Assembly (NCBI RefSeq): GCF_900625025.1
Contig: NZ_LR130574.1
Coordinates: forward strand, 62,001-126,000
From: Lachnoclostridium sp. Marseille-P6806
GTDB lineage: Bacteria; Bacillota; Clostridia; Lachnospirales; Lachnospiraceae
Direction of reading: 5' to 3'
DNA length: 64,000 bases
In this document: piece by piece, positions 1 through 64,000 of the stretch
How positions within the stretch are numbered: position 1 is the stretch's first letter
How the letters are laid out: every line of letters begins with the position of its first letter
Translations under genes and position numbers: made by a program
Notes under the pieces: model-generated
Seen by the model: only the letters and a program-made list of their open reading frames with translations
The model's database searches: none
Told to the model about the DNA's origin: nothing

Positions 1-1368
1 GCGTGGGGCGATACGCTGCAGATCACGCTCGCGCAGCGGGAGGGAAGCAGCCTCTCCAATGTTCATTCCATGCGCATCATGCCGACCGTCGGCGTCCGGC
101 GCTATCCTCTGATCCGGCACGGCCTCGAGTTCTTCTCTTTTCTCACGCTCGGCGTCAACGCGGCGTTTCTCTTGCTTATTCTCCTGTTGCTCCGCAGACA
201 TCTGCGCGTCATGCCGCTGTTTTGCCTCTGCCTGTATACGATTGCCTCTTCCGTCTGGATGTTCGGGTACCTCCGCCTCTTTTATGTCTTCACCAGCAAC
301 ACGGCGTTTGCGGCCAATATCGAATACATCACCATTTTTCTGGTTCCCATCTCTCTTTCCATGCTGATCAAGGAGCAGAGCGTCGGAAGCCGCGTACAGG
401 CCGCCTCCTCGATTTTCGGCGGAGGCTTTATCGTTCTGTTTATTTTCGCAGTGTTGAACCGCGCCGCGACGGGGATGCACCTGCTGGTGTTCTCCCCGCT
501 CATCGGTCTGTTCATGGCCCTCTATCTGATTGTCTGCGCCGTGCTTCTCCACCTGCTTCCCAAGGCGGAGCGCAACGAAGAAAATTCTCTGCTTCGTTCT
601 GCGCTGACGATCGCTTCTGTCCTGTCCGTGCTTGAGCTTGCGCGGAATGCGCTGAGCCAGTACGCTCTTCTGCCGCCGTTCCTCAGCAGTCTTCTCTCCC
701 GCAGCACCTTTCTCCCTGTCGCGGTACTGTCGCTCCTTTACTCATTCGGCCTGATTGAATTCATGCGCCAGCGCCGGGAGCAGCAGTCGGTCAGAAACCG
801 CAAGCGACTCGATCTCGTCGCCTATCATGACGCTCTTACCTGCATTCCGAACCGCCAGTTCGCTCTGAAAGAATTTCATCTTCTGGAAAAATCCCGCATC
901 CCGGAATTCTGCGTCTTTTTTTTCGACGCGGACGGCCTGAAACGGGCCAATGATCTCTACGGGCACGAGGCCGGAGACATTCTTCTTAGGGAAACCGCAT
1001 CCTGCATAAAGTCTGCCTTTGAACGCCCGGACAGCTTCTATGCCCGCTGGGGCGGCGACGAATTCATCGCCTGCATCCGTGGCGACGCGGAGCCGGACGC
1101 CGTCATGCACAGCTTTTACACGGCTATCGAGAAGACGAACGCCAAAAACCTGTTGCCTTTTCCGATCTCCGTCTCCTGCGGCTTCTGTCAGAGCACCCTG
1201 TCGGCGCCTTTCCGCCCGACCGAAGCCATCGAAGAGGCCGACCGGAGAATGTATGCCAGCAAGCAGCAGCGCAAGGCGGCCGCACGCGAACGCGCACTCA
1301 CGCAAGAAGCTCCGCAAGCTCAAGAATCAGGCGCTTGCTCTTCTTCCAGCCAAGACAAGGATCCGTAA
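1..1368 (+). CDS. membrane-bound diguanylate cyclase (GGDEF), 5' end missing
   Basis: The reading frame is open to the left window edge, so the true start lies outside; 455 residues are visible. From about residue 38 there are seven or so hydrophobic segments, the arrangement of 7TM-type sensor modules, followed by a GGDEF domain with WGGDEF (GGDEF at about 351-355). The family condenses two GTP to cyclic di-GMP at the membrane. No RxxD inhibitory site is visible five residues before GGDEF, so product inhibition may be absent. The last 23 codons run antisense to the end of the DAHP synthase gene; this Ala/Gln/Ser-rich tail does not look like domain sequence. What signal it senses cannot be told. 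Confidence 0.9.
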   Translation, partial: AWGDTLQITLAQREGSSLSNVHSMRIMPTVGVRRYPLIRHGLEFFSFLTLGVNAAFLLLILLLLRRHLRVMPLFCLCLYTIASSVWMFGYLRLFYVFTSNTAFAANIEYITIFLVPISLSMLIKEQSVGSRVQAASSIFGGGFIVLFIFAVLNRAATGMHLLVFSPLIGLFMALYLIVCAVLLHLLPKAERNEENSLLRSALTIASVLSVLELARNALSQYALLPPFLSSLLSRSTFLPVAVLSLLYSFGLIEFMRQRREQQSVRNRKRLDLVAYHDALTCIPNRQFALKEFHLLEKSRIPEFCVFFFDADGLKRANDLYGHEAGDILLRETASCIKSAFERPDSFYARWGGDEFIACIRGDAEPDAVMHSFYTAIEKTNAKNLLPFPISVSCGFCQSTLSAPFRPTEAIEEADRRMYASKQQRKAAARERALTQEAPQAQESGACSSSSQDKDP

Positions 1369-2347
1369 TGGACCTGCCGTAGACACCCTCTCCGATTTTC
1401 TGCGCCCCGTCCTCGAGATAGCTCTCGATCATAAGGCCTTTCACAAGGTGCCGGATATCCTCCGACACCCGCATGCTGTGGAGGACATCCTTGGCGATGC
1501 GGATCTGCTCCATGTACTGCTTGCCGGAGTTGGAATGATTCGTGTCGACGATAACCGCCGGATTGACCAGCCTCAGCTTCGCGTATTCTTTTTGAAGCCC
1601 CCGCAGGTCCTCGTAATGATAATTGGAGATGCTGTTGCCGAACCGGTCCGAATGCCCGCGCAGAATGGCATGCGCGAGAGGGTTGCCCTCCGTCTGTACC
1701 TCCCAGCCGCGATACAGAAACTTCTGGGGGCTCTGCGCCGCGGTCACGGCGTTCATCATAACCGAAATGTCGCCGCTCGTCGGATTTTTCATCCCTGCGG
1801 GAATCCCGATTCCGCTGGCTACAATCCGGTGCTGCTGATCCTCGACCGAGCGCGCACCGACCGCCACATAGCTCAGAAGGTCCGAAAGATAGCGGTGATT
1901 TTCCGGATAGAGCATCTCCTCCGCCGTGGAAAATCCGGTCTCCCGGAGCACGCGGGTATGCAGCTCACGGATTGCTATGATCCCGGCGAGCATGTCCTCC
2001 GCTTTCTCCGGATCGGGCTGGTGCAGCATCCCCTTGTAGCCGATTCCCTTGGTCCGGGGCTTATTGGTATACACCCGCGGAATAATGAAAATCCGCTCCC
2101 TTACTTTCTCCTGCACTGCGGCGAGCCGCGTCATATACTCGACGACCGCATCCTCCCGGTCGGCGGAGCAGGGCCCTATGATCAGGAGAAGCCGGTCGTC
2201 CTCCCCGCGGAAAATCCGCGCGATTTCCTCATCCCGCTCCTCTTTGATGCCACGGAGCTTCGCATCCAGCGGGAACTGCGCTTTCAGCTCCTGCGGAGCT
2301 GGAATCTTTCTGATAAATTCCATCTGCATTTCCATATTCATCACCAT
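1298..2347 (-). CDS. aroF: 3-deoxy-7-phosphoheptulonate (DAHP) synthase, class I
   Basis: Catalyses the first step of the shikimate pathway, phosphoenolpyruvate plus erythrose 4-phosphate to DAHP, in the cytoplasm. The 349-residue product has the family motifs IGPCSAD (57-63), a KPRTKGIGYKG loop and DTNHSNSGK near the C-terminus, and is the normal length of the AroFGH type. I start it at the ATG of MVMNMEMQMEF; upstream codons in the same frame lie in a repeat element and encode nothing family-like. It follows the aminotransferase gene by 38 bases, so the two may be co-transcribed. Its 3' end overlaps the convergent diguanylate cyclase gene by 71 bases. Which aromatic amino acid inhibits it cannot be told. 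Confidence 0.93.
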   Translation of the reverse strand: MVMNMEMQMEFIRKIPAPQELKAQFPLDAKLRGIKEERDEEIARIFRGEDDRLLLIIGPCSADREDAVVEYMTRLAAVQEKVRERIFIIPRVYTNKPRTKGIGYKGMLHQPDPEKAEDMLAGIIAIRELHTRVLRETGFSTAEEMLYPENHRYLSDLLSYVAVGARSVEDQQHRIVASGIGIPAGMKNPTSGDISVMMNAVTAAQSPQKFLYRGWEVQTEGNPLAHAILRGHSDRFGNSISNYHYEDLRGLQKEYAKLRLVNPAVIVDTNHSNSGKQYMEQIRIAKDVLHSMRVSEDIRHLVKGLMIESYLEDGAQKIGEGVYGRSITDPCLGWKKSKRLILELAELLA

Positions 2348-2395
2348 GACGAAGCGCCCTGTGTGAGGCGCATGCCGCAGACAGGCTACGCAAAC
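2348..2395 (-). repeat. start-codon-linked hairpin repeat, partial copy 1
   Basis: Read toward the DAHP synthase gene this contains CTGCGGCATGCGCC and GGGCGCTTCGTCATGG, the last-hairpin part of the family fully seen at 43535-43670. GCGCC and GGCGC can pair around TCACACA. It ends directly at GGTGATG and the ATG. The stop codon of the upstream aminotransferase lies at its outer edge. Confidence 0.55.
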
Positions 2396-3669
2396 GATCT
2401 GTGAATGACTTCGATGACACGGCTCTGCTGCTCCGGCGTCATCTTGTTGTCCGACGGCAGGCACAGTCCTCTTCGGAAAATATCACTGCCGACGTCCTGC
2501 TCCTCTGTTCCGGCGATGTAAGCGTTGCTTTGTCCGCGCCCGTTTCCCTCTACCGTGACAAAGGCGTTCATCCGGTAAATCGGCTGCATGTGCATGGGCT
2601 TCCAGACCGGCCGGCCCTCTGCGCGGATCGCCGCAAGCATATCCAGTATTTCCTGCGGACAGCTTCTGCCCGGGACCGACTGATAGAGGAAGTCCCGCTC
2701 CCCCCGCACCATCGGGCTCATGGCCTCTTCGCGGATGAGAAGACAGCTCAGCCAGTAGTTCGGCTCGCTGCGCTCTCCGTCAAAGGGGTTCATCTCGATC
2801 GGAAGATCCGCAAGCCCCTCCCGGTAACGCTCGTAGATCGCTTTTTTCTGCGCGATGTGCTCCGGAAGATGAGGGAGCTGCCCCCGCACCAGACCGGCAA
2901 TCACGTTGCTCATACGGTAGTTGTAGCCGATCTCCTCGTGCTGATACCACGGAGCCGCTTCCCGCGACTGCGTCGACCATTTGCGCACCTTATCCGCATC
3001 CGCCCTGCTGTCCGTCAGAAACATGCCGCCCGACGAGCCGGTGATGATCTTGTTCCCGTTGAAGCTGATGGCGTTGTAATCGCCGAAGGTCCCAGTCTGC
3101 CGGCCGTCATACATTGCGCCGAGAGACTCTGCCGCATCCTCGACGATCAGCGCCCCGTGCGAATCCGCAATCCGACGGATCTCCGCAATCCGGGCGGGCG
3201 TACCGTAGAGATGCGCCGCCACGATCAGTCTGACCTCGGGATAAAGAGCAAACGCTCTCTCCAGCGCGGCGGGATCCATGTTCCACGTGTTTCGCTCCGT
3301 GTCAATGAACACGGCCTCGCCGTCCTCATAGGCCACCGGATTCACCGTGGCGTCAAAGGTCATATCCGAACAGAATACTTTATGTCCGCGGAGCGTCCCC
3401 TCATTCGGACGGGCCATGCCGTAAAGCCGTTCTCCCGCAAGCTTCACCGCAAGATGGAGCGATGCCGTTCCGCAGGACAGCGCCACCGCATGACGGCAGC
3501 CGACATATTCCGCGACGCCGCGCTCCAACGCGTCGATGTTCTCCCCCACCGTGGACAGCCAGTTCGTCTCGTAGGCCTCCGTCACATAGCGGAGCTCGTC
3601 CCCGTGCATCGTGGGCGACGAAAGCCACAGCTTCTCCTCAAAGGGCCTGATATTCCCCAGTTCTTTCAT
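2386..3669 (-). CDS. DegT/DnrJ/EryC1/StrS-family PLP aminotransferase
   Basis: A sugar aminotransferase-type enzyme (427 residues) that should transfer an amino group from glutamate to a nucleotide-linked keto-sugar. The fold-type I signatures are present: a CGTASLH glycine/serine loop (66-72), EDAAE (177-181) whose Asp contacts the PLP ring, and the Schiff-base lysine at about 207 in FNGNKIIT. The ATG has GGGAG about ten bases upstream. It lies between the HxlR gene (37 bases upstream) and the DAHP synthase. It is remote from the main polysaccharide genes, but its family usually makes amino sugars for such polymers. The exact substrate is not readable. Confidence 0.88.
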   Translation of the reverse strand: MKELGNIRPFEEKLWLSSPTMHGDELRYVTEAYETNWLSTVGENIDALERGVAEYVGCRHAVALSCGTASLHLAVKLAGERLYGMARPNEGTLRGHKVFCSDMTFDATVNPVAYEDGEAVFIDTERNTWNMDPAALERAFALYPEVRLIVAAHLYGTPARIAEIRRIADSHGALIVEDAAESLGAMYDGRQTGTFGDYNAISFNGNKIITGSSGGMFLTDSRADADKVRKWSTQSREAAPWYQHEEIGYNYRMSNVIAGLVRGQLPHLPEHIAQKKAIYERYREGLADLPIEMNPFDGERSEPNYWLSCLLIREEAMSPMVRGERDFLYQSVPGRSCPQEILDMLAAIRAEGRPVWKPMHMQPIYRMNAFVTVEGNGRGQSNAYIAGTEEQDVGSDIFRRGLCLPSDNKMTPEQQSRVIEVIHRSFA

Positions 3670-3706
3670 CGGTCTTTTCTCCCTGTCATAAAATCCTGCA
3701 GCGCCA

Positions 3707-4057
3707 TCACAGATGCTCCTCTCCCCAGCGCTTCAGCATCAGAAGAATCGGTATCATGCTGCGCGATTTATCGGTCAGGGAATATTCTACACGAACCGGC
3801 ATCTCCATGTACTGCTTTCTTTCCACCAGTCCGTCCGTCTCCATCTCCCGGAGGGACTGCGCCAGCATGGTGTTTGTGATTCCGTAGACGGCCCGCCGCA
3901 GATCGCCGTAGCGGACGTTTCCCTCATCATTGATGACACAGAGAATCAGTATTTTCCATTTCCCTCCGATGATGTCCAGAACCTTCTTCAGGCCGCAGCC
4001 CTCGCCTGCCGTGCTTTCGCAGAGCGACTCCCTCCGCTCTTTACCTGTCGTTTCCAT
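3707..4057 (-). CDS. HxlR-family winged-helix transcriptional regulator
   Basis: A 116-residue protein with the whole HxlR domain: CGLKKVLDIIGGKWKILIL, then YGDLRRAVYGITNTMLAQSL (recognition helix region) and LVERKQYMEMPVRVEYSLT (wing). The early cysteine (CGL) is the residue redox-sensing members use. Family members bind short dyads near their own promoter and respond to electrophiles, oxidants or small molecules. I use the ATG at 4057, which has GGTGAT just before it; more upstream codons fall in the repeat element. It is divergent from ccdA and shares a 219-base control region with it, so control of ccdA and of the downstream aminotransferase is plausible. Confidence 0.9.
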   Translation of the reverse strand: METTGKERRESLCESTAGEGCGLKKVLDIIGGKWKILILCVINDEGNVRYGDLRRAVYGITNTMLAQSLREMETDGLVERKQYMEMPVRVEYSLTDKSRSMIPILLMLKRWGEEHL

Positions 4058-4108
4058 AAAAATCACCATGCCGAAGCTCTCCCGGCGAGACATGCGCCGT
4101 AAAATCCG
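4058..4108 (-). repeat. start-codon-linked hairpin repeat, partial copy 2
   Basis: In the direction of the HxlR gene it reads GCGGATTTTACGGCGCATG, then CTCGCCGGGAGAGCTTCGGCA, then GGTGATTTTT and ATG. This matches the 3' half of the complete elements. The 5' hairpins are missing. Confidence 0.65.
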
Positions 4109-4165
4109 CACACTCGTCCGTTCCCATGTATCCGACTGTTTTCATTCCGATCGTTCCCCGGTAAT

Positions 4166-4215
4166 TTTTCCGTACCAGCTAACTATATACTGCGTACTTG
4201 ATAAGTTTTCCGTAC
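4166..4215. promoter_or_regulatory. paired TTTTCCGTAC repeats in the hxlR/ccdA divergent region
   Basis: TTTTCCGTAC occurs at 4166-4175 and again at 4206-4215, with an extra GTACTT between them. The copies flank the TATATAC stretch in the intergenic region between the divergent HxlR and ccdA genes. A regulator binding site is a reasonable reading, HxlR being the obvious candidate; no known consensus is matched exactly. Confidence 0.4.
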
Positions 4216-4276
4216 TTTCAGTAATATGTCAAATATAGAACATTCCACGCCGCAAAACAAGTATATGAGGTTTTCC

Positions 4277-5221
4277 ATGAATCTTTCTGTCGAAACCAAT
4301 CTTTCCGTTCTGACTGTACTTCTTCAGGGATTTCTGAGCTTCTTCTCCCCCTGTGTGCTGCCGCTCCTCCCGGTTTATTTCGGGTATCTTTCCGGCGGCA
4401 CCGCGCAGAGCGACGAAAACGGGGTCATGCAGTACGACCGCCGCAGGGTATTCAAAAATACGCTGCTCTTCGTCCTTGGAATCAGCTTTGCTTTCTCCGC
4501 GCCGGGACTCGGCATGACCGCGCTCGGTGTCTTCTTCCGCAGCCATCATTTGCTTTTTTCGCGGATCGGCGGCGGGATCATTCTGCTGTTCGGCCTGCTT
4601 CAGCTCATCCTGTACAGCACGGACACGTCGAAGCTCCTTCGCATTCCGGGCCTTTCGCGACTCCTCGGATTCTTTGCCGGTGAGCACCGGCTCCCGCTCC
4701 GCCTCTCACAGATGGCGCTGTCCCCGCTCACCGCGTTTCTGCTTGGCTTCGTCTTCAGCTTTGCATGGACGCCCTGCGTCGGCCCCACGCTGTCCTCCGT
4801 CCTCCTCATGGCCGCGGCGCGAAGCTCCGCCGCGGAGGGCTTTCTTCTGATCGCGGCATATACCCTCGGCTTCGTCATCCCGTTCCTTGCCGCGGGTCTT
4901 TTCACCACCAGTCTCCTCGGCCTTTTCCGCAGGCATTCGGGTATTGTCCGCGGCGCGGCGCTGATCGGCGCGGTGATTATGATTCTCATCGGTACGATCA
5001 TGCTGACCGGCGGAGCGGGCCGCATTTCCTCATGGGTCGCGGCCGGATCCGCTGACCCGGGACGGCAATGTGTTCGGCTATGTCACCGGGAGCCTTTCGG
5101 AACAGACCATGCGGAACATCATCGCGCAGACGCAGGAGGACGGCGGAAAATAATCCCGCTTGACATGACCGGATCGGGTATTGTAAGATACTATCTGCGC
5201 CACAGGGAATCATTGATGTGA
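4277..5221 (+). CDS. ccdA: CcdA-family thiol-disulfide transporter with an aberrant C-terminus
   Basis: CcdA proteins carry reducing equivalents across the membrane to extracytoplasmic thioredoxin-like proteins. The 314-residue frame has the two family cysteine motifs, FFSPCVLPLLPVY (Cys26) and FAWTPCVGPTL (Cys167), and about six membrane helices. I start at 4277 because GAGG lies six bases ahead; earlier ATGs lack a ribosome site. The last normal residues are around IGTIMLTGG (238-246). After about residue 258 the frame is hydrophilic and unlike the family, and it runs over the tRNA promoter to stop six bases before the tRNA. In another frame the same DNA encodes the end of a redoxin, so the gene end appears to be a deletion junction. 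The core may still work. Confidence 0.8.
   Translation: MNLSVETNLSVLTVLLQGFLSFFSPCVLPLLPVYFGYLSGGTAQSDENGVMQYDRRRVFKNTLLFVLGISFAFSAPGLGMTALGVFFRSHHLLFSRIGGGIILLFGLLQLILYSTDTSKLLRIPGLSRLLGFFAGEHRLPLRLSQMALSPLTAFLLGFVFSFAWTPCVGPTLSSVLLMAAARSSAAEGFLLIAAYTLGFVIPFLAAGLFTTSLLGLFRRHSGIVRGAALIGAVIMILIGTIMLTGGAGRISSWVAAGSADPGRQCVRLCHREPFGTDHAEHHRADAGGRRKIIPLDMTGSGIVRYYLRHRESLM
5046..5153 (+). pseudogene. 3' remnant of a thioredoxin-like (TlpA/redoxin) gene
   Basis: In the frame ending with the TAA at 5151-5153, the DNA encodes LTRDGNVFGYVTGSLS followed by a helix ending NIIAQTQEDGGK. This resembles the last strand pair and helix of TlpA-type redoxins, where a DG-GYV-G-L pattern precedes the C-terminal helix. 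No catalytic CxxC or N-terminus remains. Redoxins commonly sit beside ccdA as its electron acceptor, so I infer that a deletion removed about the first three quarters of this gene and joined its tail to ccdA. Confidence 0.65.
5160..5189 (+). promoter_or_regulatory. promoter of tRNA-Pro
   Basis: TTGACA (5160-5165) and TAAGAT (5184-5189) are 18 bases apart, and the tRNA begins 38 bases beyond the -10 box. The promoter lies inside the aberrant end of the ccdA frame. Confidence 0.6.
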
Positions 5222-5227
5222 CGCAAT

Positions 5228-5301
5228 CGAGGCGTGGCTCAGTTTGGTAGAGCGCTGCGTTCGGGACGCAGAGGTCGTGGGTTCGAATCCCGTCGCCTCG
5301 A
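5228..5301 (+). tRNA. tRNA-Pro (anticodon CGG)
   Basis: A 74-base cloverleaf. The acceptor stem CGAGGCG pairs with CGCCTCG, with discriminator A. The anticodon arm is CTGCG-TTCGGGA-CGCAG giving CGG, and the T arm is GTGGGTTCGAATCCCGT-like. The CCA end is not encoded. It reads proline CCG codons. Confidence 0.97.
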
Positions 5302-5321
5302 CTTTATTTATATTGAAAAGA

Positions 5322-5418
5322 GACTGTGGAAAAGGGAAAGTCCGGCTCATAAACCACGCTGATATTGCCGTATCGGCGCGCTGCATGAGACAGACTTTCT
5401 GCTTTTTCACAGTTTTTT
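5322..5418 (+). terminator. long inverted repeat with T-run after tRNA-Pro
   Basis: The 20-base arms at 5322-5342 (GACTGTGG...GAAAGTC) and 5393-5413 (GACTTTC...CACAGT) are nearly complementary, with one bulge and two mismatches. A TTTTTT run follows. The loop is about 50 bases. It could terminate the tRNA transcript, or mark the ends of a lost small element. Confidence 0.35.
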
Positions 5419-5466
5419 GTTCCGGTATCGTTTCCCTTTACCGGGCAGATTCCGGAACCGCATCCG

Positions 5467-6633
5467 TCAGAAATTTGTTTTTCTGCATTTTGAATACGCC
5501 ATTTCCAGCATTCCGATATTCAGCACCGCAAACACGATCAGGTATACCGGCATGATCCCGATTCCGATATTTTGCTGAAGATGTCCGAACACCATTGGCA
5601 TAAAAGTGCTTCCCACATAAGCAGAAGCCATCTGAAGCCCGATCACGGCAGCACTGTATCTTTTTCCAAAATTAGTCGGCGCCATATGCTGAATGGCTGG
5701 ATATACAGGCCCCATGCCGGTACCGATCACAACAAAACCGATGACTGCAATCCAGTAGTTTGCCGTAGGCATTAACAGCATAAGAATTCCTGCGCATTCG
5801 ACAAAGACTCCAGTCCGAATAAGCCTCTTATCTCCTATCCGGTTGGAAATAAATCCGGAAATAAGCCTGCCGAGCATCAGGCCGCCGAAGATAAGCGAAC
5901 CGAAGGATGCGATTCTCTCATCTGTCAGCCCCGTCTTTGTGGCGGCAAAGTAGCTTGGCGTCCACAAGAAGCAGGTCGCCTCGCCTGCGCAGTATGCAAA
6001 GAAGGCAATCAATGTAAGCACAACCCCCGGCTCTTTAAGCGTTTCCCTGATGCCAGCGCTGTTTCTGTTATCCTCGTCTGTATACGAACCGTTTTTCTTC
6101 CATAAAGGCAGTGACAAGATTACCACTGCAAGTATTCCCATCTGTACAAAGGAGGTCCAGCGGTAACCCTCATTCCACCCCGCGTATTTAAGAGCCAGCG
6201 ACATGATATAAGGGCTGATGACCGCGCCGATCCCATAGAAGCAGTGCAGAAAGTTCATCACTGCGCCCGAATAATTGTTTGCCACATAATGATTGACGGA
6301 TGCATCGATTGCTCCTGCGCCAAGTCCATAGGGTATCGCAAACACAAACAGCATCCAGTACTGACGGCTGAATGAAAATCCGATCAGACCTGAGATGGTA
6401 AGCGCTATGGATGATATTACAATCCATTTTGTATGAAACCTTCTGATCATCCTTGGGCTGAGCAGCGCAGAGATAATCGTCATGAAAGATATCGTCATCG
6501 ACACATATCCCGCATAGGAGGACGGCACTCCGAATACCATCTGCATTTTAGGCCATCCCGAGCCGAGAAGCGAGTCCGGAAGGCCCAGACTGATAAAGAT
6601 TAAATATATGACTGCCAACAATAAGGAACCCAT
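5467..6633 (-). CDS. MFS transporter, sugar-type
   Basis: A 388-residue integral membrane protein with twelve predicted helices and the MFS pattern of two six-helix halves. Features include LGLPDSLLGSGWP in helix 1, a glycine-rich LGAGAIDASVNHYVA segment, FGGLMLGRLISGF after the central loop, and GTGMGPVYPAIQ in helix 10. Such FucP-like proteins import sugars or related solutes by proton symport. I choose the ATG at 6633 because GGGG-AAAATCAT precedes it; a longer start at 6699 adds 22 hydrophilic residues without a good ribosome site. It stands alone between the tRNA and the divergent two-component system. The substrate is unknown. Confidence 0.85.
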   Translation of the reverse strand: MGSLLLAVIYLIFISLGLPDSLLGSGWPKMQMVFGVPSSYAGYVSMTISFMTIISALLSPRMIRRFHTKWIVISSIALTISGLIGFSFSRQYWMLFVFAIPYGLGAGAIDASVNHYVANNYSGAVMNFLHCFYGIGAVISPYIMSLALKYAGWNEGYRWTSFVQMGILAVVILSLPLWKKNGSYTDEDNRNSAGIRETLKEPGVVLTLIAFFAYCAGEATCFLWTPSYFAATKTGLTDERIASFGSLIFGGLMLGRLISGFISNRIGDKRLIRTGVFVECAGILMLLMPTANYWIAVIGFVVIGTGMGPVYPAIQHMAPTNFGKRYSAAVIGLQMASAYVGSTFMPMVFGHLQQNIGIGIMPVYLIVFAVLNIGMLEMAYSKCRKTNF

Positions 6634-6772
6634 ATGATTTTCCCCATTTCCGTCCTGACCTGAAGTCAGGTCTATGCGCTGCAATACGTTTTGTACCACA
6701 GCATGAAGAAAACTACAATCACTTTATTGTTATGAGAGAAATTCGCCCTCTCTTCTCAATCTTTTTCTTTTT

Positions 6773-6805
6773 TTCAATCTTTTCTCAAGCTTTTCGCTGT
6801 ATCAT
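6773..6805 (+). promoter_or_regulatory. response-regulator promoter with tandem TTCAATC-type boxes
   Basis: TTCAATC (6773-6779) and CTCAAGC (6784-6790) are 11 bases apart, one DNA turn. The second box is followed after nine bases by TATCAT (6800-6805). No -35 box is evident. The same boxes, period and gap occur before the VTC gene at 8776-8808. This is typical of an activated OmpR-class promoter, so autoregulation is inferred. Confidence 0.6.
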
Positions 6806-6827
6806 GATAACGTAAGGTGGTGATGGT

Positions 6828-7514
6828 ATGCGAATCCTTTTGGCGGAAGATGAAAAAAGAATGGCGGCAGCCCTTGTTGCGCTGATGAAGCAGGAAAAAT
6901 ACGATGTGGATCACGCGGCGGACGGTGCCTCCGCCCTCGCGGCACTGGAGAGCGGTGTTTACGACATCGCCGTTCTCGACGTCATGATGCCGGAAGTAAA
7001 CGGTTTTGAAGTTGCACGCAGAGCAAGAAGCCGCGGTATAAAAACACCGATTCTGATGCTTACCGCAAAGAGTCAGCTGGATGATAAAGTAGAGGGTCTT
7101 GACAACGGAGCAGATGATTATCTCACAAAGCCCTTTCAGACCAAAGAGCTGCTGGCCAGACTTCGCGCCCTCGGGCGCAGGAACGTGAGCTTCCAGGACA
7201 ATAAGCGGCGCTTTGGCGATCTTTCTCTGGATACATCAAACGCATCCCTCAGCTGTGATCTCACCGGACAGAGCGTCCGTCTCGGGGAAAAAGAGCTGCG
7301 CATTCTGGAATACATGTTCGACAACCGGGGACAGATCATGACCAGAGAGCAGCTGGCCGTAAAGATCTGGGGATTTGAAAATGAGACAGAATACAACAAC
7401 GTAGAAGTATATATGTCCTTTACGCGGAAAAAGCTGGCTTTTGTCGGATCAAATGTCCAGATCAAGGCAGTTCGCGGTCTGGGATATGAATTGAGGGAAC
7501 ATGATGTTTCATAA
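6828..7514 (+). CDS. OmpR/PhoB-family response regulator
   Basis: A 228-residue cytoplasmic DNA-binding regulator. The receiver domain (1-118) has acidic AEDE (6-9), the phosphoacceptor Asp51 in AVLDVMMP, Thr79 in MLTAKS and Lys101 in LTKPF. A C-terminal winged helix ends in VRGLGYEL. The gene overlaps the kinase gene by 14 bases through ATGATG, so the two are translationally coupled. The matching promoter boxes before this gene and before the VTC operon suggest that both are its targets. Confidence 0.96.
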   Translation: MRILLAEDEKRMAAALVALMKQEKYDVDHAADGASALAALESGVYDIAVLDVMMPEVNGFEVARRARSRGIKTPILMLTAKSQLDDKVEGLDNGADDYLTKPFQTKELLARLRALGRRNVSFQDNKRRFGDLSLDTSNASLSCDLTGQSVRLGEKELRILEYMFDNRGQIMTREQLAVKIWGFENETEYNNVEVYMSFTRKKLAFVGSNVQIKAVRGLGYELREHDVS

Positions 7515-8772
7515 ATCCCGAAAAAAAATCATACTGGCGATCATGGGATCCCTCATTCTTCTGTTCTCCATTACCCTGACCGTCATCCTGCTTGTCAGTT
7601 TCCGGGAAGTGCGGCAGAAGAATACAGATATGCTGAACCGCTACGCAGAGATGTACTCTCTCGAACAGCAGGCGGACAGACAGAACCGGTTCCTGCCCGA
7701 ATTCGGCAGCCAAAACCTGCCGGGGACAGGACAGAATCAAGGCAGGCCTCCTATCAACGAAAGGCCTGATTATCAGCTTTCCACATTTTATTCCGTAGCC
7801 TTGTCCGAAGACGGGACGGTCCTTGCCGTGGATACCGGAGAAAAAACGGTATACGAAGAAAGCACCCTCGTAGAGATCGCAAAGGAGATACTGGTCGGAA
7901 ACAGGACATCCGGAAGACGCAATCATCTTTCCTACATCGTAAACCGCAGGGACGGATATACACTGATCGCCTTTATGGACAACACCGTATCAGAGGGCGG
8001 ACTGCATACGCTGCTTCACAATATCCTGATTGTCGGCAGCATTGCGATCGTACTGCTGTTCTTCATTTCTCTCTCGCTTTCAAGGCGGATCATCCGCCCG
8101 CTGGAGGAAAACGACCGACAACAGAAACGATTTATCTCCGATGCAGGTCACGAGCTGAAAACGCCGGTTGCGGTAATCAGCGCCAACACCGAGCTTCTTT
8201 CCAGAGAGCTTGGAGAAAACGAATGGCTTGCGAATATTCAATATGAAAATGAGCGCATGGGCGATCTCGTGAAGCAGCTTCTGGACCTTTCCAGAGCGGA
8301 AAACACCGAAGCGCCCATGGTGCCTGTTGATTTCTCCCGCGTCGTTGCCGGTGAAACGCTTGCCTTCGAGAGCTTCGCATTCGAGCAGGGAAAAACGATC
8401 CGGAGCGACCTTGATGACGGAATCCATGTCATGGGAAATCCGGCTCAGCTTACGCAGCTTACATCCATTCTGCTTGATAATGCAGTAAGACATTCCACGG
8501 GCAACGATATCGAGGTGCTGCTTAAGCATCCGGCCCACTCCGCTGTCCTCCGTGTGGCAAACGACGATCCGGAGATTCCGTCCGAAAAAATGGAACACCT
8601 CTTTGACCGTTTCTATCGGGTCGACGAGGCCAGAAACAGCGAGGGACATCATTACGGTCTTGGCCTTTCCATAGCAAAAGCAATTACAGAAAAGCACGGC
8701 GGAAGTATTGCCGTCTCCAGCCATGACGGCAGGGTTCGGCTCACGGTATCGATTCCTGAAAAAAATAAATGA
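7501..8772 (+). CDS. sensor histidine kinase, HisKA type
   Basis: 423 residues. A membrane helix near 10-32, an extracytoplasmic domain of about 140 residues, a second helix near 173-195, a dimerisation helix pair with His217 in DAGHELKTPVAV, then the ATPase domain with the N box ILLDNAVRHS and the G box YGLGLSIAKA. It should phosphorylate Asp51 of the regulator encoded just upstream. The sensor domain has a Pro/Gln/Asn-rich stretch (about 70-90), and I recognise no ligand fold. The downstream genes suggest that the signal concerns the envelope or phosphate/polyphosphate state, but that is inference. Confidence 0.95.
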   Translation: MMFHKSRKKIILAIMGSLILLFSITLTVILLVSFREVRQKNTDMLNRYAEMYSLEQQADRQNRFLPEFGSQNLPGTGQNQGRPPINERPDYQLSTFYSVALSEDGTVLAVDTGEKTVYEESTLVEIAKEILVGNRTSGRRNHLSYIVNRRDGYTLIAFMDNTVSEGGLHTLLHNILIVGSIAIVLLFFISLSLSRRIIRPLEENDRQQKRFISDAGHELKTPVAVISANTELLSRELGENEWLANIQYENERMGDLVKQLLDLSRAENTEAPMVPVDFSRVVAGETLAFESFAFEQGKTIRSDLDDGIHVMGNPAQLTQLTSILLDNAVRHSTGNDIEVLLKHPAHSAVLRVANDDPEIPSEKMEHLFDRFYRVDEARNSEGHHYGLGLSIAKAITEKHGGSIAVSSHDGRVRLTVSIPEKNK

Positions 8773-8775
8773 AAC

Positions 8776-8808
8776 TTCAATCTTCTTTCAATCAACCTCC
8801 CTTACAAT
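8776..8808 (+). promoter_or_regulatory. promoter of the VTC operon with tandem TTCAATC boxes
   Basis: TTCAATC at 8776-8782 and again at 8787-8793 (11-base period), a nine-base gap, then TACAAT (8803-8808). Spacing is identical to the promoter at 6773-6805. It would let the upstream two-component system control the three genes that follow. Confidence 0.6.
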
Positions 8809-8831
8809 GATCCCATCAAATGTAAGGGAGG
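8796..8831 (+). promoter_or_regulatory. 11-bp hairpin masking the VTC ribosome-binding site
   Basis: CCTCCCTTACA (8796-8806) is exactly complementary to TGTAAGGGAGG (8821-8831), with a 14-base loop. The right arm contains the Shine-Dalgarno GGGAGG, eight bases before the ATG at 8840. The left arm overlaps the -10 box, so whether it enters the mRNA depends on the transcription start. If included, it would block ribosome entry. Confidence 0.5.
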
Positions 8832-8839
8832 TATTCTTT

Positions 8840-9517
8840 ATGGCTTTACAATACAGGCATGAATGGAAGTACATCCTGAATACCGGGGATCTGCTGATAC
8901 TGCGTAAACGTCTCCGGGCTATCATGGAGAGTGACCCGCATGCGATAAACGGAAGATATCAGATACGCAGCCTGTATTTTGATACCCTTGATGATAAAGC
9001 GCTGAGAGAGAAAATCGATGGCGTTGACATGCGGGAGAAGTTCAGAATCCGGCTATATAATCACGATCCTTCGGTGCTCCATCTGGAAAAGAAAAGCAAG
9101 CGCAATGGTCTTGGAGTCAAGCATTCTGCAAAGCTGACCGCCGAAGAGGCACAGAAAATCCTGGCCGGGGACCTCGACTGGATGCTTAACCCTGATCGTC
9201 CTCTGCTGCAGGAGCTTTACTGCAGGATGCGCTGTCAGGGAATGCGTCCGAAGACGATTGTAGATTATACCAGGGAGCCGTTTATCTTTCGCCCCGGAAA
9301 CGTCCGCGTCACGCTGGACTATGATATTCGGACCGGACTGAGCTGCACGGACTTTCTGAATCCGGATGCCGTTACCATCCCTGCCGGCGATCCTCCGATT
9401 CTCGTTGAAGTCAAGTGGGATAATTTTCTCCCCTCCATCATTCGGGACACGGTTTCCGTGCCGAACCGGCGCGTCGGCTCATTTTCCAAATATGCACAAT
9501 GCCGTGTGTACGGCTGA
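8840..9517 (+). CDS. VTC-domain protein (polyphosphate polymerase-like)
   Basis: A 225-residue soluble protein with the VTC/CYTH-type tunnel fold. Its Arg/Lys/Glu-rich strands include RHEWKYIL (5-12), QIRSLYFDT, REKFRIRLYN, LHLEKKSK, TIVDYTREPF and ILVEVKWDNFLP. In yeast Vtc4 these residues bind phosphate and metal to make polyphosphate from ATP; bacterial members are usually found, as here, beside DUF4956 and Cthe_2159-like genes, with function uncertain. It is the first gene of a three-gene operon; the next ATG is 19 bases downstream. Its ribosome site lies in a hairpin. Confidence 0.88.
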   Translation: MALQYRHEWKYILNTGDLLILRKRLRAIMESDPHAINGRYQIRSLYFDTLDDKALREKIDGVDMREKFRIRLYNHDPSVLHLEKKSKRNGLGVKHSAKLTAEEAQKILAGDLDWMLNPDRPLLQELYCRMRCQGMRPKTIVDYTREPFIFRPGNVRVTLDYDIRTGLSCTDFLNPDAVTIPAGDPPILVEVKWDNFLPSIIRDTVSVPNRRVGSFSKYAQCRVYG

Positions 9518-9536
9518 TTTGAAAGGAGCAAAAATC

Positions 9537-10208
9537 ATGTCATTCTCAGAGATTTTTAAATCAAGCTTTCTTGAAAATGTAACCAGCATCAGCCTTCTGG
9601 ATATGGCGCTCGCCCTGATATTAGCTTTCGGCGTCGGCCTGTTCATCTTCTTCATTTATAAAAAGACCTATGCGGGCGTGATGTATTCGTCTTCCTTCGG
9701 CGTAACATTGATCGCCCTGACGATGATTACGACCCTTGTGATTCTGGCCGTGACAAGCAATGTCGTTCTTTCCCTCGGCATGGTCGGCGCTTTGTCTATT
9801 GTGAGATTTCGCACCGCCATTAAGGAACCGATGGACATCGCTTTCCTCTTCTGGTCCATTGCCGCCGGCATCGTGCTTGCCGCCGGCCTGATTCCGCTGG
9901 CGGTATTCGGCAGCGTTATGATCGGCATTATTCTTCTGGTGTTTGCCAACCGCAAGGAACACTCCAATCCGTACATCGTGGTGATCTCCTGCGAGAGCAG
10001 CAAAAGCGAGAAATCCGCAACGGAATATCTCGCACAGAATACGAAAAAACTCACTGTCAAGAGCAAAACCGTACGTAAGGGCGACGTGGAGCTGAACATC
10101 GAAATCCGTCTGAAAGACGACAACACCGACTTTATCAATTCCCTGGCAGACCTGCCGGGAGTCCAGAATGCGGTTCTTGTAAGCTATAACGGAGACTACA
10201 TGGGATAA
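9537..10208 (+). CDS. DUF4956 membrane protein
   Basis: 223 residues. Four hydrophobic segments occupy roughly 20-140 (LDMALALILAFGVGLFIFF, then a long run containing GMVGALSIVRFRTAIKEP), followed by a soluble C-terminal domain of about 80 residues. The SIVRFRTAIKEP loop is the family signature. The function is unknown; constant pairing with VTC-domain proteins suggests a membrane partner. An AAAGGAGC site precedes the ATG, and the next gene begins 12 bases after the stop. Confidence 0.88.
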   Translation: MSFSEIFKSSFLENVTSISLLDMALALILAFGVGLFIFFIYKKTYAGVMYSSSFGVTLIALTMITTLVILAVTSNVVLSLGMVGALSIVRFRTAIKEPMDIAFLFWSIAAGIVLAAGLIPLAVFGSVMIGIILLVFANRKEHSNPYIVVISCESSKSEKSATEYLAQNTKKLTVKSKTVRKGDVELNIEIRLKDDNTDFINSLADLPGVQNAVLVSYNGDYMG

Positions 10209-10220
10209 GGAGGCGATCAC

Positions 10221-12047
10221 ATGTCCACGCGCAGAAATATCGACAGAATATGTATTGTCGTGCTCGTGCTGACGCTTCTCCTGACCGTGGTCTTTATGAA
10301 CGGTGAAAGGCTGGGAATCAGAGTCACCGCCGATGAGGATGCGGAATCGTACAGCAGCGGCAGCTATTTCACTGAGAATGACTTAGACGGAGATTGGGCT
10401 GATAATTCCTATACAACTTATATCACACTCGATGGTTCCGGTGGAGAAATCAATGGCAATGGCGCCTACTTTCTGAACGGAGATCTTGTGATCTCAAACG
10501 GCGGATGGTATGTACTTTCCGGCACGCTGGAAGACGGGAGCATCATCGTAGATGCCGATGATTCCTCCAAGATCTGGATACGGCTGAGCGGCGTGAGCAT
10601 CAACTGTTCCGACGACGCGTGTCTGCAGGTCGATCAGGCGGATAAAGTGTTCCTGACACTGGCCAAAGACACAGAGAATGTATTTACCAGCGGGAGCACA
10701 TACTCGGAAGATGCGCTGTCGGACAACACAGGCGGCGCTATCTTCTCCCATGATGATTTGACGATCAACGGCAGCGGCAGTCTGGCGATTACCGCCGGAT
10801 ATAAGCACGGCATCGACGTGAATGACTCCCTCGTTATCACCGGAGGAAGCATCACAATCAGCGCGCCGCAGGACGGCATCCATGTCAACGACAGCTTCCG
10901 CTATGCAGAGGCGTCATTAATCATAGACGCAGGAGATGACGCTGTTCACAGCGATGACGAGCTTTACATTGAGAGCGGCACAATCCTCATCCATTCCTGC
11001 TATGAGGGGCTTGAAGCAATCACCGTTGATATCGCCGGAGGCAACATTACGATTTATCCCCGCGATGACGGGATCAATGCCAACGGTGACGATAACGCAA
11101 TGGAATTCGGCGGTATGGAGGTTCCCCCCTCCGGCAGCACAGGAAATCGTGACCGCAGCGAAGCAGGCGGGATGCCCGCCCCTCCGGAATTACCAGATGG
11201 TGAAATGTCTTCCGTGTTTACCGAAATATCCGGGCGGCAAGAGGAGGCACAGACAGAAACAGACGACTCATCTGATGAGAAAGAGGCATACATCCGTATC
11301 AGCGGCGGAACCCTGACGATCATCAACGAAACCGGGCGGGACGCAGACGGACTTGACTCCAACGGAAATATCTATATTGGCGGCGGAGATATCCGCATCA
11401 GCCTTCCGGGCGACGGCAACAACTGCGCCATCGACTATGGCAGCGAAAGCGGAGGTGAGTGCATCGTTACCGGCGGAACGGTTCTGGCCTTCGGCGGCTC
11501 CAGTATGACGGAAGACTTCAGTTCCGACAGCTCGCAGTGCGCCGTGCTCTATAATCTGGATTCGACAATGGAGGCCGACACGCTGTTCCAGGTTCTGAGC
11601 GAAGACGGCGATGAAATCCTCTCTTTCGCTCCCGCCTGCGGGTATTCTTCCATAGCCTTCAGTGCACCGGAGCTGACAGTCGGCGAAACCTATACCATTG
11701 TCTGCGGCGAGAACAGCACAGAACTGACACTTGACTCCACTGCCACGTCAACAGGCAGCTCCGGCAGCACGCCGTCACAGGACATGGGACAAACCGGCTT
11801 TATGCCCGAAAGCAAGGAGTCCGGCAGCGAAATGCACCGCGGAGGGCCGACTCGGCCAGATGAAAACAAAGAGGATGCGAATGGCTTTGTATCAGAGGAG
11901 CCGGTTAATTCCGAAGATAAGGAAATCGCGTCCGGTAACTTTATTTCATTGAACGAGATCGACAAAAATGTCTGGATACTATCCGGTGCATCTGTTCTGG
12001 TTCTGGCCGCTGCGATTCTGATTGCAAGGAAATATCACAGAAATTAA
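10221..12047 (+). CDS. Cthe_2159-like carbohydrate-binding beta-helix protein, cell-surface
   Basis: 608 residues. An N-terminal hydrophobic segment (about 9-26) is a signal or anchor; then come repeated Asp/Gly/Ser-rich strands such as SGVSINCSDDACLQVDQADK, GGSITISAPQDGIHVND and IDAGDDAVHSDDELYIESG, the pattern of the calcium-rich beta-helix of Cthe_2159 (DUF4353), which binds pectin or cellulose. A low-complexity acidic linker (about 310-355 and again 505-570) leads to a C-terminal membrane helix (about 578-602) and ARKYHRN. This topology puts the helix outside the cell, tethered at one or both ends. It is the last gene of the VTC operon, after a good AGGAGG. Confidence 0.87.
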   Translation: MSTRRNIDRICIVVLVLTLLLTVVFMNGERLGIRVTADEDAESYSSGSYFTENDLDGDWADNSYTTYITLDGSGGEINGNGAYFLNGDLVISNGGWYVLSGTLEDGSIIVDADDSSKIWIRLSGVSINCSDDACLQVDQADKVFLTLAKDTENVFTSGSTYSEDALSDNTGGAIFSHDDLTINGSGSLAITAGYKHGIDVNDSLVITGGSITISAPQDGIHVNDSFRYAEASLIIDAGDDAVHSDDELYIESGTILIHSCYEGLEAITVDIAGGNITIYPRDDGINANGDDNAMEFGGMEVPPSGSTGNRDRSEAGGMPAPPELPDGEMSSVFTEISGRQEEAQTETDDSSDEKEAYIRISGGTLTIINETGRDADGLDSNGNIYIGGGDIRISLPGDGNNCAIDYGSESGGECIVTGGTVLAFGGSSMTEDFSSDSSQCAVLYNLDSTMEADTLFQVLSEDGDEILSFAPACGYSSIAFSAPELTVGETYTIVCGENSTELTLDSTATSTGSSGSTPSQDMGQTGFMPESKESGSEMHRGGPTRPDENKEDANGFVSEEPVNSEDKEIASGNFISLNEIDKNVWILSGASVLVLAAAILIARKYHRN

Positions 12048-12128
12048 TGCCTGCGGTCATAAAATAAAAAACATCCATATCGTCGCGAATGTATGGGCTG
12101 TAAGCAAAATGGGGTTTTCTTCCCCTCC

Positions 12129-13037
12129 TCACCGCGAGGACTTTTCATCGTCCTCTCTGCTATCGCCGAAGAAAAACAGCGCCACCGTGCCGGGCCCTGT
12201 GTGGCTTCCGATCGTCGTGCCGATCGAATTGATCTCCACCGGGCCGGACAGCTTCGGGAACGCCTGCTCCACCGCCGCCGCCACGGCCTTTGCATCCTCC
12301 ATGCAGGCCGACTGTGAGATATAGCATTTCCCGCTGTATTCCGTTCCGTTCTCCGCATGGCGTTTCATACGCTCGACAATCTCGCGGATCACCCTGTTCT
12401 TGCCTCGGCACTTGCTGCGGACGATGAGCCTGCCCTCCCGGTCCATGTTGAGAAGAGGACAAATACCGAGAAGACCGCCGAACATGCCCGCCGCCTTGGA
12501 TATGCGGCCGCCCCGGACATAGTATTCCAGCGTCGTGGAAAAGAACCAGTGCGCGGTATTCAGCCGGTGCTTCTGCGCCCACGCGGCAAGCTCCTCAAGC
12601 TCCATTCCCCCGTCCCGCAGATCCGCAAGACGGTCCATCAGAAGACCGTAGCCCGAGGAGGCGCCGAGCGAGTCGACAATAAAAAGCTTCCGATCCGGGT
12701 ATTGCTCCATGAGCTCCGTTTTCGCAATCATCGCCGCGTTATGGCTCCCGGACAGGCCGGAGCTGAGCGTCACATGCAGGATGTCCTTTCCCTCTTTCAG
12801 AAAGCTCTCAAAATAGTCCCGGTATTCCTCGGCGTTGACCTGCGAGGTCTTTGTGATGACTCCCTCCGCCATCGCCGCATAGAACTGCTCAAACGGCACC
12901 GACCGGCCGCAGTCGTCCGAATACCAGTTCTCCCCGAGCTGAAAGTGAAAGCAGATATAGCGGATGTCTCTTTTTTGAAAGTGTTCCGCCGAAAGATCCG
13001 CCGTGGAACAGCAGCTCAACACATAATTCCGACTCAT
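12129..13037 (-). CDS. DegV-family fatty-acid-binding protein
   Basis: 302 residues, the full DegV length. Family features include the CSTADLSAEHF opening, ITKTSQVNAEEY, THVTLSSGLSGSHNAA-like SGLSGS (residues near 94-99) and FIVDSLGASSGYGL. Members bind a fatty acid and present it to the FakA kinase for phospholipid synthesis. The ATG at 13037 follows AGGAGG at seven bases; the longer frame start lacks support. It lies downstream of the polysaccharide locus and is probably separate from it. A weak GGGG/CCCC hairpin lies just past the stop. Confidence 0.92.
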   Translation of the reverse strand: MSRNYVLSCCSTADLSAEHFQKRDIRYICFHFQLGENWYSDDCGRSVPFEQFYAAMAEGVITKTSQVNAEEYRDYFESFLKEGKDILHVTLSSGLSGSHNAAMIAKTELMEQYPDRKLFIVDSLGASSGYGLLMDRLADLRDGGMELEELAAWAQKHRLNTAHWFFSTTLEYYVRGGRISKAAGMFGGLLGICPLLNMDREGRLIVRSKCRGKNRVIREIVERMKRHAENGTEYSGKCYISQSACMEDAKAVAAAVEQAFPKLSGPVEINSIGTTIGSHTGPGTVALFFFGDSREDDEKSSR

Positions 13038-13110
13038 TGTTTTTCCTCCTGCAAATATGCCGAAGACACACAGAAAGAGCACAGCGCCGTGCCCCGTTCC
13101 GCGGCTTCTC

Positions 13111-13170
13111 CGTCACTCAGACCATCTTTCCGTCTCTCAAACCAGCTTCCCGTCTCTCAAACCAGCTTCC
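13111..13170. repeat. three tandem copies of a 20-bp unit at the end of the GT11 gene
   Basis: CGTCTCTCAAACCAGCTTCC occurs exactly at 13131-13150 and 13151-13170. A third copy with four mismatches lies at 13111-13130. The stop codon of the fucosyltransferase-like gene (13157-13159) lies in the copy nearest the gene, so two extra copies trail the gene. It looks like slippage or duplication. Confidence 0.9.
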
Positions 13171-14092
13171 CCGCCGGATCCACCAGCCGCCATCCCGGCC
13201 AAAGCTCATGCATGACCTCCGGAATGCAGCGCTGGGTCGTCTTGTGGATCGACGGCCGGATCATGATCTTCTCCGTCCCGCGATTCAGGCGCGCCCCCCA
13301 GAAGCTGAATGTGGAATTCGCGCAGATATTCACCTCGCAGAGGCTCATGAGCTGCATGTCAAGCAGGCTGTCCCGCCCGGTGTTCCAATCGCAGACCGTG
13401 TTTTCCTCCGCCGTCTCGCCGAAGTGAAGTATCCGGGCATATGCCGGATCGTCCGAAAAAATGTAAAAATGGAGCTGCCCGGGCTTTCCGCCCCGAAGCG
13501 ACCGCACCGCGCCGTCGTAATAGGCAGGCGTGGCGATTCCGCCGAGAAGACGACGGTTTTCAGGGGTCAGATAATCCCCTCTCCTCAGATGAATGGAGAC
13601 CGCGGTGATTCCCTCCTCCCTCTCCCGCCGTATCGACTCCGCGAGGGCCGCATTTTTCTCTGCCGCCGCCTTGTCCTCCGCCTCCGGGAAAGCAAACAGC
13701 TCCCGCAACTCCGGCAAAATGGCCGCATAGTACCTCTCGCAGGCAAAATACCCGGTAAGATAGCCCTCTCTCCGGCTGAGGAGGTCCTCATGGTACATCT
13801 CGCTCTCCATGAAAATCTGTCCACGGCGCAGACCCAGCCGTCTTGCCAGACGGCTCAGTGCATCGTCGCCGCCGGTGAAAGCACGCTTCTCCTCTGGAGA
13901 GGCAAGCTCCAGCGGCAGCCCCGGAAACAGCGAAAGCTCCAGCGCGCGCCGCGTGCCGACGCCGTCCTGCTCCGCCTCCGAAAACCACGACGCATCCAGC
14001 TTTGCCGGCGTTCCAAGCGACAGAAAACGCCGGTACAGCGCATACTGCTGCATCTGATTTCCCAGCCCTCCGGCCAGCTGAACAATAATCAT
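13157..14092 (-). CDS. GT11-type fucosyltransferase (alpha-1,2-fucosyltransferase-like)
   Basis: 311 residues. GT11 signatures: QLAGGLGNQMQQYALYRRF at the N-terminus, HLRRGDYL (about 176-183) that binds GDP-fucose, and NICANSTFSFWGARLN near 262-277. The enzyme would add fucose (or a related sugar) to a polysaccharide repeat unit at the cytoplasmic face. It is the distal gene of the first half of the polysaccharide locus. No GDP-fucose synthesis genes (gmd/fcl) occur in this window, so the donor must come from elsewhere. Confidence 0.88.
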   Translation of the reverse strand: MIIVQLAGGLGNQMQQYALYRRFLSLGTPAKLDASWFSEAEQDGVGTRRALELSLFPGLPLELASPEEKRAFTGGDDALSRLARRLGLRRGQIFMESEMYHEDLLSRREGYLTGYFACERYYAAILPELRELFAFPEAEDKAAAEKNAALAESIRREREEGITAVSIHLRRGDYLTPENRRLLGGIATPAYYDGAVRSLRGGKPGQLHFYIFSDDPAYARILHFGETAEENTVCDWNTGRDSLLDMQLMSLCEVNICANSTFSFWGARLNRGTEKIMIRPSIHKTTQRCIPEVMHELWPGWRLVDPAGKLV

Positions 14093-14149
14093 ATGAATCC
14101 TCCCGGCCGAAGCACCCCAGCCGCTCTCACAGAAGCCCCCAAAGCGCCT

Positions 14150-15247
14150 TCAGCGCTCAAGCCGCGACAGAAACGCCAGCACCGCCCCCTGCCCCCACGG
14201 ATAATTCCCGTAATTCTGCGGATGATTCCCAAAATCAATACATTCCGCCAAAGCCTGCTGCACCCGTCCCTGCGGATCGGTCCATGAGCGGAGGGCCCCG
14301 GCCGCGCGGTCAAGTGTCCCGGCCGACACCGCCGCTCCTTCCCCGCACGGAAAAAGGACGCTCTCTGCATAGCTTATCATTGCTGTCGCCGAGGTGTCGA
14401 CAGGAATTTCCTTCCCATCCTCCGACCGCGCGGCGAGATGCCACGTGAACATGCCGTCCTCTCTACGGCAGCTCTCGACAAGAGAGAGGAGCACCTCCGT
14501 GCGGCCGTCGGTCACCGCCCTGTCGCAGACCGCGGTAAGATATCCGGAGAGCCCCATGAGATACCAGCCCACAGCGCGCCCCCAGCCGACCAGTCCTTTC
14601 GTCTTTATGCCTCCGCCCTGCTGTGCCTCATAGCCATGGAACGGCAGGCCCGTCGTACGGTCAAAGCCGTATTCCCGGAACGCACAGAGCTGCCGTCCGG
14701 CGGTCATGAGCGCTTCCTCCCGCTTCTGCGGCCGCACGAGCGCGTAGCGGGACAGAAACAGCGCCAGCTCCCCCACCCCGTCCGCAAGGACGTAGTCATG
14801 CGCCCGCCCCGGCCGGTAGATCACCGCGCCGGTCCGGTCTTCGGAGCGCTCCGCGGCAAAATCGTACATCCTGTCGCAGACCGCGAGGTATTTTTCCTCC
14901 CCCGTCGCCTCATAACGCGCAGCGAACGCCGCCCCCGCCAGCACGTCGTCGATCTGAAAGAGCCGGCCGCCGTCCCGCTCCCACGCCGCCAGATGCCGGT
15001 CCATCGACGCCTGTACCGCGCGCCGGGTTTCCTCGTTCAGCGCCCCGGGCTTTCGCTCCCCCAGCGCAAGGTACTCACTCATCCCCAGAAGCAGCAGCCC
15101 TGCGGGCCAGAACATCCGATCCCGCTCCGGGACATATCTCCCGAGGAGACGTCTTGCCAGGTTCTTCGCTCTGACAAAAAGAGATATTTCCCCGTAGCCG
15201 TCCAGCTCCCGCGCGGCCTCCGCCGCGATCTGATCCAAAACCGTCAA
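14150..15247 (-). CDS. glycoside hydrolase family 88/105-like (unsaturated glucuronyl/rhamnogalacturonyl hydrolase type)
   Basis: About 365 residues forming an alpha/alpha barrel; GWGRAVGWYLMGL is the family signature, with a candidate catalytic Asp in FQIDDVLAG and YVLADGVGEL. Family members remove unsaturated uronic acid from the end of lyase products. I place the start at a TTG (15247) because AAGGAG sits seven bases upstream and the upstream flippase frame ends at 15295; the longer TTG at 15298 overlaps that gene. No signal peptide is visible, so it acts in the cytoplasm. An enzyme of this type inside a synthesis locus is unusual; it may serve in turnover or editing. Confidence 0.8.
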   Translation of the reverse strand: MTVLDQIAAEAARELDGYGEISLFVRAKNLARRLLGRYVPERDRMFWPAGLLLLGMSEYLALGERKPGALNEETRRAVQASMDRHLAAWERDGGRLFQIDDVLAGAAFAARYEATGEEKYLAVCDRMYDFAAERSEDRTGAVIYRPGRAHDYVLADGVGELALFLSRYALVRPQKREEALMTAGRQLCAFREYGFDRTTGLPFHGYEAQQGGGIKTKGLVGWGRAVGWYLMGLSGYLTAVCDRAVTDGRTEVLLSLVESCRREDGMFTWHLAARSEDGKEIPVDTSATAMISYAESVLFPCGEGAAVSAGTLDRAAGALRSWTDPQGRVQQALAECIDFGNHPQNYGNYPWGQGAVLAFLSRLER

Positions 15248-15294
15248 TTTTACACTCCTTATCCTGCAGAGCGCCGGAAGCCCGCGCCCCGCAC

Positions 15295-16827
15295 TCAACC
15301 GCCGAATCTCCTTTTCACGAGCCGGAACAGATAGCGCGCCTCCCGCGTGCGTCCGAACACCGCCAGAAAAAGACCGTTGTACACAAGCGTAATCAGCACG
15401 CCCATGATAAGAAAACGCGGCAGAGTGACATCCGAAACCGCCGGCAGCAGATGAACGCGGATCCGGTAAAGCCCCGCGAGAATCCCGCCCAAAACCGCCG
15501 CGTATTTCAGAGATTCCAGAAAATAATGCGCCGCGCTCCTCCCGAAGCAGACGCGGTATATGATGATCGGCTTCGTGACATTCGCGATCAGACCGGAGAC
15601 GACCGTGCCCACGTAGACCCCTGTCAGACCGATTTTCTGCACAAGCCAGACAGAGAGTGCCAGATTTACAATGCCCTGCACCGCCGCCAGATATTTGTCC
15701 TGCTCAAATACGCCGGCCGCCGTCTTGTAATTGGAGAGCACGATGCGCTCCCCCTTGAAATAAAAATCAAGGAGAATCAGCGCCACCGCCGGAGCCGGGA
15801 GGATCCATGCCCGGCCCAGCCAGAGTCCGCCGACAAAGGGCGTGAGAAGAAGAAAGAAGCCGGCCGCGCAGAAGCCGTAAATCCATGAGGCGAAGAAGCG
15901 GTATACGGAAAAAATCTCAAACTGCTTCTCCCGGCTCTCCGTCGCGATCAGATTCCCAAGGCTCGAGATCACGGAATTGAAGATGATGTTGACGAAGCCC
16001 GCCACCGCCGTAATGACCTGATTGTAGTTGTCCACCATCCCCGAGACGGTGACCTCGATAAAGGACGAAATGATGACGGAGTCCGTCTGGAGCCTCGCCG
16101 CGTCCCCTACCCTGTGCCAGACGAGCGCCCTCGTCTTCGTCCATACCTCGCCTCTCTCCTCCTTCGAGAGCGGGGCCGCGCCCTTTTCCCGAAGATACGG
16201 ATAAAGCCGGTTCAGATAGGCGTTCACGAAAATCTTCTGCACGAGCTGAATCGCCGCGTCTGTGAGGAGATAGAAGTAGAAATTCTTCGTCGTCACCAGA
16301 ACCAGCATCTGCAGCAGCACGGTGACAATCTTCGTGACGGCCGCAATGTTGGTCTGAATATAGTTTTTCTGCTCCGCGTTGACCAGACTGTATTTATAAG
16401 CGACAAAATAGCTGCTGACCGTGTTGAACAGAAAGATAAGATAGTACAGCGTGAGATCCTGCCAGCGGTTGTCTCCCGGATTCCGGATGAATACGGGCAG
16501 GAACGGCGTAAGAAGAAGTCCCATTCCGGCCACCGCAAGCGCGATCACATGATAGGCCCTGCGATACATCCGCATATAGGAGCGGACCTTTTCCCGATCT
16601 CCGCGCGCCACCGGGGCATACAGGCTGTAATTCAGCGCCGTGCCGATCCCCAGCTCCGCCATGTTAAGGAGCGATAATATCCCCGTGTAGAGACCGTTCA
16701 CGCCGTTCAGCGTCGCAGATAAGTTCGAGATGAAAACCTGCTTAAGCAGAAAGCCAAGAATCGCCGTCGTCAGCGTGCCCGCATAGCCGAACGCAATATT
16801 TTTTGCCGCAGATTTTGTTCTTCCCAT
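15295..16827 (-). CDS. polysaccharide flippase (Wzx/MATE-like)
   Basis: 510 residues with about twelve to fourteen membrane helices, opening with AAKNIAFGYAGTLTTAILGF and NGLYTGILSLLNMAELGIGTAL, typical of the polysaccharide_synt/MurJ-like exporter group. It would move undecaprenyl-linked repeat units across the membrane. I use the ATG at 16827 (AGGAA five bases upstream); an alternative ATG at 16857 overlaps the previous stop as ATGA and would add ten residues. It is flanked by the pyruvyl transferase and the GH88/105-like gene. Confidence 0.88.
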   Translation of the reverse strand: MGRTKSAAKNIAFGYAGTLTTAILGFLLKQVFISNLSATLNGVNGLYTGILSLLNMAELGIGTALNYSLYAPVARGDREKVRSYMRMYRRAYHVIALAVAGMGLLLTPFLPVFIRNPGDNRWQDLTLYYLIFLFNTVSSYFVAYKYSLVNAEQKNYIQTNIAAVTKIVTVLLQMLVLVTTKNFYFYLLTDAAIQLVQKIFVNAYLNRLYPYLREKGAAPLSKEERGEVWTKTRALVWHRVGDAARLQTDSVIISSFIEVTVSGMVDNYNQVITAVAGFVNIIFNSVISSLGNLIATESREKQFEIFSVYRFFASWIYGFCAAGFFLLLTPFVGGLWLGRAWILPAPAVALILLDFYFKGERIVLSNYKTAAGVFEQDKYLAAVQGIVNLALSVWLVQKIGLTGVYVGTVVSGLIANVTKPIIIYRVCFGRSAAHYFLESLKYAAVLGGILAGLYRIRVHLLPAVSDVTLPRFLIMGVLITLVYNGLFLAVFGRTREARYLFRLVKRRFGG

Positions 16828-16853
16828 CTGAATTCCTGTCTGGCGTCTCCCGT

Positions 16854-18182
16854 TCATCCCTCTGTTATGCTCCGATACAGCGCCATGACCGCCCGCCCGT
16901 TTTCCAGCGCCCGGCGGCAATAACCGGGCATGATGTCATGGAGGTGCGCACGGATTCCGTTCTCATGTGCAAGGAGCCATTCATAGGCGTCAATGAGCTG
17001 CCGCTCCTCCCGAAGCTCCTGCACCGGCAGAACATAATGCTCCGCCGTGCCGAACAGCTCCTCGGCGATGCCCTGCGCCTTGACGGAGTACCCCAGCACG
17101 AGCGTCGGCACCTCCGACGAATATGCCGCGATCGTCGCATGCGTCCGCGCGCCGATGAAGAAGCGGCACTTTCCGATGATACCCTTGAGATCCCCGGCGT
17201 TTCCGTCCTCCGCCATGACGACCCGTCCGGTGCCCTGAAACATCGCCATCAGGCGGCCGAGAGGGATGCGGTCGTCGCTCCTCTCCCAGACCACATGCGG
17301 AATCAGGGCAACCGTCATATCCGATTCCGCAAGAATATGACGGATCAGAGCCGCGCAGCTCTGCAGCGCCAGTTCCGGATTCTCCGCATAATCCGCCGCC
17401 ATCGGACTGAGATTGATTCCGACCGTCCCGCCCCGGAGGACCGGGCTTCCGGCCGGAACCGCCCGCCCGGCCCGGTTTCCCGCCGGGGAGCCGGGCCCGC
17501 CTCTCTCCTCCCACACAGGGAGCGCTATGGAGAAGCCCTCCGGCAGCACGGCGCGGGGATTCATCGGCAGCGCAAAGGCGGGGTCTGGGATGCGCCGGAG
17601 CTTTGCCTCCGGGATCCCCGCGCCGCGCAGCGCCTCATAGGTTCTTCCCTCCCGCGCGGTGATCAGCGCGTAACGGTGCATATCCTCGATCAGCGCCCGG
17701 CTCTCCTTTGTCTCTCCGGTAAGAAGCGCCGGCTCGATGGAGCAGCCCAGCAGCATCGTCCGCGTCCCCTGCCGGTTCAGCATGGCGTTGGCGAGCTCCA
17801 GATCATTTACCATGGACGGATAGCAGTAGTTGTCCCCCCCGATGGAGACGGCAAGCGCCGGCTTCTCCGCACCCGTAACCGGAAAGAGCCGGTAGCGCAG
17901 GAACGATTCCCGGTCCCTTGTGAGAGCCCGCCAGCCATAATAAAAGATATGGGCGAGACGATGCTCCGCTATGCGGCGTTCCTCGGCAAGCCTCACAAAG
18001 CTGCCGAAGCTACCGAGCGCATAGCGCTGATCCTCCGCTCTGCTGTTCGTCACCAGTGTGACCGGCGGCGGAGCGCCCTGCTCCCGGAGCTGCCGAAGCA
18101 GACTGTCCGCCAGCGCCTCACACCCGTGATTCCCGCTCCCTGCGTGCATACAGAGCGCGATCCCCGTCTTTTTTCCCGTCAT
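16854..18182 (-). CDS. polysaccharide pyruvyl transferase family protein
   Basis: 442 residues. The family pattern is present: GIALCMHAGSGNHGCEALA at the N-terminus, SIGGDNYCYP (about 125), ALITAREGRTYEALRGAG, GINLSPM and, near the end, FIGARTHATIAAYSSEVPTL with the His used in the active site. The family transfers pyruvate from PEP to a sugar as a ketal, giving the polymer a negative charge. A Gly/Pro/Arg-rich insertion (about 235-260) is unusual. The start could also be 18215, where ATGA overlaps the previous gene. Confidence 0.86.
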   Translation of the reverse strand: MTGKKTGIALCMHAGSGNHGCEALADSLLRQLREQGAPPPVTLVTNSRAEDQRYALGSFGSFVRLAEERRIAEHRLAHIFYYGWRALTRDRESFLRYRLFPVTGAEKPALAVSIGGDNYCYPSMVNDLELANAMLNRQGTRTMLLGCSIEPALLTGETKESRALIEDMHRYALITAREGRTYEALRGAGIPEAKLRRIPDPAFALPMNPRAVLPEGFSIALPVWEERGGPGSPAGNRAGRAVPAGSPVLRGGTVGINLSPMAADYAENPELALQSCAALIRHILAESDMTVALIPHVVWERSDDRIPLGRLMAMFQGTGRVVMAEDGNAGDLKGIIGKCRFFIGARTHATIAAYSSEVPTLVLGYSVKAQGIAEELFGTAEHYVLPVQELREERQLIDAYEWLLAHENGIRAHLHDIMPGYCRRALENGRAVMALYRSITEG

Positions 18183-18211
18183 GCCTCGTCTTTCCTTTCC
18201 GCCGGCACGCC

Positions 18212-19231
18212 TCATCCCCGCTTCCAGCGCCCGTATGCCGCATAATACAGCGCCGGCGACAGCCGGAACAGCCGCGTTTTTATCCCGTAGCCTTTCGGCA
18301 GGAAATCCTGTACTCCCGGAACCGCAAGGCATTCCCTTACCGTCTGCCGGAGCGTCTCTGTGGTTTCCGCCTCGTCCATCCGCTCCGCCTCAGCAAGCCG
18401 CGCGAGCTTCCCGGCGATCAGCATAGCCGAAACCGCACGGATCGCCGCAAGGCGCGCCATGCACCGCGAATCTTCCGCAAGATCGCTCCGCTCCTCCCGT
18501 ATCCACCGCCCGGCTGCCTCCCAGCAGCGGAGCTGATCCATGTACTGCGGTGTATAGGGCTTTTGCATCGCCCCCGCGGGATTGCTGTAATAATAATACA
18601 GCCGCGCCTCTGTCCGCACCACCGTTCCCAGCCTCTTTGTGAGCGCGAGGAGAAACAGCATGTCCTCGCCGATCGTATAGCTCCGGCGAAAATGCGTCCT
18701 GCCGATGCACGAGCGCCGGATCAGCTTGCTCCAGATGCGCGTATCGGACGAGAGGATTCCCCGCAGAACAAAATCAGCCCCCGTCATGATTTCCGTCCTC
18801 ACGGGGTCAAAGAAAGCGCCCGGCGGCACACTGCCCGCCTCCGGCTCCGCCGCCGCGATGTCCGAGGGCTCCGCAAAGGGCAGAAACGAGCAGCCCGCCA
18901 TATCCGCGCGATAGGTTCTGATGAGCGCCAGCAGAACGCCCAGCATATTCGGCGCGATTCTGTCGTCGGCATCAAGAAATGAGACAAACTCCCCCTGCGC
19001 CTCGGAAAGTCCGGCGTTCCGCGCCTCGGAAACACCGCGCTGCTCCTGCGTCAGCAGACGGATGCGGGGGTCCTGTCCGCAGTAGCTCTGCGCCAGCTTC
19101 ACCGAGCCGTCCGCGGAGCCGTCGTTCACAAGGATCAGCTCCCAGTCGGTCTCTGTCTGCACGAGGACGCTCTCGATGCAGGCCGTCAGCGTTTTCTGCG
19201 CGTTATGAAAGGGGGTGATAATACTGATCAT
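18212..19231 (-). CDS. GT2 glycosyltransferase
   Basis: 339 residues with the GT-A fold start SIITPFHNAQKTLTACIESV, the nucleotide-binding LVNDGSADGS and the metal-binding FLDADDR (about 86-92), then a C-terminal helical region of about 200 residues with no recognised domain. The ATG follows GGGAGG at seven bases. It would transfer one sugar of the repeat unit from a nucleotide sugar at the inner membrane face. Donor and linkage cannot be told. Confidence 0.9.
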   Translation of the reverse strand: MISIITPFHNAQKTLTACIESVLVQTETDWELILVNDGSADGSVKLAQSYCGQDPRIRLLTQEQRGVSEARNAGLSEAQGEFVSFLDADDRIAPNMLGVLLALIRTYRADMAGCSFLPFAEPSDIAAAEPEAGSVPPGAFFDPVRTEIMTGADFVLRGILSSDTRIWSKLIRRSCIGRTHFRRSYTIGEDMLFLLALTKRLGTVVRTEARLYYYYSNPAGAMQKPYTPQYMDQLRCWEAAGRWIREERSDLAEDSRCMARLAAIRAVSAMLIAGKLARLAEAERMDEAETTETLRQTVRECLAVPGVQDFLPKGYGIKTRLFRLSPALYYAAYGRWKRG

Positions 19232-19272
19232 CGCGATTCCTCCCGTGGTTTCTCCCGTATGAAAGCGCTCTG

Positions 19273-20391
19273 TCAGGCCTTTGCCTGCCACAGAAAGATG
19301 CGGCGGATGATGCGGACGCGAAGCGGCGAGGGCCGTCTCATCAAGAGTGCCAGCAGACGGTTCGCAGGCTCTCTCACCGCGCGCGGGCCGCCGATCGCGG
19401 CAAGAAGCGCCTCGGAATGATTCTCCCCGCAGAGCGCGCGGATGCGTGAAACGGCTTCTCCGGCGGAGATATCCGTCCGGCGCAGCTCGTTTTTCAAAAG
19501 AAGAAGAAACAGAAAGGCAAATTCCCGGTCTGCCATCGCCTCCGCCTCCGGAACGGCAAAATCCCGCAGCACGCGCCGGATCACAGCATCCAGCGCCCGG
19601 ATATTCTCACAGAGCCTCGGATCATAGCGATGCACCATGGACTCCCTGCGGAAGCGGTAGTGATAGTCGTAATGTCCGGGGAGGATCACGACGCGGCCGG
19701 CGGACAGCAGAACCGGGAGCATAATGTTCACATCCTCCCCCATACGGATCGCCGGGTTGCAGTAGGGGAGCCCCTCCGTAAGAAGCTCCCTCGGAACGAG
19801 CTTCATACAGCGCGAAAGAATCACGGCGCGCCGTTCACAGCCGATGACCCGCCTGCGGATCTCTTTCTCAAGCCGTTCTCCCGTATACACGCCCGGAGCG
19901 GCTCCGTGCCCCTTTCTCTCCGCCCGGTTCTCCCACTCCCTCTCGATCAAATAGGAGCAGCAGACAAGCTGCCGTGTCAAAAGGCCCGGCTGCGCTTCCT
20001 CCGCCGCCGTCCCCGCGCAGACGAGCGCCTCGATCATCTCCGGCTCGATCCAGTCGTCGCCGTCCACAAAGCAGATCCAGTCCTCCGCCGCCTCGCGAAG
20101 TCCTCTCTGCCATGCGGCCATCAGCCCGCCGTTTGTCTGATGCACCGCATGAACATTCGCAAAGTCCGCCGCATAGCGGTCACAGATGCCGGCGCTCCCG
20201 TCCGCGGAGCCGTCGTCGATGAGATAGACCGACAGCCGTTTCCAGCTCTGCGCCAGAATGCTGTCGACGCAGCAGGGCAGATCCGCCGCATTATTATAGA
20301 CCGGTACGATAACAGCGACGGAAAACTCCGCCGCTGCCCCTCTCGCTGTCTCATCCTCTTTCCGCTCCGGCTCTGCCGAGACATTTCTCAT
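19273..20391 (-). CDS. GT2 glycosyltransferase
   Basis: 372 residues: a short charged leader, then VAVIVPVYNNAADLPCCVDS, LIDDGSADGS and FVDGDDWIEPEM, the GT2 donor and metal sites. The C-terminal part is helical and Arg-rich. I use the ATG at 20391 with GGAGA ahead; this overlaps the upstream GT4 gene by 41 bases, which fits translational coupling. Donor and acceptor are unknown. Confidence 0.9.
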   Translation of the reverse strand: MRNVSAEPERKEDETARGAAAEFSVAVIVPVYNNAADLPCCVDSILAQSWKRLSVYLIDDGSADGSAGICDRYAADFANVHAVHQTNGGLMAAWQRGLREAAEDWICFVDGDDWIEPEMIEALVCAGTAAEEAQPGLLTRQLVCCSYLIEREWENRAERKGHGAAPGVYTGERLEKEIRRRVIGCERRAVILSRCMKLVPRELLTEGLPYCNPAIRMGEDVNIMLPVLLSAGRVVILPGHYDYHYRFRRESMVHRYDPRLCENIRALDAVIRRVLRDFAVPEAEAMADREFAFLFLLLLKNELRRTDISAGEAVSRIRALCGENHSEALLAAIGGPRAVREPANRLLALLMRRPSPLRVRIIRRIFLWQAKA

Positions 20392-21433
20392 AGATTCTCT
20401 CCAACTCCTCAATATGGCGCTCCAGACTGTAATCGCGCCGCGCCGCCGCAAGGGACGCCGCACCGGCTGCCTCTCTCTCTTCCTCGTGCGTGAGGTAGCG
20501 GATGATGCCCTCCGCCATGCCGGCCGCGTCGCCCGGCTCATAGAGGCGGCCGTTCACACCGTCCTCGATCAGACGGGGAATTCCTCCTGTGCGGGAAGCA
20601 ACAGCCGGAACGGCATAGCCCATCGCCTCCAGAATCGACATGGGCATCGCCTCGCTGTACGACGGCAGAAGAAACACCGCCGTGCCGTGCATGACGCGAT
20701 CCTTCTCCTCGCCGCGGATCCAGCCGGGGAACCGCACATTTTTCTCCCGCAGCTTCTCCGGGAGTCCCGCCCGGACAGCCTCCGTCTCTCCCACGCCGCA
20801 GAGCACAAAGCGCGCGTCCGGCACCGCCTCGCAGACCCGGGCGATAATCTCCGGCATGTCCCGGCTCCCTTTCATCGGATTGATGAGCCCCAGAAAGGTG
20901 ACCTGCTTACTGACGCGGCTCTCCGGCGTCGGCCCGTCCGTCCGGATCGCGGTGTAATTATGGAGCACCTCGATCTTTTCTTCTGGGACAATCGCAAGAA
21001 AGCGCTCCTTCCATGCCTCGGTCAGGGTAAGGATCACCGCGCATTCCCCGTAGACCCGTTTCACCTGACGCTTCTTGAAGCGTCCCGCCCGGGTATAGAA
21101 GCGGTCAAATTCGGACCCGTGGATATGATTCACCACCGGGATCCCGCGCCGCGCACAGGCGTCGATGATCGGAAGCTTCCGCCAGAAGCTCGGACCGAAA
21201 GAAGAATGCACATGCACCAGAGCCGGCGGATCGCTGCGAAGAAGCCGCCGAAACGCAAGATACCCCCGGAGCGCTTTCCGGAGCTTCGTCCACTTCGAGC
21301 CGTCGCAGTAGGTCTCGATATAGGTGACGTCGTAATCCTCCTCGAGGCGGCTTCCGTAATAGGCGGAAATCACGGCCGTCATTCCGCCCTTTACGTCGCG
21401 CTGTGTAACGATCATGCAGATATGCGTTTTCAT
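20351..21433 (-). CDS. GT4 glycosyltransferase
   Basis: 360 residues in two Rossmann halves. The N-terminal half has ICMIVTQRDVKGGMTAVISA and HVHSSFGPSFWRK, and the C-terminal half TFLGLINPMKGSRDMPE, FLLPSYSEAMPMSILEAMGY (the donor-binding EX7E region) and PRLIEDGVNGRLYE. It transfers a sugar from a nucleotide donor with retention. Its ATG overlaps the stop of the initiating sugar transferase (ATGA), so it is a good candidate for adding the second sugar to the lipid carrier. Confidence 0.92.
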   Translation of the reverse strand: MKTHICMIVTQRDVKGGMTAVISAYYGSRLEEDYDVTYIETYCDGSKWTKLRKALRGYLAFRRLLRSDPPALVHVHSSFGPSFWRKLPIIDACARRGIPVVNHIHGSEFDRFYTRAGRFKKRQVKRVYGECAVILTLTEAWKERFLAIVPEEKIEVLHNYTAIRTDGPTPESRVSKQVTFLGLINPMKGSRDMPEIIARVCEAVPDARFVLCGVGETEAVRAGLPEKLREKNVRFPGWIRGEEKDRVMHGTAVFLLPSYSEAMPMSILEAMGYAVPAVASRTGGIPRLIEDGVNGRLYEPGDAAGMAEGIIRYLTHEEEREAAGAASLAAARRDYSLERHIEELERIYEKCLGRAGAERG

Positions 21434-22854
21434 TTTGCTCCCTTATGAAACAGCACGACGCCCACGGTCTGCAGAAGAATCTTGATATCCAGCGCGAGGC
21501 TCCAGTTGTCGATATACTGGAGATCAAGACGCACCACCTCGTCAAAATCCGTGATGTCCGACCGGCCGCTCACCTGCCAGAGCCCGGTGAGACCCGGCGT
21601 CATGGAAATGCGCCGGCGGTAATGCTCATTGTACTGCTCGAACTCTTTCTCTGTCGGCGGCCGCGTTCCCACAAGGCTCATGTCGCCCTTCAGCACATTC
21701 AGAAACTGCGGAAACTCGTCGAGACTGGTCCGGCGCAGGAAGCGCCCGACCCTCGTGATCCGCGGATCATTTTCCATCTTGAACATAAGACCGTTCATCT
21801 CATTGCTGCCCTGCAGCTCCCGAAGCCGCTCCTCCGCGTCCCGATACATCGAGCGGAACTTATATATCCGGAAGCGGCGCCCGTTTTTTCCGACGCGAAG
21901 CTGGGAAAAGAACACCGGCCCGGGCGAGTCAATGAGGATCGCCGGGGCAAGAAACAGCGTGATGATCCCCATGAGCAGAACACCGATCAGCCCACCCAGA
22001 ATATCCATCGCCCGCTTGCACAGAAGCCGCTTGCTGCTGTACCGGAAGCGAGTATAGGAAATGACGGAGTAATCCCCGAACATGTCCACCTTTCCCGCAG
22101 TTCCCTCCAGATCGGGGAGCTCGAGATTGTAATGCACGGTGACGCCCATCTCCTCAAAGCCCGCGATGATCCCATGCATCCGATATTGCGAGATCTCCGG
22201 TGTATTGATGAACACCTCGTCGAACGGGACCGTCGTCATGAGCTCCGTGAGATTCTGCAGCCCCATGAATACCGGAATCCCGAAAATATCCTCTTTCATC
22301 TCCGTGGCCGCCTGGCCGGGTTCCGCGAGCACCGCCCCGATCACCTCAAGACCGGCGTCCGCCTCCCGCCGGAGGCGGATGATCGTGCTCTCCATCTGCT
22401 CCGCTCCGGCAATGACGAGCACCTTTGTCACCAGCAGCTCCGCCCGCATCGCCCTGCGGAGAATTTCCTTATATATGCAGTGCACCGTCAGCAGGGCCGC
22501 GCCGTCGATGGCAAAAAACCACAAAAATACAGTCCGGGAAATATAGAGCGAAAGCCTTGCCATGAACACGAACACCACGGCGATCAGCAGAATCACCGCG
22601 TTGAATTTCAGCACCGCCGTCAGCTCCCGGAAATATCCCCGCTTCAGATAATCATGATTCCAGTCGAGGAAAAAGCTGTACACCGACGCCCCCATCAGAA
22701 ACACCGCGAGAATGAGATAATGGATCCGGGAACTCGCCATATCATTATTGTTGCCGTAGCGTATCCATGTCGCGATGAGGTAGCTCACCGTGATGCAGAC
22801 CATGTCGAGAAACCACAGACTGTATGTGCGGAATACATTTTTGTTCTGATTCAT
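21430..22854 (-). CDS. polyprenyl-phosphate sugar-1-phosphate transferase (initiating enzyme)
   Basis: 474 residues. Four to five N-terminal membrane helices, a Rossmann-like middle domain (about 135-260), a further helix at about 285-310 and the bacterial sugar transferase domain: FFSQLRVGKNGRRFRIYKFR, LRRTSLDEFPQFLNVLKGDM, SLVGTRPPTEKE and TPGLTGLWQVSGRSD. It loads a sugar phosphate on undecaprenyl phosphate and so starts the repeat unit. The start at 22854 follows GGTGAT; upstream in-frame codons are repeat DNA. Between it and the preceding gene lies a complete hairpin repeat. Confidence 0.94.
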   Translation of the reverse strand: MNQNKNVFRTYSLWFLDMVCITVSYLIATWIRYGNNNDMASSRIHYLILAVFLMGASVYSFFLDWNHDYLKRGYFRELTAVLKFNAVILLIAVVFVFMARLSLYISRTVFLWFFAIDGAALLTVHCIYKEILRRAMRAELLVTKVLVIAGAEQMESTIIRLRREADAGLEVIGAVLAEPGQAATEMKEDIFGIPVFMGLQNLTELMTTVPFDEVFINTPEISQYRMHGIIAGFEEMGVTVHYNLELPDLEGTAGKVDMFGDYSVISYTRFRYSSKRLLCKRAMDILGGLIGVLLMGIITLFLAPAILIDSPGPVFFSQLRVGKNGRRFRIYKFRSMYRDAEERLRELQGSNEMNGLMFKMENDPRITRVGRFLRRTSLDEFPQFLNVLKGDMSLVGTRPPTEKEFEQYNEHYRRRISMTPGLTGLWQVSGRSDITDFDEVVRLDLQYIDNWSLALDIKILLQTVGVVLFHKGAK

Positions 22855-22862
22855 GAAAATCA

Positions 22863-22996
22863 CCATTCCGAAGCACTTTATGCGAGGCACACACCGCAAG
22901 ATCCGCGCAGGCGGTTTGCGGATGCGATGGGGGCGATTCGGGCTTCGGCACAAATCGCCGTGTGAAAATCAACGCATCCTCGTGATGTTTCACACC
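22863..22996 (-). repeat. start-codon-linked hairpin repeat, complete but diverged copy 3
   Basis: Read toward the sugar transferase gene it has all the parts: an imperfect palindrome GTGTGAAAcATCA... (22960-22995), arms GGCGATTTG and CGAATCGCC around GCCGAAGCC, arms CCGCAA and TTGCGG around the CGCCTGCGCG core, and a final ATGCGAGGCA / TTCCGAAGC hairpin ending nine bases before the ATG. Two A-T pairs of the second stem in copies 4 and 7 are G-C here on both sides. The upstream gene ends 36 bases before it. Confidence 0.8.
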
Positions 22997-23031
22997 ATTC
23001 CTCCGCGCAGAATGGCCGCGCCTCCGCCCCG

Positions 23032-25182
23032 TCAGCCGCCCCTGCCTGCCGCGGGAGCCGTCCTCTCCTCCCCCAGGAGCCCGGGAAGATACGAGGCCAG
23101 AAGCGGCAGCGCGATGTTGCGCCCGAGATAAATCGAGACGACATGCGCCTCAATCAAAGTATACAGCACAAGACAGCTCACCAGCATGTACGCCGCAGCG
23201 TCGCGGCGCAGACGGATCTGTCGGAGCCATTCGAATACGAGCTGGGTCAGCAGAATCATCGGGATCACGCCGTACCAGTAAACGACTCTCAGCCACCCCA
23301 GATCAAAATAGGACGTATTGGCGCGGTCCGAAAACCAGTACCATGTCGCGAGCGTCCCCGAGAAAAAGGTCGTGCCCCACAGCGAGGCGACGCGGCCCGT
23401 CAGCACATGGCCGTCGAGCCAGTGAATCAGGGGAATTTTCGTCCCCCAGACGGCTGCCGCCGCAAGGAGGACAAGCCCTGCCGCAAAGACGGCCCCGGTC
23501 ACCCGGTACACCGCGTCCCGTGCGCGGAGGCGCTTCCTGTAATGAAACGCCATGGACATCGCGATCGCAAGAAACGCCGTTCCCGCCGCCGCCGCGGAGC
23601 GGCACAGCCGCCAGAGCACAAAATGCAGGACAAGGAGCGCGGCGTAATGCTGCCAGCGCAGCCTGTTCTCCCACAAATAAAGGCCGAGGATCAGGAGCAT
23701 CGTCAGCATGCAGTGCGCAGCGTTCGGATTTCCCATACCGAAGCAGTACCGCAGATCCGTCCCCGTCCCGTCAAAATCCTGAACCCGGTACAGATCGCCG
23801 AAGATCCCCGCCGCCGCGAGAACCGCCAGCGCAAGGCAGCCCGCAAGCGTGACGAAAAAGGAATACTTCATCACCCGCCGGTGATCCTCACCCCGAAGCG
23901 CCGCAAGCAGGACGGCGGCGCGGAGAAGCTCATTTCTTCCCGCGCAGCGCCATGAAATCACGCCGAGAACACACGCGGAGAGGAAGAACACCAGCTCCCG
24001 CCGCGTGAATTTTTCCGAAGCCGCCTTGATCAGAAAGAGAAGAAAGGTGACGCGGAAAATCTGCCCCGGATACGGCACCGTCGCGTTGCTCTTATCCCAG
24101 ATCACAAGAAGCAGCTCGATGGTGAGCGCCGTCCAGAACGCAGATTCTGCCGGAATGCGGAGCAGGGCCCGCAGCGGCTGCAGCACGGCGTTCATCCGGT
24201 CCGCCGCTATTTTGACCGGTTTGGTCAAAAGGTAGACGGCCGTGTCCGCACGGCGCTTCCGCTCCGCCCGTCTCTCCTCCCGGAGCGCGTGCCGGTAGCG
24301 CCGCGCCGCATCCGGAATCCCGAGATCCGCGGGGAGCTCCTCCTCCGGCAGATGGTTCGCCGCGAGCCTTGCCAGAAGATAATCAGCAAAGCGCCGCCCC
24401 CGCTCCGGGACGTCCGCCGCTCCGGAAACCGGCATATAGCGCCGGTAAATATACAGCAGCTCACGGATGTTTACCGTCTCGTCGTCCCGCACACTCTCCG
24501 TGAGCTGATCTCCGGAGAGGCCGATGGTGACCCACGGCTCGGGGGAGCAGGCAAAATGCGGATTTCCCTGCAGGAGCCGCAGATAATATTCCTCATCCAC
24601 AAGCCACGTGAGCTCCGGGTCATAGCGGCAGGCGGACGGCGCGCTCCGCCGCACCAGCACCGCGCTCGGCGCACCGATGGTATTGCCGAGAAACAGATTT
24701 CTCCAATCCTTACGAAGCAGCGCCTCGTCCTCCGCCGAGATGCCGCGCGGCGTCCTGTGCAGCGTACCGTCCGAAGCAAAGAAAGCCTGATATGTCCCAC
24801 AAAACGCGAGATCCGCCTCCGGATGGCTCTCAAGAAGCTCCACCAGAGAGCCGAGGCTCCCCTCATCCGAAAACCAGTCGTCATGGTGCATGAGCTTCAC
24901 ATATTCGCCCTGCGCGAGCGACAGCGCCCGGTTCCAGTTCCGAACCGCTCCCAGTCCCGGAGTATTGCGGAAATAGCGGAGCAGAACGCTTCCCGGCCCC
25001 TCCCCGCAGCGTCCGGAGCGGCGGGCGGCCTCCCGGACGGCGCGCTCGACGGCGTCACTCCCCGAGTCATCCGTCACAATGAGCTCAAAGTCCGTATAAC
25101 GCTGCGAAAAAACAGATTCCAGCAGCCGTTTGATTCCCTCCGGATTCTCATACGCCGGAATACAGATTGACAGCTTGGGCAT
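23032..25182 (-). CDS. fusion of GT2 glycosyltransferase and Wzy-like membrane polymerase
   Basis: 716 residues in two parts. Residues 1-310: GT2, with LSICIPAYENPEGIKRLLES, VTDDSGSD and LMHHDDWF, then a helical tail. Residues about 375-710: ten or so hydrophobic helices with a long loop containing WLDGHVLTGR (near 600), which resembles the periplasmic loop of O-antigen ligase/polymerase proteins, and GNPNAAHCM. The N-terminal part would add a sugar inside; the C-terminal part would join repeat units outside. The ATG at 25182 has GGGAG six bases upstream. No stop or frameshift separates the parts. The polymerase call rests on topology, not on a clear signature. Confidence 0.78.
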   Translation of the reverse strand: MPKLSICIPAYENPEGIKRLLESVFSQRYTDFELIVTDDSGSDAVERAVREAARRSGRCGEGPGSVLLRYFRNTPGLGAVRNWNRALSLAQGEYVKLMHHDDWFSDEGSLGSLVELLESHPEADLAFCGTYQAFFASDGTLHRTPRGISAEDEALLRKDWRNLFLGNTIGAPSAVLVRRSAPSACRYDPELTWLVDEEYYLRLLQGNPHFACSPEPWVTIGLSGDQLTESVRDDETVNIRELLYIYRRYMPVSGAADVPERGRRFADYLLARLAANHLPEEELPADLGIPDAARRYRHALREERRAERKRRADTAVYLLTKPVKIAADRMNAVLQPLRALLRIPAESAFWTALTIELLLVIWDKSNATVPYPGQIFRVTFLLFLIKAASEKFTRRELVFFLSACVLGVISWRCAGRNELLRAAVLLAALRGEDHRRVMKYSFFVTLAGCLALAVLAAAGIFGDLYRVQDFDGTGTDLRYCFGMGNPNAAHCMLTMLLILGLYLWENRLRWQHYAALLVLHFVLWRLCRSAAAAGTAFLAIAMSMAFHYRKRLRARDAVYRVTGAVFAAGLVLLAAAAVWGTKIPLIHWLDGHVLTGRVASLWGTTFFSGTLATWYWFSDRANTSYFDLGWLRVVYWYGVIPMILLTQLVFEWLRQIRLRRDAAAYMLVSCLVLYTLIEAHVVSIYLGRNIALPLLASYLPGLLGEERTAPAAGRGG

Positions 25183-25205
25183 AGCCTGCTCCCTCAGTTG
25201 CTCTC

Positions 25206-26252
25206 TCAGACGGATGCCCGTCCGCTCTCCGGGCCGACTCCGGCAGCACACCGGCGCAGCTTATCCGCCGCGCGCCGAAGCTTCCGGCAAAGGGCCTGTT
25301 TTTGACTCAGCAGACGAACCGCCGGCGCATCACTTTCCCATGCCCTCTGCCGCTTTCTGCGGGCAAAGCGGCGGCTCCTCCGGTACGCCGAAAGCTCCTC
25401 CCGGCACTGTTCTGCCGTACAGAGCCTGCCGTCCCGACCGAGATACGCAAACGCATCATAAATATTCTGCTCCGAGGCCCAGTAACCGTCCGAAACGTTG
25501 TGACGGGCCCAGTATTTCGGCGCAATCACCATGCGCACGGTATCGCTCGTATAGGCCGGAAAGAACGCGAAGCTCGAATTGGAAAGGATAAGATAACGGG
25601 CGTTCTTCACGGTCACATAGTCTTTTTCCGGAGAAAAATGATACGCAGGGAGCTCCGGCAGCAGCTCCCGCGCCGCCTCCATGTCGTCCGTCACAATCAT
25701 AAAGCGCATGGCGGGATTCTCCCGTCGCATGAGCGCCATGGCGTCCGTCCAGTATTTTTTCCGGAGAAAAAGCTCACTCTTGTCCCGGTACTCCCCGCCC
25801 CGCAGGTTGAGGATGCACAGATCGTCCGCCGTATATTCGTCCGACTCGTACTCCGGCTTCACGGCAAGCCAGCGGCGGATATCCCCGCGGTGCCCGCGGA
25901 AATACGCCTCGGCCTGCAGATTTCCGTACAGGAGCGTACAGACGTCTGCTCTGCCCGCGATCTCACGAAGCCCCGGATCCGCCCCGGCAATATAGCAGCC
26001 GCGGGTCATGTCATGCGGCGAGTTTTTGCAGTATATCCGCTCCTCGGCCTCGTCGTACCGGACAAGCCGCACGCCCGGCGGCAGCTCCTCCGCGCGCTGT
26101 CCCGGCCCGGCGGAGAGGAAATCCGCCTGCAGAAGCTCCCATCCCGCCGTTACAAAGGGCACGCCGAGCTCCTCGGCGAGGCACCTTGCCGTGACATAGC
26201 AGAAGAGCCGGTTTCCGAGCCCCTGCCCGGGAAGAAATTCCGTTCCGATCAT
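25206..26252 (-). CDS. GT11-like glycosyltransferase
   Basis: 348 residues. PGQGLGNRLFCYVTARCLAE replaces the GGLGNQMFQYA of GT11, LCILNLRGGEYRDKSEL fits the donor-binding HLRRGDY position without the His, and ARYLILSNSSFAFFPAYTSD matches the late ANSSFSWWGA motif. It is therefore a relative of fucosyltransferases with changed active-site residues; a different donor sugar is possible. The C-terminus is very Arg-rich (about 290-340). Its ATG overlaps the preceding stop as ATGA. Confidence 0.7.
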   Translation of the reverse strand: MIGTEFLPGQGLGNRLFCYVTARCLAEELGVPFVTAGWELLQADFLSAGPGQRAEELPPGVRLVRYDEAEERIYCKNSPHDMTRGCYIAGADPGLREIAGRADVCTLLYGNLQAEAYFRGHRGDIRRWLAVKPEYESDEYTADDLCILNLRGGEYRDKSELFLRKKYWTDAMALMRRENPAMRFMIVTDDMEAARELLPELPAYHFSPEKDYVTVKNARYLILSNSSFAFFPAYTSDTVRMVIAPKYWARHNVSDGYWASEQNIYDAFAYLGRDGRLCTAEQCREELSAYRRSRRFARRKRQRAWESDAPAVRLLSQKQALCRKLRRAADKLRRCAAGVGPESGRASV

Positions 26253-27196
26253 CCGCGCTCTCCTCCGCCGCGTCCGCACCGCCCCCGCAGAAGCATGCGC
26301 CTGCGCGCTTCGATGGCGCCGACGCTGACCCTGTCCCAGAGCCGCTGATACCACTTCGGTTCCTTATAAAGAAGATAGGAAAAGCGATCTATATGCTCGC
26401 GCAGATACCGGGGATAGCTGTCGTCAATCACGCTGACCACCAGCTCGCTGTCCCGTCCCAGAATATCCTTTTTGCTGCGAAGATTGCTGCCGACCTCAAA
26501 GAGCGTCCGGCGGTTATTGTAATTCTGATGCGCCGCGCTCCGGATCTTGTAGCGGACCCGGTCCTCTACAGACTGATCCTTTCCCCCGCCCATATAGCTG
26601 AAATGCCAGCCGCCGCGGTCCACCCGCACGCCGATGGCCTGCTGCTCCCTGTCCCGGAGCTGCTCGGTCGTGTACTGCGACAGGAGGCGCTTACGGCATA
26701 TTTTCGTCCCGAGCCAGCGCTTTGGCTCCGCGCCCTCAAACTCGCCGGTCGTCGAAAGATTCTTTCCGGAGACATCCTCAAGATTGAGAAAGCAGTAAAA
26801 CAGGCGCTGCGCCAGCATATAGATCCTGCCGTCCTCCACCGCGGGGAGAAGCTCCCGGAGCGTTTCCGGATCAGGAATTTCATCCACATCGGAAAAAATG
26901 ATGATGTCCTCCGGCTTCGCTTCCGTGAGGCCGCGCATCACCGCGCACTTCTGATGATGATCCCGCGCATAGGCGTCGCAGTCCATCGGCGTGTCGTCCA
27001 CAACCACATGGATGATCCTGTCCTTGAACTCCCGGAACAGCTCCCGGTTCTCCTCATAGAACAGAGGCTTGGGATCCCCCGAAAAGGTCACTGTCGACTC
27101 GCTGATGACAAAGCGGTCGACCACATCGCTCAGAATATGGAGCCGCAGATCCAGAATATCCAGCTCATTGAAGAACTGAAAGCAGTCATATACCAT
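26249..27196 (-). CDS. GT17-family glycosyltransferase
   Basis: 315 residues. It opens with MVYDCFQFFNELDILDLRLH and continues with FVISESTVTFSGDPKPL, DIIIFSDVDEIPDPETL (metal-binding SDVDE) and GGWHFSYMGG, which together are the GT17 pattern known from eukaryotic bisecting GlcNAc transferases and bacterial capsule loci. I prefer the ATG at 27196, preceded by GGGGAG; an ATG at 27208 would add four residues read from repeat DNA. It lies downstream of a complete hairpin repeat. Confidence 0.87.
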   Translation of the reverse strand: MVYDCFQFFNELDILDLRLHILSDVVDRFVISESTVTFSGDPKPLFYEENRELFREFKDRIIHVVVDDTPMDCDAYARDHHQKCAVMRGLTEAKPEDIIIFSDVDEIPDPETLRELLPAVEDGRIYMLAQRLFYCFLNLEDVSGKNLSTTGEFEGAEPKRWLGTKICRKRLLSQYTTEQLRDREQQAIGVRVDRGGWHFSYMGGGKDQSVEDRVRYKIRSAAHQNYNNRRTLFEVGSNLRSKKDILGRDSELVVSVIDDSYPRYLREHIDRFSYLLYKEPKWYQRLWDRVSVGAIEARRRMLLRGRCGRGGGERG

Positions 27197-27205
27197 AGTA
27201 CTCCC

Positions 27206-27341
27206 CATACCGAAGCGTTTTTTTGCGAGGCACGCGCCGTAAAATCCGCGCAGGCGGTTTTGCGGCTGCGATCAGGAGCAATTTGGGCTTCGGCACAAAT
27301 TGCTGTGTGAAAAATCAGCGCATCAGCGTGATTTTTCATAC
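27206..27341 (-). repeat. start-codon-linked hairpin repeat, complete copy 4
   Basis: Over 27234-27341 it differs from copy 7 (43562-43669) at only three of 108 positions. It contains the TGAAAAATCA/TGATTTTTCA palindrome (27304-27340), AGCAATTTG/CAAATTGCT, GCCG(T)AAAA/TTTTGCGGC and the last hairpin, then GGGGAGTACT and the GT17 start. The stop codon of the upstream DUF5672 gene (27323-27325) lies inside the palindrome. Confidence 0.85.
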
Positions 27342-28114
27342 TGAGCCCCATGCCGAAGCGTCCCCCGCGAGGCACGCGCCGATTCCCGCAGATCCAGTCT
27401 GTCCATCAGCTTCTGCACTCTTCGGCTCTTGAAAAGAAAGTTCGGATACTCCGCGTTCGTCCCCGCCCATTTATGAAAGACAAAGGGGCGTATCCCCTCA
27501 AACTCCGGCTGCATGCTCTCGTGCCCGAAATATTTCGCAAGCTCAAACGGCGCAAAGCGCATCCCCGCCTCCTCAAAAAGAAGGTGATTTTTTACGCAGA
27601 TAAAGCCGTCCTCGTTGAAAAAGCCGTGATCCGCCTCAAACGGCATGCCGCTCTGCGAGGGAAATTTCAGCAGCCGGAGACTGCGGATCGAGACGCTGTT
27701 CCCGACACGGATGAGCCTGCCCTCCGGGTCGCGGTAAGTGACATCGTCTTTCGGAACCGGGAACGGCGAGCCGATATAATCGTAATCCAGAAATTCATCC
27801 CGCCAGCTTTCCGGGTTAACCACAAAGCCGTCGTAATGCACGAGAAGCATATAGTCCGTGTGAATGTACCTCCACATCTCATAGATCATATCGTAATTGA
27901 ACCGGTCGATATGGTCGATTCGGTCAATATGCTGATAGCGGATATTCTTTGGAAGAAACAGCGGCTTTTTGTGCGAAATCAGCGTCACCGCGGCAAAGTC
28001 GACGCCCCGGCAGCTGTATTCCAGCGCTTTTACGGTCGCCCCGAGCTTCACGCTGGTCATCGCCGCCAGCGTCACATTCGGAAGCTGCAGTTTTCCGTTT
28101 TTATATTCTGCCAT
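27323..28114 (-). CDS. DUF5672-family protein, putative glycosyltransferase
   Basis: 263 residues. The core motif MLLVHYDGFVVNPESWRDEF with FLDYDYIGSPFP, and later GFFNEDGFICVKNHLLFEEAG, defines DUF5672, a family found in polysaccharide loci and thought to be a glycosyltransferase. The last 20 or so residues (after DRLDLRESA) are read from a partial repeat (27350-27386) and from the next repeat's palindrome, so the natural end was probably replaced. Start at 28114, three bases after the upstream stop. Confidence 0.8.
   Translation of the reverse strand: MAEYKNGKLQLPNVTLAAMTSVKLGATVKALEYSCRGVDFAAVTLISHKKPLFLPKNIRYQHIDRIDHIDRFNYDMIYEMWRYIHTDYMLLVHYDGFVVNPESWRDEFLDYDYIGSPFPVPKDDVTYRDPEGRLIRVGNSVSIRSLRLLKFPSQSGMPFEADHGFFNEDGFICVKNHLLFEEAGMRFAPFELAKYFGHESMQPEFEGIRPFVFHKWAGTNAEYPNFLFKSRRVQKLMDRLDLRESARASRGTLRHGAQYEKSR
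27350..27386 (-). repeat. hairpin repeat, fragment 4b inside a coding end
   Basis: CGGCGCGTGCCTCGC followed by GCTTCGGCATGGGG in the minus direction is the last hairpin of the family. It sits directly upstream of complete copy 4 and is translated as the tail of the DUF5672 protein. Confidence 0.65.
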
Positions 28115-28117
28115 ATC

Positions 28118-30145
28118 CTATTTCCCGCTCTGCCCCCTGTCTTCGGAAACAATGGTCCGAATAAGACGCCGCGCGCCGCTTTTCAGCGGAACCGCGAGTC
28201 TCTCATAGAGCGCCGCCGCACGCGCATAGCACCCCGGCGAGCGCAGAAACAGCGCCATCCGGAAGCGGTCGCCTCTTCTCACATAATCCGCGCCGTATAT
28301 GCGGCGAATCTCGTCTCTGTTACTCTCCGCCAGCGCCTCCAGCTCCCGGGCATACGCTTTCATCCCCGGCGTTCTGCGAAACTCCAGGTCATAGGCAAGG
28401 AGCCTCCGGCAGAGCATATACAGCGCCCGGTCCGCAATATCGGGCAGGCCGTTTTCCCGGAAGCAGGCGATCTGCCCGCACCAGTTGGGGATCTCGTCCC
28501 GGAGCCGCCGCTCGCCGAGCTTCCGGTTCATGATGCTCCCCTGCCGGTCGGAGAGATAGTCATACAGAGGCTCCCGCAGCACCGCGCAGACCGTGATGCG
28601 GCAGAAAGTCCGTCCCGTATAAACAATATCCTCTGAATTTTTTCCCGTCTGGAAAAGAATGCCGTCCGCGATATCCCGCCGGAACAGCTTGCTCCAGACG
28701 GAATTGAAGAGGATGGGCTCCCCGGGGCCCAGATAGTTTTCGAGCGCTCCGCACCTGTTTAATAATACACTTCCGGAAAGTATATGGTCAATGTCGCGGG
28801 GACGGGCCGGAGAGCGCAGAATGCTCTCCGCCTGCGTCTCCTGCACCTGCCGGTACTGCACGGCGGAGATCTCCGCTCCCGTAAGAAGACAGGCGCGCAC
28901 CATGGCTTCATACATCTCCGGCTCGCACCAGTCGTCCCCGTCGAGATACCCGATGTAGTCTCCCCGCGCCTCGGGGAGCGCCGCGTTCCGGGCGTCCGAA
29001 AGGCCGCCGTTTGCCTTGTGTATCACGCGGATTCGGGGGTCCCGCGCCGCGTAGGCGTCCGCGATCCCGGGCGTCCCGTCCGTCGAGCCGTCATCCACCA
29101 CAAGAATGTCGAGCCGCCGCCATGTCTGCCAAAGAAGCGAGTCCAGCGCGCGGGGAAGATAGCGTTCGATATTATAGGCCGCGACGATAACGGAAACGAG
29201 CGGCTCCGCAGCTCCCGGCCCCGCGGCGCGCTGTCCGTCCCGGTTGATCCGCAGCATGTCTTCCGTGAAGATATCCGTCCTCGCGGCATCCGAGCCGTCC
29301 GGCATATGGATCCAGAGGGACGGCGCGATCACCTGCTCCGATGAAGCAAGAAAAGCCCCCCACCAGCTGAAGCTGCTGTTGGCGATGATATGTCTCCGGC
29401 AGCAGCTCATAAGATAGAGATCCAGATAGCCGTGCTCCTCATCGCTCCCGGAGAGAACGGTAAATCCGGCATTCTCCGGAAGCTCCATCTGCGAAAACTC
29501 TCTCTCCGCAAGAGGCGCCTCGTTCGTGAAGATATAAAAATGCACGGCGCCTCCCGAAGAGGGCTCCGCCGCGGCGATGCGCAGCGCCGCCTCATAATAG
29601 GCCCGCGTCGTGATCCCGCCGTAGGTCTCCGCCTTGTCAAGATAATCGCCGAAGCGAAGATGCACCGCGACCGAATTTTCCGCCCGGAGCTGCTCTCCGC
29701 GCCGGCGCAGCGCCTCGTCCAGCCCCGGCATCCCCTCCGGAAAGGCAAAGCACTCCCTGATCTCCTGCTCAATATCCTCAAAATAGCGGGGACTCTGGAA
29801 ACAGCCGCTGAAATACACCTCATCCAGAGAAAGAAGCTCCGGGGCAAAGATAAAATCGCGGTCGCTCCGCTCCCGCGAGCGGCGGCCGAAGATCTTCCGC
29901 CGAATACGCGCCGGGAGACGGAGCGAGGCGTCCCGGAGACGCGTGATATCCTCTTTCCGCGCGCGGGGATAGTCGATGCCGAAAAGTCCGAGCTGAACCG
30001 GGCGGCAGACGCCCGTCTCCTCCTGCCGCTCATAGCCGCTCACATCGTCAAAAAAGACCTCCCGCCCGAGAGTGCGGAGCTTTCTTCCAAATGCGTATTG
30101 AAACATCTGATTTCCGAGGCCGCCGGAAAGACGGATAATGACCAT
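28118..30145 (-). CDS. fusion of GT11 fucosyltransferase and GT2 glycosyltransferase
   Basis: 675 residues. Residues 1-300: GT11 with RLSGGLGNQMFQYAFGRKL, VAVHLRFGDYLDK (GDP-fucose site) and HIIANSSFSWWGAFLA. Residues about 318-675: GT2 with VSVIVAAYNIERYLPRALDS, LVVDDGSTDGT and YLDGDDWCEPEM and a helical end. One chain could thus add two successive sugars. The ATG at 30145 has GGAGG four bases upstream; a start at 30199 would add repeat-like residues. It is the first gene of the left half of the polysaccharide locus. Confidence 0.9.
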   Translation of the reverse strand: MVIIRLSGGLGNQMFQYAFGRKLRTLGREVFFDDVSGYERQEETGVCRPVQLGLFGIDYPRARKEDITRLRDASLRLPARIRRKIFGRRSRERSDRDFIFAPELLSLDEVYFSGCFQSPRYFEDIEQEIRECFAFPEGMPGLDEALRRRGEQLRAENSVAVHLRFGDYLDKAETYGGITTRAYYEAALRIAAAEPSSGGAVHFYIFTNEAPLAEREFSQMELPENAGFTVLSGSDEEHGYLDLYLMSCCRRHIIANSSFSWWGAFLASSEQVIAPSLWIHMPDGSDAARTDIFTEDMLRINRDGQRAAGPGAAEPLVSVIVAAYNIERYLPRALDSLLWQTWRRLDILVVDDGSTDGTPGIADAYAARDPRIRVIHKANGGLSDARNAALPEARGDYIGYLDGDDWCEPEMYEAMVRACLLTGAEISAVQYRQVQETQAESILRSPARPRDIDHILSGSVLLNRCGALENYLGPGEPILFNSVWSKLFRRDIADGILFQTGKNSEDIVYTGRTFCRITVCAVLREPLYDYLSDRQGSIMNRKLGERRLRDEIPNWCGQIACFRENGLPDIADRALYMLCRRLLAYDLEFRRTPGMKAYARELEALAESNRDEIRRIYGADYVRRGDRFRMALFLRSPGCYARAAALYERLAVPLKSGARRLIRTIVSEDRGQSGK

Positions 30146-30244
30146 AAATCCTCCATGCCGGAGCGCCCGCAGGGATGCCCCGCGCCGGCCTCCCATCACA
30201 GGGCGCCGGCCGTTCTTCTCATAACTATATCACAGCCGCAGTAA

Positions 30245-31117
30245 TCATGGGGTTTTGTCCAGATACCGCCGCATCTCGGCAAGAAATACGGTTCCCAGCA
30301 GCGAGTTCCATGCGGGCAGGGAGCCGATCCCAATGCTGCGGCTGACCGGCGGAGAAAAATAGCGCATGACCAGCTTCCCGGGCATCGACTTCTGCACCAG
30401 CTCCTGCGAAATGGAAATCCCCACGCCTTTCTCAACAAAGGCGGCAATCTCCCCGTCATCCCGGAAATAAAATTCCGAGTCCGGCGTTTGCCCGAAGCTC
30501 TCGAGAAGCTGCTTGATGTCATTGTCGCAGCCGGGCGCTTCCATGATCAGCGGATAGCGGATCACCTCGGCGAGCGTCACCTCCTCAAGCGCTTCGAGAG
30601 GATGCCCCGGCGGAAATATGACGCACAGAGGGTCCCGGTAAAGCGGAACAAAGCGGAGCCCCTGTGCCGCAATCGAGGACAGAAAGCCTACGTCCGCGAT
30701 GCCCTGCCGTATCCAGCTCCGGATCTCATCGTAGTTCCCGTCCATGATCTCCAGCTTCACGAGCGGGTAATGCTCCCGGAAGTACAGCACCATATCCGGG
30801 AGCCACGACTCCGTCACGCTGGAAAAGGAGCCGATGCGCAGCGTCCCCTCGACCTTATTGTTCATGTCGTAGGTGAAGCTCCGCAGATTTTCCTCCTCCC
30901 GAAGAACATTCCTCACATAGGGCAGGATCCTCTGCCCATTCGCCGTGAGCTCCACCCCGTTCCTCCTGCGGATGAAAAGCTGTATGCCCAGCTCCTCCTC
31001 CAGCCCCCTGATCACATGGCTGATCCCGGACTGCGTGTAGCCCATGGCCTCGGCGGTGCGGGATACGCTCCCTGTTTCCGCCGCCTTGAGAAAAATCTGA
31101 TATCTGCTGATGCTCAT
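30245..31117 (-). CDS. LysR-family transcriptional regulator
   Basis: 290 residues. N-terminal winged helix-turn-helix (YQIFLKAAETGSVSRTAEAM, then GYTQSGISHVIRGLEEELG) and a substrate-binding domain in two lobes (LRIGSFSSVTESWLP; GVGISISQELVQ). It is divergent from the NSS transporter gene with 160 bases between them, the usual arrangement for a regulator of its neighbour; that region has an AT-rich stretch around 31150-31190 but I see no clear T-N11-A site. No strong ribosome site precedes the ATG. Confidence 0.92.
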   Translation of the reverse strand: MSISRYQIFLKAAETGSVSRTAEAMGYTQSGISHVIRGLEEELGIQLFIRRRNGVELTANGQRILPYVRNVLREEENLRSFTYDMNNKVEGTLRIGSFSSVTESWLPDMVLYFREHYPLVKLEIMDGNYDEIRSWIRQGIADVGFLSSIAAQGLRFVPLYRDPLCVIFPPGHPLEALEEVTLAEVIRYPLIMEAPGCDNDIKQLLESFGQTPDSEFYFRDDGEIAAFVEKGVGISISQELVQKSMPGKLVMRYFSPPVSRSIGIGSLPAWNSLLGTVFLAEMRRYLDKTP

Positions 31118-31277
31118 GACCTGCCGGCTTCTCTCTTTCCATTACTATTTTTCATATCTTATAGTTTAACCATTCATTTTACATATATCAATGCACGGGT
31201 TACGCTCTCAGAAGTTATGTATTCCGGTTTGGATTCCGGATTCGATTCCTGCGGGCATCCGCAGACGGGAGGAACAG

Positions 31278-32666
31278 ATGAAAAGCGAATCATCCTTTAC
31301 AGGCCAGCTCGGTTTTATCCTGACCGCGGCGGGAAGCGCCGTCGGCGTCGGAAATCTCTGGCGTTTTCCCTATCTCGCCGCCAAGGACGGAGGCGGTCTG
31401 TTCCTCATCGTCTATCTGATTCTTGCCCTGACGTTCGGCTACACCCTGCTCTCCTCCGATATCGCCATCGGCCGGAGAACGCAAAAAAGCTCGATTCTCG
31501 CCTATACGGAGATGAACCCGAAATGGAAATTTCTCGGTGTTCTGACATTTCTCGTCCCCGTCATCATCATGACCTACTACGCCGTCATCGGCGGCTGGAT
31601 CACCCGCTATGCCGCGGCGTTCCTTGGCGGCGAAGCTCTGAAAACCGCAGACGCCCATTACTTCACCGACTTTATCTCCTCTCCGTGGATCGCGGCCGCG
31701 TTCGCCCTGCTCTTCATGGCGGTCACGGCGTTCATCGTCTACATGGGCGTGGAGAGCGGCATTGAAAAGGTCTCGAAATTCATGATGCCCATTCTTCTCA
31801 TCATGGTGATCGGCATCGCCGTGTTCTCCCTGACGCTCCGTCACGAGGACGCGGACGGCCGCATCCGCACGGGTCTTCAGGGACTTCTGATTTATCTCAC
31901 GCCCGATCTCACCGGACTTACCGTGAAGCGCTTCCTGCAAATTCTTCTGGACGCCATGAGCCAGCTTTTCTTTTCCCTTTCCGTCTCCATGGGAATCATG
32001 ATCACCTACGGCTCCTATGTGAAGAAGGACGTCAATCTGAACCACGCCGTCACCATGATCGAGGGCTTTGACACCCTCGTGGCGTTCCTCGCGGGAATCA
32101 TGATCATCCCGGCCGTCTACGTGTTTCAGGGAACCGAGGGGATGGGCGCCGGTCCCAGCTTGATGTTCATTTCCCTGCCGCAGGTGTTCGCCTCCATGGG
32201 AAAGGCCGGCGCCGCGGTCGGAGCCGCCTTTTTCATCATGACCGTCTTCGCCACGCTGACTTCCTGCATCTCGGTCCTTGAAACGATTGTGGCCAACTGC
32301 ATGATCATCTTCCGCAGCGGACGGAAAAAAACAACGCTGGCGCTCACGCTCGTCTATCTCGCCGCATCCGCGGTCATCGCCCTCGGGTACAGCGTGTTCT
32401 ACGTGGAGATCAAGCTTCCCAACGGCTCGGTCGGACAGCTCCTTGACCTGATGGATTACATCAGCAACAGCGTCATGATGCCGTTTATTGCTTTCCTCTC
32501 CTGCATCCTCATCGGCTGGATCGTGAAGCCGCTCTATGTCACAGAGGAGATGGAATACGGCGGCGCCGTCATGCGGAAAAAGGGCCTTTACAGCGCAATG
32601 GTGAAATATGCCGCCCCGGTTCTGATGCTGATTCTCTTCATTCAGTCCACGGGAATACTGAACTGA
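31278..32666 (+). CDS. sodium-dependent transporter of the NSS (SNF) family
   Basis: 462 residues, about twelve helices (eleven to twelve, as in bacterial LeuT/MhsT/Tyt1 types). Helix 1 has FILTAAGSAVGVGNLWRFPY, the sodium and substrate site of the family; helices 6-8 include LFFSLSVSMGIMITYGSY and TLTSCISVLETIVANC. It imports an amino acid or small amine with sodium. The start at 31278 follows GGGAGG. It is transcribed away from the LysR gene. Substrate unknown; an aromatic or branched amino acid would be usual. Confidence 0.93.
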   Translation: MKSESSFTGQLGFILTAAGSAVGVGNLWRFPYLAAKDGGGLFLIVYLILALTFGYTLLSSDIAIGRRTQKSSILAYTEMNPKWKFLGVLTFLVPVIIMTYYAVIGGWITRYAAAFLGGEALKTADAHYFTDFISSPWIAAAFALLFMAVTAFIVYMGVESGIEKVSKFMMPILLIMVIGIAVFSLTLRHEDADGRIRTGLQGLLIYLTPDLTGLTVKRFLQILLDAMSQLFFSLSVSMGIMITYGSYVKKDVNLNHAVTMIEGFDTLVAFLAGIMIIPAVYVFQGTEGMGAGPSLMFISLPQVFASMGKAGAAVGAAFFIMTVFATLTSCISVLETIVANCMIIFRSGRKKTTLALTLVYLAASAVIALGYSVFYVEIKLPNGSVGQLLDLMDYISNSVMMPFIAFLSCILIGWIVKPLYVTEEMEYGGAVMRKKGLYSAMVKYAAPVLMLILFIQSTGILN

Positions 32667-32773
32667 TCGGCCGGGGATTTCTATACAATAATTGCGTATC
32701 ACATGAATGAATCAAGAAATGGTTTCTGCCGCGTCTGTATCGATTTCAGCGGCAGCCTGATCTTATATCTACG

Positions 32774-32805
32774 GCGGGCAGGGTATAACCCTTGCCCGCT
32801 TTATT
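32774..32805 (+). terminator. rho-independent terminator after the NSS gene
   Basis: GCGGGCA-GGGT pairs with ACCC-T-TGCCCGC around ATA (one bulge), followed by TTTATTT. A second weaker hairpin (CTGCCGC/GCGGCAG) lies at about 32727-32756. The 310-base gap 32667-32976 otherwise holds the promoter and repeat listed next. Confidence 0.75.
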
Positions 32806-32851
32806 TGTACGCCCCACTCATTGCCCGCGGGAATAAATTTTCATAGATGCT

Positions 32852-32879
32852 CTGAAAATTCACATTTTCGTGATACAAT
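32852..32879 (+). promoter_or_regulatory. candidate promoter of the restriction-modification operon
   Basis: CTGAAA (32852-32857) and TACAAT (32874-32879) are separated by 16 bases. Transcription from here would include hairpin repeat copy 5 in the leader. No paired C-box typical of controller proteins was found. Confidence 0.45.
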
Positions 32880-32906
32880 ATATGGCGTACACCGTGACGA
32901 AGAGGA

Positions 32907-32966
32907 GGCGTAAAGCCGCCTGCGCGGATTCTACGGCGCATGCCTCGCACAAAACACTTCGGCATT
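32907..32966 (+). repeat. start-codon-linked hairpin repeat, 3' part, copy 5
   Basis: It has GGCGTAAAGCCGCC, TGCGCGGATTCTACGGCGC and then GCCTCGCAC and CACTTCGGCAT, followed by TGAGGATTACT and the ATG of the XRE gene. In the third stem CGTA pairs with TACG, where copy 7 has CGCA with TGCG, so both sides changed. Confidence 0.75.
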
Positions 32967-32976
32967 GAGGATTACT

Positions 32977-33201
32977 ATGGCTGTAAGTTACAAGAAATTA
33001 TTCCATATGCTGATAGACAGAAATATGACAGCTGCGGAGCTTCAGAAAAAAGCCGGATACAGCGCCAATATTTCAACACGAATGCGCCGGGACGAGTATG
33101 TGTCCCTCGATTCGATAGAAAAAATATGCCGAGTATTGGGCTGTAAGGTAGACGATATCGTTGATTTCATACCTGATGAGGATAAGGTGTCAGAGAAATG
33201 A
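32977..33201 (+). CDS. small XRE-family regulator, likely controller of the R-M operon
   Basis: 74 residues made almost only of a helix-turn-helix domain (KKLFHMLIDRNMTAAELQKK, AGYSANISTRMRRDE, LDSIEKICRVLGCKVDDIVDF). The ATG at 32977 has GAGG seven bases upstream; a TTG four codons earlier lies in the repeat. Its stop overlaps the methylase start (ATGA). In many R-M systems such a small protein times expression so that methylation precedes cutting. It could instead be an ordinary regulator. Confidence 0.82.
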   Translation: MAVSYKKLFHMLIDRNMTAAELQKKAGYSANISTRMRRDEYVSLDSIEKICRVLGCKVDDIVDFIPDEDKVSEK

Positions 33202-35057
33202 GATTTATCGGAAATAAAGAGTCAATCGTAGAGCAAATTGATTCTTTTATTGATAGCAAAATAACATCCAATGATAAGCTCACTCTATTCGATGCGTTTT
33301 GCGGAACAGGCTCTGTATCAGACAGATTAAAAAATAAATTTGGCGTTGTTATTAATGACAATCTTAGGTGGGCCACCGTTTATACCGCCGGCAGATTATA
33401 TGCTCCAATCTGTCATTTTGAAAAGCTTGGCTTTGATCCGTTTGATTTTTTAAATCAAAGCTGTGATAAAATTCACGGTTTTATATATAAAACATACGCT
33501 CCGACGGAAAGCGAAAGAATGTATTTTACTCCTGAGAATGCAGCACGGATCGACTATTTCAGAAATCAGATAGAAGAATGGTATAGAGGCGAATTGCTTA
33601 CTGAATCAGAATATATGTTTCTTCTTGCCAGCCTTATAGAGTCAGTATCAAAGGTTTCAAATACTGCAGGAGTATACGGTGCGTTCTTAAAAAAATGGGA
33701 TGGACGAGCATTAAAACCGATTGAATTTGTAAAGCCGTCATATAATGAACGCACACCAGAAGATGTTAAAATCTATAATGATAAAATAGAAACTATCATT
33801 TCGAACGTCGAATGCGATATTCTATATTTAGACCCACCGTACACACAGAATCAGTACGGAACACAATATCATTTGCTTGAAACATTAATTTTGAATGATT
33901 TTCCTTGTGTTAGCAAGGTGACGGGATCTCGCCCCGTCATGCCTATGAGATCTGATTGGTCTAAAGAGTACAAGGTTAATATCCTTTTCGACAAGATTAT
34001 TGCTAAAACCAAAGCGCGCTATATTGTCCTTAGCTATAACAATGACGGCTTCATGTCTAAAGAATATATTGAAGCTGTTATGAAACGCTATGGAAAAGCA
34101 GAAACATATTGCTGTAAAAAAATTAGCTATAAAAAATATCAGAACTGGAAGTCACAAAACCATAAGGAACATTTTGAATATTTATTCTTTGTAGAGAAAA
34201 AGAATCCATCGAATGTTGTATATGAATCACCGCTCAACTATATAGGAAACAAAACTCGTGTAATTACAGAAATAAAAAAAGGTCTTCCTGTCGATATAGA
34301 CAATTTTATAGATGCGTTTGGGGGCGGTTTTAATGTTGGAATCAATATAAATTCTGAAAGCATCATATACAATGAGTACAATCACTTTGTCAAGGAACTT
34401 ATCGAATCCTTTTGGCATTATGATACGTTTTCCTATATTGTCTATATGAAAAAAATAATACAGCGCTTTAAATTGGAACGTGGAGATAAAGATTCCTATC
34501 TCAAAGTGCGCAATTATTACAACTCTTTTAGAGAGAATAAACGTGATCCACGATTATTACTCGTAGTAATACTATATAGTTTTCAACAACAGGTTCGTTT
34601 TAATGGAAACCATGAATTTAACAATCCTGTGGGGATGCGATGGTTTAACGATAAGATTTTGGAAAAGCTTATAAGTTTTTCCCGCCGTATAAAGGAATTA
34701 AATGTTCGATTCTACTGTTCAGATTACACGGAAATGTTTCAACATGTTAATGATGGGCACACGTTCATATATCTCGATCCACCGTATATGCTTACCAATG
34801 GCTCGTATAATGATGGAAAAAGAGGTTTTAAAGGCTGGGATGCTTCGCAAGAGTTTGCACTCTTCAATTTTTTGGACAGATTAAACAGCGTGGGAAGCCG
34901 ATTTATGCTGTCCTACATTTTGGAACATAAAGGCAAAATAAACCAAAATCTACTGAATTGGACGAGAGACAACAATTACCACATCATAGAATTGGGAGAT
35001 ATTCTAGGGATATCCGGAAGTCGCAGAAAGGAAATATTGGTAGTCAACTATGAATGA
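33198..35057 (+). CDS. tandem-domain DNA adenine methyltransferase (M.FokI-like)
   Basis: 619 residues with two complete Dam/D12-class domains. Domain 1 (1-335): MRFIGNKESI, FDAFCGTGSV (31-40), ERMYFTPENAARIDYFR and DPPYTQNQYG (DPPY at 212-215). Domain 2 (about 345-619): LNYIGNKTRVITEI, DAFGGGFN (372-379) and LDPPYMLTNGSY (527-530). Both have the SAM site and the DPPY catalytic motif. The first domain resembles the first half of M.FokI. In that family each half methylates one strand of an asymmetric site, so this system probably recognises a non-palindromic sequence. It overlaps both neighbours (ATGA at its start, eight bases at its end). AT-rich, unlike the flanking polysaccharide genes. Confidence 0.92.
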   Translation: MRFIGNKESIVEQIDSFIDSKITSNDKLTLFDAFCGTGSVSDRLKNKFGVVINDNLRWATVYTAGRLYAPICHFEKLGFDPFDFLNQSCDKIHGFIYKTYAPTESERMYFTPENAARIDYFRNQIEEWYRGELLTESEYMFLLASLIESVSKVSNTAGVYGAFLKKWDGRALKPIEFVKPSYNERTPEDVKIYNDKIETIISNVECDILYLDPPYTQNQYGTQYHLLETLILNDFPCVSKVTGSRPVMPMRSDWSKEYKVNILFDKIIAKTKARYIVLSYNNDGFMSKEYIEAVMKRYGKAETYCCKKISYKKYQNWKSQNHKEHFEYLFFVEKKNPSNVVYESPLNYIGNKTRVITEIKKGLPVDIDNFIDAFGGGFNVGININSESIIYNEYNHFVKELIESFWHYDTFSYIVYMKKIIQRFKLERGDKDSYLKVRNYYNSFRENKRDPRLLLVVILYSFQQQVRFNGNHEFNNPVGMRWFNDKILEKLISFSRRIKELNVRFYCSDYTEMFQHVNDGHTFIYLDPPYMLTNGSYNDGKRGFKGWDASQEFALFNFLDRLNSVGSRFMLSYILEHKGKINQNLLNWTRDNNYHIIELGDILGISGSRRKEILVVNYE

Positions 35058-36279
35058 TAAACCTTTATTTGTAATCAAGCGAAATTTACAAAAATCTGCA
35101 CAGACAGGGGTAACCTTTCAAGATCAACTTGAGGATGAAAACCTAAAAGATATCTGCCAGAAAATAACCGGTCGCTCGGATTATAATTGTCAATATGTAG
35201 AAAATGATTATAGCGATGTTTTTTTAGCTAACACCTATAATAAGGGCCGTCTGGCAACACTCCGCTATGGTGGCTATGTTCACTTCATAACATTTTCAGA
35301 ACTAGCTGTCGAGGGACGCAACTCAAGTATTCAGAGCGTGCCTACGGCATTTAATATCTTTTATATGTGCCCGTATGAAAAGAAAAAATTATATTATTAT
35401 TTCATCTGCAAACATGGAAATCCAGCAACAGATTATCATTTGTTCATCTATAGGCTTATGCAGACAGTAGGATTCACTTTCTTGAATTTTCCCATCTCAT
35501 CCGCAACAACTAGTTTTGTAACAATTGAAGACATGATGCGAGCACGTGATGAGAATCGCGGAACAAACAGAAGCAATAATTCCACTTATATTAGCAAAAA
35601 CGAAGACGGCAAATATGAGGCTTATTGCAAAACCTATGGTGCAAGCAAATATGAATCCAGTCTTATATGTTATGCAATGTCCATGATAATTGGGCACGCA
35701 GAAAAAATAAAGCTATATGAAATATTAGAAGGCAATTTGAACGAACTGCCAGACTCAAGTTTACAAGTCCTTAGAAAAATGGACACGGTTGATATTATAA
35801 AAACCGACTTGACTTTTGAAAAAAGAATTTTTGAAGAGAGCCGTGATAATCAACTGCGTTCTCCGAGGTATCAGTATAATCTGCTCAATAAACTCGGAGA
35901 GAAACATTGCGCCCTGTGTGGATGTACGATTCCTGATATAATTCAAGGCGCACATATCTGGCCTGTTGCGAGCATAAAGGCTGCAAAATCAATCAGTATA
36001 GATGATAAAGTTCGATATGCAACAGATGGGGATAATGGCCTTTGGCTGTGCGAGAATCACCATAAATTGTTTGATAGAAACATAATTGCAATTATGAGTG
36101 ATGGTTCCGTTAAATATAATCATAGCCTTTCCGCATCCTATATTCCTTATCTGCATACATTTACAGAAAATACACAATTGCCGTCCATGTACCTAAACGA
36201 TAAGTTTAAGCACTATGTTGAACTTCGTAACAGAGTTCTGGATGCTGCAAGTTTTGTCAGGTTTAAATTGCACTCATAA
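35050..36279 (+). CDS. HNH restriction endonuclease
   Basis: 409 residues. The C-terminal nuclease domain carries a zinc-binding CALC (Cys287, Cys290) and GAHIWPVA (the first catalytic His) and ends in GLWLCENHHKLFD (Cys334, Asn336, His337, His338), the HNH_2-like pattern. The N-terminal 270 residues are unrecognised and presumably read the DNA sequence. It starts inside the methylase stop region, so the pair forms an R-M unit. FokI-type systems use a different nuclease fold, so an HNH domain beside an M.FokI-like methylase is uncommon. Low GC suggests acquisition from another organism. Confidence 0.85.
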   Translation: MNDKPLFVIKRNLQKSAQTGVTFQDQLEDENLKDICQKITGRSDYNCQYVENDYSDVFLANTYNKGRLATLRYGGYVHFITFSELAVEGRNSSIQSVPTAFNIFYMCPYEKKKLYYYFICKHGNPATDYHLFIYRLMQTVGFTFLNFPISSATTSFVTIEDMMRARDENRGTNRSNNSTYISKNEDGKYEAYCKTYGASKYESSLICYAMSMIIGHAEKIKLYEILEGNLNELPDSSLQVLRKMDTVDIIKTDLTFEKRIFEESRDNQLRSPRYQYNLLNKLGEKHCALCGCTIPDIIQGAHIWPVASIKAAKSISIDDKVRYATDGDNGLWLCENHHKLFDRNIIAIMSDGSVKYNHSLSASYIPYLHTFTENTQLPSMYLNDKFKHYVELRNRVLDAASFVRFKLHS

Positions 36280-36390
36280 TTATTCAGCCGGCTCAGCATA
36301 TCTTTTAAGATATACAAGTACAGCTGAAGATAAGCGGAAGAAAGAACTGACCCTTGAGAAGTCAAATACCCCGCCGCAGAACACCTGAAT

Positions 36391-36570
36391 AAAATTGCCG
36401 AAGCCCAAATAGCCCCCCATCGCAGCCGCAAAACCGCCTGCGCGGACCTTTCAGCAAACGAAACTGCTGTCCGGCAGAGGGACGGCACGAGCCGCAACGC
36501 GACTCGGCACCCTGCGCGCTGGCGCTGGGTGATTGCGGCGCATACCTCGCCGGGAACACTTCGGCACGGA
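36391..36570 (+). repeat. hairpin repeat copy 6, split by an ~82-bp insertion
   Basis: The left part (36391-36448) matches GCCGAAGCCCAAAT, ATCGCAGCCGCAAAACCGCC and TGCGCGGA; the right part (36531-36570) matches GCGGCGCATACCTCGCC and CACTTCGGCAC. About 82 bases of GC-rich DNA lie between them, exactly in the loop side of the third hairpin. It ends at GGAGGACAAC and the ATG of the deacetylase-like gene. The remaining 36280-36390 is AT-rich with no gene seen. Confidence 0.75.
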
Positions 36571-36577
36571 GGACAAC

Positions 36578-37318
36578 ATGAAGATTGCGCTGCGCATGGA
36601 TGATATTACCGCCGATATGGACTGGGCCCGTTTCCGGAGAATGAAAGCACTGCTGGACCGCGCCGGAATACGCCCGCTCATCGGCGTCGTGCCGTCGCCG
36701 CAGGATGCAGGGCTCCATTTCGAGGCGCCGCACGAAGACTTCTGGGCTTCCGTAAGACAGTGGAAAGAGGCCGGCTGGACCATCGCCATGCACGGCCTCA
36801 CACATGTTTATACCACGGCGGACGGCGGCATGTTTCCGCTGAACCGCCAGTCCGAATTTGCGGGCCTTTCTCTCTCCCGGCAGCGGGACATGATCGCGGA
36901 GGGGAAACGGCTTCTTGCAGAGCAGGGCATCCGCACGGATATCTTCATGGCCCCCTCCCACTCCTACGACCGGTCTACTCTGACGGCCCTGAAAGACAAC
37001 GGCTTCACCCGTATCACGGACGGCTTCGGCCGCGCGCCCTACCGCTGCGCTGGCATGACGTTCTATCCGATCTCCGCCGACCGGCGCAGGGCTCTTGCCG
37101 CCCGCAGAGGCATGACCACCTTTGTCCTCCACACAAACACGATGACAGAGAGCGACTTCGCTTTCTATGAGACACTGCTGGAGGGGGGAAAGGTGATCTC
37201 CTACGACGAGCTGCTGCAATGCCCGGCCGGGCCCAGAGGTCCTCTCGGGTGCGCTCTGGAGTACGGCATGGCCCGCGGAAAGCGCTTCCTTGTCGGGCTC
37301 CGAACTGGGCGGGGGTGA
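36578..37318 (+). CDS. DUF2334-type polysaccharide deacetylase-like protein
   Basis: 246 residues of a NodB-like barrel: ALRMDDITADMDWARF (metal-binding DD), PLIGVVPSPQD, TIAMHGLTHVY (MHGxTH, metal-binding) and FMAPSHSYDRSTL. The family resembles carbohydrate de-N-acetylases. No signal peptide, so it would act on an internal sugar intermediate. It is the only polysaccharide-type gene on the plus strand and converges on the asparagine synthase gene (13 bases between ends). The ATG at 36578 follows GGAGG. Confidence 0.85.
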   Translation: MKIALRMDDITADMDWARFRRMKALLDRAGIRPLIGVVPSPQDAGLHFEAPHEDFWASVRQWKEAGWTIAMHGLTHVYTTADGGMFPLNRQSEFAGLSLSRQRDMIAEGKRLLAEQGIRTDIFMAPSHSYDRSTLTALKDNGFTRITDGFGRAPYRCAGMTFYPISADRRRALAARRGMTTFVLHTNTMTESDFAFYETLLEGGKVISYDELLQCPAGPRGPLGCALEYGMARGKRFLVGLRTGRG

Positions 37319-37331
37319 TCCTCCGCGGCGT

Positions 37332-39311
37332 TCAGGCGCTCTGCCGTCCGCCTCTCTCTGATCTCATCCATTCCTCGAACATCAGCACATACCAGATCTG
37401 CGGCCTCCACACGCCGTTCCGCATGAAATCATCCCAGAGCCGGCGCACCGCCGATACATTGAGAAATCCCTCCGCCCGGAGCCTTTCCGGCACAAGCAGC
37501 TCCTCCGCCCACTCTCTGAGTCCCGGCTCGCGGAGCCATCCTGCCACCGGCACGGAAAAACCCTTTTTCGGCCGGTCCATGAGCTCTTTCGGCACGTAGC
37601 GGTAAAGGACGTTCCGAAGTATCCGCTTCCCCGTTCCGTCCCCGCGAAGAAACTCCACCGGGAGAGACCACGCAAATTCCACTACATCCCTGTCAAGCAA
37701 CGGCACGCGGGTCTCCAGAGATACCGCCATAGACGTCCGATCCACCTTTACCAGAATATCGTCCGGCAGATACAGCAGCATATCCCCCAGCATGCAGTCA
37801 TGATACAGCTCTCCCGGCTCGTCCGGCGGAAGCGCGGCATACGGCGTCTCCTCCGGGATCAGCGGGAGCGCCGCTCCGTCTGGGGAAAGAACAAGGCCGT
37901 CCGCAAACGGATCGCTGCAATATGCGGAATCATGAATGTCAAGAGGCCCCCGCGCGGCAAGCTGAAGCCCCCGCCCCCGCCACAGCTTCTTTCCGGCAAG
38001 CGGGCTGCGCAGGAGAGCCGCCCCTGCGGGCCTCCTGAGGAGGGGCGGGAGCTTTTTCGCTTTCCGCCACTTGCCCTCCGCCCACGAATAGGCATTATAA
38101 CCCGCAAACAGCTCGTCCCCTGCATCGCCGGAAAGGGACACCGTCACGTGCTGTCTCGTCATCCGGCTGACGAGATAGGTCGGAATCTGCGAGGAATCCG
38201 CAAAGGGCTCGGAGAACATCGCCGGAAGCAGCGGAATGACGGCCTTGGCGTCCTCCTCCGTGATATACAGCTCCGTGTGATCGGTGCCGAGCTGCCGTGC
38301 AATCTGCGCCGCCGCCTCCGCCTCATCGTGCTCCCGGTCCTCCATGCCGATCGTGAAGCTCCGGACCCGCGCCGTGCTCTCCGCCTGCATCAGCGCCGTG
38401 ATCGTGCTGCTGTCAATCCCCGCGGAGAGGAACGCGCCCAGCGGGACATCCGCGGCGCTCTGCTCCCGGACGGCGCGCCGGAGAAGACGCTCGAGCTCTG
38501 CCGATGCCTCCTCAAAGCTCCCCCGGAACCGGTTGCTCTGTCCGCGCTGCGCCGTCTCCCGCAGCGACCAGTAGGGGGTCACAAAGGCGCTCAGCTCCCC
38601 GACGCTCCGCACCGCGCGCCCCGTCCCCGCACCGCCGCGCGAGACGCCCTCCACGCCGTCCTCCGTGACTTTCAGCGTCAGCGTCGTCCCCGGCAGGAGC
38701 TTCGCCGCATTCCGGTAGATCGTGCAGGGCGCGGGGATATAGCCCCGCGCAAAATAAAAAGGCAGCACACGGCGATCCGGCTCGCCGTCAAAGCCGTCCA
38801 GCAGAGCAAGGCTTCCCAGCTCCGAGGCAAACGCAAAGACAGCTCCCGCAAAGCCGTAATACAGCGGCTTCTCTCCGATCCGGTCCCGCATCAGCGTGAG
38901 CTCGCGCCGCTCGAGATCATACAGCGCGACGGCAAACATCCCCCGGCACGCCCGCAGCGTCTTTTCTATTCCGAACGCCGCAAAGCTCTCGAGGAGAATC
39001 TCCGTGTCCGAGCTCCCCCGCAGGGAAGAGACATTCCCCTCCGCGAGCAGCTGCGCACGGAGCTCCGCGCTGTTATAGATCTCGCCGTTGTAGACCATCG
39101 CATAGCGCCCGGAACGGGAGAGCATCGGCTGCGCGCCGGTTTCCGTGAGGTCCACCACCGCAAGGCGGCGATGCCCCAGCGCCACCGCGCCGTCGCCGGA
39201 GACCCAGCTCCCATCCGCATCCGGCCCGCGGTGCGCCATGCGGCTCTTCATTCTCTCAATATTCTCTTTTGCCGCCGGCCCGCCGTGAATCAGCCCCGCG
39301 ATTCCGCACAT
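37332..39311 (-). CDS. asnB: asparagine synthase-type glutamine amidotransferase
   Basis: 659 residues. N-terminal glutaminase with the nucleophile Cys2 (MCGIAGLIHGG), RGPDADGSW and YNGEIYN; C-terminal synthetase with the ATP-binding SAGIDSSTI and SLSGDAGDELFAGY. It activates a carboxylate with ATP and transfers ammonia from glutamine. The ATG follows GGAGG. In polysaccharide loci such proteins often turn uronic acids into uronamides rather than make asparagine, and this is one of two paralogues here. It is the distal gene of the right half. Confidence 0.9.
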   Translation of the reverse strand: MCGIAGLIHGGPAAKENIERMKSRMAHRGPDADGSWVSGDGAVALGHRRLAVVDLTETGAQPMLSRSGRYAMVYNGEIYNSAELRAQLLAEGNVSSLRGSSDTEILLESFAAFGIEKTLRACRGMFAVALYDLERRELTLMRDRIGEKPLYYGFAGAVFAFASELGSLALLDGFDGEPDRRVLPFYFARGYIPAPCTIYRNAAKLLPGTTLTLKVTEDGVEGVSRGGAGTGRAVRSVGELSAFVTPYWSLRETAQRGQSNRFRGSFEEASAELERLLRRAVREQSAADVPLGAFLSAGIDSSTITALMQAESTARVRSFTIGMEDREHDEAEAAAQIARQLGTDHTELYITEEDAKAVIPLLPAMFSEPFADSSQIPTYLVSRMTRQHVTVSLSGDAGDELFAGYNAYSWAEGKWRKAKKLPPLLRRPAGAALLRSPLAGKKLWRGRGLQLAARGPLDIHDSAYCSDPFADGLVLSPDGAALPLIPEETPYAALPPDEPGELYHDCMLGDMLLYLPDDILVKVDRTSMAVSLETRVPLLDRDVVEFAWSLPVEFLRGDGTGKRILRNVLYRYVPKELMDRPKKGFSVPVAGWLREPGLREWAEELLVPERLRAEGFLNVSAVRRLWDDFMRNGVWRPQIWYVLMFEEWMRSERGGRQSA

Positions 39312-39324
39312 AAAAAACCTCCAT

Positions 39325-40434
39325 TCACTCCGCTTCCTCCGGCTTTTTCGCGTAGCTCCCGTCCTCGATATGCCCCCGTATCGTCTCCATCGCCGCCGCC
39401 TGCTCCGCCGTCCACTGCTCATAGGCCGTCTGCCACGAGCCGTAGCGCGCATCCCCGCGGCGGTCCGGCAGATCATAGTTCTCGGCGAGGTACCGCTCAA
39501 ACCATGCCGTGACTTTCTGCGCTCCGGAGGCATTGGTGTGACTGCCGTAGTCCTTGAAGTCAGACGCTCCATCAAGACCAATCGCCCCGTACTCCCGGTT
39601 CATGTTCACAAAACCGAAGCCCTCCGAGCGCACGCGGGTCCCGATATAATTGAACATCTCCATCTGTTCCTTTGTAAGGAGGTAGGGCGAAACGATAAAA
39701 AGAGCCTGCTGCCCTCTCTCGTTCAGCCAGTCCATGAGCTCTGTCAGACACTCGTCCTGTACCGCCGGAATCGGCGTCTCCGCCATATCCTCCGACCAAT
39801 CCTCCAGCACGATGGGAGCGACATCGTCTGTGATATCAAAGCCTTTCTGCGCGTCCGGCACGTTGTAAAAAGCCGTTTCCCACTGACCGAAAAGGCGAAG
39901 CGAGCGCCAGTTTGCATGATATTTGAAAATATCAAAATAATAGCTGTACGCTTCCTTGTCCGGATCCGAGATCCCGCCCTCCACGCGGCTCTCGTCAAGC
40001 AGGGTGCGGATCGCCGCCGCCCGGTTAGCCGAGTAGCGGAGATTGTCCGTCACCCCGCGCGTGAATGCCATGTTGTTCGTCATATCATGCTCGTCGCCCG
40101 TGTACATGCGCACTTCAAAGATGAGAAGCTCCGGGCTTTGCCGCGAGAGCGCCTCCTTTGCGAGATAGAGCTGGGCTGCCGGCCGCTGCGTGTTCGTCGA
40201 AAGAGGGTAGCACACCAGTCCCGTCTCCCCGTACATCTGCGGCGTGCTGTAATACGGGAACACCGGACTCGACCCGATCATCACCGCGTCGATGCTGTGC
40301 TTCGGCTCCGCATAAAATCCGTTGAAGCGGTCCTTGACGTCTCCGTTTGTTCGCAGGATATACGTGAGGCGCGCGAGAAGAAACAGAAAGAGGGCAAGAA
40401 AAAGAGCCGATTGCATCCATTGTTTTCTGGTCAT
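39325..40434 (-). CDS. membrane-anchored SGNH-like protein (polysaccharide modification)
   Basis: 369 residues. One N-terminal membrane helix (about 7-27), then a soluble domain outside the cell. AVMIGSSPVF (about 50-59) fits block I of SGNH hydrolases with a Ser after Gly, and KDYGSHTNASGAQKVTAWF (about 288-306) fits the late Asp/His block. This is the topology of AlgJ/AlgX and DltD-like proteins that help acylate polymers. Family membership is inferred from motifs only. It overlaps the previous GT4 stop as ATGA. Confidence 0.65.
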   Translation of the reverse strand: MTRKQWMQSALFLALFLFLLARLTYILRTNGDVKDRFNGFYAEPKHSIDAVMIGSSPVFPYYSTPQMYGETGLVCYPLSTNTQRPAAQLYLAKEALSRQSPELLIFEVRMYTGDEHDMTNNMAFTRGVTDNLRYSANRAAAIRTLLDESRVEGGISDPDKEAYSYYFDIFKYHANWRSLRLFGQWETAFYNVPDAQKGFDITDDVAPIVLEDWSEDMAETPIPAVQDECLTELMDWLNERGQQALFIVSPYLLTKEQMEMFNYIGTRVRSEGFGFVNMNREYGAIGLDGASDFKDYGSHTNASGAQKVTAWFERYLAENYDLPDRRGDARYGSWQTAYEQWTAEQAAAMETIRGHIEDGSYAKKPEEAE

Positions 40435-41588
40435 TCCGATACCTGTCCCCCGCTGCTTCCATCCAGCACGCTCCGCAGATACTCTTCCCAGCGGGCAAGC
40501 GCCTGCTCCGGAGCGCAGAGCTCCCGGACCCGGACGGCGGCCTGTCCCATCCGCGCGGCAAGCTCCGGCGCCTCCAGCAGCTCCCGGCAGGCCTCCTCCA
40601 TCGCCCTGGCATCGCCCACCGGGACAAGGATCCCGTTCTCATGGTCACGGATGAGCTCGCCCGGGCCGCCGCAGGGACAGTCCGTCGCGATGCAGGGAAG
40701 TCCCAGTGCCATGGCCTCGAGCAGAGCGTTCGGCATCCCCTCCCGGTTCGAGGCAAGGAGAAAGAGCGACGCCCGGCTGATCCGTTCCGCCACGTCCTCC
40801 GTCGTCCCGGCAAAAAGAACCCGCTCCGCAAGTCCGAGCCGGCATGTCTCCGCCTCGAGCGCCTCCCGCGCGGGGCCGTCTCCGTACAGCACCAGCCGGT
40901 ACTCCGGAAATGCCGCCGCCAGACGTGAAAACGACGTGATCATCAGCTTTTGATTTTTATTCTCATCGATGCGTCCCACGGAGACAATGGTCTTCTCCCG
41001 CTCGCCCGTCCACGGCTCCCGCATGAACTGTTCATGCAGCGGATTCGGAAGAATCACGGCCTTTTCCGCGATAACCTGCGGAAAAAAATCCTTTCCCGCC
41101 GCGGTCTGGAGCACGACTCCCGCCGCGCGCGGGAAAAACCGCAGCATCTCTCTGCGCAGTCTCGGATCGGCGTACTCTCTCGCGGGATCGCTGCGGACGG
41201 ACACGACGACCGGAATCCCCAGTCCCGATGCCGAGGACAGGGCCATGACGTTATTTTTTCCGATAAAGGAGAGTATGATATCCGGCCGCTCCTTTTTCCA
41301 TATCCCCCGAAGCTTTTTCCAGCGGCGGAAAAAATTGACCGGCCTCCCGACAAGCGGCAGCGCACAGAGCTCCCGCCCCGTGATGTCCGAGAGAACCCGG
41401 CGGATGCCGTCTCCGCCCGCATGACGCAGCCGGTATTCGTCCGGACGGCGGTACTGGGTCACAAGCGTCACCTGCCAGCCCCGCTCGCAGAGATAATCCG
41501 CCAGATTCGCCATCACGCGTTCCGCACCGCCCTTATTCAGTGAATTGATAAACAACGCAATGTTCGGCATCCGCTTCTCCGTGTTCAT
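40431..41588 (-). CDS. GT4 glycosyltransferase
   Basis: 385 residues. NIALFINSLNKGGAERVMAN, SFIGKNNVMAL, VSVGRIDENKNQKLMI and SNREGMPNALLEAMALGLPC (EX7E region) define a retaining GT4 of the WcaL/PglA/RfaG type. It shares the TDCPCGGPGELI ending with the GT4 at 44530-45639, so the two are paralogues. It overlaps both neighbours by ATGA, giving tight coupling of asparagine synthase, GT4 and SGNH-like genes. Donor unknown. Confidence 0.92.
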   Translation of the reverse strand: MNTEKRMPNIALFINSLNKGGAERVMANLADYLCERGWQVTLVTQYRRPDEYRLRHAGGDGIRRVLSDITGRELCALPLVGRPVNFFRRWKKLRGIWKKERPDIILSFIGKNNVMALSSASGLGIPVVVSVRSDPAREYADPRLRREMLRFFPRAAGVVLQTAAGKDFFPQVIAEKAVILPNPLHEQFMREPWTGEREKTIVSVGRIDENKNQKLMITSFSRLAAAFPEYRLVLYGDGPAREALEAETCRLGLAERVLFAGTTEDVAERISRASLFLLASNREGMPNALLEAMALGLPCIATDCPCGGPGELIRDHENGILVPVGDARAMEEACRELLEAPELAARMGQAAVRVRELCAPEQALARWEEYLRSVLDGSSGGQVSE

Positions 41589-43525
41589 CCCATATATTTT
41601 TCATACCACTGCTGAAAGACAAAAAACGACCATGCCAGCTTGGAATAGTTCGCCCCGGTCGCAGGACCCCCGTCCCCCTTTGCAAGGTAGCCCGCCATGA
41701 GCCTTGCGGTATAATCCGAGTCGAACAGTCCCTGCCGGGCAAGAAAATCCCGGTCGCAGTACGCCTCGAGCCGCTCCCGGAGAGGGCCCCGCAGCCATTT
41801 GTCGAGCGGAACGCCGAAGCCCCGCTTGGGCCGATCAAGAAGCGCGCGCGGGATGTAATCATAGGAGAGATCCTTGAGTATCGCTTTCTTCTCCCCTCTG
41901 CGGCACTTGAACGCATGGGGAATGCGGAACGAAAGCTCCATCACCTCCTGATCGAGGATGGGGCAGCGGGTCTCCAGCGAATATTTCATCGACGCACGGT
42001 CGACCTTGCACAGAATATCGCCCGGCAGATAGTACTCCATGTCAAGCAGCATCCTCCGGATCTGCCAGTTTCTCACGCCGTAGCGGCTCTCCACCGGATA
42101 ATTCACGGGGAGCATGCCGCCCGCGGAGGGGCCGCCGCTTCCCTCCGGAGCCTGCACCATCCGGATCGCATGCTCCACATAGCTCCCCGCGCCGAACTGG
42201 GTCTTCGTCTCGCGGTTCCGGTTGGCCGCGACCACGCGGACGCGGAACGGATAACGCGATTCCAGCTTCCGCCCCCCTCCGGCCGGAAGCTGTCCCACCG
42301 CATGGGCGAGCGCCCCGATTCCGTCAAGAAGCTGTGCCTGCCGAACATTGTCATAGATATTGTAGCCGCAGTAAAACTCGTCGCCGCCGTCGCCGGAGAG
42401 GGCGACCGTGACCTCGCGCCGCGCCAGCATGGACACAAGCATGGTCGGGATTTGCGAGCTGTCCGCAAAGGGCTCGTCGAAGTATGCGGGAATGCTGTCC
42501 ACAAGCCCGAACATCTCGTTTTCTCCGATGCAGAGCTCCGTGTGATCGGTCCCGAGATGCCGCGCCACCTCCCGCGCGTATCCGGATTCGTCGTACTGCT
42601 TCTCCTCAAAGCCGATGGAAAACGTCCTGAGGGGCTGCCCGCCCTCCTGCAGGGATATCCTCTGCGCGATCGCCGAAATCAGCGAGCTGTCGTAGCCCCC
42701 GCTGAGAAAGGAGCCAAGCGGAACATCCGCGACCATGCGCTCCCTCGTCGCGGCGGTGAGCGCCTCCGAGAGCCTCCGCTTCGCCTCCGCGTAATCCCGG
42801 ATCGGATCGGCGGCCATCCGGTGATAAACCTCCGGAACGCTCCAGTACCGCGTCTTCATAAGACGCTTCTCTGCCGGCCCGCCGCCGAGCCGCAGCGTCA
42901 TCCGCATGCCCGGCTCCAGCTTGTACACATTCTCAAAAATCGTCTCCGGCGCGTTGATGTACTGCTGAAACAGGAACCTCGCCATCACATCCCGCCGGAT
43001 GCACCCGGTAAAGCCCGGACAGAGCAGAATCGGCTTCAGCTCGGAGGCAAAGGCCAGCTCCGTTCCGTCAAGCCAGTAGTAAAAGGGTTTCTTCCCGATG
43101 CGGTCCCTCGCAAAGACAAGCTTTCGCTCCTCTCTGTCATAGATCGCGAGGGCAAACATTCCCCGCAGATGATCGAAGCAGTCCTCTCCCCATTTCCGGT
43201 ACGCCGCAAGAATGACCTCCGTATCGCAGGAGGAGCGGTAGGGATAATCCGGCAGCTCGCTTCGCAGCTCCCGGAAATTATAAATTTCTCCGTTGAACAC
43301 GATGACGAGCCCCCCGTCCGCCGAGGTCATCGGCTGATGGCCCTGCGGGGACAGGTCGTTGATCGAAAGCCGCCGGTGCGCCAGCAGAACCTGCACGCCC
43401 TCCGCCGCCTCAAAGCGGGCGGTTCCGGCGTCATTCGGCCCCCGGTGCGTCATGCTGTCGTTCATCGCCGACAGCGCCTCCTCCGTAATCCGTTTTTTTC
43501 CGATGTATCCGCAGATTCCGCACAT
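41585..43525 (-). CDS. asnB: asparagine synthase-type glutamine amidotransferase, second paralogue
   Basis: 646 residues. Cys2 in MCGICGYIG, RGPNDAGTA and FNGEIYNF form the glutaminase site, and LSGGYDSSLISAI with LSGDGGDEFYCGYN the synthetase site. Processing places the Cys at the N-terminus, so the start at 43525 is firm; upstream frame residues come from the hairpin repeat. With the 37332-39311 paralogue it suggests amidation of two different carboxylated sugars or two steps. Its stop overlaps the GT4 start (ATGA). Confidence 0.92.
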   Translation of the reverse strand: MCGICGYIGKKRITEEALSAMNDSMTHRGPNDAGTARFEAAEGVQVLLAHRRLSINDLSPQGHQPMTSADGGLVIVFNGEIYNFRELRSELPDYPYRSSCDTEVILAAYRKWGEDCFDHLRGMFALAIYDREERKLVFARDRIGKKPFYYWLDGTELAFASELKPILLCPGFTGCIRRDVMARFLFQQYINAPETIFENVYKLEPGMRMTLRLGGGPAEKRLMKTRYWSVPEVYHRMAADPIRDYAEAKRRLSEALTAATRERMVADVPLGSFLSGGYDSSLISAIAQRISLQEGGQPLRTFSIGFEEKQYDESGYAREVARHLGTDHTELCIGENEMFGLVDSIPAYFDEPFADSSQIPTMLVSMLARREVTVALSGDGGDEFYCGYNIYDNVRQAQLLDGIGALAHAVGQLPAGGGRKLESRYPFRVRVVAANRNRETKTQFGAGSYVEHAIRMVQAPEGSGGPSAGGMLPVNYPVESRYGVRNWQIRRMLLDMEYYLPGDILCKVDRASMKYSLETRCPILDQEVMELSFRIPHAFKCRRGEKKAILKDLSYDYIPRALLDRPKRGFGVPLDKWLRGPLRERLEAYCDRDFLARQGLFDSDYTARLMAGYLAKGDGGPATGANYSKLAWSFFVFQQWYEKYMG

Positions 43526-43534
43526 ACGAACCAC

Positions 43535-43670
43535 TATGCCGAAGCACTTTGTGTCAGGCGCGCGCCGCAAAATCCGCGCCGGCGGTTTTGCGGCTGCGAT
43601 CAGGAGCAATTTGGGCTTCGGCACAAATTGCTGTGTGAAAAATCAGCGCATCAGCGTGATTTTTCACACA
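43535..43670 (-). repeat. start-codon-linked hairpin repeat, complete reference copy 7
   Basis: Best copy, about 136 bases. In gene direction: (1) TGTGTGAAAAATCA / TGATTTTTCACACA (14-bp arms); (2) AGCAATTTG / CAAATTGCT around TGCCGAAGCC; (3) GCCGCAAAA / TTTTGCGGC with an inner CCGC/GCGG stem; (4) GCACAAAGTGC within TGCC-like/TTCGGCAT flanks. It ends nine bases before the asparagine synthase ATG. It contains no reading frame of its own kept among copies. Confidence 0.9.
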
Positions 43671-43689
43671 AATAACCCGCCATTCCGTG

Positions 43690-44460
43690 TCATTGCTTCC
43701 GCAGGAGGCTGGGAACCGTCTCAAAGTGCTCCCGCAGCTCCGCGAAATCCTTGCACTCATTGTCGATCGAATCGATCATTTCCATGTACTTCTCATCGAT
43801 CAGAGTGCGGTAATTGTTCAGATTGTCATAGCCCTTTTTCGTCCACGCAAAGGGATGCGTCAGAATCTGCACCCTGCGGTGTCCCCGGATATTCGCCTCG
43901 TCCGGATAACCGTAGCGCCAGATATGATTGGCGTCGGACATATATTTGACCGCAAGGGACGTATCGTCCGTCACGTTCGGCGCAAAGCTGAAAAAGTCGT
44001 CCTGGTAGGCGTTGAGTATCCCCGGCAGCTTGATGTTTTCCGCCAGAACATCGGGCGAGGGCCGGTGAATCGAGAATGCGCGGATCTCAAAGCCCAGCAT
44101 ATCGCTCAGCATATCGATCTCCTTGCGTATTCTCTTCCGGACGAGCTCCATATCCGTCATGCCGTTCAGCGCAAAGTGCAGGCCGATATGCTGCCCGCGC
44201 TCGTGCATGTCCGTGAGAATATCGCGGTTCTTGCGGGAAAGGATATTGTAGGAATTGTTCGTCCACTGGAAAAAGTAGGTGGAGCGGAAATCCATACTCT
44301 CCTCCACCTTGGCAAGCTCTCTCGCCCTCTCGACGGAATATTCCACATCGTGGCGCATGATGATGAACGCGTCCCGTTCAAGGGCCTCTGCATAGTCCGC
44401 CTGCAGCCCGGTCTCCTTGATGCGCCGGATGATTTCCCGATAATCCTCATATGAAAACAT
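43690..44460 (-). CDS. polysaccharide deacetylase-like protein
   Basis: 256 residues. DAFIIMRHDVEYSVERARE (metal-binding HD), HIGLHFAL (H-x3-H type) and VQILTHPFAWTKKG are the NodB-barrel markers of carbohydrate esterases. No signal peptide; a cytosolic role on a precursor is likely. AAGGAGAG precedes the ATG at 44460. A hairpin repeat follows its stop. Confidence 0.8.
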   Translation of the reverse strand: MFSYEDYREIIRRIKETGLQADYAEALERDAFIIMRHDVEYSVERARELAKVEESMDFRSTYFFQWTNNSYNILSRKNRDILTDMHERGQHIGLHFALNGMTDMELVRKRIRKEIDMLSDMLGFEIRAFSIHRPSPDVLAENIKLPGILNAYQDDFFSFAPNVTDDTSLAVKYMSDANHIWRYGYPDEANIRGHRRVQILTHPFAWTKKGYDNLNNYRTLIDEKYMEMIDSIDNECKDFAELREHFETVPSLLRKQ

Positions 44461-44529
44461 GTTCTCTCCTTTGCCGAAAAACGAGCGCACGGCTCGGCAT
44501 TCCGGATTCTCTGCACTGTGAGGAAACAC

Positions 44530-45639
44530 TCAGCGCGCCCCGGGAGCCGAGACCGTCTCCAGATATGCGCGCCACTGCCGGAGTATCACCTCCCCGGAGG
44601 CGCGCTCCGAGAGCCGCGCCGCCTCCGCGCCGAGGCGCTCCGCCAGCGCGTCGTCCTCGATCAGCCGACAGATTCCCTCCGCCAGCGCCTCCGGATCCCG
44701 TATGGGCACCAGCAGTCCGTTTTTCCCGTTTTCGATAATCTCTGCCGGCCCGCCGCAGGGACAGTCCGTCGCGACCACCGGCATACCGAGGGCCATGGCC
44801 TCCATCAATGCGTTCGGCAGCCCCTCCCAGTCGGAGGAAAAGGCATAGATCCGGCCCTTTGTGAGCTCTCTCTCGAGCTCGCCACAGGCTCCCATCAGCA
44901 TAACATAGGATTCCGCCCCCCGCTCCCGGATTTTTCTCTCCAGAATTTCTTTCGTCCCGTCGCCGCTGTCCCCGCCGTAAATCCGGAGCACATAGTCCGG
45001 GTGCCTGCGGTGCACGAGCTCAAACGCATCCAGCAGCATCGGCTGATTCTTGAAATCCACAAGGCGCGCCGACTGCACGACGCTCTTTTCGCTGCGCTCC
45101 GGCCGCGGACGCCCGATGTATTTCGGGTGAATGGGATTCAAAATGATCGCGGAACGATCCTGAAGATACGGACGGAAAAACTCCCGCTGAAGCGTGGTCT
45201 GAAAGACGCAGCCCGCGGCCCGGGGAAAAAGCAGGCGGATCTGAATCCGGTCCGAGAGGCGGTCATAGTGCCCCACCGGGTCCGTGCGGATCGAAATGAC
45301 CACGGGGACGCCGGTCCCTTTCCCGGCCATCAGGGCGCGATAATTAGCACGCTGGGCGAATGCGCAGAGCACATCCGGACGCTCTGCCTCCATGAACTGC
45401 CGCAGATATTTCACCCGCAGCCGGAACTTCCGTACGCGGCTCTTTTTTTCATCCTCCGGGCGAAGCCCCACATGGACGCGGCGCACACGCGGGTCCAGTA
45501 AATACTCATTCTGTCCCGTCTCCTCCGTCGCAACGAGGACCTCAAAGCCCTCTGCCGCAAACTGATTGGCCAGATTGCTGACGACGCGCTCCGCGCCGCC
45601 CTGCTCCAGATTGTTGAGATGAAACGCTATTTTATGCAT
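44530..45639 (-). CDS. GT4 glycosyltransferase
   Basis: 369 residues. IAFHLNNLEQGGAERVVSN, AFAQRANYRALMAGKGTGV, VVQSARLVDFKNQPMLLDAF and DWEGLPNALMEAMALGMPVV are GT4 features. It is a close paralogue of the GT4 at 40431-41588. The preceding formyltransferase gene ends 22 bases upstream, so it lies in the same operon. It should add one sugar of the repeat unit with retained configuration. Confidence 0.92.
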   Translation of the reverse strand: MHKIAFHLNNLEQGGAERVVSNLANQFAAEGFEVLVATEETGQNEYLLDPRVRRVHVGLRPEDEKKSRVRKFRLRVKYLRQFMEAERPDVLCAFAQRANYRALMAGKGTGVPVVISIRTDPVGHYDRLSDRIQIRLLFPRAAGCVFQTTLQREFFRPYLQDRSAIILNPIHPKYIGRPRPERSEKSVVQSARLVDFKNQPMLLDAFELVHRRHPDYVLRIYGGDSGDGTKEILERKIRERGAESYVMLMGACGELERELTKGRIYAFSSDWEGLPNALMEAMALGMPVVATDCPCGGPAEIIENGKNGLLVPIRDPEALAEGICRLIEDDALAERLGAEAARLSERASGEVILRQWRAYLETVSAPGAR

Positions 45640-45661
45640 AGAAGATAAACGCTCCCGCTCC

Positions 45662-46606
45662 TCAGTACAGAAGATCGCCCGCCTGAGGCTCCGCCCCGCC
45701 CTCGAAACGGTCGATGAGGAGCGAGCCGTCTACGGTCCGCACGACCGGCCTGCCGTCGAAGACATCAACGATTTCACCCGGCGCATAGTCCGAAAAATCG
45801 ATCATCTCATCAAAGGGATGCGCCTCCCATACCGTGATCCGGAAAGCGTCCTCCGCATCCGCCCCTTTTTTCAGGAAGCAGTACGCACCCGGAAACGGCG
45901 CGGTCACGCCGCGGATCAGATCGTAGATATGACGGGTTCTGTCGTGGAAGTCGATCTTCCCGTCCGCCGGCGTCCGCTTGGCGTACCACGAGTCAAAGTC
46001 CTTTGAATCCCTGCGGATCGGAATTTCCCCGCCCTGCCGGTAGGCTGCGATCAGCTTTCGGATGAGGCGCTTGCTGCAGATCATGTTTTTGTACTGCGCC
46101 GTGCGGATATCATCGTGTTCGTTCAGCGAAAACAGCTCCGTCGCAAAGACGTTCGGACTGTCCGCTTTCTCATCATAGCGGAAGAGATTCAGATGAAAGC
46201 GCGTGTCGCCGAGAATGATCGACCAGTTGAGCGGCGAGCGCCCGCGCCCGAACGGCAGGTAGCCGCAGTTCCCGTGAAATCCGAAGATGCCGCGCGAGAA
46301 CGCGTCCAGAACCGACGGCGGGATGAGCCTCTGCCATCCCATGACGATGCCGAGGTCAAAGGTGTTTTCTCCGATGAAGCGCTGCGTCCTCTCGTCGGTG
46401 AGGAAATAGGACTTTGCTTCAAACACCGGAATCCCGTATTTTTCTGTCAGAAACGAGAGCCCCTTGAAGCCGGAAACCTGATTGCGCGCTGTCACCTCCT
46501 GCGCGATCGTGATGACCAGTTCCACCGGACAGAGCTCCCTGTGAATAAATTCAATGATATGTTCGGACGTATCCTTGACGCCGAAGACGACAACACCGTA
46601 GTGCAT
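45662..46606 (-). CDS. formyltransferase-family protein (methionyl-tRNA formyltransferase-like)
   Basis: 314 residues. The Fmt-like catalytic region reads GIFGFHGNCGYLPFGRGRSP (about 115-134), followed by LNWSIILGD and DSPNVFATE. In Fmt the equivalent positions hold Asn, His and a later Asp for transfer of formyl from formyl-tetrahydrofolate. Versions in polysaccharide loci formylate an amino sugar, which is the best guess; the C-terminal half differs from tRNA-binding Fmt. AAAGGA precedes the ATG at 46606; a GTG at 46642 is less likely. Confidence 0.8.
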   Translation of the reverse strand: MHYGVVVFGVKDTSEHIIEFIHRELCPVELVITIAQEVTARNQVSGFKGLSFLTEKYGIPVFEAKSYFLTDERTQRFIGENTFDLGIVMGWQRLIPPSVLDAFSRGIFGFHGNCGYLPFGRGRSPLNWSIILGDTRFHLNLFRYDEKADSPNVFATELFSLNEHDDIRTAQYKNMICSKRLIRKLIAAYRQGGEIPIRRDSKDFDSWYAKRTPADGKIDFHDRTRHIYDLIRGVTAPFPGAYCFLKKGADAEDAFRITVWEAHPFDEMIDFSDYAPGEIVDVFDGRPVVRTVDGSLLIDRFEGGAEPQAGDLLY

Positions 46607-46657
46607 ATGAATCCTTTCTGCAAAACGCCGCGCAGGAATCACCGCTGCCGCGCAGCG

Positions 46658-47842
46658 TCAGATGCCGAGAAACTCCCGGCAGCGCTCCCTGTACCGCTCC
46701 ATGGAAAAATCCGCCGCGCGGACTTTTCCCGCCCTGCCGGCCTCCTCCCGCGGCGATTCCAGCAGCGCCCGCATGCTCTGCGCCAAATGAATATCCTCCT
46801 CGGGGATGTGCTCCGCGGAGAGATCCTTTTCTCCGGAAAGCGGCGGAAGCAGCACGCCGCACGGCGCGCCGGCCCCGGAAATCAGAATTTCACGCGGGCC
46901 TGTCGGGCAGTCCGCCGCGATCACCGGAACGCCCAGCGCCATCGCCTCCACCAGAGCATTCGGAAAGCCCTCGTTGATCGAGGTCAGGATATACCCGTCC
47001 GCCATCTGCAGCAGCGGATGCGGCTCATGCAGGACACCGGTAAAGAGGACATGCTCTGCTATGCCGAGCTCAGATGCAAGCGCTTTGTATTCCGCAAAAT
47101 CCCCGAGACCGATGATCACAAGCCCCGCGCGGGCAACGTCCCCCGCCTCTCTGCGCAGGACGGCGAACGCCTTGATGAGATGCCAGAAGCCCTTGACGTC
47201 GTCCTCCCGCCCCATGCTCATGAAAAGCACGGCATGGCGCTCCGTAAACCGGCGGATATCCTCTCTCTCATTAAAAAGTGCCGCCCGTCCCTCCGCAAGA
47301 GCCGCCCTCTCCGGCACGGAAACCGGATTGTAGAGGGTCACGGCGCTCCCGCAGCCGTAATCCCGGCGAAGCTCTTCTTCAATGGCCGCGGAACAGCATA
47401 TCACCTGGTCAAAGCGTCGGCAGAACAGACGGATTTTCCACGGATTCTGCATATCCTGATAGCTCCGTATGCTGCCGATGCAGCGGTCGCCCGCCCGGGC
47501 AAAGACATTGGCCAGATTCGCCGTCTGCCCCAGACTGTAAGAAATCCGGATTCCCAGCTTTTTTTTCAGTCTTTTCAGGGCGCGGACCCTCGCCTGCCAC
47601 GTGACGAGCTTGCCGAGTCTCCCGGCTCTGCTCGGGAGCCCGAGATCCACGACCGTGAGCCCCGTCACATCGTAGTCCGTGTGCTCGGTCGTAAATGCCG
47701 CGATCGTGATTTCATAGAACGGGGCGAGAAGCCGCGCCGTCAGTACACAGACCCGCTCAAAGCCGCCCTGATGAAGCGCCGGCACGACAAGCAGAAGACG
47801 CGGACGGGACGAATTGTTTTTTATTTCAGCGACAGATACCAT
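46658..47842 (-). CDS. GT4 glycosyltransferase
   Basis: 394 residues. LLLVVPALHQGGFERVCVL, SYSLGQTANLANVFARAG, VLFMSMGREDDVKGFWHLIK and NEGFPNALVEAMALGVPVIA define GT4. It overlaps the upstream GT4 gene by 22 bases and uses an ATG inside that gene's last codons. An acidic loop (about 345-365) precedes the C-terminus. Confidence 0.92.
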   Translation of the reverse strand: MVSVAEIKNNSSRPRLLLVVPALHQGGFERVCVLTARLLAPFYEITIAAFTTEHTDYDVTGLTVVDLGLPSRAGRLGKLVTWQARVRALKRLKKKLGIRISYSLGQTANLANVFARAGDRCIGSIRSYQDMQNPWKIRLFCRRFDQVICCSAAIEEELRRDYGCGSAVTLYNPVSVPERAALAEGRAALFNEREDIRRFTERHAVLFMSMGREDDVKGFWHLIKAFAVLRREAGDVARAGLVIIGLGDFAEYKALASELGIAEHVLFTGVLHEPHPLLQMADGYILTSINEGFPNALVEAMALGVPVIAADCPTGPREILISGAGAPCGVLLPPLSGEKDLSAEHIPEEDIHLAQSMRALLESPREEAGRAGKVRAADFSMERYRERCREFLGI

Positions 47843-49104
47843 TCCTGCATGCTCCTTGCCTGTCTGCGGATATCAAACCCGGCCTCCGCGAGAGCGGCCT
47901 GCGCAGCCTCTGAACGCCCGGGCCGTCCGCAGAGCTGCACACTCTCCGTCCCTGCTCCAGCCGCCCGCTCTGTGCCCTCCGCACAGAACGCAGCGTCGCC
48001 TGCAGCCTGCTCCGACGCCAGCGTCCGAAGCTCTCTGATCCAGCGCTCCGGCTCCTCCAGCGAAAGCCTTTCTACAAACGGCGTGACCGCCGTCTCGTCC
48101 GTGATCCGATCCGAGATCAGACAGGGAAGCCCCGCCGCCTGCGCCTCGATCACCGTCCCCGGCAGCCCCTCGTACAGCGAGGGAAACACAAAGACATCCA
48201 TCGCCTGATATAAGGCCTGCGTCCTCCTGCGCGGCTGCTGCCCGCAAAACATCACGCGCTGTGCAAGTCCCGCCGCGGCAAGCCGCTCCCGGACGGCGTC
48301 CATGCGCCTGCCCTCTCCGACAAGGAGAAGACGGAAATCCCCTTTCTCCCCGCTGCACAATTCGATGAAACGCTCCGCAAGATAGGAGTGGTTCTTGGCA
48401 TCGTCAAAGCGTCCGACATGCCCCAGAACAACGGCATTTTCCGGGATCCCGAGCTCCTGCCGGACGGCCTTTCGGACAGCGGGCCGAAAGCGAAATTCCT
48501 CGATTTCCAAGGCATTCGGCACCACTCTGACCCGCCCGGAGCGCATCATCCGTCTGCCGTATACCGCCTCCCCGGCAAGCCGCGAGCAGGCCAGCAGATG
48601 ATCCGCCGCAAAAGGGAGCGGCACGCGCAGAAGTCTTGTCGCCAGCCCGCGAAGCCCGGACGAAACGCCGGCGCTCCGGACGTGCGCAATGACAACCGGC
48701 ACCCCCGCGCGCTTCGCGATCGGCAGGTAGACCGAGGCCATGGATGTCATATGCCCCTCGACAGCGGCAAAATCATGGTGCTCCGCAAAAAAACGCCGCG
48801 CCGCCCGCCGGTATGCCGCGAGGTTTTTCCCATTGAAGCGGGGCAGCGCATAGATCCTCGCGCCGAGAGTGCGTGCCTCCGCGTCATAGGCCTCCGGCTC
48901 CCGCCGCTGCATGAGCTGCTCCGTCGTCGGAGATGCCGTCCCCGGAACCGGCGCAGCGCTGTGCACCAGAAAATCGAACTGCACCCGGCTCCGGTCAATG
49001 TGCCGGTAAAGATCCATGATGCGGCTCTCCGCGCCGCCCATATTCAGAACGCCGAGCACATGAAGAATGCGGATCGGCTTTCCGCCTGCCATGTCTCCCG
49101 TCAT
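47821..49104 (-). CDS. GT4 glycosyltransferase
   Basis: 427 residues. IRILHVLGVLNMGGAESRIM at the N-terminus, then AVEGHMTSMASVYLP, VVPNALEIEEFRF, LGHVGRFDDAKNHSYLAERF and YEGLPGTVIEAQAAGLP, as in the EpsF/WcaL group. An Ala/Gly/Glu-rich insertion of about 35 residues near 365-400 is not typical. I begin at 49104 with GGAGA ahead. It follows the epimerase gene after 37 bases. Confidence 0.9.
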   Translation of the reverse strand: MTGDMAGGKPIRILHVLGVLNMGGAESRIMDLYRHIDRSRVQFDFLVHSAAPVPGTASPTTEQLMQRREPEAYDAEARTLGARIYALPRFNGKNLAAYRRAARRFFAEHHDFAAVEGHMTSMASVYLPIAKRAGVPVVIAHVRSAGVSSGLRGLATRLLRVPLPFAADHLLACSRLAGEAVYGRRMMRSGRVRVVPNALEIEEFRFRPAVRKAVRQELGIPENAVVLGHVGRFDDAKNHSYLAERFIELCSGEKGDFRLLLVGEGRRMDAVRERLAAAGLAQRVMFCGQQPRRRTQALYQAMDVFVFPSLYEGLPGTVIEAQAAGLPCLISDRITDETAVTPFVERLSLEEPERWIRELRTLASEQAAGDAAFCAEGTERAAGAGTESVQLCGRPGRSEAAQAALAEAGFDIRRQARSMQEWYLSLK

Positions 49105-49141
49105 CTCCCTCTCCGCCGGAACATCCGCGCTCCGCGCACGC

Positions 49142-50116
49142 TCACAGGTTTTCACGATACCAGTCGATCGCGAGCTGAATGCCCGCCCTGAAATCATAGG
49201 ACGGATCGTAGCCGAGCTTCTCCCGCGCCGCCGTGATATCCGCGTTGGAATCCCGGATATCCCCTCTTCGTTCCGGTCCGTAATTCGGCTCGCGCACAAT
49301 CCCCAGCGCATCGCAGAGCGCATGGTAGACGTCGATCAGATATTCCCGGCCGCCCGCGCCGATGTTGTAGGCCGCGCCCGCCGCATCGCCGGACGCCAGA
49401 CAGGCGCGCAGGTTCCCCTCGATCACATTGTCGATGTAGGTGAAATCACGGCTCTGCCGCCCGTCCCCGTTGATGGTGGGCGTCCCGCCGTTCATGAGGA
49501 GCTTCAGGAACTTCGGAATGACCGCCGCATACGCGCCGTCCGGATCCTGTCTGCGGCCGAACACATTGAAATAGCGGAGCCCGTAGGTATCAAGACCGTA
49601 CAGCTTTTTGTAGAGCTTTCCGTATTCCTCGTCCGTCCGCTTGGTCAGCGCATAGGGAGAGAGCAGCTCGCCCTCGCCGCCCTCCTTTTTGGGGAGCGTC
49701 GTTGAATCGCCGTAGACGGAGCTCGAAGAGGCGTACACAAATTTTTTCACGCCGTTCTGCCGCGAGGCCTCCATCATATTGAGTGTCCCGCGGATATTGA
49801 TCTCCTCGTAGAGAAGCGGCATTTCGATGGAGCGCGGGACGCTTCCCCACGCCGCCTCGTTCAGAACATAGTCCGCGCCCTCCGTCGCCGCCATGCAGGC
49901 GTCAAGATTCCGGATGTCCTCCTCAATAAAGCGAAAGCGCGGATGAGCCAGAAACGGCTGTATGTTCTCCTTATGTCCGGTGGACAGATTGTCCATGCAG
50001 CGCACGGTATACCCCATGCGAAGCAGCGCCTCACAGAGGTTGGAGCCGATAAAGCCCGCCCCTCCGGTGACGAGAAATACACTGTCCGGATCAAATTGCA
50101 ACTGTTCAAAGCTCAT
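49142..50116 (-). CDS. NAD-dependent UDP-sugar 4-epimerase (WbpP/GalE-like)
   Basis: 324 residues of the SDR extended type: VTGGAGFIGSNLCEALL (NAD site), NEAAWGSVPRSIEMP, the serine run SSSSVYGDS and YALTK (Tyr and Lys catalytic pair), and DFTYIDNVIEGN. Likely converts UDP-GlcNAc to UDP-GalNAc or the corresponding uronic acids. It is the first gene of the polysaccharide locus on this strand, just below a promoter. GAGG lies before the ATG. Confidence 0.9.
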   Translation of the reverse strand: MSFEQLQFDPDSVFLVTGGAGFIGSNLCEALLRMGYTVRCMDNLSTGHKENIQPFLAHPRFRFIEEDIRNLDACMAATEGADYVLNEAAWGSVPRSIEMPLLYEEINIRGTLNMMEASRQNGVKKFVYASSSSVYGDSTTLPKKEGGEGELLSPYALTKRTDEEYGKLYKKLYGLDTYGLRYFNVFGRRQDPDGAYAAVIPKFLKLLMNGGTPTINGDGRQSRDFTYIDNVIEGNLRACLASGDAAGAAYNIGAGGREYLIDVYHALCDALGIVREPNYGPERRGDIRDSNADITAAREKLGYDPSYDFRAGIQLAIDWYRENL

Positions 50117-50160
50117 AATTCATCCTCTCCGCCTGCCGCGGCAATCAATTCACTTGTATC

Positions 50161-50188
50161 ATTGTAGCACAGATGCTCTTTATATCAG
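50161..50188 (-). promoter_or_regulatory. candidate promoter of the polysaccharide locus
   Basis: On the minus strand CTGATA (50183-50188) and TACAAT (50161-50166) are 16 bases apart, 45 bases ahead of the epimerase ATG. The -35 box overlaps the dusB stop region. Confidence 0.45.
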
Positions 50189-51228
50189 AAGCAGCGGTCA
50201 AGAAGCGCCCGGAGCTCCTCAAAGCTTTCCACCCGGTTCACCTCCTCCCGGATCCGGGAGGAGCCCGGGAATCCCGCGATATACCACGCGACATGCTTGC
50301 GCATCTCCTGCATGGCGACCGCCGGGGACTTGAAGCGAAGCTGAAGCTCCGCATGCCGGAGTATCATCGCTTTCCGCTCCGCACCGCCGTGCGGCGAATG
50401 CCTCCCGGCGCTCCGCGCCGAATCGTCCCCGCCGCGGAGAAGATATTCCTGTATGTCACCGAAAATCCACGGGTTCCCCTGCGCACCCCGGCCGATCATC
50501 ACCGCGTCGCACCCTGTTTCCTTAAAGAGCCGGAGCGCGGAGGGGCCGTCCGTCACATCGCCGTTGCCGAATACCGGGATGCGAAGCGCCTCCCGGACCT
50601 CCGCGATTTTCGTCCAGTCAGCCCGCCCGGAGTACATCTGCGTCCGGGTTCTGCCATGGACGCCGACCGCCGCGGCGCCCCCCTCCTGCGCGGCCAGCGC
50701 ACATTCCACCACATTGATATGCGCCTCGTCAATGCCGGTTCTCAGCTTGACCGTCACCGGGCGCGAGCCGTGGGCGGCCGCTGCGCGGACCAGCTTCTCA
50801 ATGAGCTCCGGCGATTTCATCAGCGCCGAGCCCTCGCCGTTGTTCACGATTTTCGGCACCGGGCAGCCCATGTTGATATCCAGAAGATCAAAGGACGGCA
50901 GAAATCCGTCCTCTGCCGTCCTCCCCTCCTCCATGCGGTCCAGCGCCTCCGCCATGATCTCCGGTTCATGCCCGAAAAGCTGCAGGGAAACCGGTCTCTC
51001 CTCCGGAAGCGTCCGCATCAGGGAAACGGTGGCGCGGTTGCGGTAACAGACCGCTTTCGCGCTGATCATCTCCATACAGACAAGCCCCGCCCCCTGCTCA
51101 TGACAGAGCAGACGAAAAGGCAGGTCGCTTACCCCTGCCATCGGAGCCAGTATGAGCCGGTTCGTAAGGACGGCGCTGCGTTCTCTGCCTTTTATTTCCA
51201 GTGGTTCCGTATAATATTTATTCATCAT
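50185..51228 (-). CDS. dusB: tRNA-dihydrouridine synthase
   Basis: 347 residues. FMN barrel with LAPMAGVSDLPFRLL, LDINMGCPVPKIV (active Cys in NMGCP), VTVKLRTGID, VGVHGRTRTQMYSG and PVFGNGDV. It reduces uridine in tRNA D loops. A Ser/Arg/Gly insertion (about 263-280) is unusual but keeps the frame. The ATGATG start overlaps the end of the small upstream gene; 51225 is equally possible. Confidence 0.95.
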   Translation of the reverse strand: MMNKYYTEPLEIKGRERSAVLTNRLILAPMAGVSDLPFRLLCHEQGAGLVCMEMISAKAVCYRNRATVSLMRTLPEERPVSLQLFGHEPEIMAEALDRMEEGRTAEDGFLPSFDLLDINMGCPVPKIVNNGEGSALMKSPELIEKLVRAAAAHGSRPVTVKLRTGIDEAHINVVECALAAQEGGAAAVGVHGRTRTQMYSGRADWTKIAEVREALRIPVFGNGDVTDGPSALRLFKETGCDAVMIGRGAQGNPWIFGDIQEYLLRGGDDSARSAGRHSPHGGAERKAMILRHAELQLRFKSPAVAMQEMRKHVAWYIAGFPGSSRIREEVNRVESFEELRALLDRCF

Positions 51229-51622
51229 CGTCCGTGGATTTCCATATCGCCGTGCTCTCCTCATCGAACACGCTGCCCGGATCCTCGTGAAATATCATGA
51301 TGCGGTAAAACATGGAAAGGGACTCGAACAGCTCTTTCTTTTTCCGGCGGAGCTCGCGGATCATCAGCCCGCAGCCGATTTCATCATAGAGAAGATCGCC
51401 CTCGTCCGCCTGCGTCTCCATCTCGACGTCCCCGGCAGGCGTAAACACGATCGTGAAGATTCCGCCGACCTCCTCCGTGAAGAGCACGCAGAGAATATGC
51501 AGCTCGTCTTTCACACTCTCCGGAAGCCTGTCAAAGGCCCGGTTGAAATAATATTTCTTATCATAGGCGCTGGCCGCGCATAGTACGACGCGGATCCTGC
51601 GGTGTTCCAGCTTTTCATCCAT
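51218..51622 (-). CDS. conserved hypothetical protein
   Basis: 134 residues, acidic, no signal or membrane helix. VVLCAASAYDKKYYFNRAFDR is a notable N-terminal segment, and a charged helix LRRKKKELFESLS is near the middle. I do not recognise the family. It overlaps birA by one base and dusB by eleven, so it is co-translated with them; a conserved housekeeping role is likely but not known. Confidence 0.8.
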   Translation of the reverse strand: MDEKLEHRRIRVVLCAASAYDKKYYFNRAFDRLPESVKDELHILCVLFTEEVGGIFTIVFTPAGDVEMETQADEGDLLYDEIGCGLMIRELRRKKKELFESLSMFYRIMIFHEDPGSVFDEESTAIWKSTDDDE

Positions 51623-52707
51623 CAGACATAGCCCTCCACTCCGCGGACGGAAACCTCCCCCGCGGAAATAAGACGCAGCTCCGGCGCGCCGCCCTCTCCC
51701 CCGGGGCCTCTCACGGCGTCCGGGAGCACGCGCAGCTCTCCGCGGTCCGTGATGCCGACCGCCGTGCCGTTAAACGGTTCTTTCGGATCCATGACGCGCA
51801 CGCCGCGGTTCATATTCACAAGCAGCGCCTCATACCGCGCGCGAAGAGGGCGGAGCGACCCCGCCTCCTCAAAAAGACGGTAAAGCTCTTCAAAGCGGCG
51901 CCAAATCCTTGCCGTAAGAGCCGCCCGGTCAAGGCGTCTCCCGCCCTCGGCAAGCCGCATGGAGGTCGCCGTATCCCGGAGCTCCTCCGGAAATTCTGTC
52001 ATATTGACATTGATCCCGATACCGATCGTGACATCGCGGATCTCTCTCTCCTCAAGGCGAAGCTCCGTAAGAATGCCGCACATCTTCCGCCACGCCGGCA
52101 CCGAACGGCTCCTCACGACCACATCGTTCGGCCACTTGATCCGATACTGCGGCACGTCCTTCGTGTCCTCCTCTGCAGCCAGAGCAGACGCGGCGGCAGA
52201 TTCATTCGCCGCCTCGCAGGCCGCCAGAGCCATGACAATCGTGACCATCGGCACAATGTCCGTGGGGAGCTTCGGCCGAAGCAGAAGACTCATATAGATA
52301 TTTCCCTCGTCCGGCGAAATCCACGCCCGCCCGCGGCGGCCCTTGCCTTTGGTCTGCCGCGCCGAGACGACGAGCGTCCCCTCCGGACTGCCCTCGTCGG
52401 CCAGAGCGGCAATATCGTCGTTGGTCGACCTCGTTGCCGCGCGGAAGATAACCGGATGTCCTACCCACGCCAAAAAGGCGAGCCGGCTCTCCAGCTCCGC
52501 CTGATTCAGGATATCGGCATCCTGCGTATCAAGAAGACGGTACCCCCGGTTCGGAACCGAGGCAATCGGATAACCCTCCTCCCGGAGCCTCCCGACCGCT
52601 TTCCACACCGCGGTGCGGGAAATGCCGAGCTCCCGGCTGAGCTGCTGCCCGGAGAGAAAGTCCCCCTCCTCTTTGAGTCTGCGAAGTATTTCTTTTTTCA
52701 AAATCAA
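51622..52707 (-). CDS. birA: bifunctional biotin ligase / biotin operon repressor
   Basis: 361 residues. N-terminal helix-turn-helix (LSRELGISRTAVWKAVGRLR, 23-42), central ligase with KGKGRRGRAW (biotinyl-AMP loop) and IKWPNDVVV, and an SH3-like C-terminal domain. It biotinylates carboxylases and, with the DNA-binding domain, can repress biotin genes. The start codon appears to be TTG at 52707; no ATG fits. An Ala/Glu insertion (about 175-190) precedes the IKWPNDVVV strand. Confidence 0.95.
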   Translation of the reverse strand: MILKKEILRRLKEEGDFLSGQQLSRELGISRTAVWKAVGRLREEGYPIASVPNRGYRLLDTQDADILNQAELESRLAFLAWVGHPVIFRAATRSTNDDIAALADEGSPEGTLVVSARQTKGKGRRGRAWISPDEGNIYMSLLLRPKLPTDIVPMVTIVMALAACEAANESAAASALAAEEDTKDVPQYRIKWPNDVVVRSRSVPAWRKMCGILTELRLEEREIRDVTIGIGINVNMTEFPEELRDTATSMRLAEGGRRLDRAALTARIWRRFEELYRLFEEAGSLRPLRARYEALLVNMNRGVRVMDPKEPFNGTAVGITDRGELRVLPDAVRGPGGEGGAPELRLISAGEVSVRGVEGYV

Positions 52708-52777
52708 CCGCCGTATTTCAAAATGCTGTGCGCGCCGATCCGGGCGGCATCCGTCCTCCGACGCGGTTTCCGCTGCG

Positions 52778-53824
52778 TCATGACTCCAAAAGCGTCTTCG
52801 GAAGCTCTCCCCGGAACGACTCCGGCACGCCGAGCGTCGCGGCGATCACCGCCTTGATCGTGTGCATGCGGTTCTCCGCCTCCTCGAACACGACCGACTG
52901 CGGCCCCTCGAACACCTCGTCCTCGACCTCCATCTCCGTGACGCCGAACTTCTCACAGATACGGCGGCCGATCCCGGTTTTCTGATCGTGAAATGCCGGC
53001 AGGCAGTGCATGAAAAGAGCCTGCGGCCCCGCGGCCTCCATGAGTCTGCGGGTGATGCGGTACGGCGTCATCGCCTCGATGCGCTCGGCCCAGACCTCAT
53101 CCGGCTCTCCCATCGAAACCCACACATCCGTATAGAGGACATCCGCTCCCGCAGCGCCCGCCTCCGGATCGGAGGTCAGAGAAATGCTTCCGCCCGTCTC
53201 CTCCGCCGCCGCGCGGCAGAGCTGCGTCAGCTCTTTCCCCGGGAAATATTCCTCCGGGCCGCACAGCGTAATGTGCAGCCCCATTTTCGCGCCGGCCGCC
53301 ATCCACGAGTCCGCCATGTTGTAGCGGCAGTCTCCGAAGAACGTCAGCCGCTTCCCGCGGAGCGTCCCGAGGCGCTCCTGCATCGTCAGCAGATCCGCCA
53401 GCATCTGCGTCGGATGAAATTCATTCGTCAGGCCGTTCCAGACCGGAACCGACGCATAGCGTGCAAGCTCCTCGACAATCTCCTGCCCGAAGCCCCGGTA
53501 CTCGATCCCCTCGTACATGCCGGACAGCACGCGCGCGGTATCGGCGATGCTCTCCTTTTTCCCGATCTGCGATCCCGTCGGGTCAAGATACGTCGTCCCC
53601 ATCCCGAGGTCATGCGCCGCCACCTCAAAGGCGCAGCGGGTGCGGGTGCTGGTCTTCTCAAAGATGAGCGCCGCATTTTTCCCGCGGAACCACTCGGTGA
53701 GGACCCCCGCGCGCTTCGCCGCTTTCAGCCTTGCGGCCAGCAGGAGAAGAGCGGAAATCTCCTCCGGCGTGAAATCCAGCAGCTTCAGAAAATCCCGGCC
53801 TTTCAGCCCCTCCAGAACGGACAT
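52778..53824 (-). CDS. argF: ornithine carbamoyltransferase
   Basis: 348 residues with the carbamoyl-phosphate loop [13 protein letters not shown] (about 55-67), FHPTQMLAD and [10 protein letters not shown] near the end. It makes citrulline from ornithine and carbamoyl phosphate in arginine synthesis, or runs in reverse in the arginine deiminase pathway. It is upstream of birA by 70 bases, probably read with it. Confidence 0.97.
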
Positions 53825-53942
53825 GGCTCCTCCTCCCGCGCGGCAGTCAGGACAGCAGCCCTGCGCAGACGTCCCGCCGCATCGTTAATGGAGATATGTT
53901 AGCACAAACCATGGAGCAACGCAAAAGGCGGGTGAACGCGAC

Positions 53943-53978
53943 ACAGGCAGGGATGCTCTGTTTGTCACCCCTGCCTGT
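53943..53978 (-). terminator. stem-loop after the sialidase-like gene
   Basis: ACAGGCAGGG (53943-53952) pairs exactly with CCCTGCCTGT (53969-53978). A 10-bp stem placed just after the sialidase-like stop (53991) in its reading direction suits a terminator, though no long T-run follows. Confidence 0.5.
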
Positions 53979-53990
53979 ATTCTGCGGCGT

Positions 53991-55169
53991 TTAATAAATT
54001 CCCGGCATCAGAGGATCATCCTCTGCCCCGCGGCAGAGATTTTCCCCGCGAATCCATTTTTCATCCACGGCAACAAACTTAATGTTGCTGCGGTTGTTCC
54101 AGCTGTATACCGTAAGAATCGTCCCATCTGCAGCCTGCACCATGGCAGGATATTCATAGCGGCGGTTATTGATGTCGTTGTATGGTCCGAAAAAGCCCTC
54201 GCCGGGCTCTATGATTCTTCGATACGGCCACGTAACGCCCCCGTCATCGGAAATCGCCGCGGCCACCGGGCAGCGCTGCTTCGGCCAGACCGTCCTTGTC
54301 ATGTCGTCATTAAATTTCACATGGTTATAAATCACCGCTATCGCGCCGCTTTGAAGCGCAGTGCAGGAGATGCTGGAATTATTGTTGGGAAGCTCTGTCC
54401 TGACCGGTGCCGTCCACGTCTCCCCGCCGTCCTCCGATACCGAGCGCCAGATGTTGTCGGCAAAGCGGCTGCGGAAGAAACAAATCAGACGGCCGTTATC
54501 CGTCTCAACGATATTTGCGTGGACGCGTCCCGCACTGTCCGGCAGATCAACTCTCCTCCAGCTTCTTCCCTCATCATCCGAGATGCGAAATACCGTGATA
54601 TCGCTTCCGTTTCTTGTGTGATCGTCAAAGCACATCCAGTTCCCGAATATCCATCTTCCGTTCGACAGCACCTGAATTTTCTGTCTGCAGAAAGAGCCGG
54701 GCTCGCCGAACATGGTTGATGTCTCTCCCCATGTATATCCGTTATCATGCGAAATCCGTCTCCGAATTTCCGCTGTGTACTGAAGATTGAATTCGACCTT
54801 GATTTCCGGCGTTCTGGATATCTGCGCCGTATATATCACCCAGATATCTCCATTCGGAGCCATAAACAGGGAGGGATTCTGTTCCGAACGGGTCGGATCA
54901 TCTGAAATGATCTGCGGCTCCGTCCACTGATCGGCCCCCTTGTTCAGCCTTGAAAGCGCAATGCTGATATCTGCATTTCCCTCGTCGCTTCCCGCAAACC
55001 AGCAGCAGAGAATGTCCCCATTGGGAAGCTCCAGAAGATCAGAAGCATGACAGCTTGCATAGGGGTTCGGAATCAGCGCTTCCACCGTATCAAGAAGATT
55101 ATTATGATAAAGCTTTCCATCATTCCTCATAAGAGGAATCTCTATAAGTCTGCGATCCGATAACATCAT
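53991..55169 (-). CDS. sialidase-like BNR-repeat protein, cytoplasmic
   Basis: 392 residues of a six-bladed propeller with four Asp boxes (SHDNGYTW, SDDEGRSW, SEDGGETW, SDDGGVTW). Typical sialidases release sialic acid; related members act on other sugars or uronates. There is no signal peptide, so the substrate must be imported, presumably by the ABC transporter encoded just upstream (the permease gene stops 15 bases away). The classical arginine triad cannot be mapped with certainty. Confidence 0.8.
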   Translation of the reverse strand: MMLSDRRLIEIPLMRNDGKLYHNNLLDTVEALIPNPYASCHASDLLELPNGDILCCWFAGSDEGNADISIALSRLNKGADQWTEPQIISDDPTRSEQNPSLFMAPNGDIWVIYTAQISRTPEIKVEFNLQYTAEIRRRISHDNGYTWGETSTMFGEPGSFCRQKIQVLSNGRWIFGNWMCFDDHTRNGSDITVFRISDDEGRSWRRVDLPDSAGRVHANIVETDNGRLICFFRSRFADNIWRSVSEDGGETWTAPVRTELPNNNSSISCTALQSGAIAVIYNHVKFNDDMTRTVWPKQRCPVAAAISDDGGVTWPYRRIIEPGEGFFGPYNDINNRRYEYPAMVQAADGTILTVYSWNNRSNIKFVAVDEKWIRGENLCRGAEDDPLMPGIY

Positions 55170-55184
55170 TCGCCTTTCCCCATG

Positions 55185-56096
55185 TCAGCCCTTGACCGAG
55201 CCGATCAGAATGCCTTTCTTAAAGTATTTCTGCACAAACGGATACACCAGAACAATCGGAACCATCGCGACAAATGTGGCCGCGGCTTTCAGATTCTGCT
55301 GATTCAATGTAATTCCGCCAATTACAATATTTTTGAAGGTTGTGGATGATCCCTGATCCGTGATGACGACCGACTTCAAAACCTGCTGGATCGTCTTGAA
55401 CGAATCAGATTTCAGATAAATGAGCGGGAGCGTGTACTGATTCCAGATCATAACCGCATAAAAGATTCCAAGCGTCGCGAATATCGTTGTCGAAAGAGGC
55501 ATATAGACTTTCCAAAGAATCTGAAAATCATTTGCACCGTCGACCTCCGCAGCCTCCTCAAGCTCCTTGGGGATCCCCTGCAGAAAGGCCCGGCAGATAA
55601 TCAGATACTGCGTACTGATCGCTCCCGGAATGATCATGACCAGCGGATTATCGACAAAGCCCATTTTGCTGTAAATAATATACTGCGGAATGAGGCCGGC
55701 ATCGAATACCCATGTGATAATGAACAGCTTGGAGAGGATATGGCGGGTTTTTATTCTCGGGTTATTTAATACATACGCCGTCAGGTATGTACAGAAAAGC
55801 CCTGCAGCCGTTCCAATAATCGTATACAGAAAGGAATTCCTCAGGCCCGTAAAGACGTGAAAATTTGTGTTGGATAAAATATAACGAAAGGATTCCAGAT
55901 TAAAGCCCATCGGCCAGAATGTCACTTTCCCTCTGGACAAATACACGCCGTCGCTCGATCCCACAAAAAAGATATACAGGAACGGATAGATGCAGATCAG
56001 CGCGAGCAGTATGAGCAGCGTGCCGTTTACCGCATCAAATACAGAAATCTTTTTCCTGTATGCAATATGTTTTTTTACACTCTCTTTCGCCATCAT
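55185..56096 (-). CDS. ABC sugar transporter permease (LplC/YtcP-like)
   Basis: 303 residues, six membrane helices. The cytoplasmic EAA loop EAAEVDGANDFQILWKVYMP (about 187-206) docks to the ATPase. The end KYFKKGILIGSVKG is typical of this LplC group. No ATPase gene is present in the window; such importers usually share a global MsmX-type ATPase. Eight bases separate it from the other permease gene. Confidence 0.94.
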   Translation of the reverse strand: MMAKESVKKHIAYRKKISVFDAVNGTLLILLALICIYPFLYIFFVGSSDGVYLSRGKVTFWPMGFNLESFRYILSNTNFHVFTGLRNSFLYTIIGTAAGLFCTYLTAYVLNNPRIKTRHILSKLFIITWVFDAGLIPQYIIYSKMGFVDNPLVMIIPGAISTQYLIICRAFLQGIPKELEEAAEVDGANDFQILWKVYMPLSTTIFATLGIFYAVMIWNQYTLPLIYLKSDSFKTIQQVLKSVVITDQGSSTTFKNIVIGGITLNQQNLKAAATFVAMVPIVLVYPFVQKYFKKGILIGSVKG

Positions 56097-56104
56097 TCCG
56101 TCCT

Positions 56105-57067
56105 CTAGAACATCCTCGTCTCTGCGTACCTGTCAGCAAGCTTGTTGACAAGTATAACTAGGATATAGGCAATTACAGATTTCAGTATATTTGCAGCAGC
56201 GCCGTAGCTGTAATCCGGAAATCCCTTGGATTCAAAGCCGATGCGGTAGACATAAGTCTGAATAACATCAGCGGTATCATAGGTGCTCTGGTTATACATA
56301 AGGAGAATGCGGTCCAGATTTACGGTAAAGATATTACCAACGCTGATGATCAGCATGGTAATCACCGTCGTGGAAATACAGGGAAGCGTGATCCGGAACA
56401 TCTTGCTCCAGCGGCCGGCCCCGTCGACCTCCGCAGCCTCATACAGCTCCGGACTGATGCTCGTCATAGCCGCAATATAGATGATGGCCGAATATCCAAA
56501 AGTCTGCCAGACCTCCAGCAAAACATACAGAAACCGGAACCATGACGCCTTTGCCATAAAATTAATCGGCTGCCCCCCAAACGTCCGGATGATATTATTG
56601 ACGATTCCGGTATTCGGGTTCATGATCATCGCCAAAATAGACACCATAACCGCCGACGAGATAAAATATGGCAGAAAGCTCAGGGACTGGACAAATCCGC
56701 GGACCTTGGCGTTTCTGATTTCATTCAGAAAAAGGGCAAAGATCACCGGGACAGGAAATGAAATTCCAATCGAAAGCACGGCGAGGATGACTGTATTGTT
56801 TACCACTTTCGGGATATACGGATCCTTGAAAATCTTAATAAAATTAACAAGCCCGACAAATTTGCTTCCAAAGATTCCCTGATAAGCGGAGAATTTTTGA
56901 AACGCAATCACCATCGCCGCAACCGGTCCGATCTTAAAAAAAATCAGAATAAATAATCCGGGAAGCAGCATAAGATAAAGGCGCCAATTACGTTTGATAT
57001 CCCTGAAAATGCGTTTTCCCGTACTCTCCCTTTGTAATCTGGCTATTGTCCGTCTGTTCTCAGCCAT
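56105..57067 (-). CDS. ABC sugar transporter permease (LplB/YteP-like)
   Basis: 320 residues, six helices, and the EAA loop EAAEVDGAGRWSKMFRITLP (about 211-230). It starts with a charged N-terminal tail and matches the LplB group used for oligosaccharides and uronides. GGAGGGG precedes the ATG. Operates with the preceding permease and the lipoprotein encoded upstream. Confidence 0.94.
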   Translation of the reverse strand: MAENRRTIARLQRESTGKRIFRDIKRNWRLYLMLLPGLFILIFFKIGPVAAMVIAFQKFSAYQGIFGSKFVGLVNFIKIFKDPYIPKVVNNTVILAVLSIGISFPVPVIFALFLNEIRNAKVRGFVQSLSFLPYFISSAVMVSILAMIMNPNTGIVNNIIRTFGGQPINFMAKASWFRFLYVLLEVWQTFGYSAIIYIAAMTSISPELYEAAEVDGAGRWSKMFRITLPCISTTVITMLIISVGNIFTVNLDRILLMYNQSTYDTADVIQTYVYRIGFESKGFPDYSYGAAANILKSVIAYILVILVNKLADRYAETRMF

Positions 57068-57086
57068 TTGCCCCTCCGGATTAAAG

Positions 57087-57124
57087 CAGTACCGATGGCT
57101 TTGATGGCTCCGCCATCGGTACTG
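57087..57124 (-). promoter_or_regulatory. 13-bp stem-loop between binding-protein and permease genes
   Basis: CAGTACCGATGGC (57087-57099) and GCCATCGGTACTG (57112-57124) are exact complements with a 12-base loop. In the gene direction it is followed by CTTTAATCC rather than a clean T-run. Such hairpins after binding-protein genes protect the upstream mRNA and reduce permease expression. Confidence 0.65.
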
Positions 57125-57153
57125 TATATGTCTCCTCTGTCCGCTTCACGAAA

Positions 57154-58815
57154 TCACTGAACAGACGCCTGTGTTTCGTTGTAGGCCGCCGCCTCGATCT
57201 CCTCGATCCGGGAAAGTCCAAGGCCGTCCATCTCATCCACAAAAGCCTGATAGTTCGCTTCCGTCAGTTCTCTGTCTCCCGTAATAAATGCCGTCAGGCC
57301 GGCCACCTGCGCATCATAGACCGTTGCCACAAGACTGACCATCTCCGAAAGCTCTTCCGTCGTATAATTGATTGTTGCTACCGGCTGAATATTTTCATCC
57401 TTAAGGAGCCTGCTCATCGCTTCCGACACCAGCTCGTCATTCCATTTGAAGAATGCGGAATTGTCAACCGGCTTGCAAACCGTAAAGCGATCCGAGAGGA
57501 AAGACCATTTCTTCTCTCCGTCAGGCTTGGACTCTTCCTGATGATACAGCCCGTCTGGGAACTGCGGTTCGCCCTGATCATCATATTCAAAGCTCTCGCC
57601 CTCCACGCCGTAGCTGGCAAGAAGCTTTCCCTCCTCGGTGTAGAAATAATTGATAAAGCCAAGAATTGTTGCAATGGTATCTTCGCTGCAGTCAGAGCTG
57701 ATTGCCGTCGCATTGCCGTCCTGCCATGTGGGACAGGTCGTGACAGGCATCACCTTACCGTTCTCATCCTGCAGGAAGTCAAGAACCGCCATCTGATATC
57801 CGGCATCCGCATCGGTTCCGCCGTTGTCCATGAACCACTGAGGTCTCGCATAATAATCATAGAAAACGGAACCGTCGCCGCCCAGCATCGCCTGTTCCCA
57901 GTCGCCCTCGGAAAAAGTTCCCGCAATCCACTGAGGATTGATCAGTCCCTCGTCATACCATTTCTTCATCGTCTCAACCATGGTATAGGCATTTTCCGAT
58001 TTGATATCAAAATTCCCGTCTTTCTCATGCGTGTAATAAACGCCGTGCGCTCCGTCCGCATCCACATAGGAGGATGCCCCGAACCATGCCGCAAAGCGAA
58101 GTGCCGAATCGCGTCCGGTCAGAGGATAATAGCTCGGATTATCTTTCCCATAGTAATCTTTCAGCGTTTCAAGTGTCGCAGTAAAATCGTCAATCGTCTT
58201 GATTTGAGACGCGTCCACTCCTGCCTTTTCAAACTGATCGGCGCGATAGCCGATGACATCGACCAGCTCCGGAGTTTCCTTTACCAGTCCGTAGATGCCG
58301 CCGTCCCCGGCTGTGATATAAGCTTTGTAATCAGGATTCTCGTCAATATACTTTTGATAATCCGGCGCATATTTTGCAATATAAGGCGTCAGATCGACAA
58401 ACGCCCCCTGTTCGCCGTAGACCTTGGCCTGGGAAAGCTCGCACATGCTGGCATCTTCCAGCGTATGGCTTGTAACCCTCTGATCGATTTCCGCATATAC
58501 ATCGTCGAACTCATCCGGTCCTTCAATATAATTGACGCTGACCCCCAGACGCTTCTCCGCTTCGTCATACCACTTCTGATCCTTGATCCACGTGACATAG
58601 GTGCTGCGCATGAACATGTTATACGTCTTTGATCCCTGAACCGTATAGCCGGAATCAGAAGCAGCTCCCGACTCTGCCTGCCCGTCTGCCGGCGCCGCTT
58701 CGGTTTCTGCTTCCGCACCCGAAGCTGCCGCCCCGGGCGCCGAGCCGCACCCCGCCGTCAGGACACCGAGCATTGCTGCCGTAAGTATCAGACTGATACT
58801 TTTCCTGTATTTCAT
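57154..58815 (-). CDS. extracellular solute-binding lipoprotein of an ABC importer
   Basis: 553 residues, large for the class and like LplA/YtcQ binding proteins for oligosaccharides. Signal sequence KSISLILTAAMLGVLTAGCG with lipobox LTAGC (Cys about 23) puts it on the outer face of the membrane. It is followed by an Ala/Glu/Asp-rich linker (24-55) and a two-lobe SBP domain. GGGAGG precedes the ATG. It is the first gene of binding protein, permease, permease, sialidase-like. A TTGAAAC operator region lies upstream. Confidence 0.94.
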   Translation of the reverse strand: MKYRKSISLILTAAMLGVLTAGCGSAPGAAASGAEAETEAAPADGQAESGAASDSGYTVQGSKTYNMFMRSTYVTWIKDQKWYDEAEKRLGVSVNYIEGPDEFDDVYAEIDQRVTSHTLEDASMCELSQAKVYGEQGAFVDLTPYIAKYAPDYQKYIDENPDYKAYITAGDGGIYGLVKETPELVDVIGYRADQFEKAGVDASQIKTIDDFTATLETLKDYYGKDNPSYYPLTGRDSALRFAAWFGASSYVDADGAHGVYYTHEKDGNFDIKSENAYTMVETMKKWYDEGLINPQWIAGTFSEGDWEQAMLGGDGSVFYDYYARPQWFMDNGGTDADAGYQMAVLDFLQDENGKVMPVTTCPTWQDGNATAISSDCSEDTIATILGFINYFYTEEGKLLASYGVEGESFEYDDQGEPQFPDGLYHQEESKPDGEKKWSFLSDRFTVCKPVDNSAFFKWNDELVSEAMSRLLKDENIQPVATINYTTEELSEMVSLVATVYDAQVAGLTAFITGDRELTEANYQAFVDEMDGLGLSRIEEIEAAAYNETQASVQ

Positions 58816-58907
58816 ACATACCTCCCTTTTCTGCTGATTACAGCACTGTGCATTTGTTCAATTTAATACACACCTTATCCATTGATGCTTTTCATTCTAA
58901 CAGTTTT

Positions 58908-58966
58908 GTTTCAATTTACAATTTTTAAGTCCCTGTTTTTGTGTATTTTTAGTTTCAATTTGAAAC
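58908..58966. promoter_or_regulatory. operator-like GTTTCAA/TTGAAAC sites before the ABC operon
   Basis: GTTTCAATTTGAAAC (58952-58966) is a perfect 7-bp inverted repeat with one central base; a second site GTTTCAATTTACAA lies at 58908-58921. On the minus strand TTGTAA and TAGAAT (16-base spacer, TAGAAT at about 58893-58898) make a promoter overlapping the second site. The same words recur at 63459-63599. Confidence 0.6.
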
Positions 58967-59003
58967 AATCTATTGCTTTTATTTTTTATGCTTATGCTGT
59001 TTT

Positions 59004-60092
59004 TCATTCATGTAACATTTTATTTCTGTTTTCCGCCAGCTTTGCGGCATAATCAACCGCATTGGCAAGACTCCTCTCGTTGCTCGTTCCCGTTCCGGCA
59101 AGCGCATATCCCGTCCCATGATCCACGCTGACCCGAATTACAGGGAGGCCAAGGGTAACATTGATCCCCTCCACAGCTTTCCAGTTTTTCTTTGTTCTGT
59201 CATAGACAAAGCCGACCGTCTTGACGGGAATATGTCCCTGATCGTGATACATGCAGACAACGATGTCATACCAGCCCCCGATCGCCTGCGAAAAAACGCT
59301 GTCCGGAGGCAGCGGCCCGATGGCATTGATCCCCTCTTTCACGGCCGCCTCAATGGCGGGTGTTATTTCCTCAATTTCTTCTCTGCCGAAAAGCCCGCCC
59401 TCGCCGCAGTGCGGATTAAGGCCGGCGACCGCGACACGCGGCTCCGCGATTCCGATGTCTCTGCAGGCGCGATCCGCAATTTCAATCACCTCAAGCACTC
59501 TGTCTTTCCTGACCCGGCTGCATGCCTCGCGAAGAGAAACATGCGTCGACACATGGATAACGCGAAAATCCCCGTGCGCAAGCATCATGGCATATTTTGA
59601 GGTTCCCGTGTATTCCGCATATATTTCCGTATGTCCGGAATAATGGTGCCCCGCCATATTAATCGCCTCTTTACTGATTGCATTGGTAACCGTTCCGTCA
59701 ATCTCGCGATCCATGGCCAGCCGGATGAGCTTTACAACATATTGAAATGCCGCTTCTCCGCCAAGCGCGCAGGGCCCTCTGCCAAACGCCCCGGGCCCCT
59801 CGCCCCCGCAGAGATCAGGAATTTCATCCTCAGGAACGAGTGCAAGATCAATGACATCAATGATGCCCGGCTGAAAAAAAGCTTCCGAAACAGAGCCGAC
59901 AGCATGAATCTTTACCTCCGCTCCGTACACTTTTTTCGCGACCGCCGCCGCATACACGAGACAGCTCCTGTCTCCGACAACAATCGGCCGGCATTTTTCC
60001 CATATCTCCCTGCCCGCAAGCAGCTTAACCGTAATTTCCGGTCCGTTGCCAAAAGGATCTCCCATTGAAATTCCAATAATTGGTTTTTCCAT
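59004..60092 (-). CDS. PdxA-family 4-phospho-acid-sugar dehydrogenase (PdxA2-like)
   Basis: 362 residues. GISMGDPFGNGPEITVK, TNAISKEAINMAGHHYSGHT (metal His pair), STHVSLREAC, AGLNPHCGEGGLFG and YHDQGHIPVKT are family motifs. PdxA itself acts in vitamin B6 synthesis, but copies next to DUF1537 kinases oxidise and decarboxylate 4-phospho-threonate or erythronate to dihydroxyacetone phosphate, which fits this context. A start of GTG at 60095 is possible. It is the last gene of a four-gene operon. Confidence 0.9.
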   Translation of the reverse strand: MEKPIIGISMGDPFGNGPEITVKLLAGREIWEKCRPIVVGDRSCLVYAAAVAKKVYGAEVKIHAVGSVSEAFFQPGIIDVIDLALVPEDEIPDLCGGEGPGAFGRGPCALGGEAAFQYVVKLIRLAMDREIDGTVTNAISKEAINMAGHHYSGHTEIYAEYTGTSKYAMMLAHGDFRVIHVSTHVSLREACSRVRKDRVLEVIEIADRACRDIGIAEPRVAVAGLNPHCGEGGLFGREEIEEITPAIEAAVKEGINAIGPLPPDSVFSQAIGGWYDIVVCMYHDQGHIPVKTVGFVYDRTKKNWKAVEGINVTLGLPVIRVSVDHGTGYALAGTGTSNERSLANAVDYAAKLAENRNKMLHE

Positions 60093-60107
60093 CACTGTCC
60101 CTTTCCG

Positions 60108-61016
60108 TTACCTCATTCCGTTCTTCCGGTTTTCATCCAGAACGGCCCGGAGAGCTTCCGTACCCTCTTCGCTCAGATAGTTAAACGGGCGCCTGCACTC
60201 TCCCACATTGCGGCCGAGCATCCTGACCGCTTTCTTTACCACGGTATTCGGATTTCCGTATCGAAACACCGCCCGGAACGACAGGATAGAATCCTGCGCT
60301 TTCTGCGCTCCGTCCATATCTCCCGCTTCAAACAGATCGTAAATGGATGAAAGCGTTTCGGGATACACGTTTGCACATCCGGCGATCCCTCCGGAGCCGC
60401 CGGCCTGGAGCGCTTTCAGAATAAGAGCGTCATTGCCCGACAAAACGCGGAAATCTTTATCCAGCTCTCCGGCAAGAGAGAGATAGGCGCTCAGATTGTC
60501 CCAGTCTCCGCTGGAATCCTTGACACCCATAATGACATCCATATCTCTTGCCAGCCGGTAAACCGTCTCCGGAAGAAGCCTGTTTCCGGTTCTTGCCGGG
60601 ATGTTATACAGAACAATGGGAATATCGACCTGACCGGCGACCGCAGCATAATGATCGTACAGCTCTTTCTGGGATGCCGCGGCGAAGCCGGGCGTAATAA
60701 TCGACAGAGCATCCGCTCCGATCTCCTGCGCTTTCCTGCTGACACGTATCGTATCGCCGGTCGAAATACAGCCCGTTCCCGCATAGACCGGTACTCTGCC
60801 TCTTACCTCGTCGATGGCGACACGCAGAATCTCATATTTTTCATCTTCACTGAGAATATAGCCCTCTCCATTTGTCCCGAAACAGAAAATACCGTGAACT
60901 CCACCCTCAATCAGCCGGTCGATCTCTTTCCTCAGTTCCTCGTAATTAACGCTTTCATCCTCATACATCGGCGTGAGAACCGGCGGAATAATTCCGTGAA
61001 TATCCAAATTCTTCAT
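60108..61016 (-). CDS. DapA/NanA-family aldolase (dihydrodipicolinate synthase family)
   Basis: 302 residues. FCFGTNGEGY (GTxGE pyruvate site), the Tyr in VLYNIPARTG, and Schiff-base Lys in MGVKDSSGD (about 160). The family condenses or splits pyruvate and an aldehyde. Context with a kinase and PdxA2 suggests a role in breakdown of a 2-keto-3-deoxy acid rather than lysine synthesis, but that is inference. GAGGGGG precedes the ATG. Confidence 0.9.
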   Translation of the reverse strand: MKNLDIHGIIPPVLTPMYEDESVNYEELRKEIDRLIEGGVHGIFCFGTNGEGYILSEDEKYEILRVAIDEVRGRVPVYAGTGCISTGDTIRVSRKAQEIGADALSIITPGFAAASQKELYDHYAAVAGQVDIPIVLYNIPARTGNRLLPETVYRLARDMDVIMGVKDSSGDWDNLSAYLSLAGELDKDFRVLSGNDALILKALQAGGSGGIAGCANVYPETLSSIYDLFEAGDMDGAQKAQDSILSFRAVFRYGNPNTVVKKAVRMLGRNVGECRRPFNYLSEEGTEALRAVLDENRKNGMR

Positions 61017-61032
61017 ATATCCCCCTCTTCTT

Positions 61033-62190
61033 TCACAGTACGGAAAGATAGATGCTTCGGGCGTCCTCGGGCGTCACCCGGCGCATATTGTTGACAAGAA
61101 GCCTCTGCTGTTCCATCGCGCCCTTTACAAGCCCGTCCAGATCATTTCTGCTGACGCCGAAGCCCGACAGATCCGACGGGATGTCAAGATGCTTTACGAT
61201 CCGCTCCATCCAATCGATCATATATCTGCTCTTTTCCGCGTCGGCTGTGCATTCCCTCTCCGCATGCACACAGCGGTCATAGGCCTGTACAAGCCTTTCC
61301 CGACAGGCCTCTTCGTTGAACCGCATAACCGGCATCAGCATAATCGCATTGGAAATCCCGTGCGCAATATGGTATTTTCCGCCCAGAGGATAACTCAAAG
61401 CGTGCACTGCCGTAGTTCCGGACGCTGCAATCGCCACGCCCGCATAAAAGCTGGCGATCTGCATCATTCTCTTTTCATGGATTGCTTCCTGATCGTCACA
61501 GGCCTTTTCTATGCTGCTCAGAATCATATCCAAGGCCTGTATGGCAAACACATCGCTGAACGGATTGGACTTGTTGCCCGTCCAGCATTCGATCGCATGA
61601 CAGAGGGCGTCTATCCCGGTCGCCGCCGCAATGTTTCTCGGCAGCCTGCGAACCATCTCGCCGTCAAGAACAACATAATCCGGCATCATCTGTCGATTTA
61701 CAATCCCGACCTTGATCTCCTTTTCCGGAACCGCAACGATGGCATTCGGCGTTGCTTCCGCGCCCGTTCCGGCCGTCGTCGGTACCATAAGCGTTGCAAT
61801 CTGCTTATATCCTATCCCCGGATTATTCAGAAGATCTTTTACATCGTACTCATCCGTAGCCAGTATCGAGGTCAGCTTCGCCGCGTCCATCACGCTTCCC
61901 CCGCCGACCGCAATAATAAAGTCACAGCCCGAGGCACGAAATTCCCCGACACTTTCCTGTACCTGCCGATAAGACGGCTCCGTTGCAAGGTTATCGAAAA
62001 TACGGTAGTCTCTGCCCGCTTTCTCAAGCCTCATCGAAACAGGCTCCAGAAGCCCTGCCGATACAATTCCCTTATCTGCATAGACAGCTGTTCTTTTTGC
62101 GCCTTTCAGTACCTCCGGAATTCTGTCAAGGGCATTTTCACCGGCAAATACCATGCCCGGCATCTGCAATTCATATTTTGTCAGCAACAT
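61033..62190 (-). CDS. iron-containing alcohol dehydrogenase
   Basis: 385 residues. GGGSVMDAAK (about 95-104, NAD site), TTAGTGAEAT, the metal ligands of DALCHAIECW and HALSYPLGGKYHIAHG. It probably oxidises or reduces an intermediate aldehyde of the same pathway. It overlaps the DUF1537 gene by 20 bases, starting inside it after GGAGG. Confidence 0.93.
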   Translation of the reverse strand: MLLTKYELQMPGMVFAGENALDRIPEVLKGAKRTAVYADKGIVSAGLLEPVSMRLEKAGRDYRIFDNLATEPSYRQVQESVGEFRASGCDFIIAVGGGSVMDAAKLTSILATDEYDVKDLLNNPGIGYKQIATLMVPTTAGTGAEATPNAIVAVPEKEIKVGIVNRQMMPDYVVLDGEMVRRLPRNIAAATGIDALCHAIECWTGNKSNPFSDVFAIQALDMILSSIEKACDDQEAIHEKRMMQIASFYAGVAIAASGTTAVHALSYPLGGKYHIAHGISNAIMLMPVMRFNEEACRERLVQAYDRCVHAERECTADAEKSRYMIDWMERIVKHLDIPSDLSGFGVSRNDLDGLVKGAMEQQRLLVNNMRRVTPEDARSIYLSVL

Positions 62191-63448
62191 TTACCTCCTC
62201 CCGCTGCAGCAGCCAGTCTGCAAGCTCTGCCAGTATCGTTTCATGTCCCAATCCTCCCGACTTTGAAATCATCTGGAGCCGTCTCCCTTCCCATGCAAAA
62301 ACAGAAAGAACAGTCCCCGGAAATATTTCCTCTACGGGAGTGAGTGATTCCACGCTCAGCTGCTCCAGAATTCCCAGAAGAGTATCTCCTCCGATAACCA
62401 TAAGCGCAGCCTCCCGCTCTCCCATCAGAACCCTCACCACTTTTCCAAGAGAGGCCGGGATCCGCTTCTGCACCTCATGGGCAGACAGTCCCTTTTCTGA
62501 CGCATACTGATCCGTAGCGGCTTTATCCGCGGAAGAACTTCCATCCACGATACATCTCGAATGCTTTCGATACTCGTCAAGCATCTCCTCCAGCTTTGAT
62601 TTTCCAGCCTCCGTTTCCCAGTAATCAGACTCGATTTTTTCCTCTGCCGTGAGAGAAATACGACAAAAGCCATTCTGTTCCGCAGCCCGGAGCTGCGCCT
62701 CCGTAACAGGGTTAAGGCTGCTGTTGATCACAAGAATTCTGCTCTCATATGCGGCAGCTCTCACCGCCTGCGCTTTCATTTGCAGCAGCTCCGGCAGAAC
62801 AGCGGCAAATCCCGCACATCCGGCCATAATTTCAAGCTTCCCTGCCTCGTACAGCCCCTTGGCGATTTCCAGCTCTTCCGCCTCGCTTTGAGAATCATAT
62901 ACACCGATTCCTGCCGGAACTTCCCGTTCCGGCTCACTGCCGGAGCAGAAGAGATGCACCGGAACATCACTCTGCAGACGGATAATCTCCGGTATGTACG
63001 AAACCGTAACCGGATCAAAAGGATCCCGTCCGAAAACGGATTCCGCCACCGGACACCCGTCTATATACTGAATTCCGTTCCGCGTGATACGGTTTGCCTT
63101 GGGAAAGGCCGGAATAAAAGGCAGGTAGCCTTTGCCCGACGCTTCCAGAAGCGCAGACAGCTCAGCGCCTATATTTCCGCGAAGCCCGGAATCTGTTTTT
63201 TTGTATATGCGGGGCACATGATGTTTCACTGCACAGCGCGTCAGCCGGTAAACAATATGATACGCATCCGCCGGACACATATGCCGGCTTCTGGTATTCA
63301 CAACCAGAATGCGCTCGCCGCCCTGAAAATCCTCCGGAACGATCTGATCGTTTATTTTTACAATTGTCCGGATTCCGGCAGAAGCAAACTGTACTCCTGT
63401 ATCCAGCGCACCGGTAAAATCATCCGCAATAACCAATAAATCAATCAT
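62171..63448 (-). CDS. four-carbon acid sugar kinase (DUF1537 family)
   Basis: 425 residues, the usual length. LLVIADDFTGALDTGVQFA at the N-terminus, YKKTDSGLRGNIGAEL and FIPAFPKANRITRNG in the substrate domain, and VIGGDTLLGILEQL and KSGGLGHETILAEL (SGG-x-G) in the ATP domain. Members phosphorylate threonate, erythronate or related acids at C4. First gene of the operon DUF1537, Fe-ADH, DapA-like, PdxA2. GGGGAG precedes the ATG at 63448; the upstream frame to 63559 covers promoter elements. Confidence 0.92.
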   Translation of the reverse strand: MIDLLVIADDFTGALDTGVQFASAGIRTIVKINDQIVPEDFQGGERILVVNTRSRHMCPADAYHIVYRLTRCAVKHHVPRIYKKTDSGLRGNIGAELSALLEASGKGYLPFIPAFPKANRITRNGIQYIDGCPVAESVFGRDPFDPVTVSYIPEIIRLQSDVPVHLFCSGSEPEREVPAGIGVYDSQSEAEELEIAKGLYEAGKLEIMAGCAGFAAVLPELLQMKAQAVRAAAYESRILVINSSLNPVTEAQLRAAEQNGFCRISLTAEEKIESDYWETEAGKSKLEEMLDEYRKHSRCIVDGSSSADKAATDQYASEKGLSAHEVQKRIPASLGKVVRVLMGEREAALMVIGGDTLLGILEQLSVESLTPVEEIFPGTVLSVFAWEGRRLQMISKSGGLGHETILAELADWLLQREEVNVADKI

Positions 63449-63458
63449 ATTCTCCCCG

Positions 63459-63599
63459 TTTTGAAACAGTATTTTGAAACAGCATCTTTCCGATCCGCTC
63501 TTTCGTTTCATTATGAAATCCATTTTAGCAGAGCTTTCCTCTGTTTCAAACGATTGCATCGCATCTTTATGTTCAAATTTGAAACATTCCTATTGAAAC
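63459..63599. promoter_or_regulatory. divergent promoters built on TTGAAAC operator sites
   Basis: Plus strand: TTGAAA (63593-63598), 17 bases, TATAAT (63616-63621) in front of the regulator gene. Minus strand: TTGAAA (63544-63549) and TAAAAT (63522-63527), 16 apart, in front of DUF1537. Further sites are GTTCAAATTTGAAAC (63571-63585), GTTTCAAAC (63543-63551) and TTTTGAAACAG twice (63459, 63473). Each -35 box is part of a site, so binding there would affect both directions. Confidence 0.65.
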
Positions 63600-63657
63600 C
63601 AAGCGATTTACTCTCTATAATTAAGATCAATACATATGACAGGGGTGAAACGGAAAT

Positions 63658-64000
63658 ATGAAAAAAGTGAGAGTGCTGGCCATTGCTCCCTATTCCGGAA
63701 TGACAGAAATGCTCAACCAGATCAAGCAGTCGAGAGACGATATAGACCTTACCATTCAGCAGGGAAATCTTCATGACGGACTGGATATTGCCCGCACTTT
63801 GCTGCGGCAAAATACCTATGACGTGGTAATTTCCAGAGGCGGAACCGCAGAGCTGTTAAAAAAGGAGCTGAATAATATTGTCATCGAGATTCCACTCTCC
63901 GTCTATGACATACTTCGCTGCATCAAAATGGCGCAAAACTATGGCGGAAAGTTCGCCATAGCCGGCTTCCGCGGAATCACAAGCAGCGCGCAGGTTCTCT
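63658..64000 (+). CDS. PrpR_N-type transcriptional regulator, 3' end missing
   Basis: Only 114 codons are visible. VRVLAIAPYSGMTEMLNQIK, YDVVISRGGTAELLKKEL and IEIPLSVYDILRCIKMAQNY match the PrpR N-terminal sensory domain, which binds a carboxylic-acid ligand; the rest, including any AAA+ or DNA-binding domain, lies outside. It is divergent from the DUF1537 operon and is the obvious candidate for the TTGAAAC sites. Confidence 0.8.
   Translation, partial: MKKVRVLAIAPYSGMTEMLNQIKQSRDDIDLTIQQGNLHDGLDIARTLLRQNTYDVVISRGGTAELLKKELNNIVIEIPLSVYDILRCIKMAQNYGGKFAIAGFRGITSSAQVL

Follow-up and report, generated by a model that had tools for sequence, protein, structure and literature searches.

The repeated element and the genes that follow it

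The window, i.e. the whole stretch of 64,000 nucleotides that was analysed (Lachnoclostridium sp. Marseille-P6806, contig NZ_LR130574.1), holds eight places occupied by an element of about 140-150 nt, six on the minus strand and two on the plus strand, as detected by cmsearch with the core model R1. The element is built of three conserved hairpins (H1, H2 and H3), usually followed by a fourth one (H4), and of a 3'-terminal Shine-Dalgarno (SD) motif. Full copies, about 145 nt long in the window, display in gene direction the order H1, H2, H3, H4, SD and start codon, the latter being found mostly 11-12 nt after H4.

Seven of the eight copies precede a gene located on their own strand. Full copies are present on the minus strand at 22850..22995, before a sugar transferase gene (21430-22854; R1 core match 22850-22890), at 27192..27341, before a glycosyltransferase-17 gene (26249-27196; R1 core match 27192-27239), and at 43523..43669, before an asparagine synthase gene (41585-43525; R1 core match 43523-43567), this last copy being the reference for the fold. 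A GGAGG is found directly 5' of H1 in the first of them (about 22999-23003). Two other copies of the minus strand are reduced to the end module, namely 2330..2371 (H4 and SD only), before a DAHP synthase gene (1298-2335 or 2341), and 4052..4099 (H4, SD and a trace of H3), before an HxlR gene (3707-4057). On the plus strand, a truncated copy made of H3, H4 and SD (32907..32976; R1 core match 32934-32976) precedes an HTH_26 (XRE-like) gene (32977-33201), and a copy made of part of H2, H3 with an 86-nt insert, H4 and SD (36391..36583; R1 core match 36536-36583) precedes a DUF2334 gene (36578-37318). The eighth copy, an end module on the minus strand (27334..27381), is in tandem with the full copy at 27192-27341, immediately on its 5' side, and precedes this neighbour, not a credible gene of its own; a DUF5672 ORF (27323-28114) ends within it.

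A preliminary description of this DNA had listed the repeat at 2348, 4058, 22863, 27206, 32907, 36391 and 43535, and all seven places do carry it, the copy at 27334-27381 being an addition. The orientation reported there, identical relative to the following gene on either strand, was recovered, the seven copies preceding a gene of the same strand, and the announced targets were confirmed by Pfam (DAHP synthase, HxlR, bacterial sugar transferase, glycosyltransferase 17, HTH_26 and asparagine synthase), with DUF2334 as the gene after the copy at 36391. The ordered set of hairpins proposed as common to all seven holds for the three full-length copies only (22863, 27206 and 43535; 132-171 bits with the structure model R2), the others being truncated, insert-bearing or end modules. 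No described family had been recognised, and none was found in Rfam: at the gathering score there was no match to the element in the window, and a search of six element loci at E ≤ 1 gave at best 0.043 on the element, far below the gathering score. The sole Rfam match in the window at the gathering score is a tRNA gene at 5228-5301.

Fold and modular structure of the element

Hairpin H1 is long and closed by a short YGAT-like loop, and the inner part of H3 reads AAACCGC...GCGGATTT. Folding of one full copy gave z = -4.35, with none of 200 shuffled sequences being equally stable, and RNAalifold applied to 24 copies of the source genome yielded 42 pairs, 12 of which show two-sided changes. Complementarity exists between the H2 loop and the 3' arm of H4 (GCCGAAGC and GCTTCGGC in the source genome), and the letters of the two segments change jointly in other genomes, to TGCCTGAGC/GCTCAGGCA in G021, GTCGAAGCGC/GCGCTTCGAC in G007 and GACGAGC/GCTCGTC in G285. 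Covariation of this pseudoknot was evaluated by permutations, to whose outcome relatedness between the genomes may still contribute. Using one copy from each of 20 genomes (G005, G006 and G028, which are without H4, were left out beforehand), the score was 21.7 for own pairs versus 15.1 for swapped pairs (0 of 10,000 permutations). With 28 genomes, i.e. after addition of 8 of 11 further loci (two of the other three being cut short and one lacking H2), it was 22.1 versus 15.1 (0 of 20,000 permutations), a result that was unchanged with 27 distinct pairs. Pairing between the H2 loop and the H4 arm is poor in G001, G015, G031, G032 and some single copies, and H4 or the pseudoknot is absent in some relatives. 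Two alternative pairings are possible for H4, one with its own 5' arm and one with the H2 loop. When folded, the element can comprise four hairpins plus a probable knot, and its fold is retained among genomes despite new letters, with compensatory changes.

Module classes were attributed to 130 copies of the source genome using simple score thresholds set by shuffles. Considering the upstream modules, 28 copies have H1-H2-H3, 18 have H1-H2-H3 plus an 86-nt second repeat, 34 of the 130 show neither hairpin nor insert at these thresholds, and the remainder have whole hairpins missing. Inserts recur at identical internal points of the element. As the copies differ by whole-hairpin losses and by shared inserts, the family was copied, and the discrete module classes and recurring inserts are the trace left by the copying of an element with subfamilies.

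The second repeat, of about 86 nt, is found inside H1 or H3 in 35 of the 130 copies (e.g. 36391-36583 in the window), and in one orientation in 34 of these 35; within H1, a repeated GATTT borders it in the manner of a short target duplication. Tandems of head-to-tail copies, with the H1 of one directly after the SD of another, are seen in the window (27192-27381) and at two other loci (L086 and L290).

Genomic positions, distribution and empty sites

The source genome (3.13 Mb in 38 contigs, 96.7% complete) contains at least 151 R1 matches at E ≤ 0.5, the best 130 of which were examined. The core pattern, allowing up to 2 mismatches, gave 63 matches in this genome and 0 in the reversed-pattern control. 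The element is copied more than 100 times in the source genome. A coding start was found within 32 nt in sense for 104 of the 130 copies and on the opposite strand for 12; the test is not very stringent, since shifted control positions passed it in 214 of 779 cases. Because R1 contains the SD and ATG columns, the test was repeated on the 63 pattern matches (the pattern stops before the SD), and a coding start was found in sense for 51 and in antisense for 7. Random orientation, which was looked for genome-wide as a refutation of the orientation noted in the window, is not what the counts of 104 in sense and 12 in antisense display. The distance to the start is either 11 or 12 nt for 65 of the sense copies (n = 104) and for 33 of the 51 pattern matches in sense. 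The core falls within a predicted coding sequence in 3 copies on the same strand and 4 on the opposite strand (n = 130), compared with 644 of 780 control positions. Four upstream tandem members and the copy before the short HTH_26 gene, which is real by Pfam, are among the 26 copies for which no start passed the test; of the others, many are without a credible gene, and some look decayed or precede short genes.

An SD-like motif on the 5' side of the element is an addition to the preliminary description. It occurs within 14 nt before H1 in 36 of 54 copies of the source genome (6, 7 and 5 in upstream control windows), the 18 others being without it. The corresponding set from other genomes comprised 67 rows, with one place duplicated, hence 66 (one row with a missing flank was skipped); the motif was found in 43 of these 66 copies (5, 2 and 6 in control windows) and not in 23, and the right end shows an SD and a start in 49 of the 66, using a loose pattern. 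For the 36 source-genome copies with the motif, joining of the flanks with 3 nt kept before the ATG placed the left SD of 31 at a spacing of 5-8 nt from the start codon. A target-site duplication of the SD was considered and is not supported: the similarity between the left flank and the copy's own right SD was not above permutation (489 of 5,000), and no target duplication is therefore shown. An effect on SD accessibility was rejected, none being predicted (0.47 with the element versus 0.49 for the joined flanks; n = 18, p = 0.64); this calculation leaves out pseudoknots, and with that limit its result fits a near-neutral insertion and does not fit a strong switch.

In the genus, R2 detected the element in at least 26 of 40 genomes; in the order, R3, a model built from several species, detected it in at least 12 of 295, which belong to 8 genera and 2 families (the source genome is included in both counts); absences are weak with R3, for which filters were stricter and the best 10 candidates per genome were scored. 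New R3 loci with readable flanks mostly show an SD on both sides. In 100-kb samples of four element-bearing genomes, six matches at E ≤ 0.01 were obtained in G015, G026 and G031 and none in G027, and a covariance-model scan found no element in 100-kb samples of four genomes without R2 matches. Perfect hairpins with an SD on either side were also looked for de novo in the 100-kb samples, an approach that proved insensitive: it found none even in the window, because H1 carries a bulge in the copies there.

The element pattern was not found in viral contigs (four pattern scans) or in plasmid records. Phage records gave one partial match, MT836788.1 (L348; "Bacteriophage sp.", human feces). It has one element before an enolase-like gene and, as judged by eye, bacterial-looking genes including a cysteine desulfurase-like gene, and it looks like a bacterial contig. 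The only core-pattern match in genome contigs, a collection that may lack the source genome and those very close to it, was found in Paraburkholderia, in a GC-rich stretch without other hairpins, and was taken as chance.

Genomes G021 and G035 are close (95.8-99.5% identity over four shared loci). In G021, one element separates the end of a rimM-like gene from trmD, and another stands before a lepB-like gene further downstream; we presume these gene names from the frames that were read and from the customary gene order. G035 is without either element, and the flanks are 93-96% identical. At one of the two sites (A), the empty allele consists of a stop codon, GGGAAAA and ATG, and in the filled allele AGGA is retained before the element, the right end being the element's own SD. 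At the other (B), AGGGAC stands 3 nt upstream of the ATG when the site is empty, and in the filled allele the left SD is partly lost and the right side carries GAAAGGTAAA, which is present at other G021 copies. The insertion point lies 1-4 nt before the ATG at both empty sites, neither of which shows a long duplication, the exact base of insertion being ambiguous. No element was seen by eye at the trmD start of the outgroups G026 and G032, nor was it found by a model scan of their loci from the trmD region; as these outgroups are without the element, a gain in G021 is the simpler reading.

For lepA, a match was obtained in 38 of 40 genomes, 30 loci were fetched and 29 scanned; the element is present in 1 of these 29 orthologous loci, that of the source genome. 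The pair G003 and G013 was rejected as an empty site: at the place of the full element of G003, G013 carries a different H1-type hairpin (L218:1464-1526; 25 bits with R3), with a wholly different stem, located between two SDs. A 100-kb stretch of G013 yielded no further copy, and the ortholog of the G003 locus in G007 has a single SD.

Candidate explanations and related systems

The explanation that we favour, and consider probable, is that of a non-autonomous mobile element which enters the gap between SD and ATG, re-supplies an SD and is moved in trans. Fold, orientation, position, copying and the two empty sites are the observed parts of this reading, and the ERIC/BOX-like mobile repeat put forward in the preliminary description gains from the many copies, the nested and subfamily structure, the positions differing between species and the same two sites. 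From these we infer insertion into the SD-ATG gap with SD replacement: the element would insert on the sense strand between the SD and the ATG of a gene, and its own SD would take over from the displaced one, so that translation of the invaded gene would survive. More speculatively, the transfer would involve a folded single strand with an SD-like sequence at both ends, the element moving as single-stranded DNA (or RNA) that is recognised by its shape and not by its letters, with the SD-like sequence as a putative recognition or cleavage site and the mobilising enzyme supplied in trans. With such a transfer, the fixed orientation would be understandable, as would the head-to-tail tandems and the retention of the fold despite new letters, and a replacement SD brought by the element would allow it to spread with little damage. 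Part of the pattern could be made by selection removing other insertions, and not by targeting.

A structured leader RNA had also been proposed, and the fold with compensatory changes and the covarying pseudoknot speak for the structural part of this proposal. A conserved cis-regulatory leader (riboswitch-like or protein-binding) that controls the translation of a regulon, with the pseudoknot between H2 loop and H4 arm beside the SD as the switch, would also agree with the sense orientation, the position beside the SD and the either-or pairing of H4. However, we hold it to be unlikely, because the targets are unrelated (the window genes, lepA, trmD, the lepB-like gene and enolase), the position is not conserved (1 of 29 lepA loci), gains are recent (G021 versus G035), the predicted SD accessibility is unchanged and the pseudoknot or H4 is absent in some species. 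Riboswitches and regulons are recognised by related targets and by retention at orthologs, and neither was seen for the element, judging from the window targets and the 29 lepA loci. A mobile element may later have been used for regulation.

An ordinary MITE/REP/ERIC-like repeat inserting widely, with survivors only at SD-ATG gaps because these alone are harmless, would explain why copies are nearly absent from coding sequence, and bacterial repeats of such size are common (e.g. BOX and RUP, PMC3049150). This is quite improbable, as harmless insertions should also occur at a distance upstream of genes and in convergent intergenic regions, whatever their orientation, whereas the start distance clusters at 11-12 nt and an SD-like motif is found at the 5' edge; in addition, neither terminal inverted repeats nor a target duplication became apparent. 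A reverse-transcribed element, with a reverse transcriptase acting in trans that would copy a folded mRNA leader and place the copy at translation starts, would agree with the sense orientation, with a fold conserved at the single-strand level and with ends at SD-like sequence, and is regarded as very improbable. The recombination site for gene cassettes that had been listed as a third candidate is not supported, the copies being dispersed on both strands beside unrelated chromosomal genes.

Single-strand transposons of the IS200/IS605 type have non-autonomous derivatives, including REP/RAYT, which the element resembles by its hairpin ends and may resemble by an apparently fixed orientation relative to a short 5' sequence, no target duplication being shown. 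It differs from them in having four ordered hairpins with a pseudoknot and in its putative target, the SD-ATG gap. It also differs in its relation to the Y1 transposase (Pfam PF01797), which has 0 matches in the source genome, where a Y1 gene may be missing since the assembly is 96.7% complete, and none in five other R2-positive genomes (G006, G021, G026, G031 and G035). Y1 was found in 28 of 40 genomes of the genus, and the element is present in at least 20 of the 28 genomes with Y1 and at least 6 of the 12 without, i.e. with no clear association; no element was found in 20 Y1/RAYT-like stretches. Y1/RAYT was therefore rejected as mobiliser, with no match in the source genome, no clear association and no linkage. 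Integron attC sites are recognised as a folded single strand, their letters varying while the fold is kept, a property shared by the element. Unlike attC sites, which lie after cassette genes, the copies are dispersed singly on the chromosome, on both strands and before genes, a layout that does not look like a cassette array.

Small dispersed repeats are already known in many bacteria, and no description of such an element was found in the literature searched, mostly outside subscription papers. The closest in print that were found are the TAACTGA repeats of Beggiatoaceae and pneumococcal BOX/RUP. Pneumococcal BOX/RUP, ERIC and BIME are, like the element, short, modular, folded, present in many copies and presumably moved in trans; the element is set apart by abutting starts in one orientation and bringing an SD. 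In PMC3049150, BOX, RUP and SPRITE are reported as over-represented between convergent genes. The TAACTGA repeats of marine Beggiatoaceae (PMC4679880) are heptamer direct repeats, unlike the element. The standby pseudoknot of the tisB mRNA (PMC7708055) is similarly an RNA pseudoknot located 5' of a start codon and is reported to influence translation, but it belongs to a single-gene system, whereas the element is a dispersed repeat.

We advance only tentatively the possibility of a new class of mobile element, in which a folded single-stranded shape including the pseudoknot would be recognised, the SD-ATG gap would serve as integration address, an SD would be re-supplied and the enzyme would be of a type not yet linked to such elements. 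The address would be unusually precise, with few bases between ribosome-binding site and start codon and a replacement site carried in. By inserting between SD and ATG, a selfish element could in a simple manner persist within operons and upstream of core genes (trmD, lepA, enolase). Recognition by shape is testable, since two families share the fold with differing letters, and identification of the enzyme would define a new targeting mode. The element could rewrite the translation leaders of more than 100 genes in one genome, and annotation pipelines should expect it when calling starts.

In G021, a Clostridiales-1 RNA (RF01699, 113 bits; L079:1714-1881, minus strand) is located just downstream of an element copy and is antisense to the reading frame after it.
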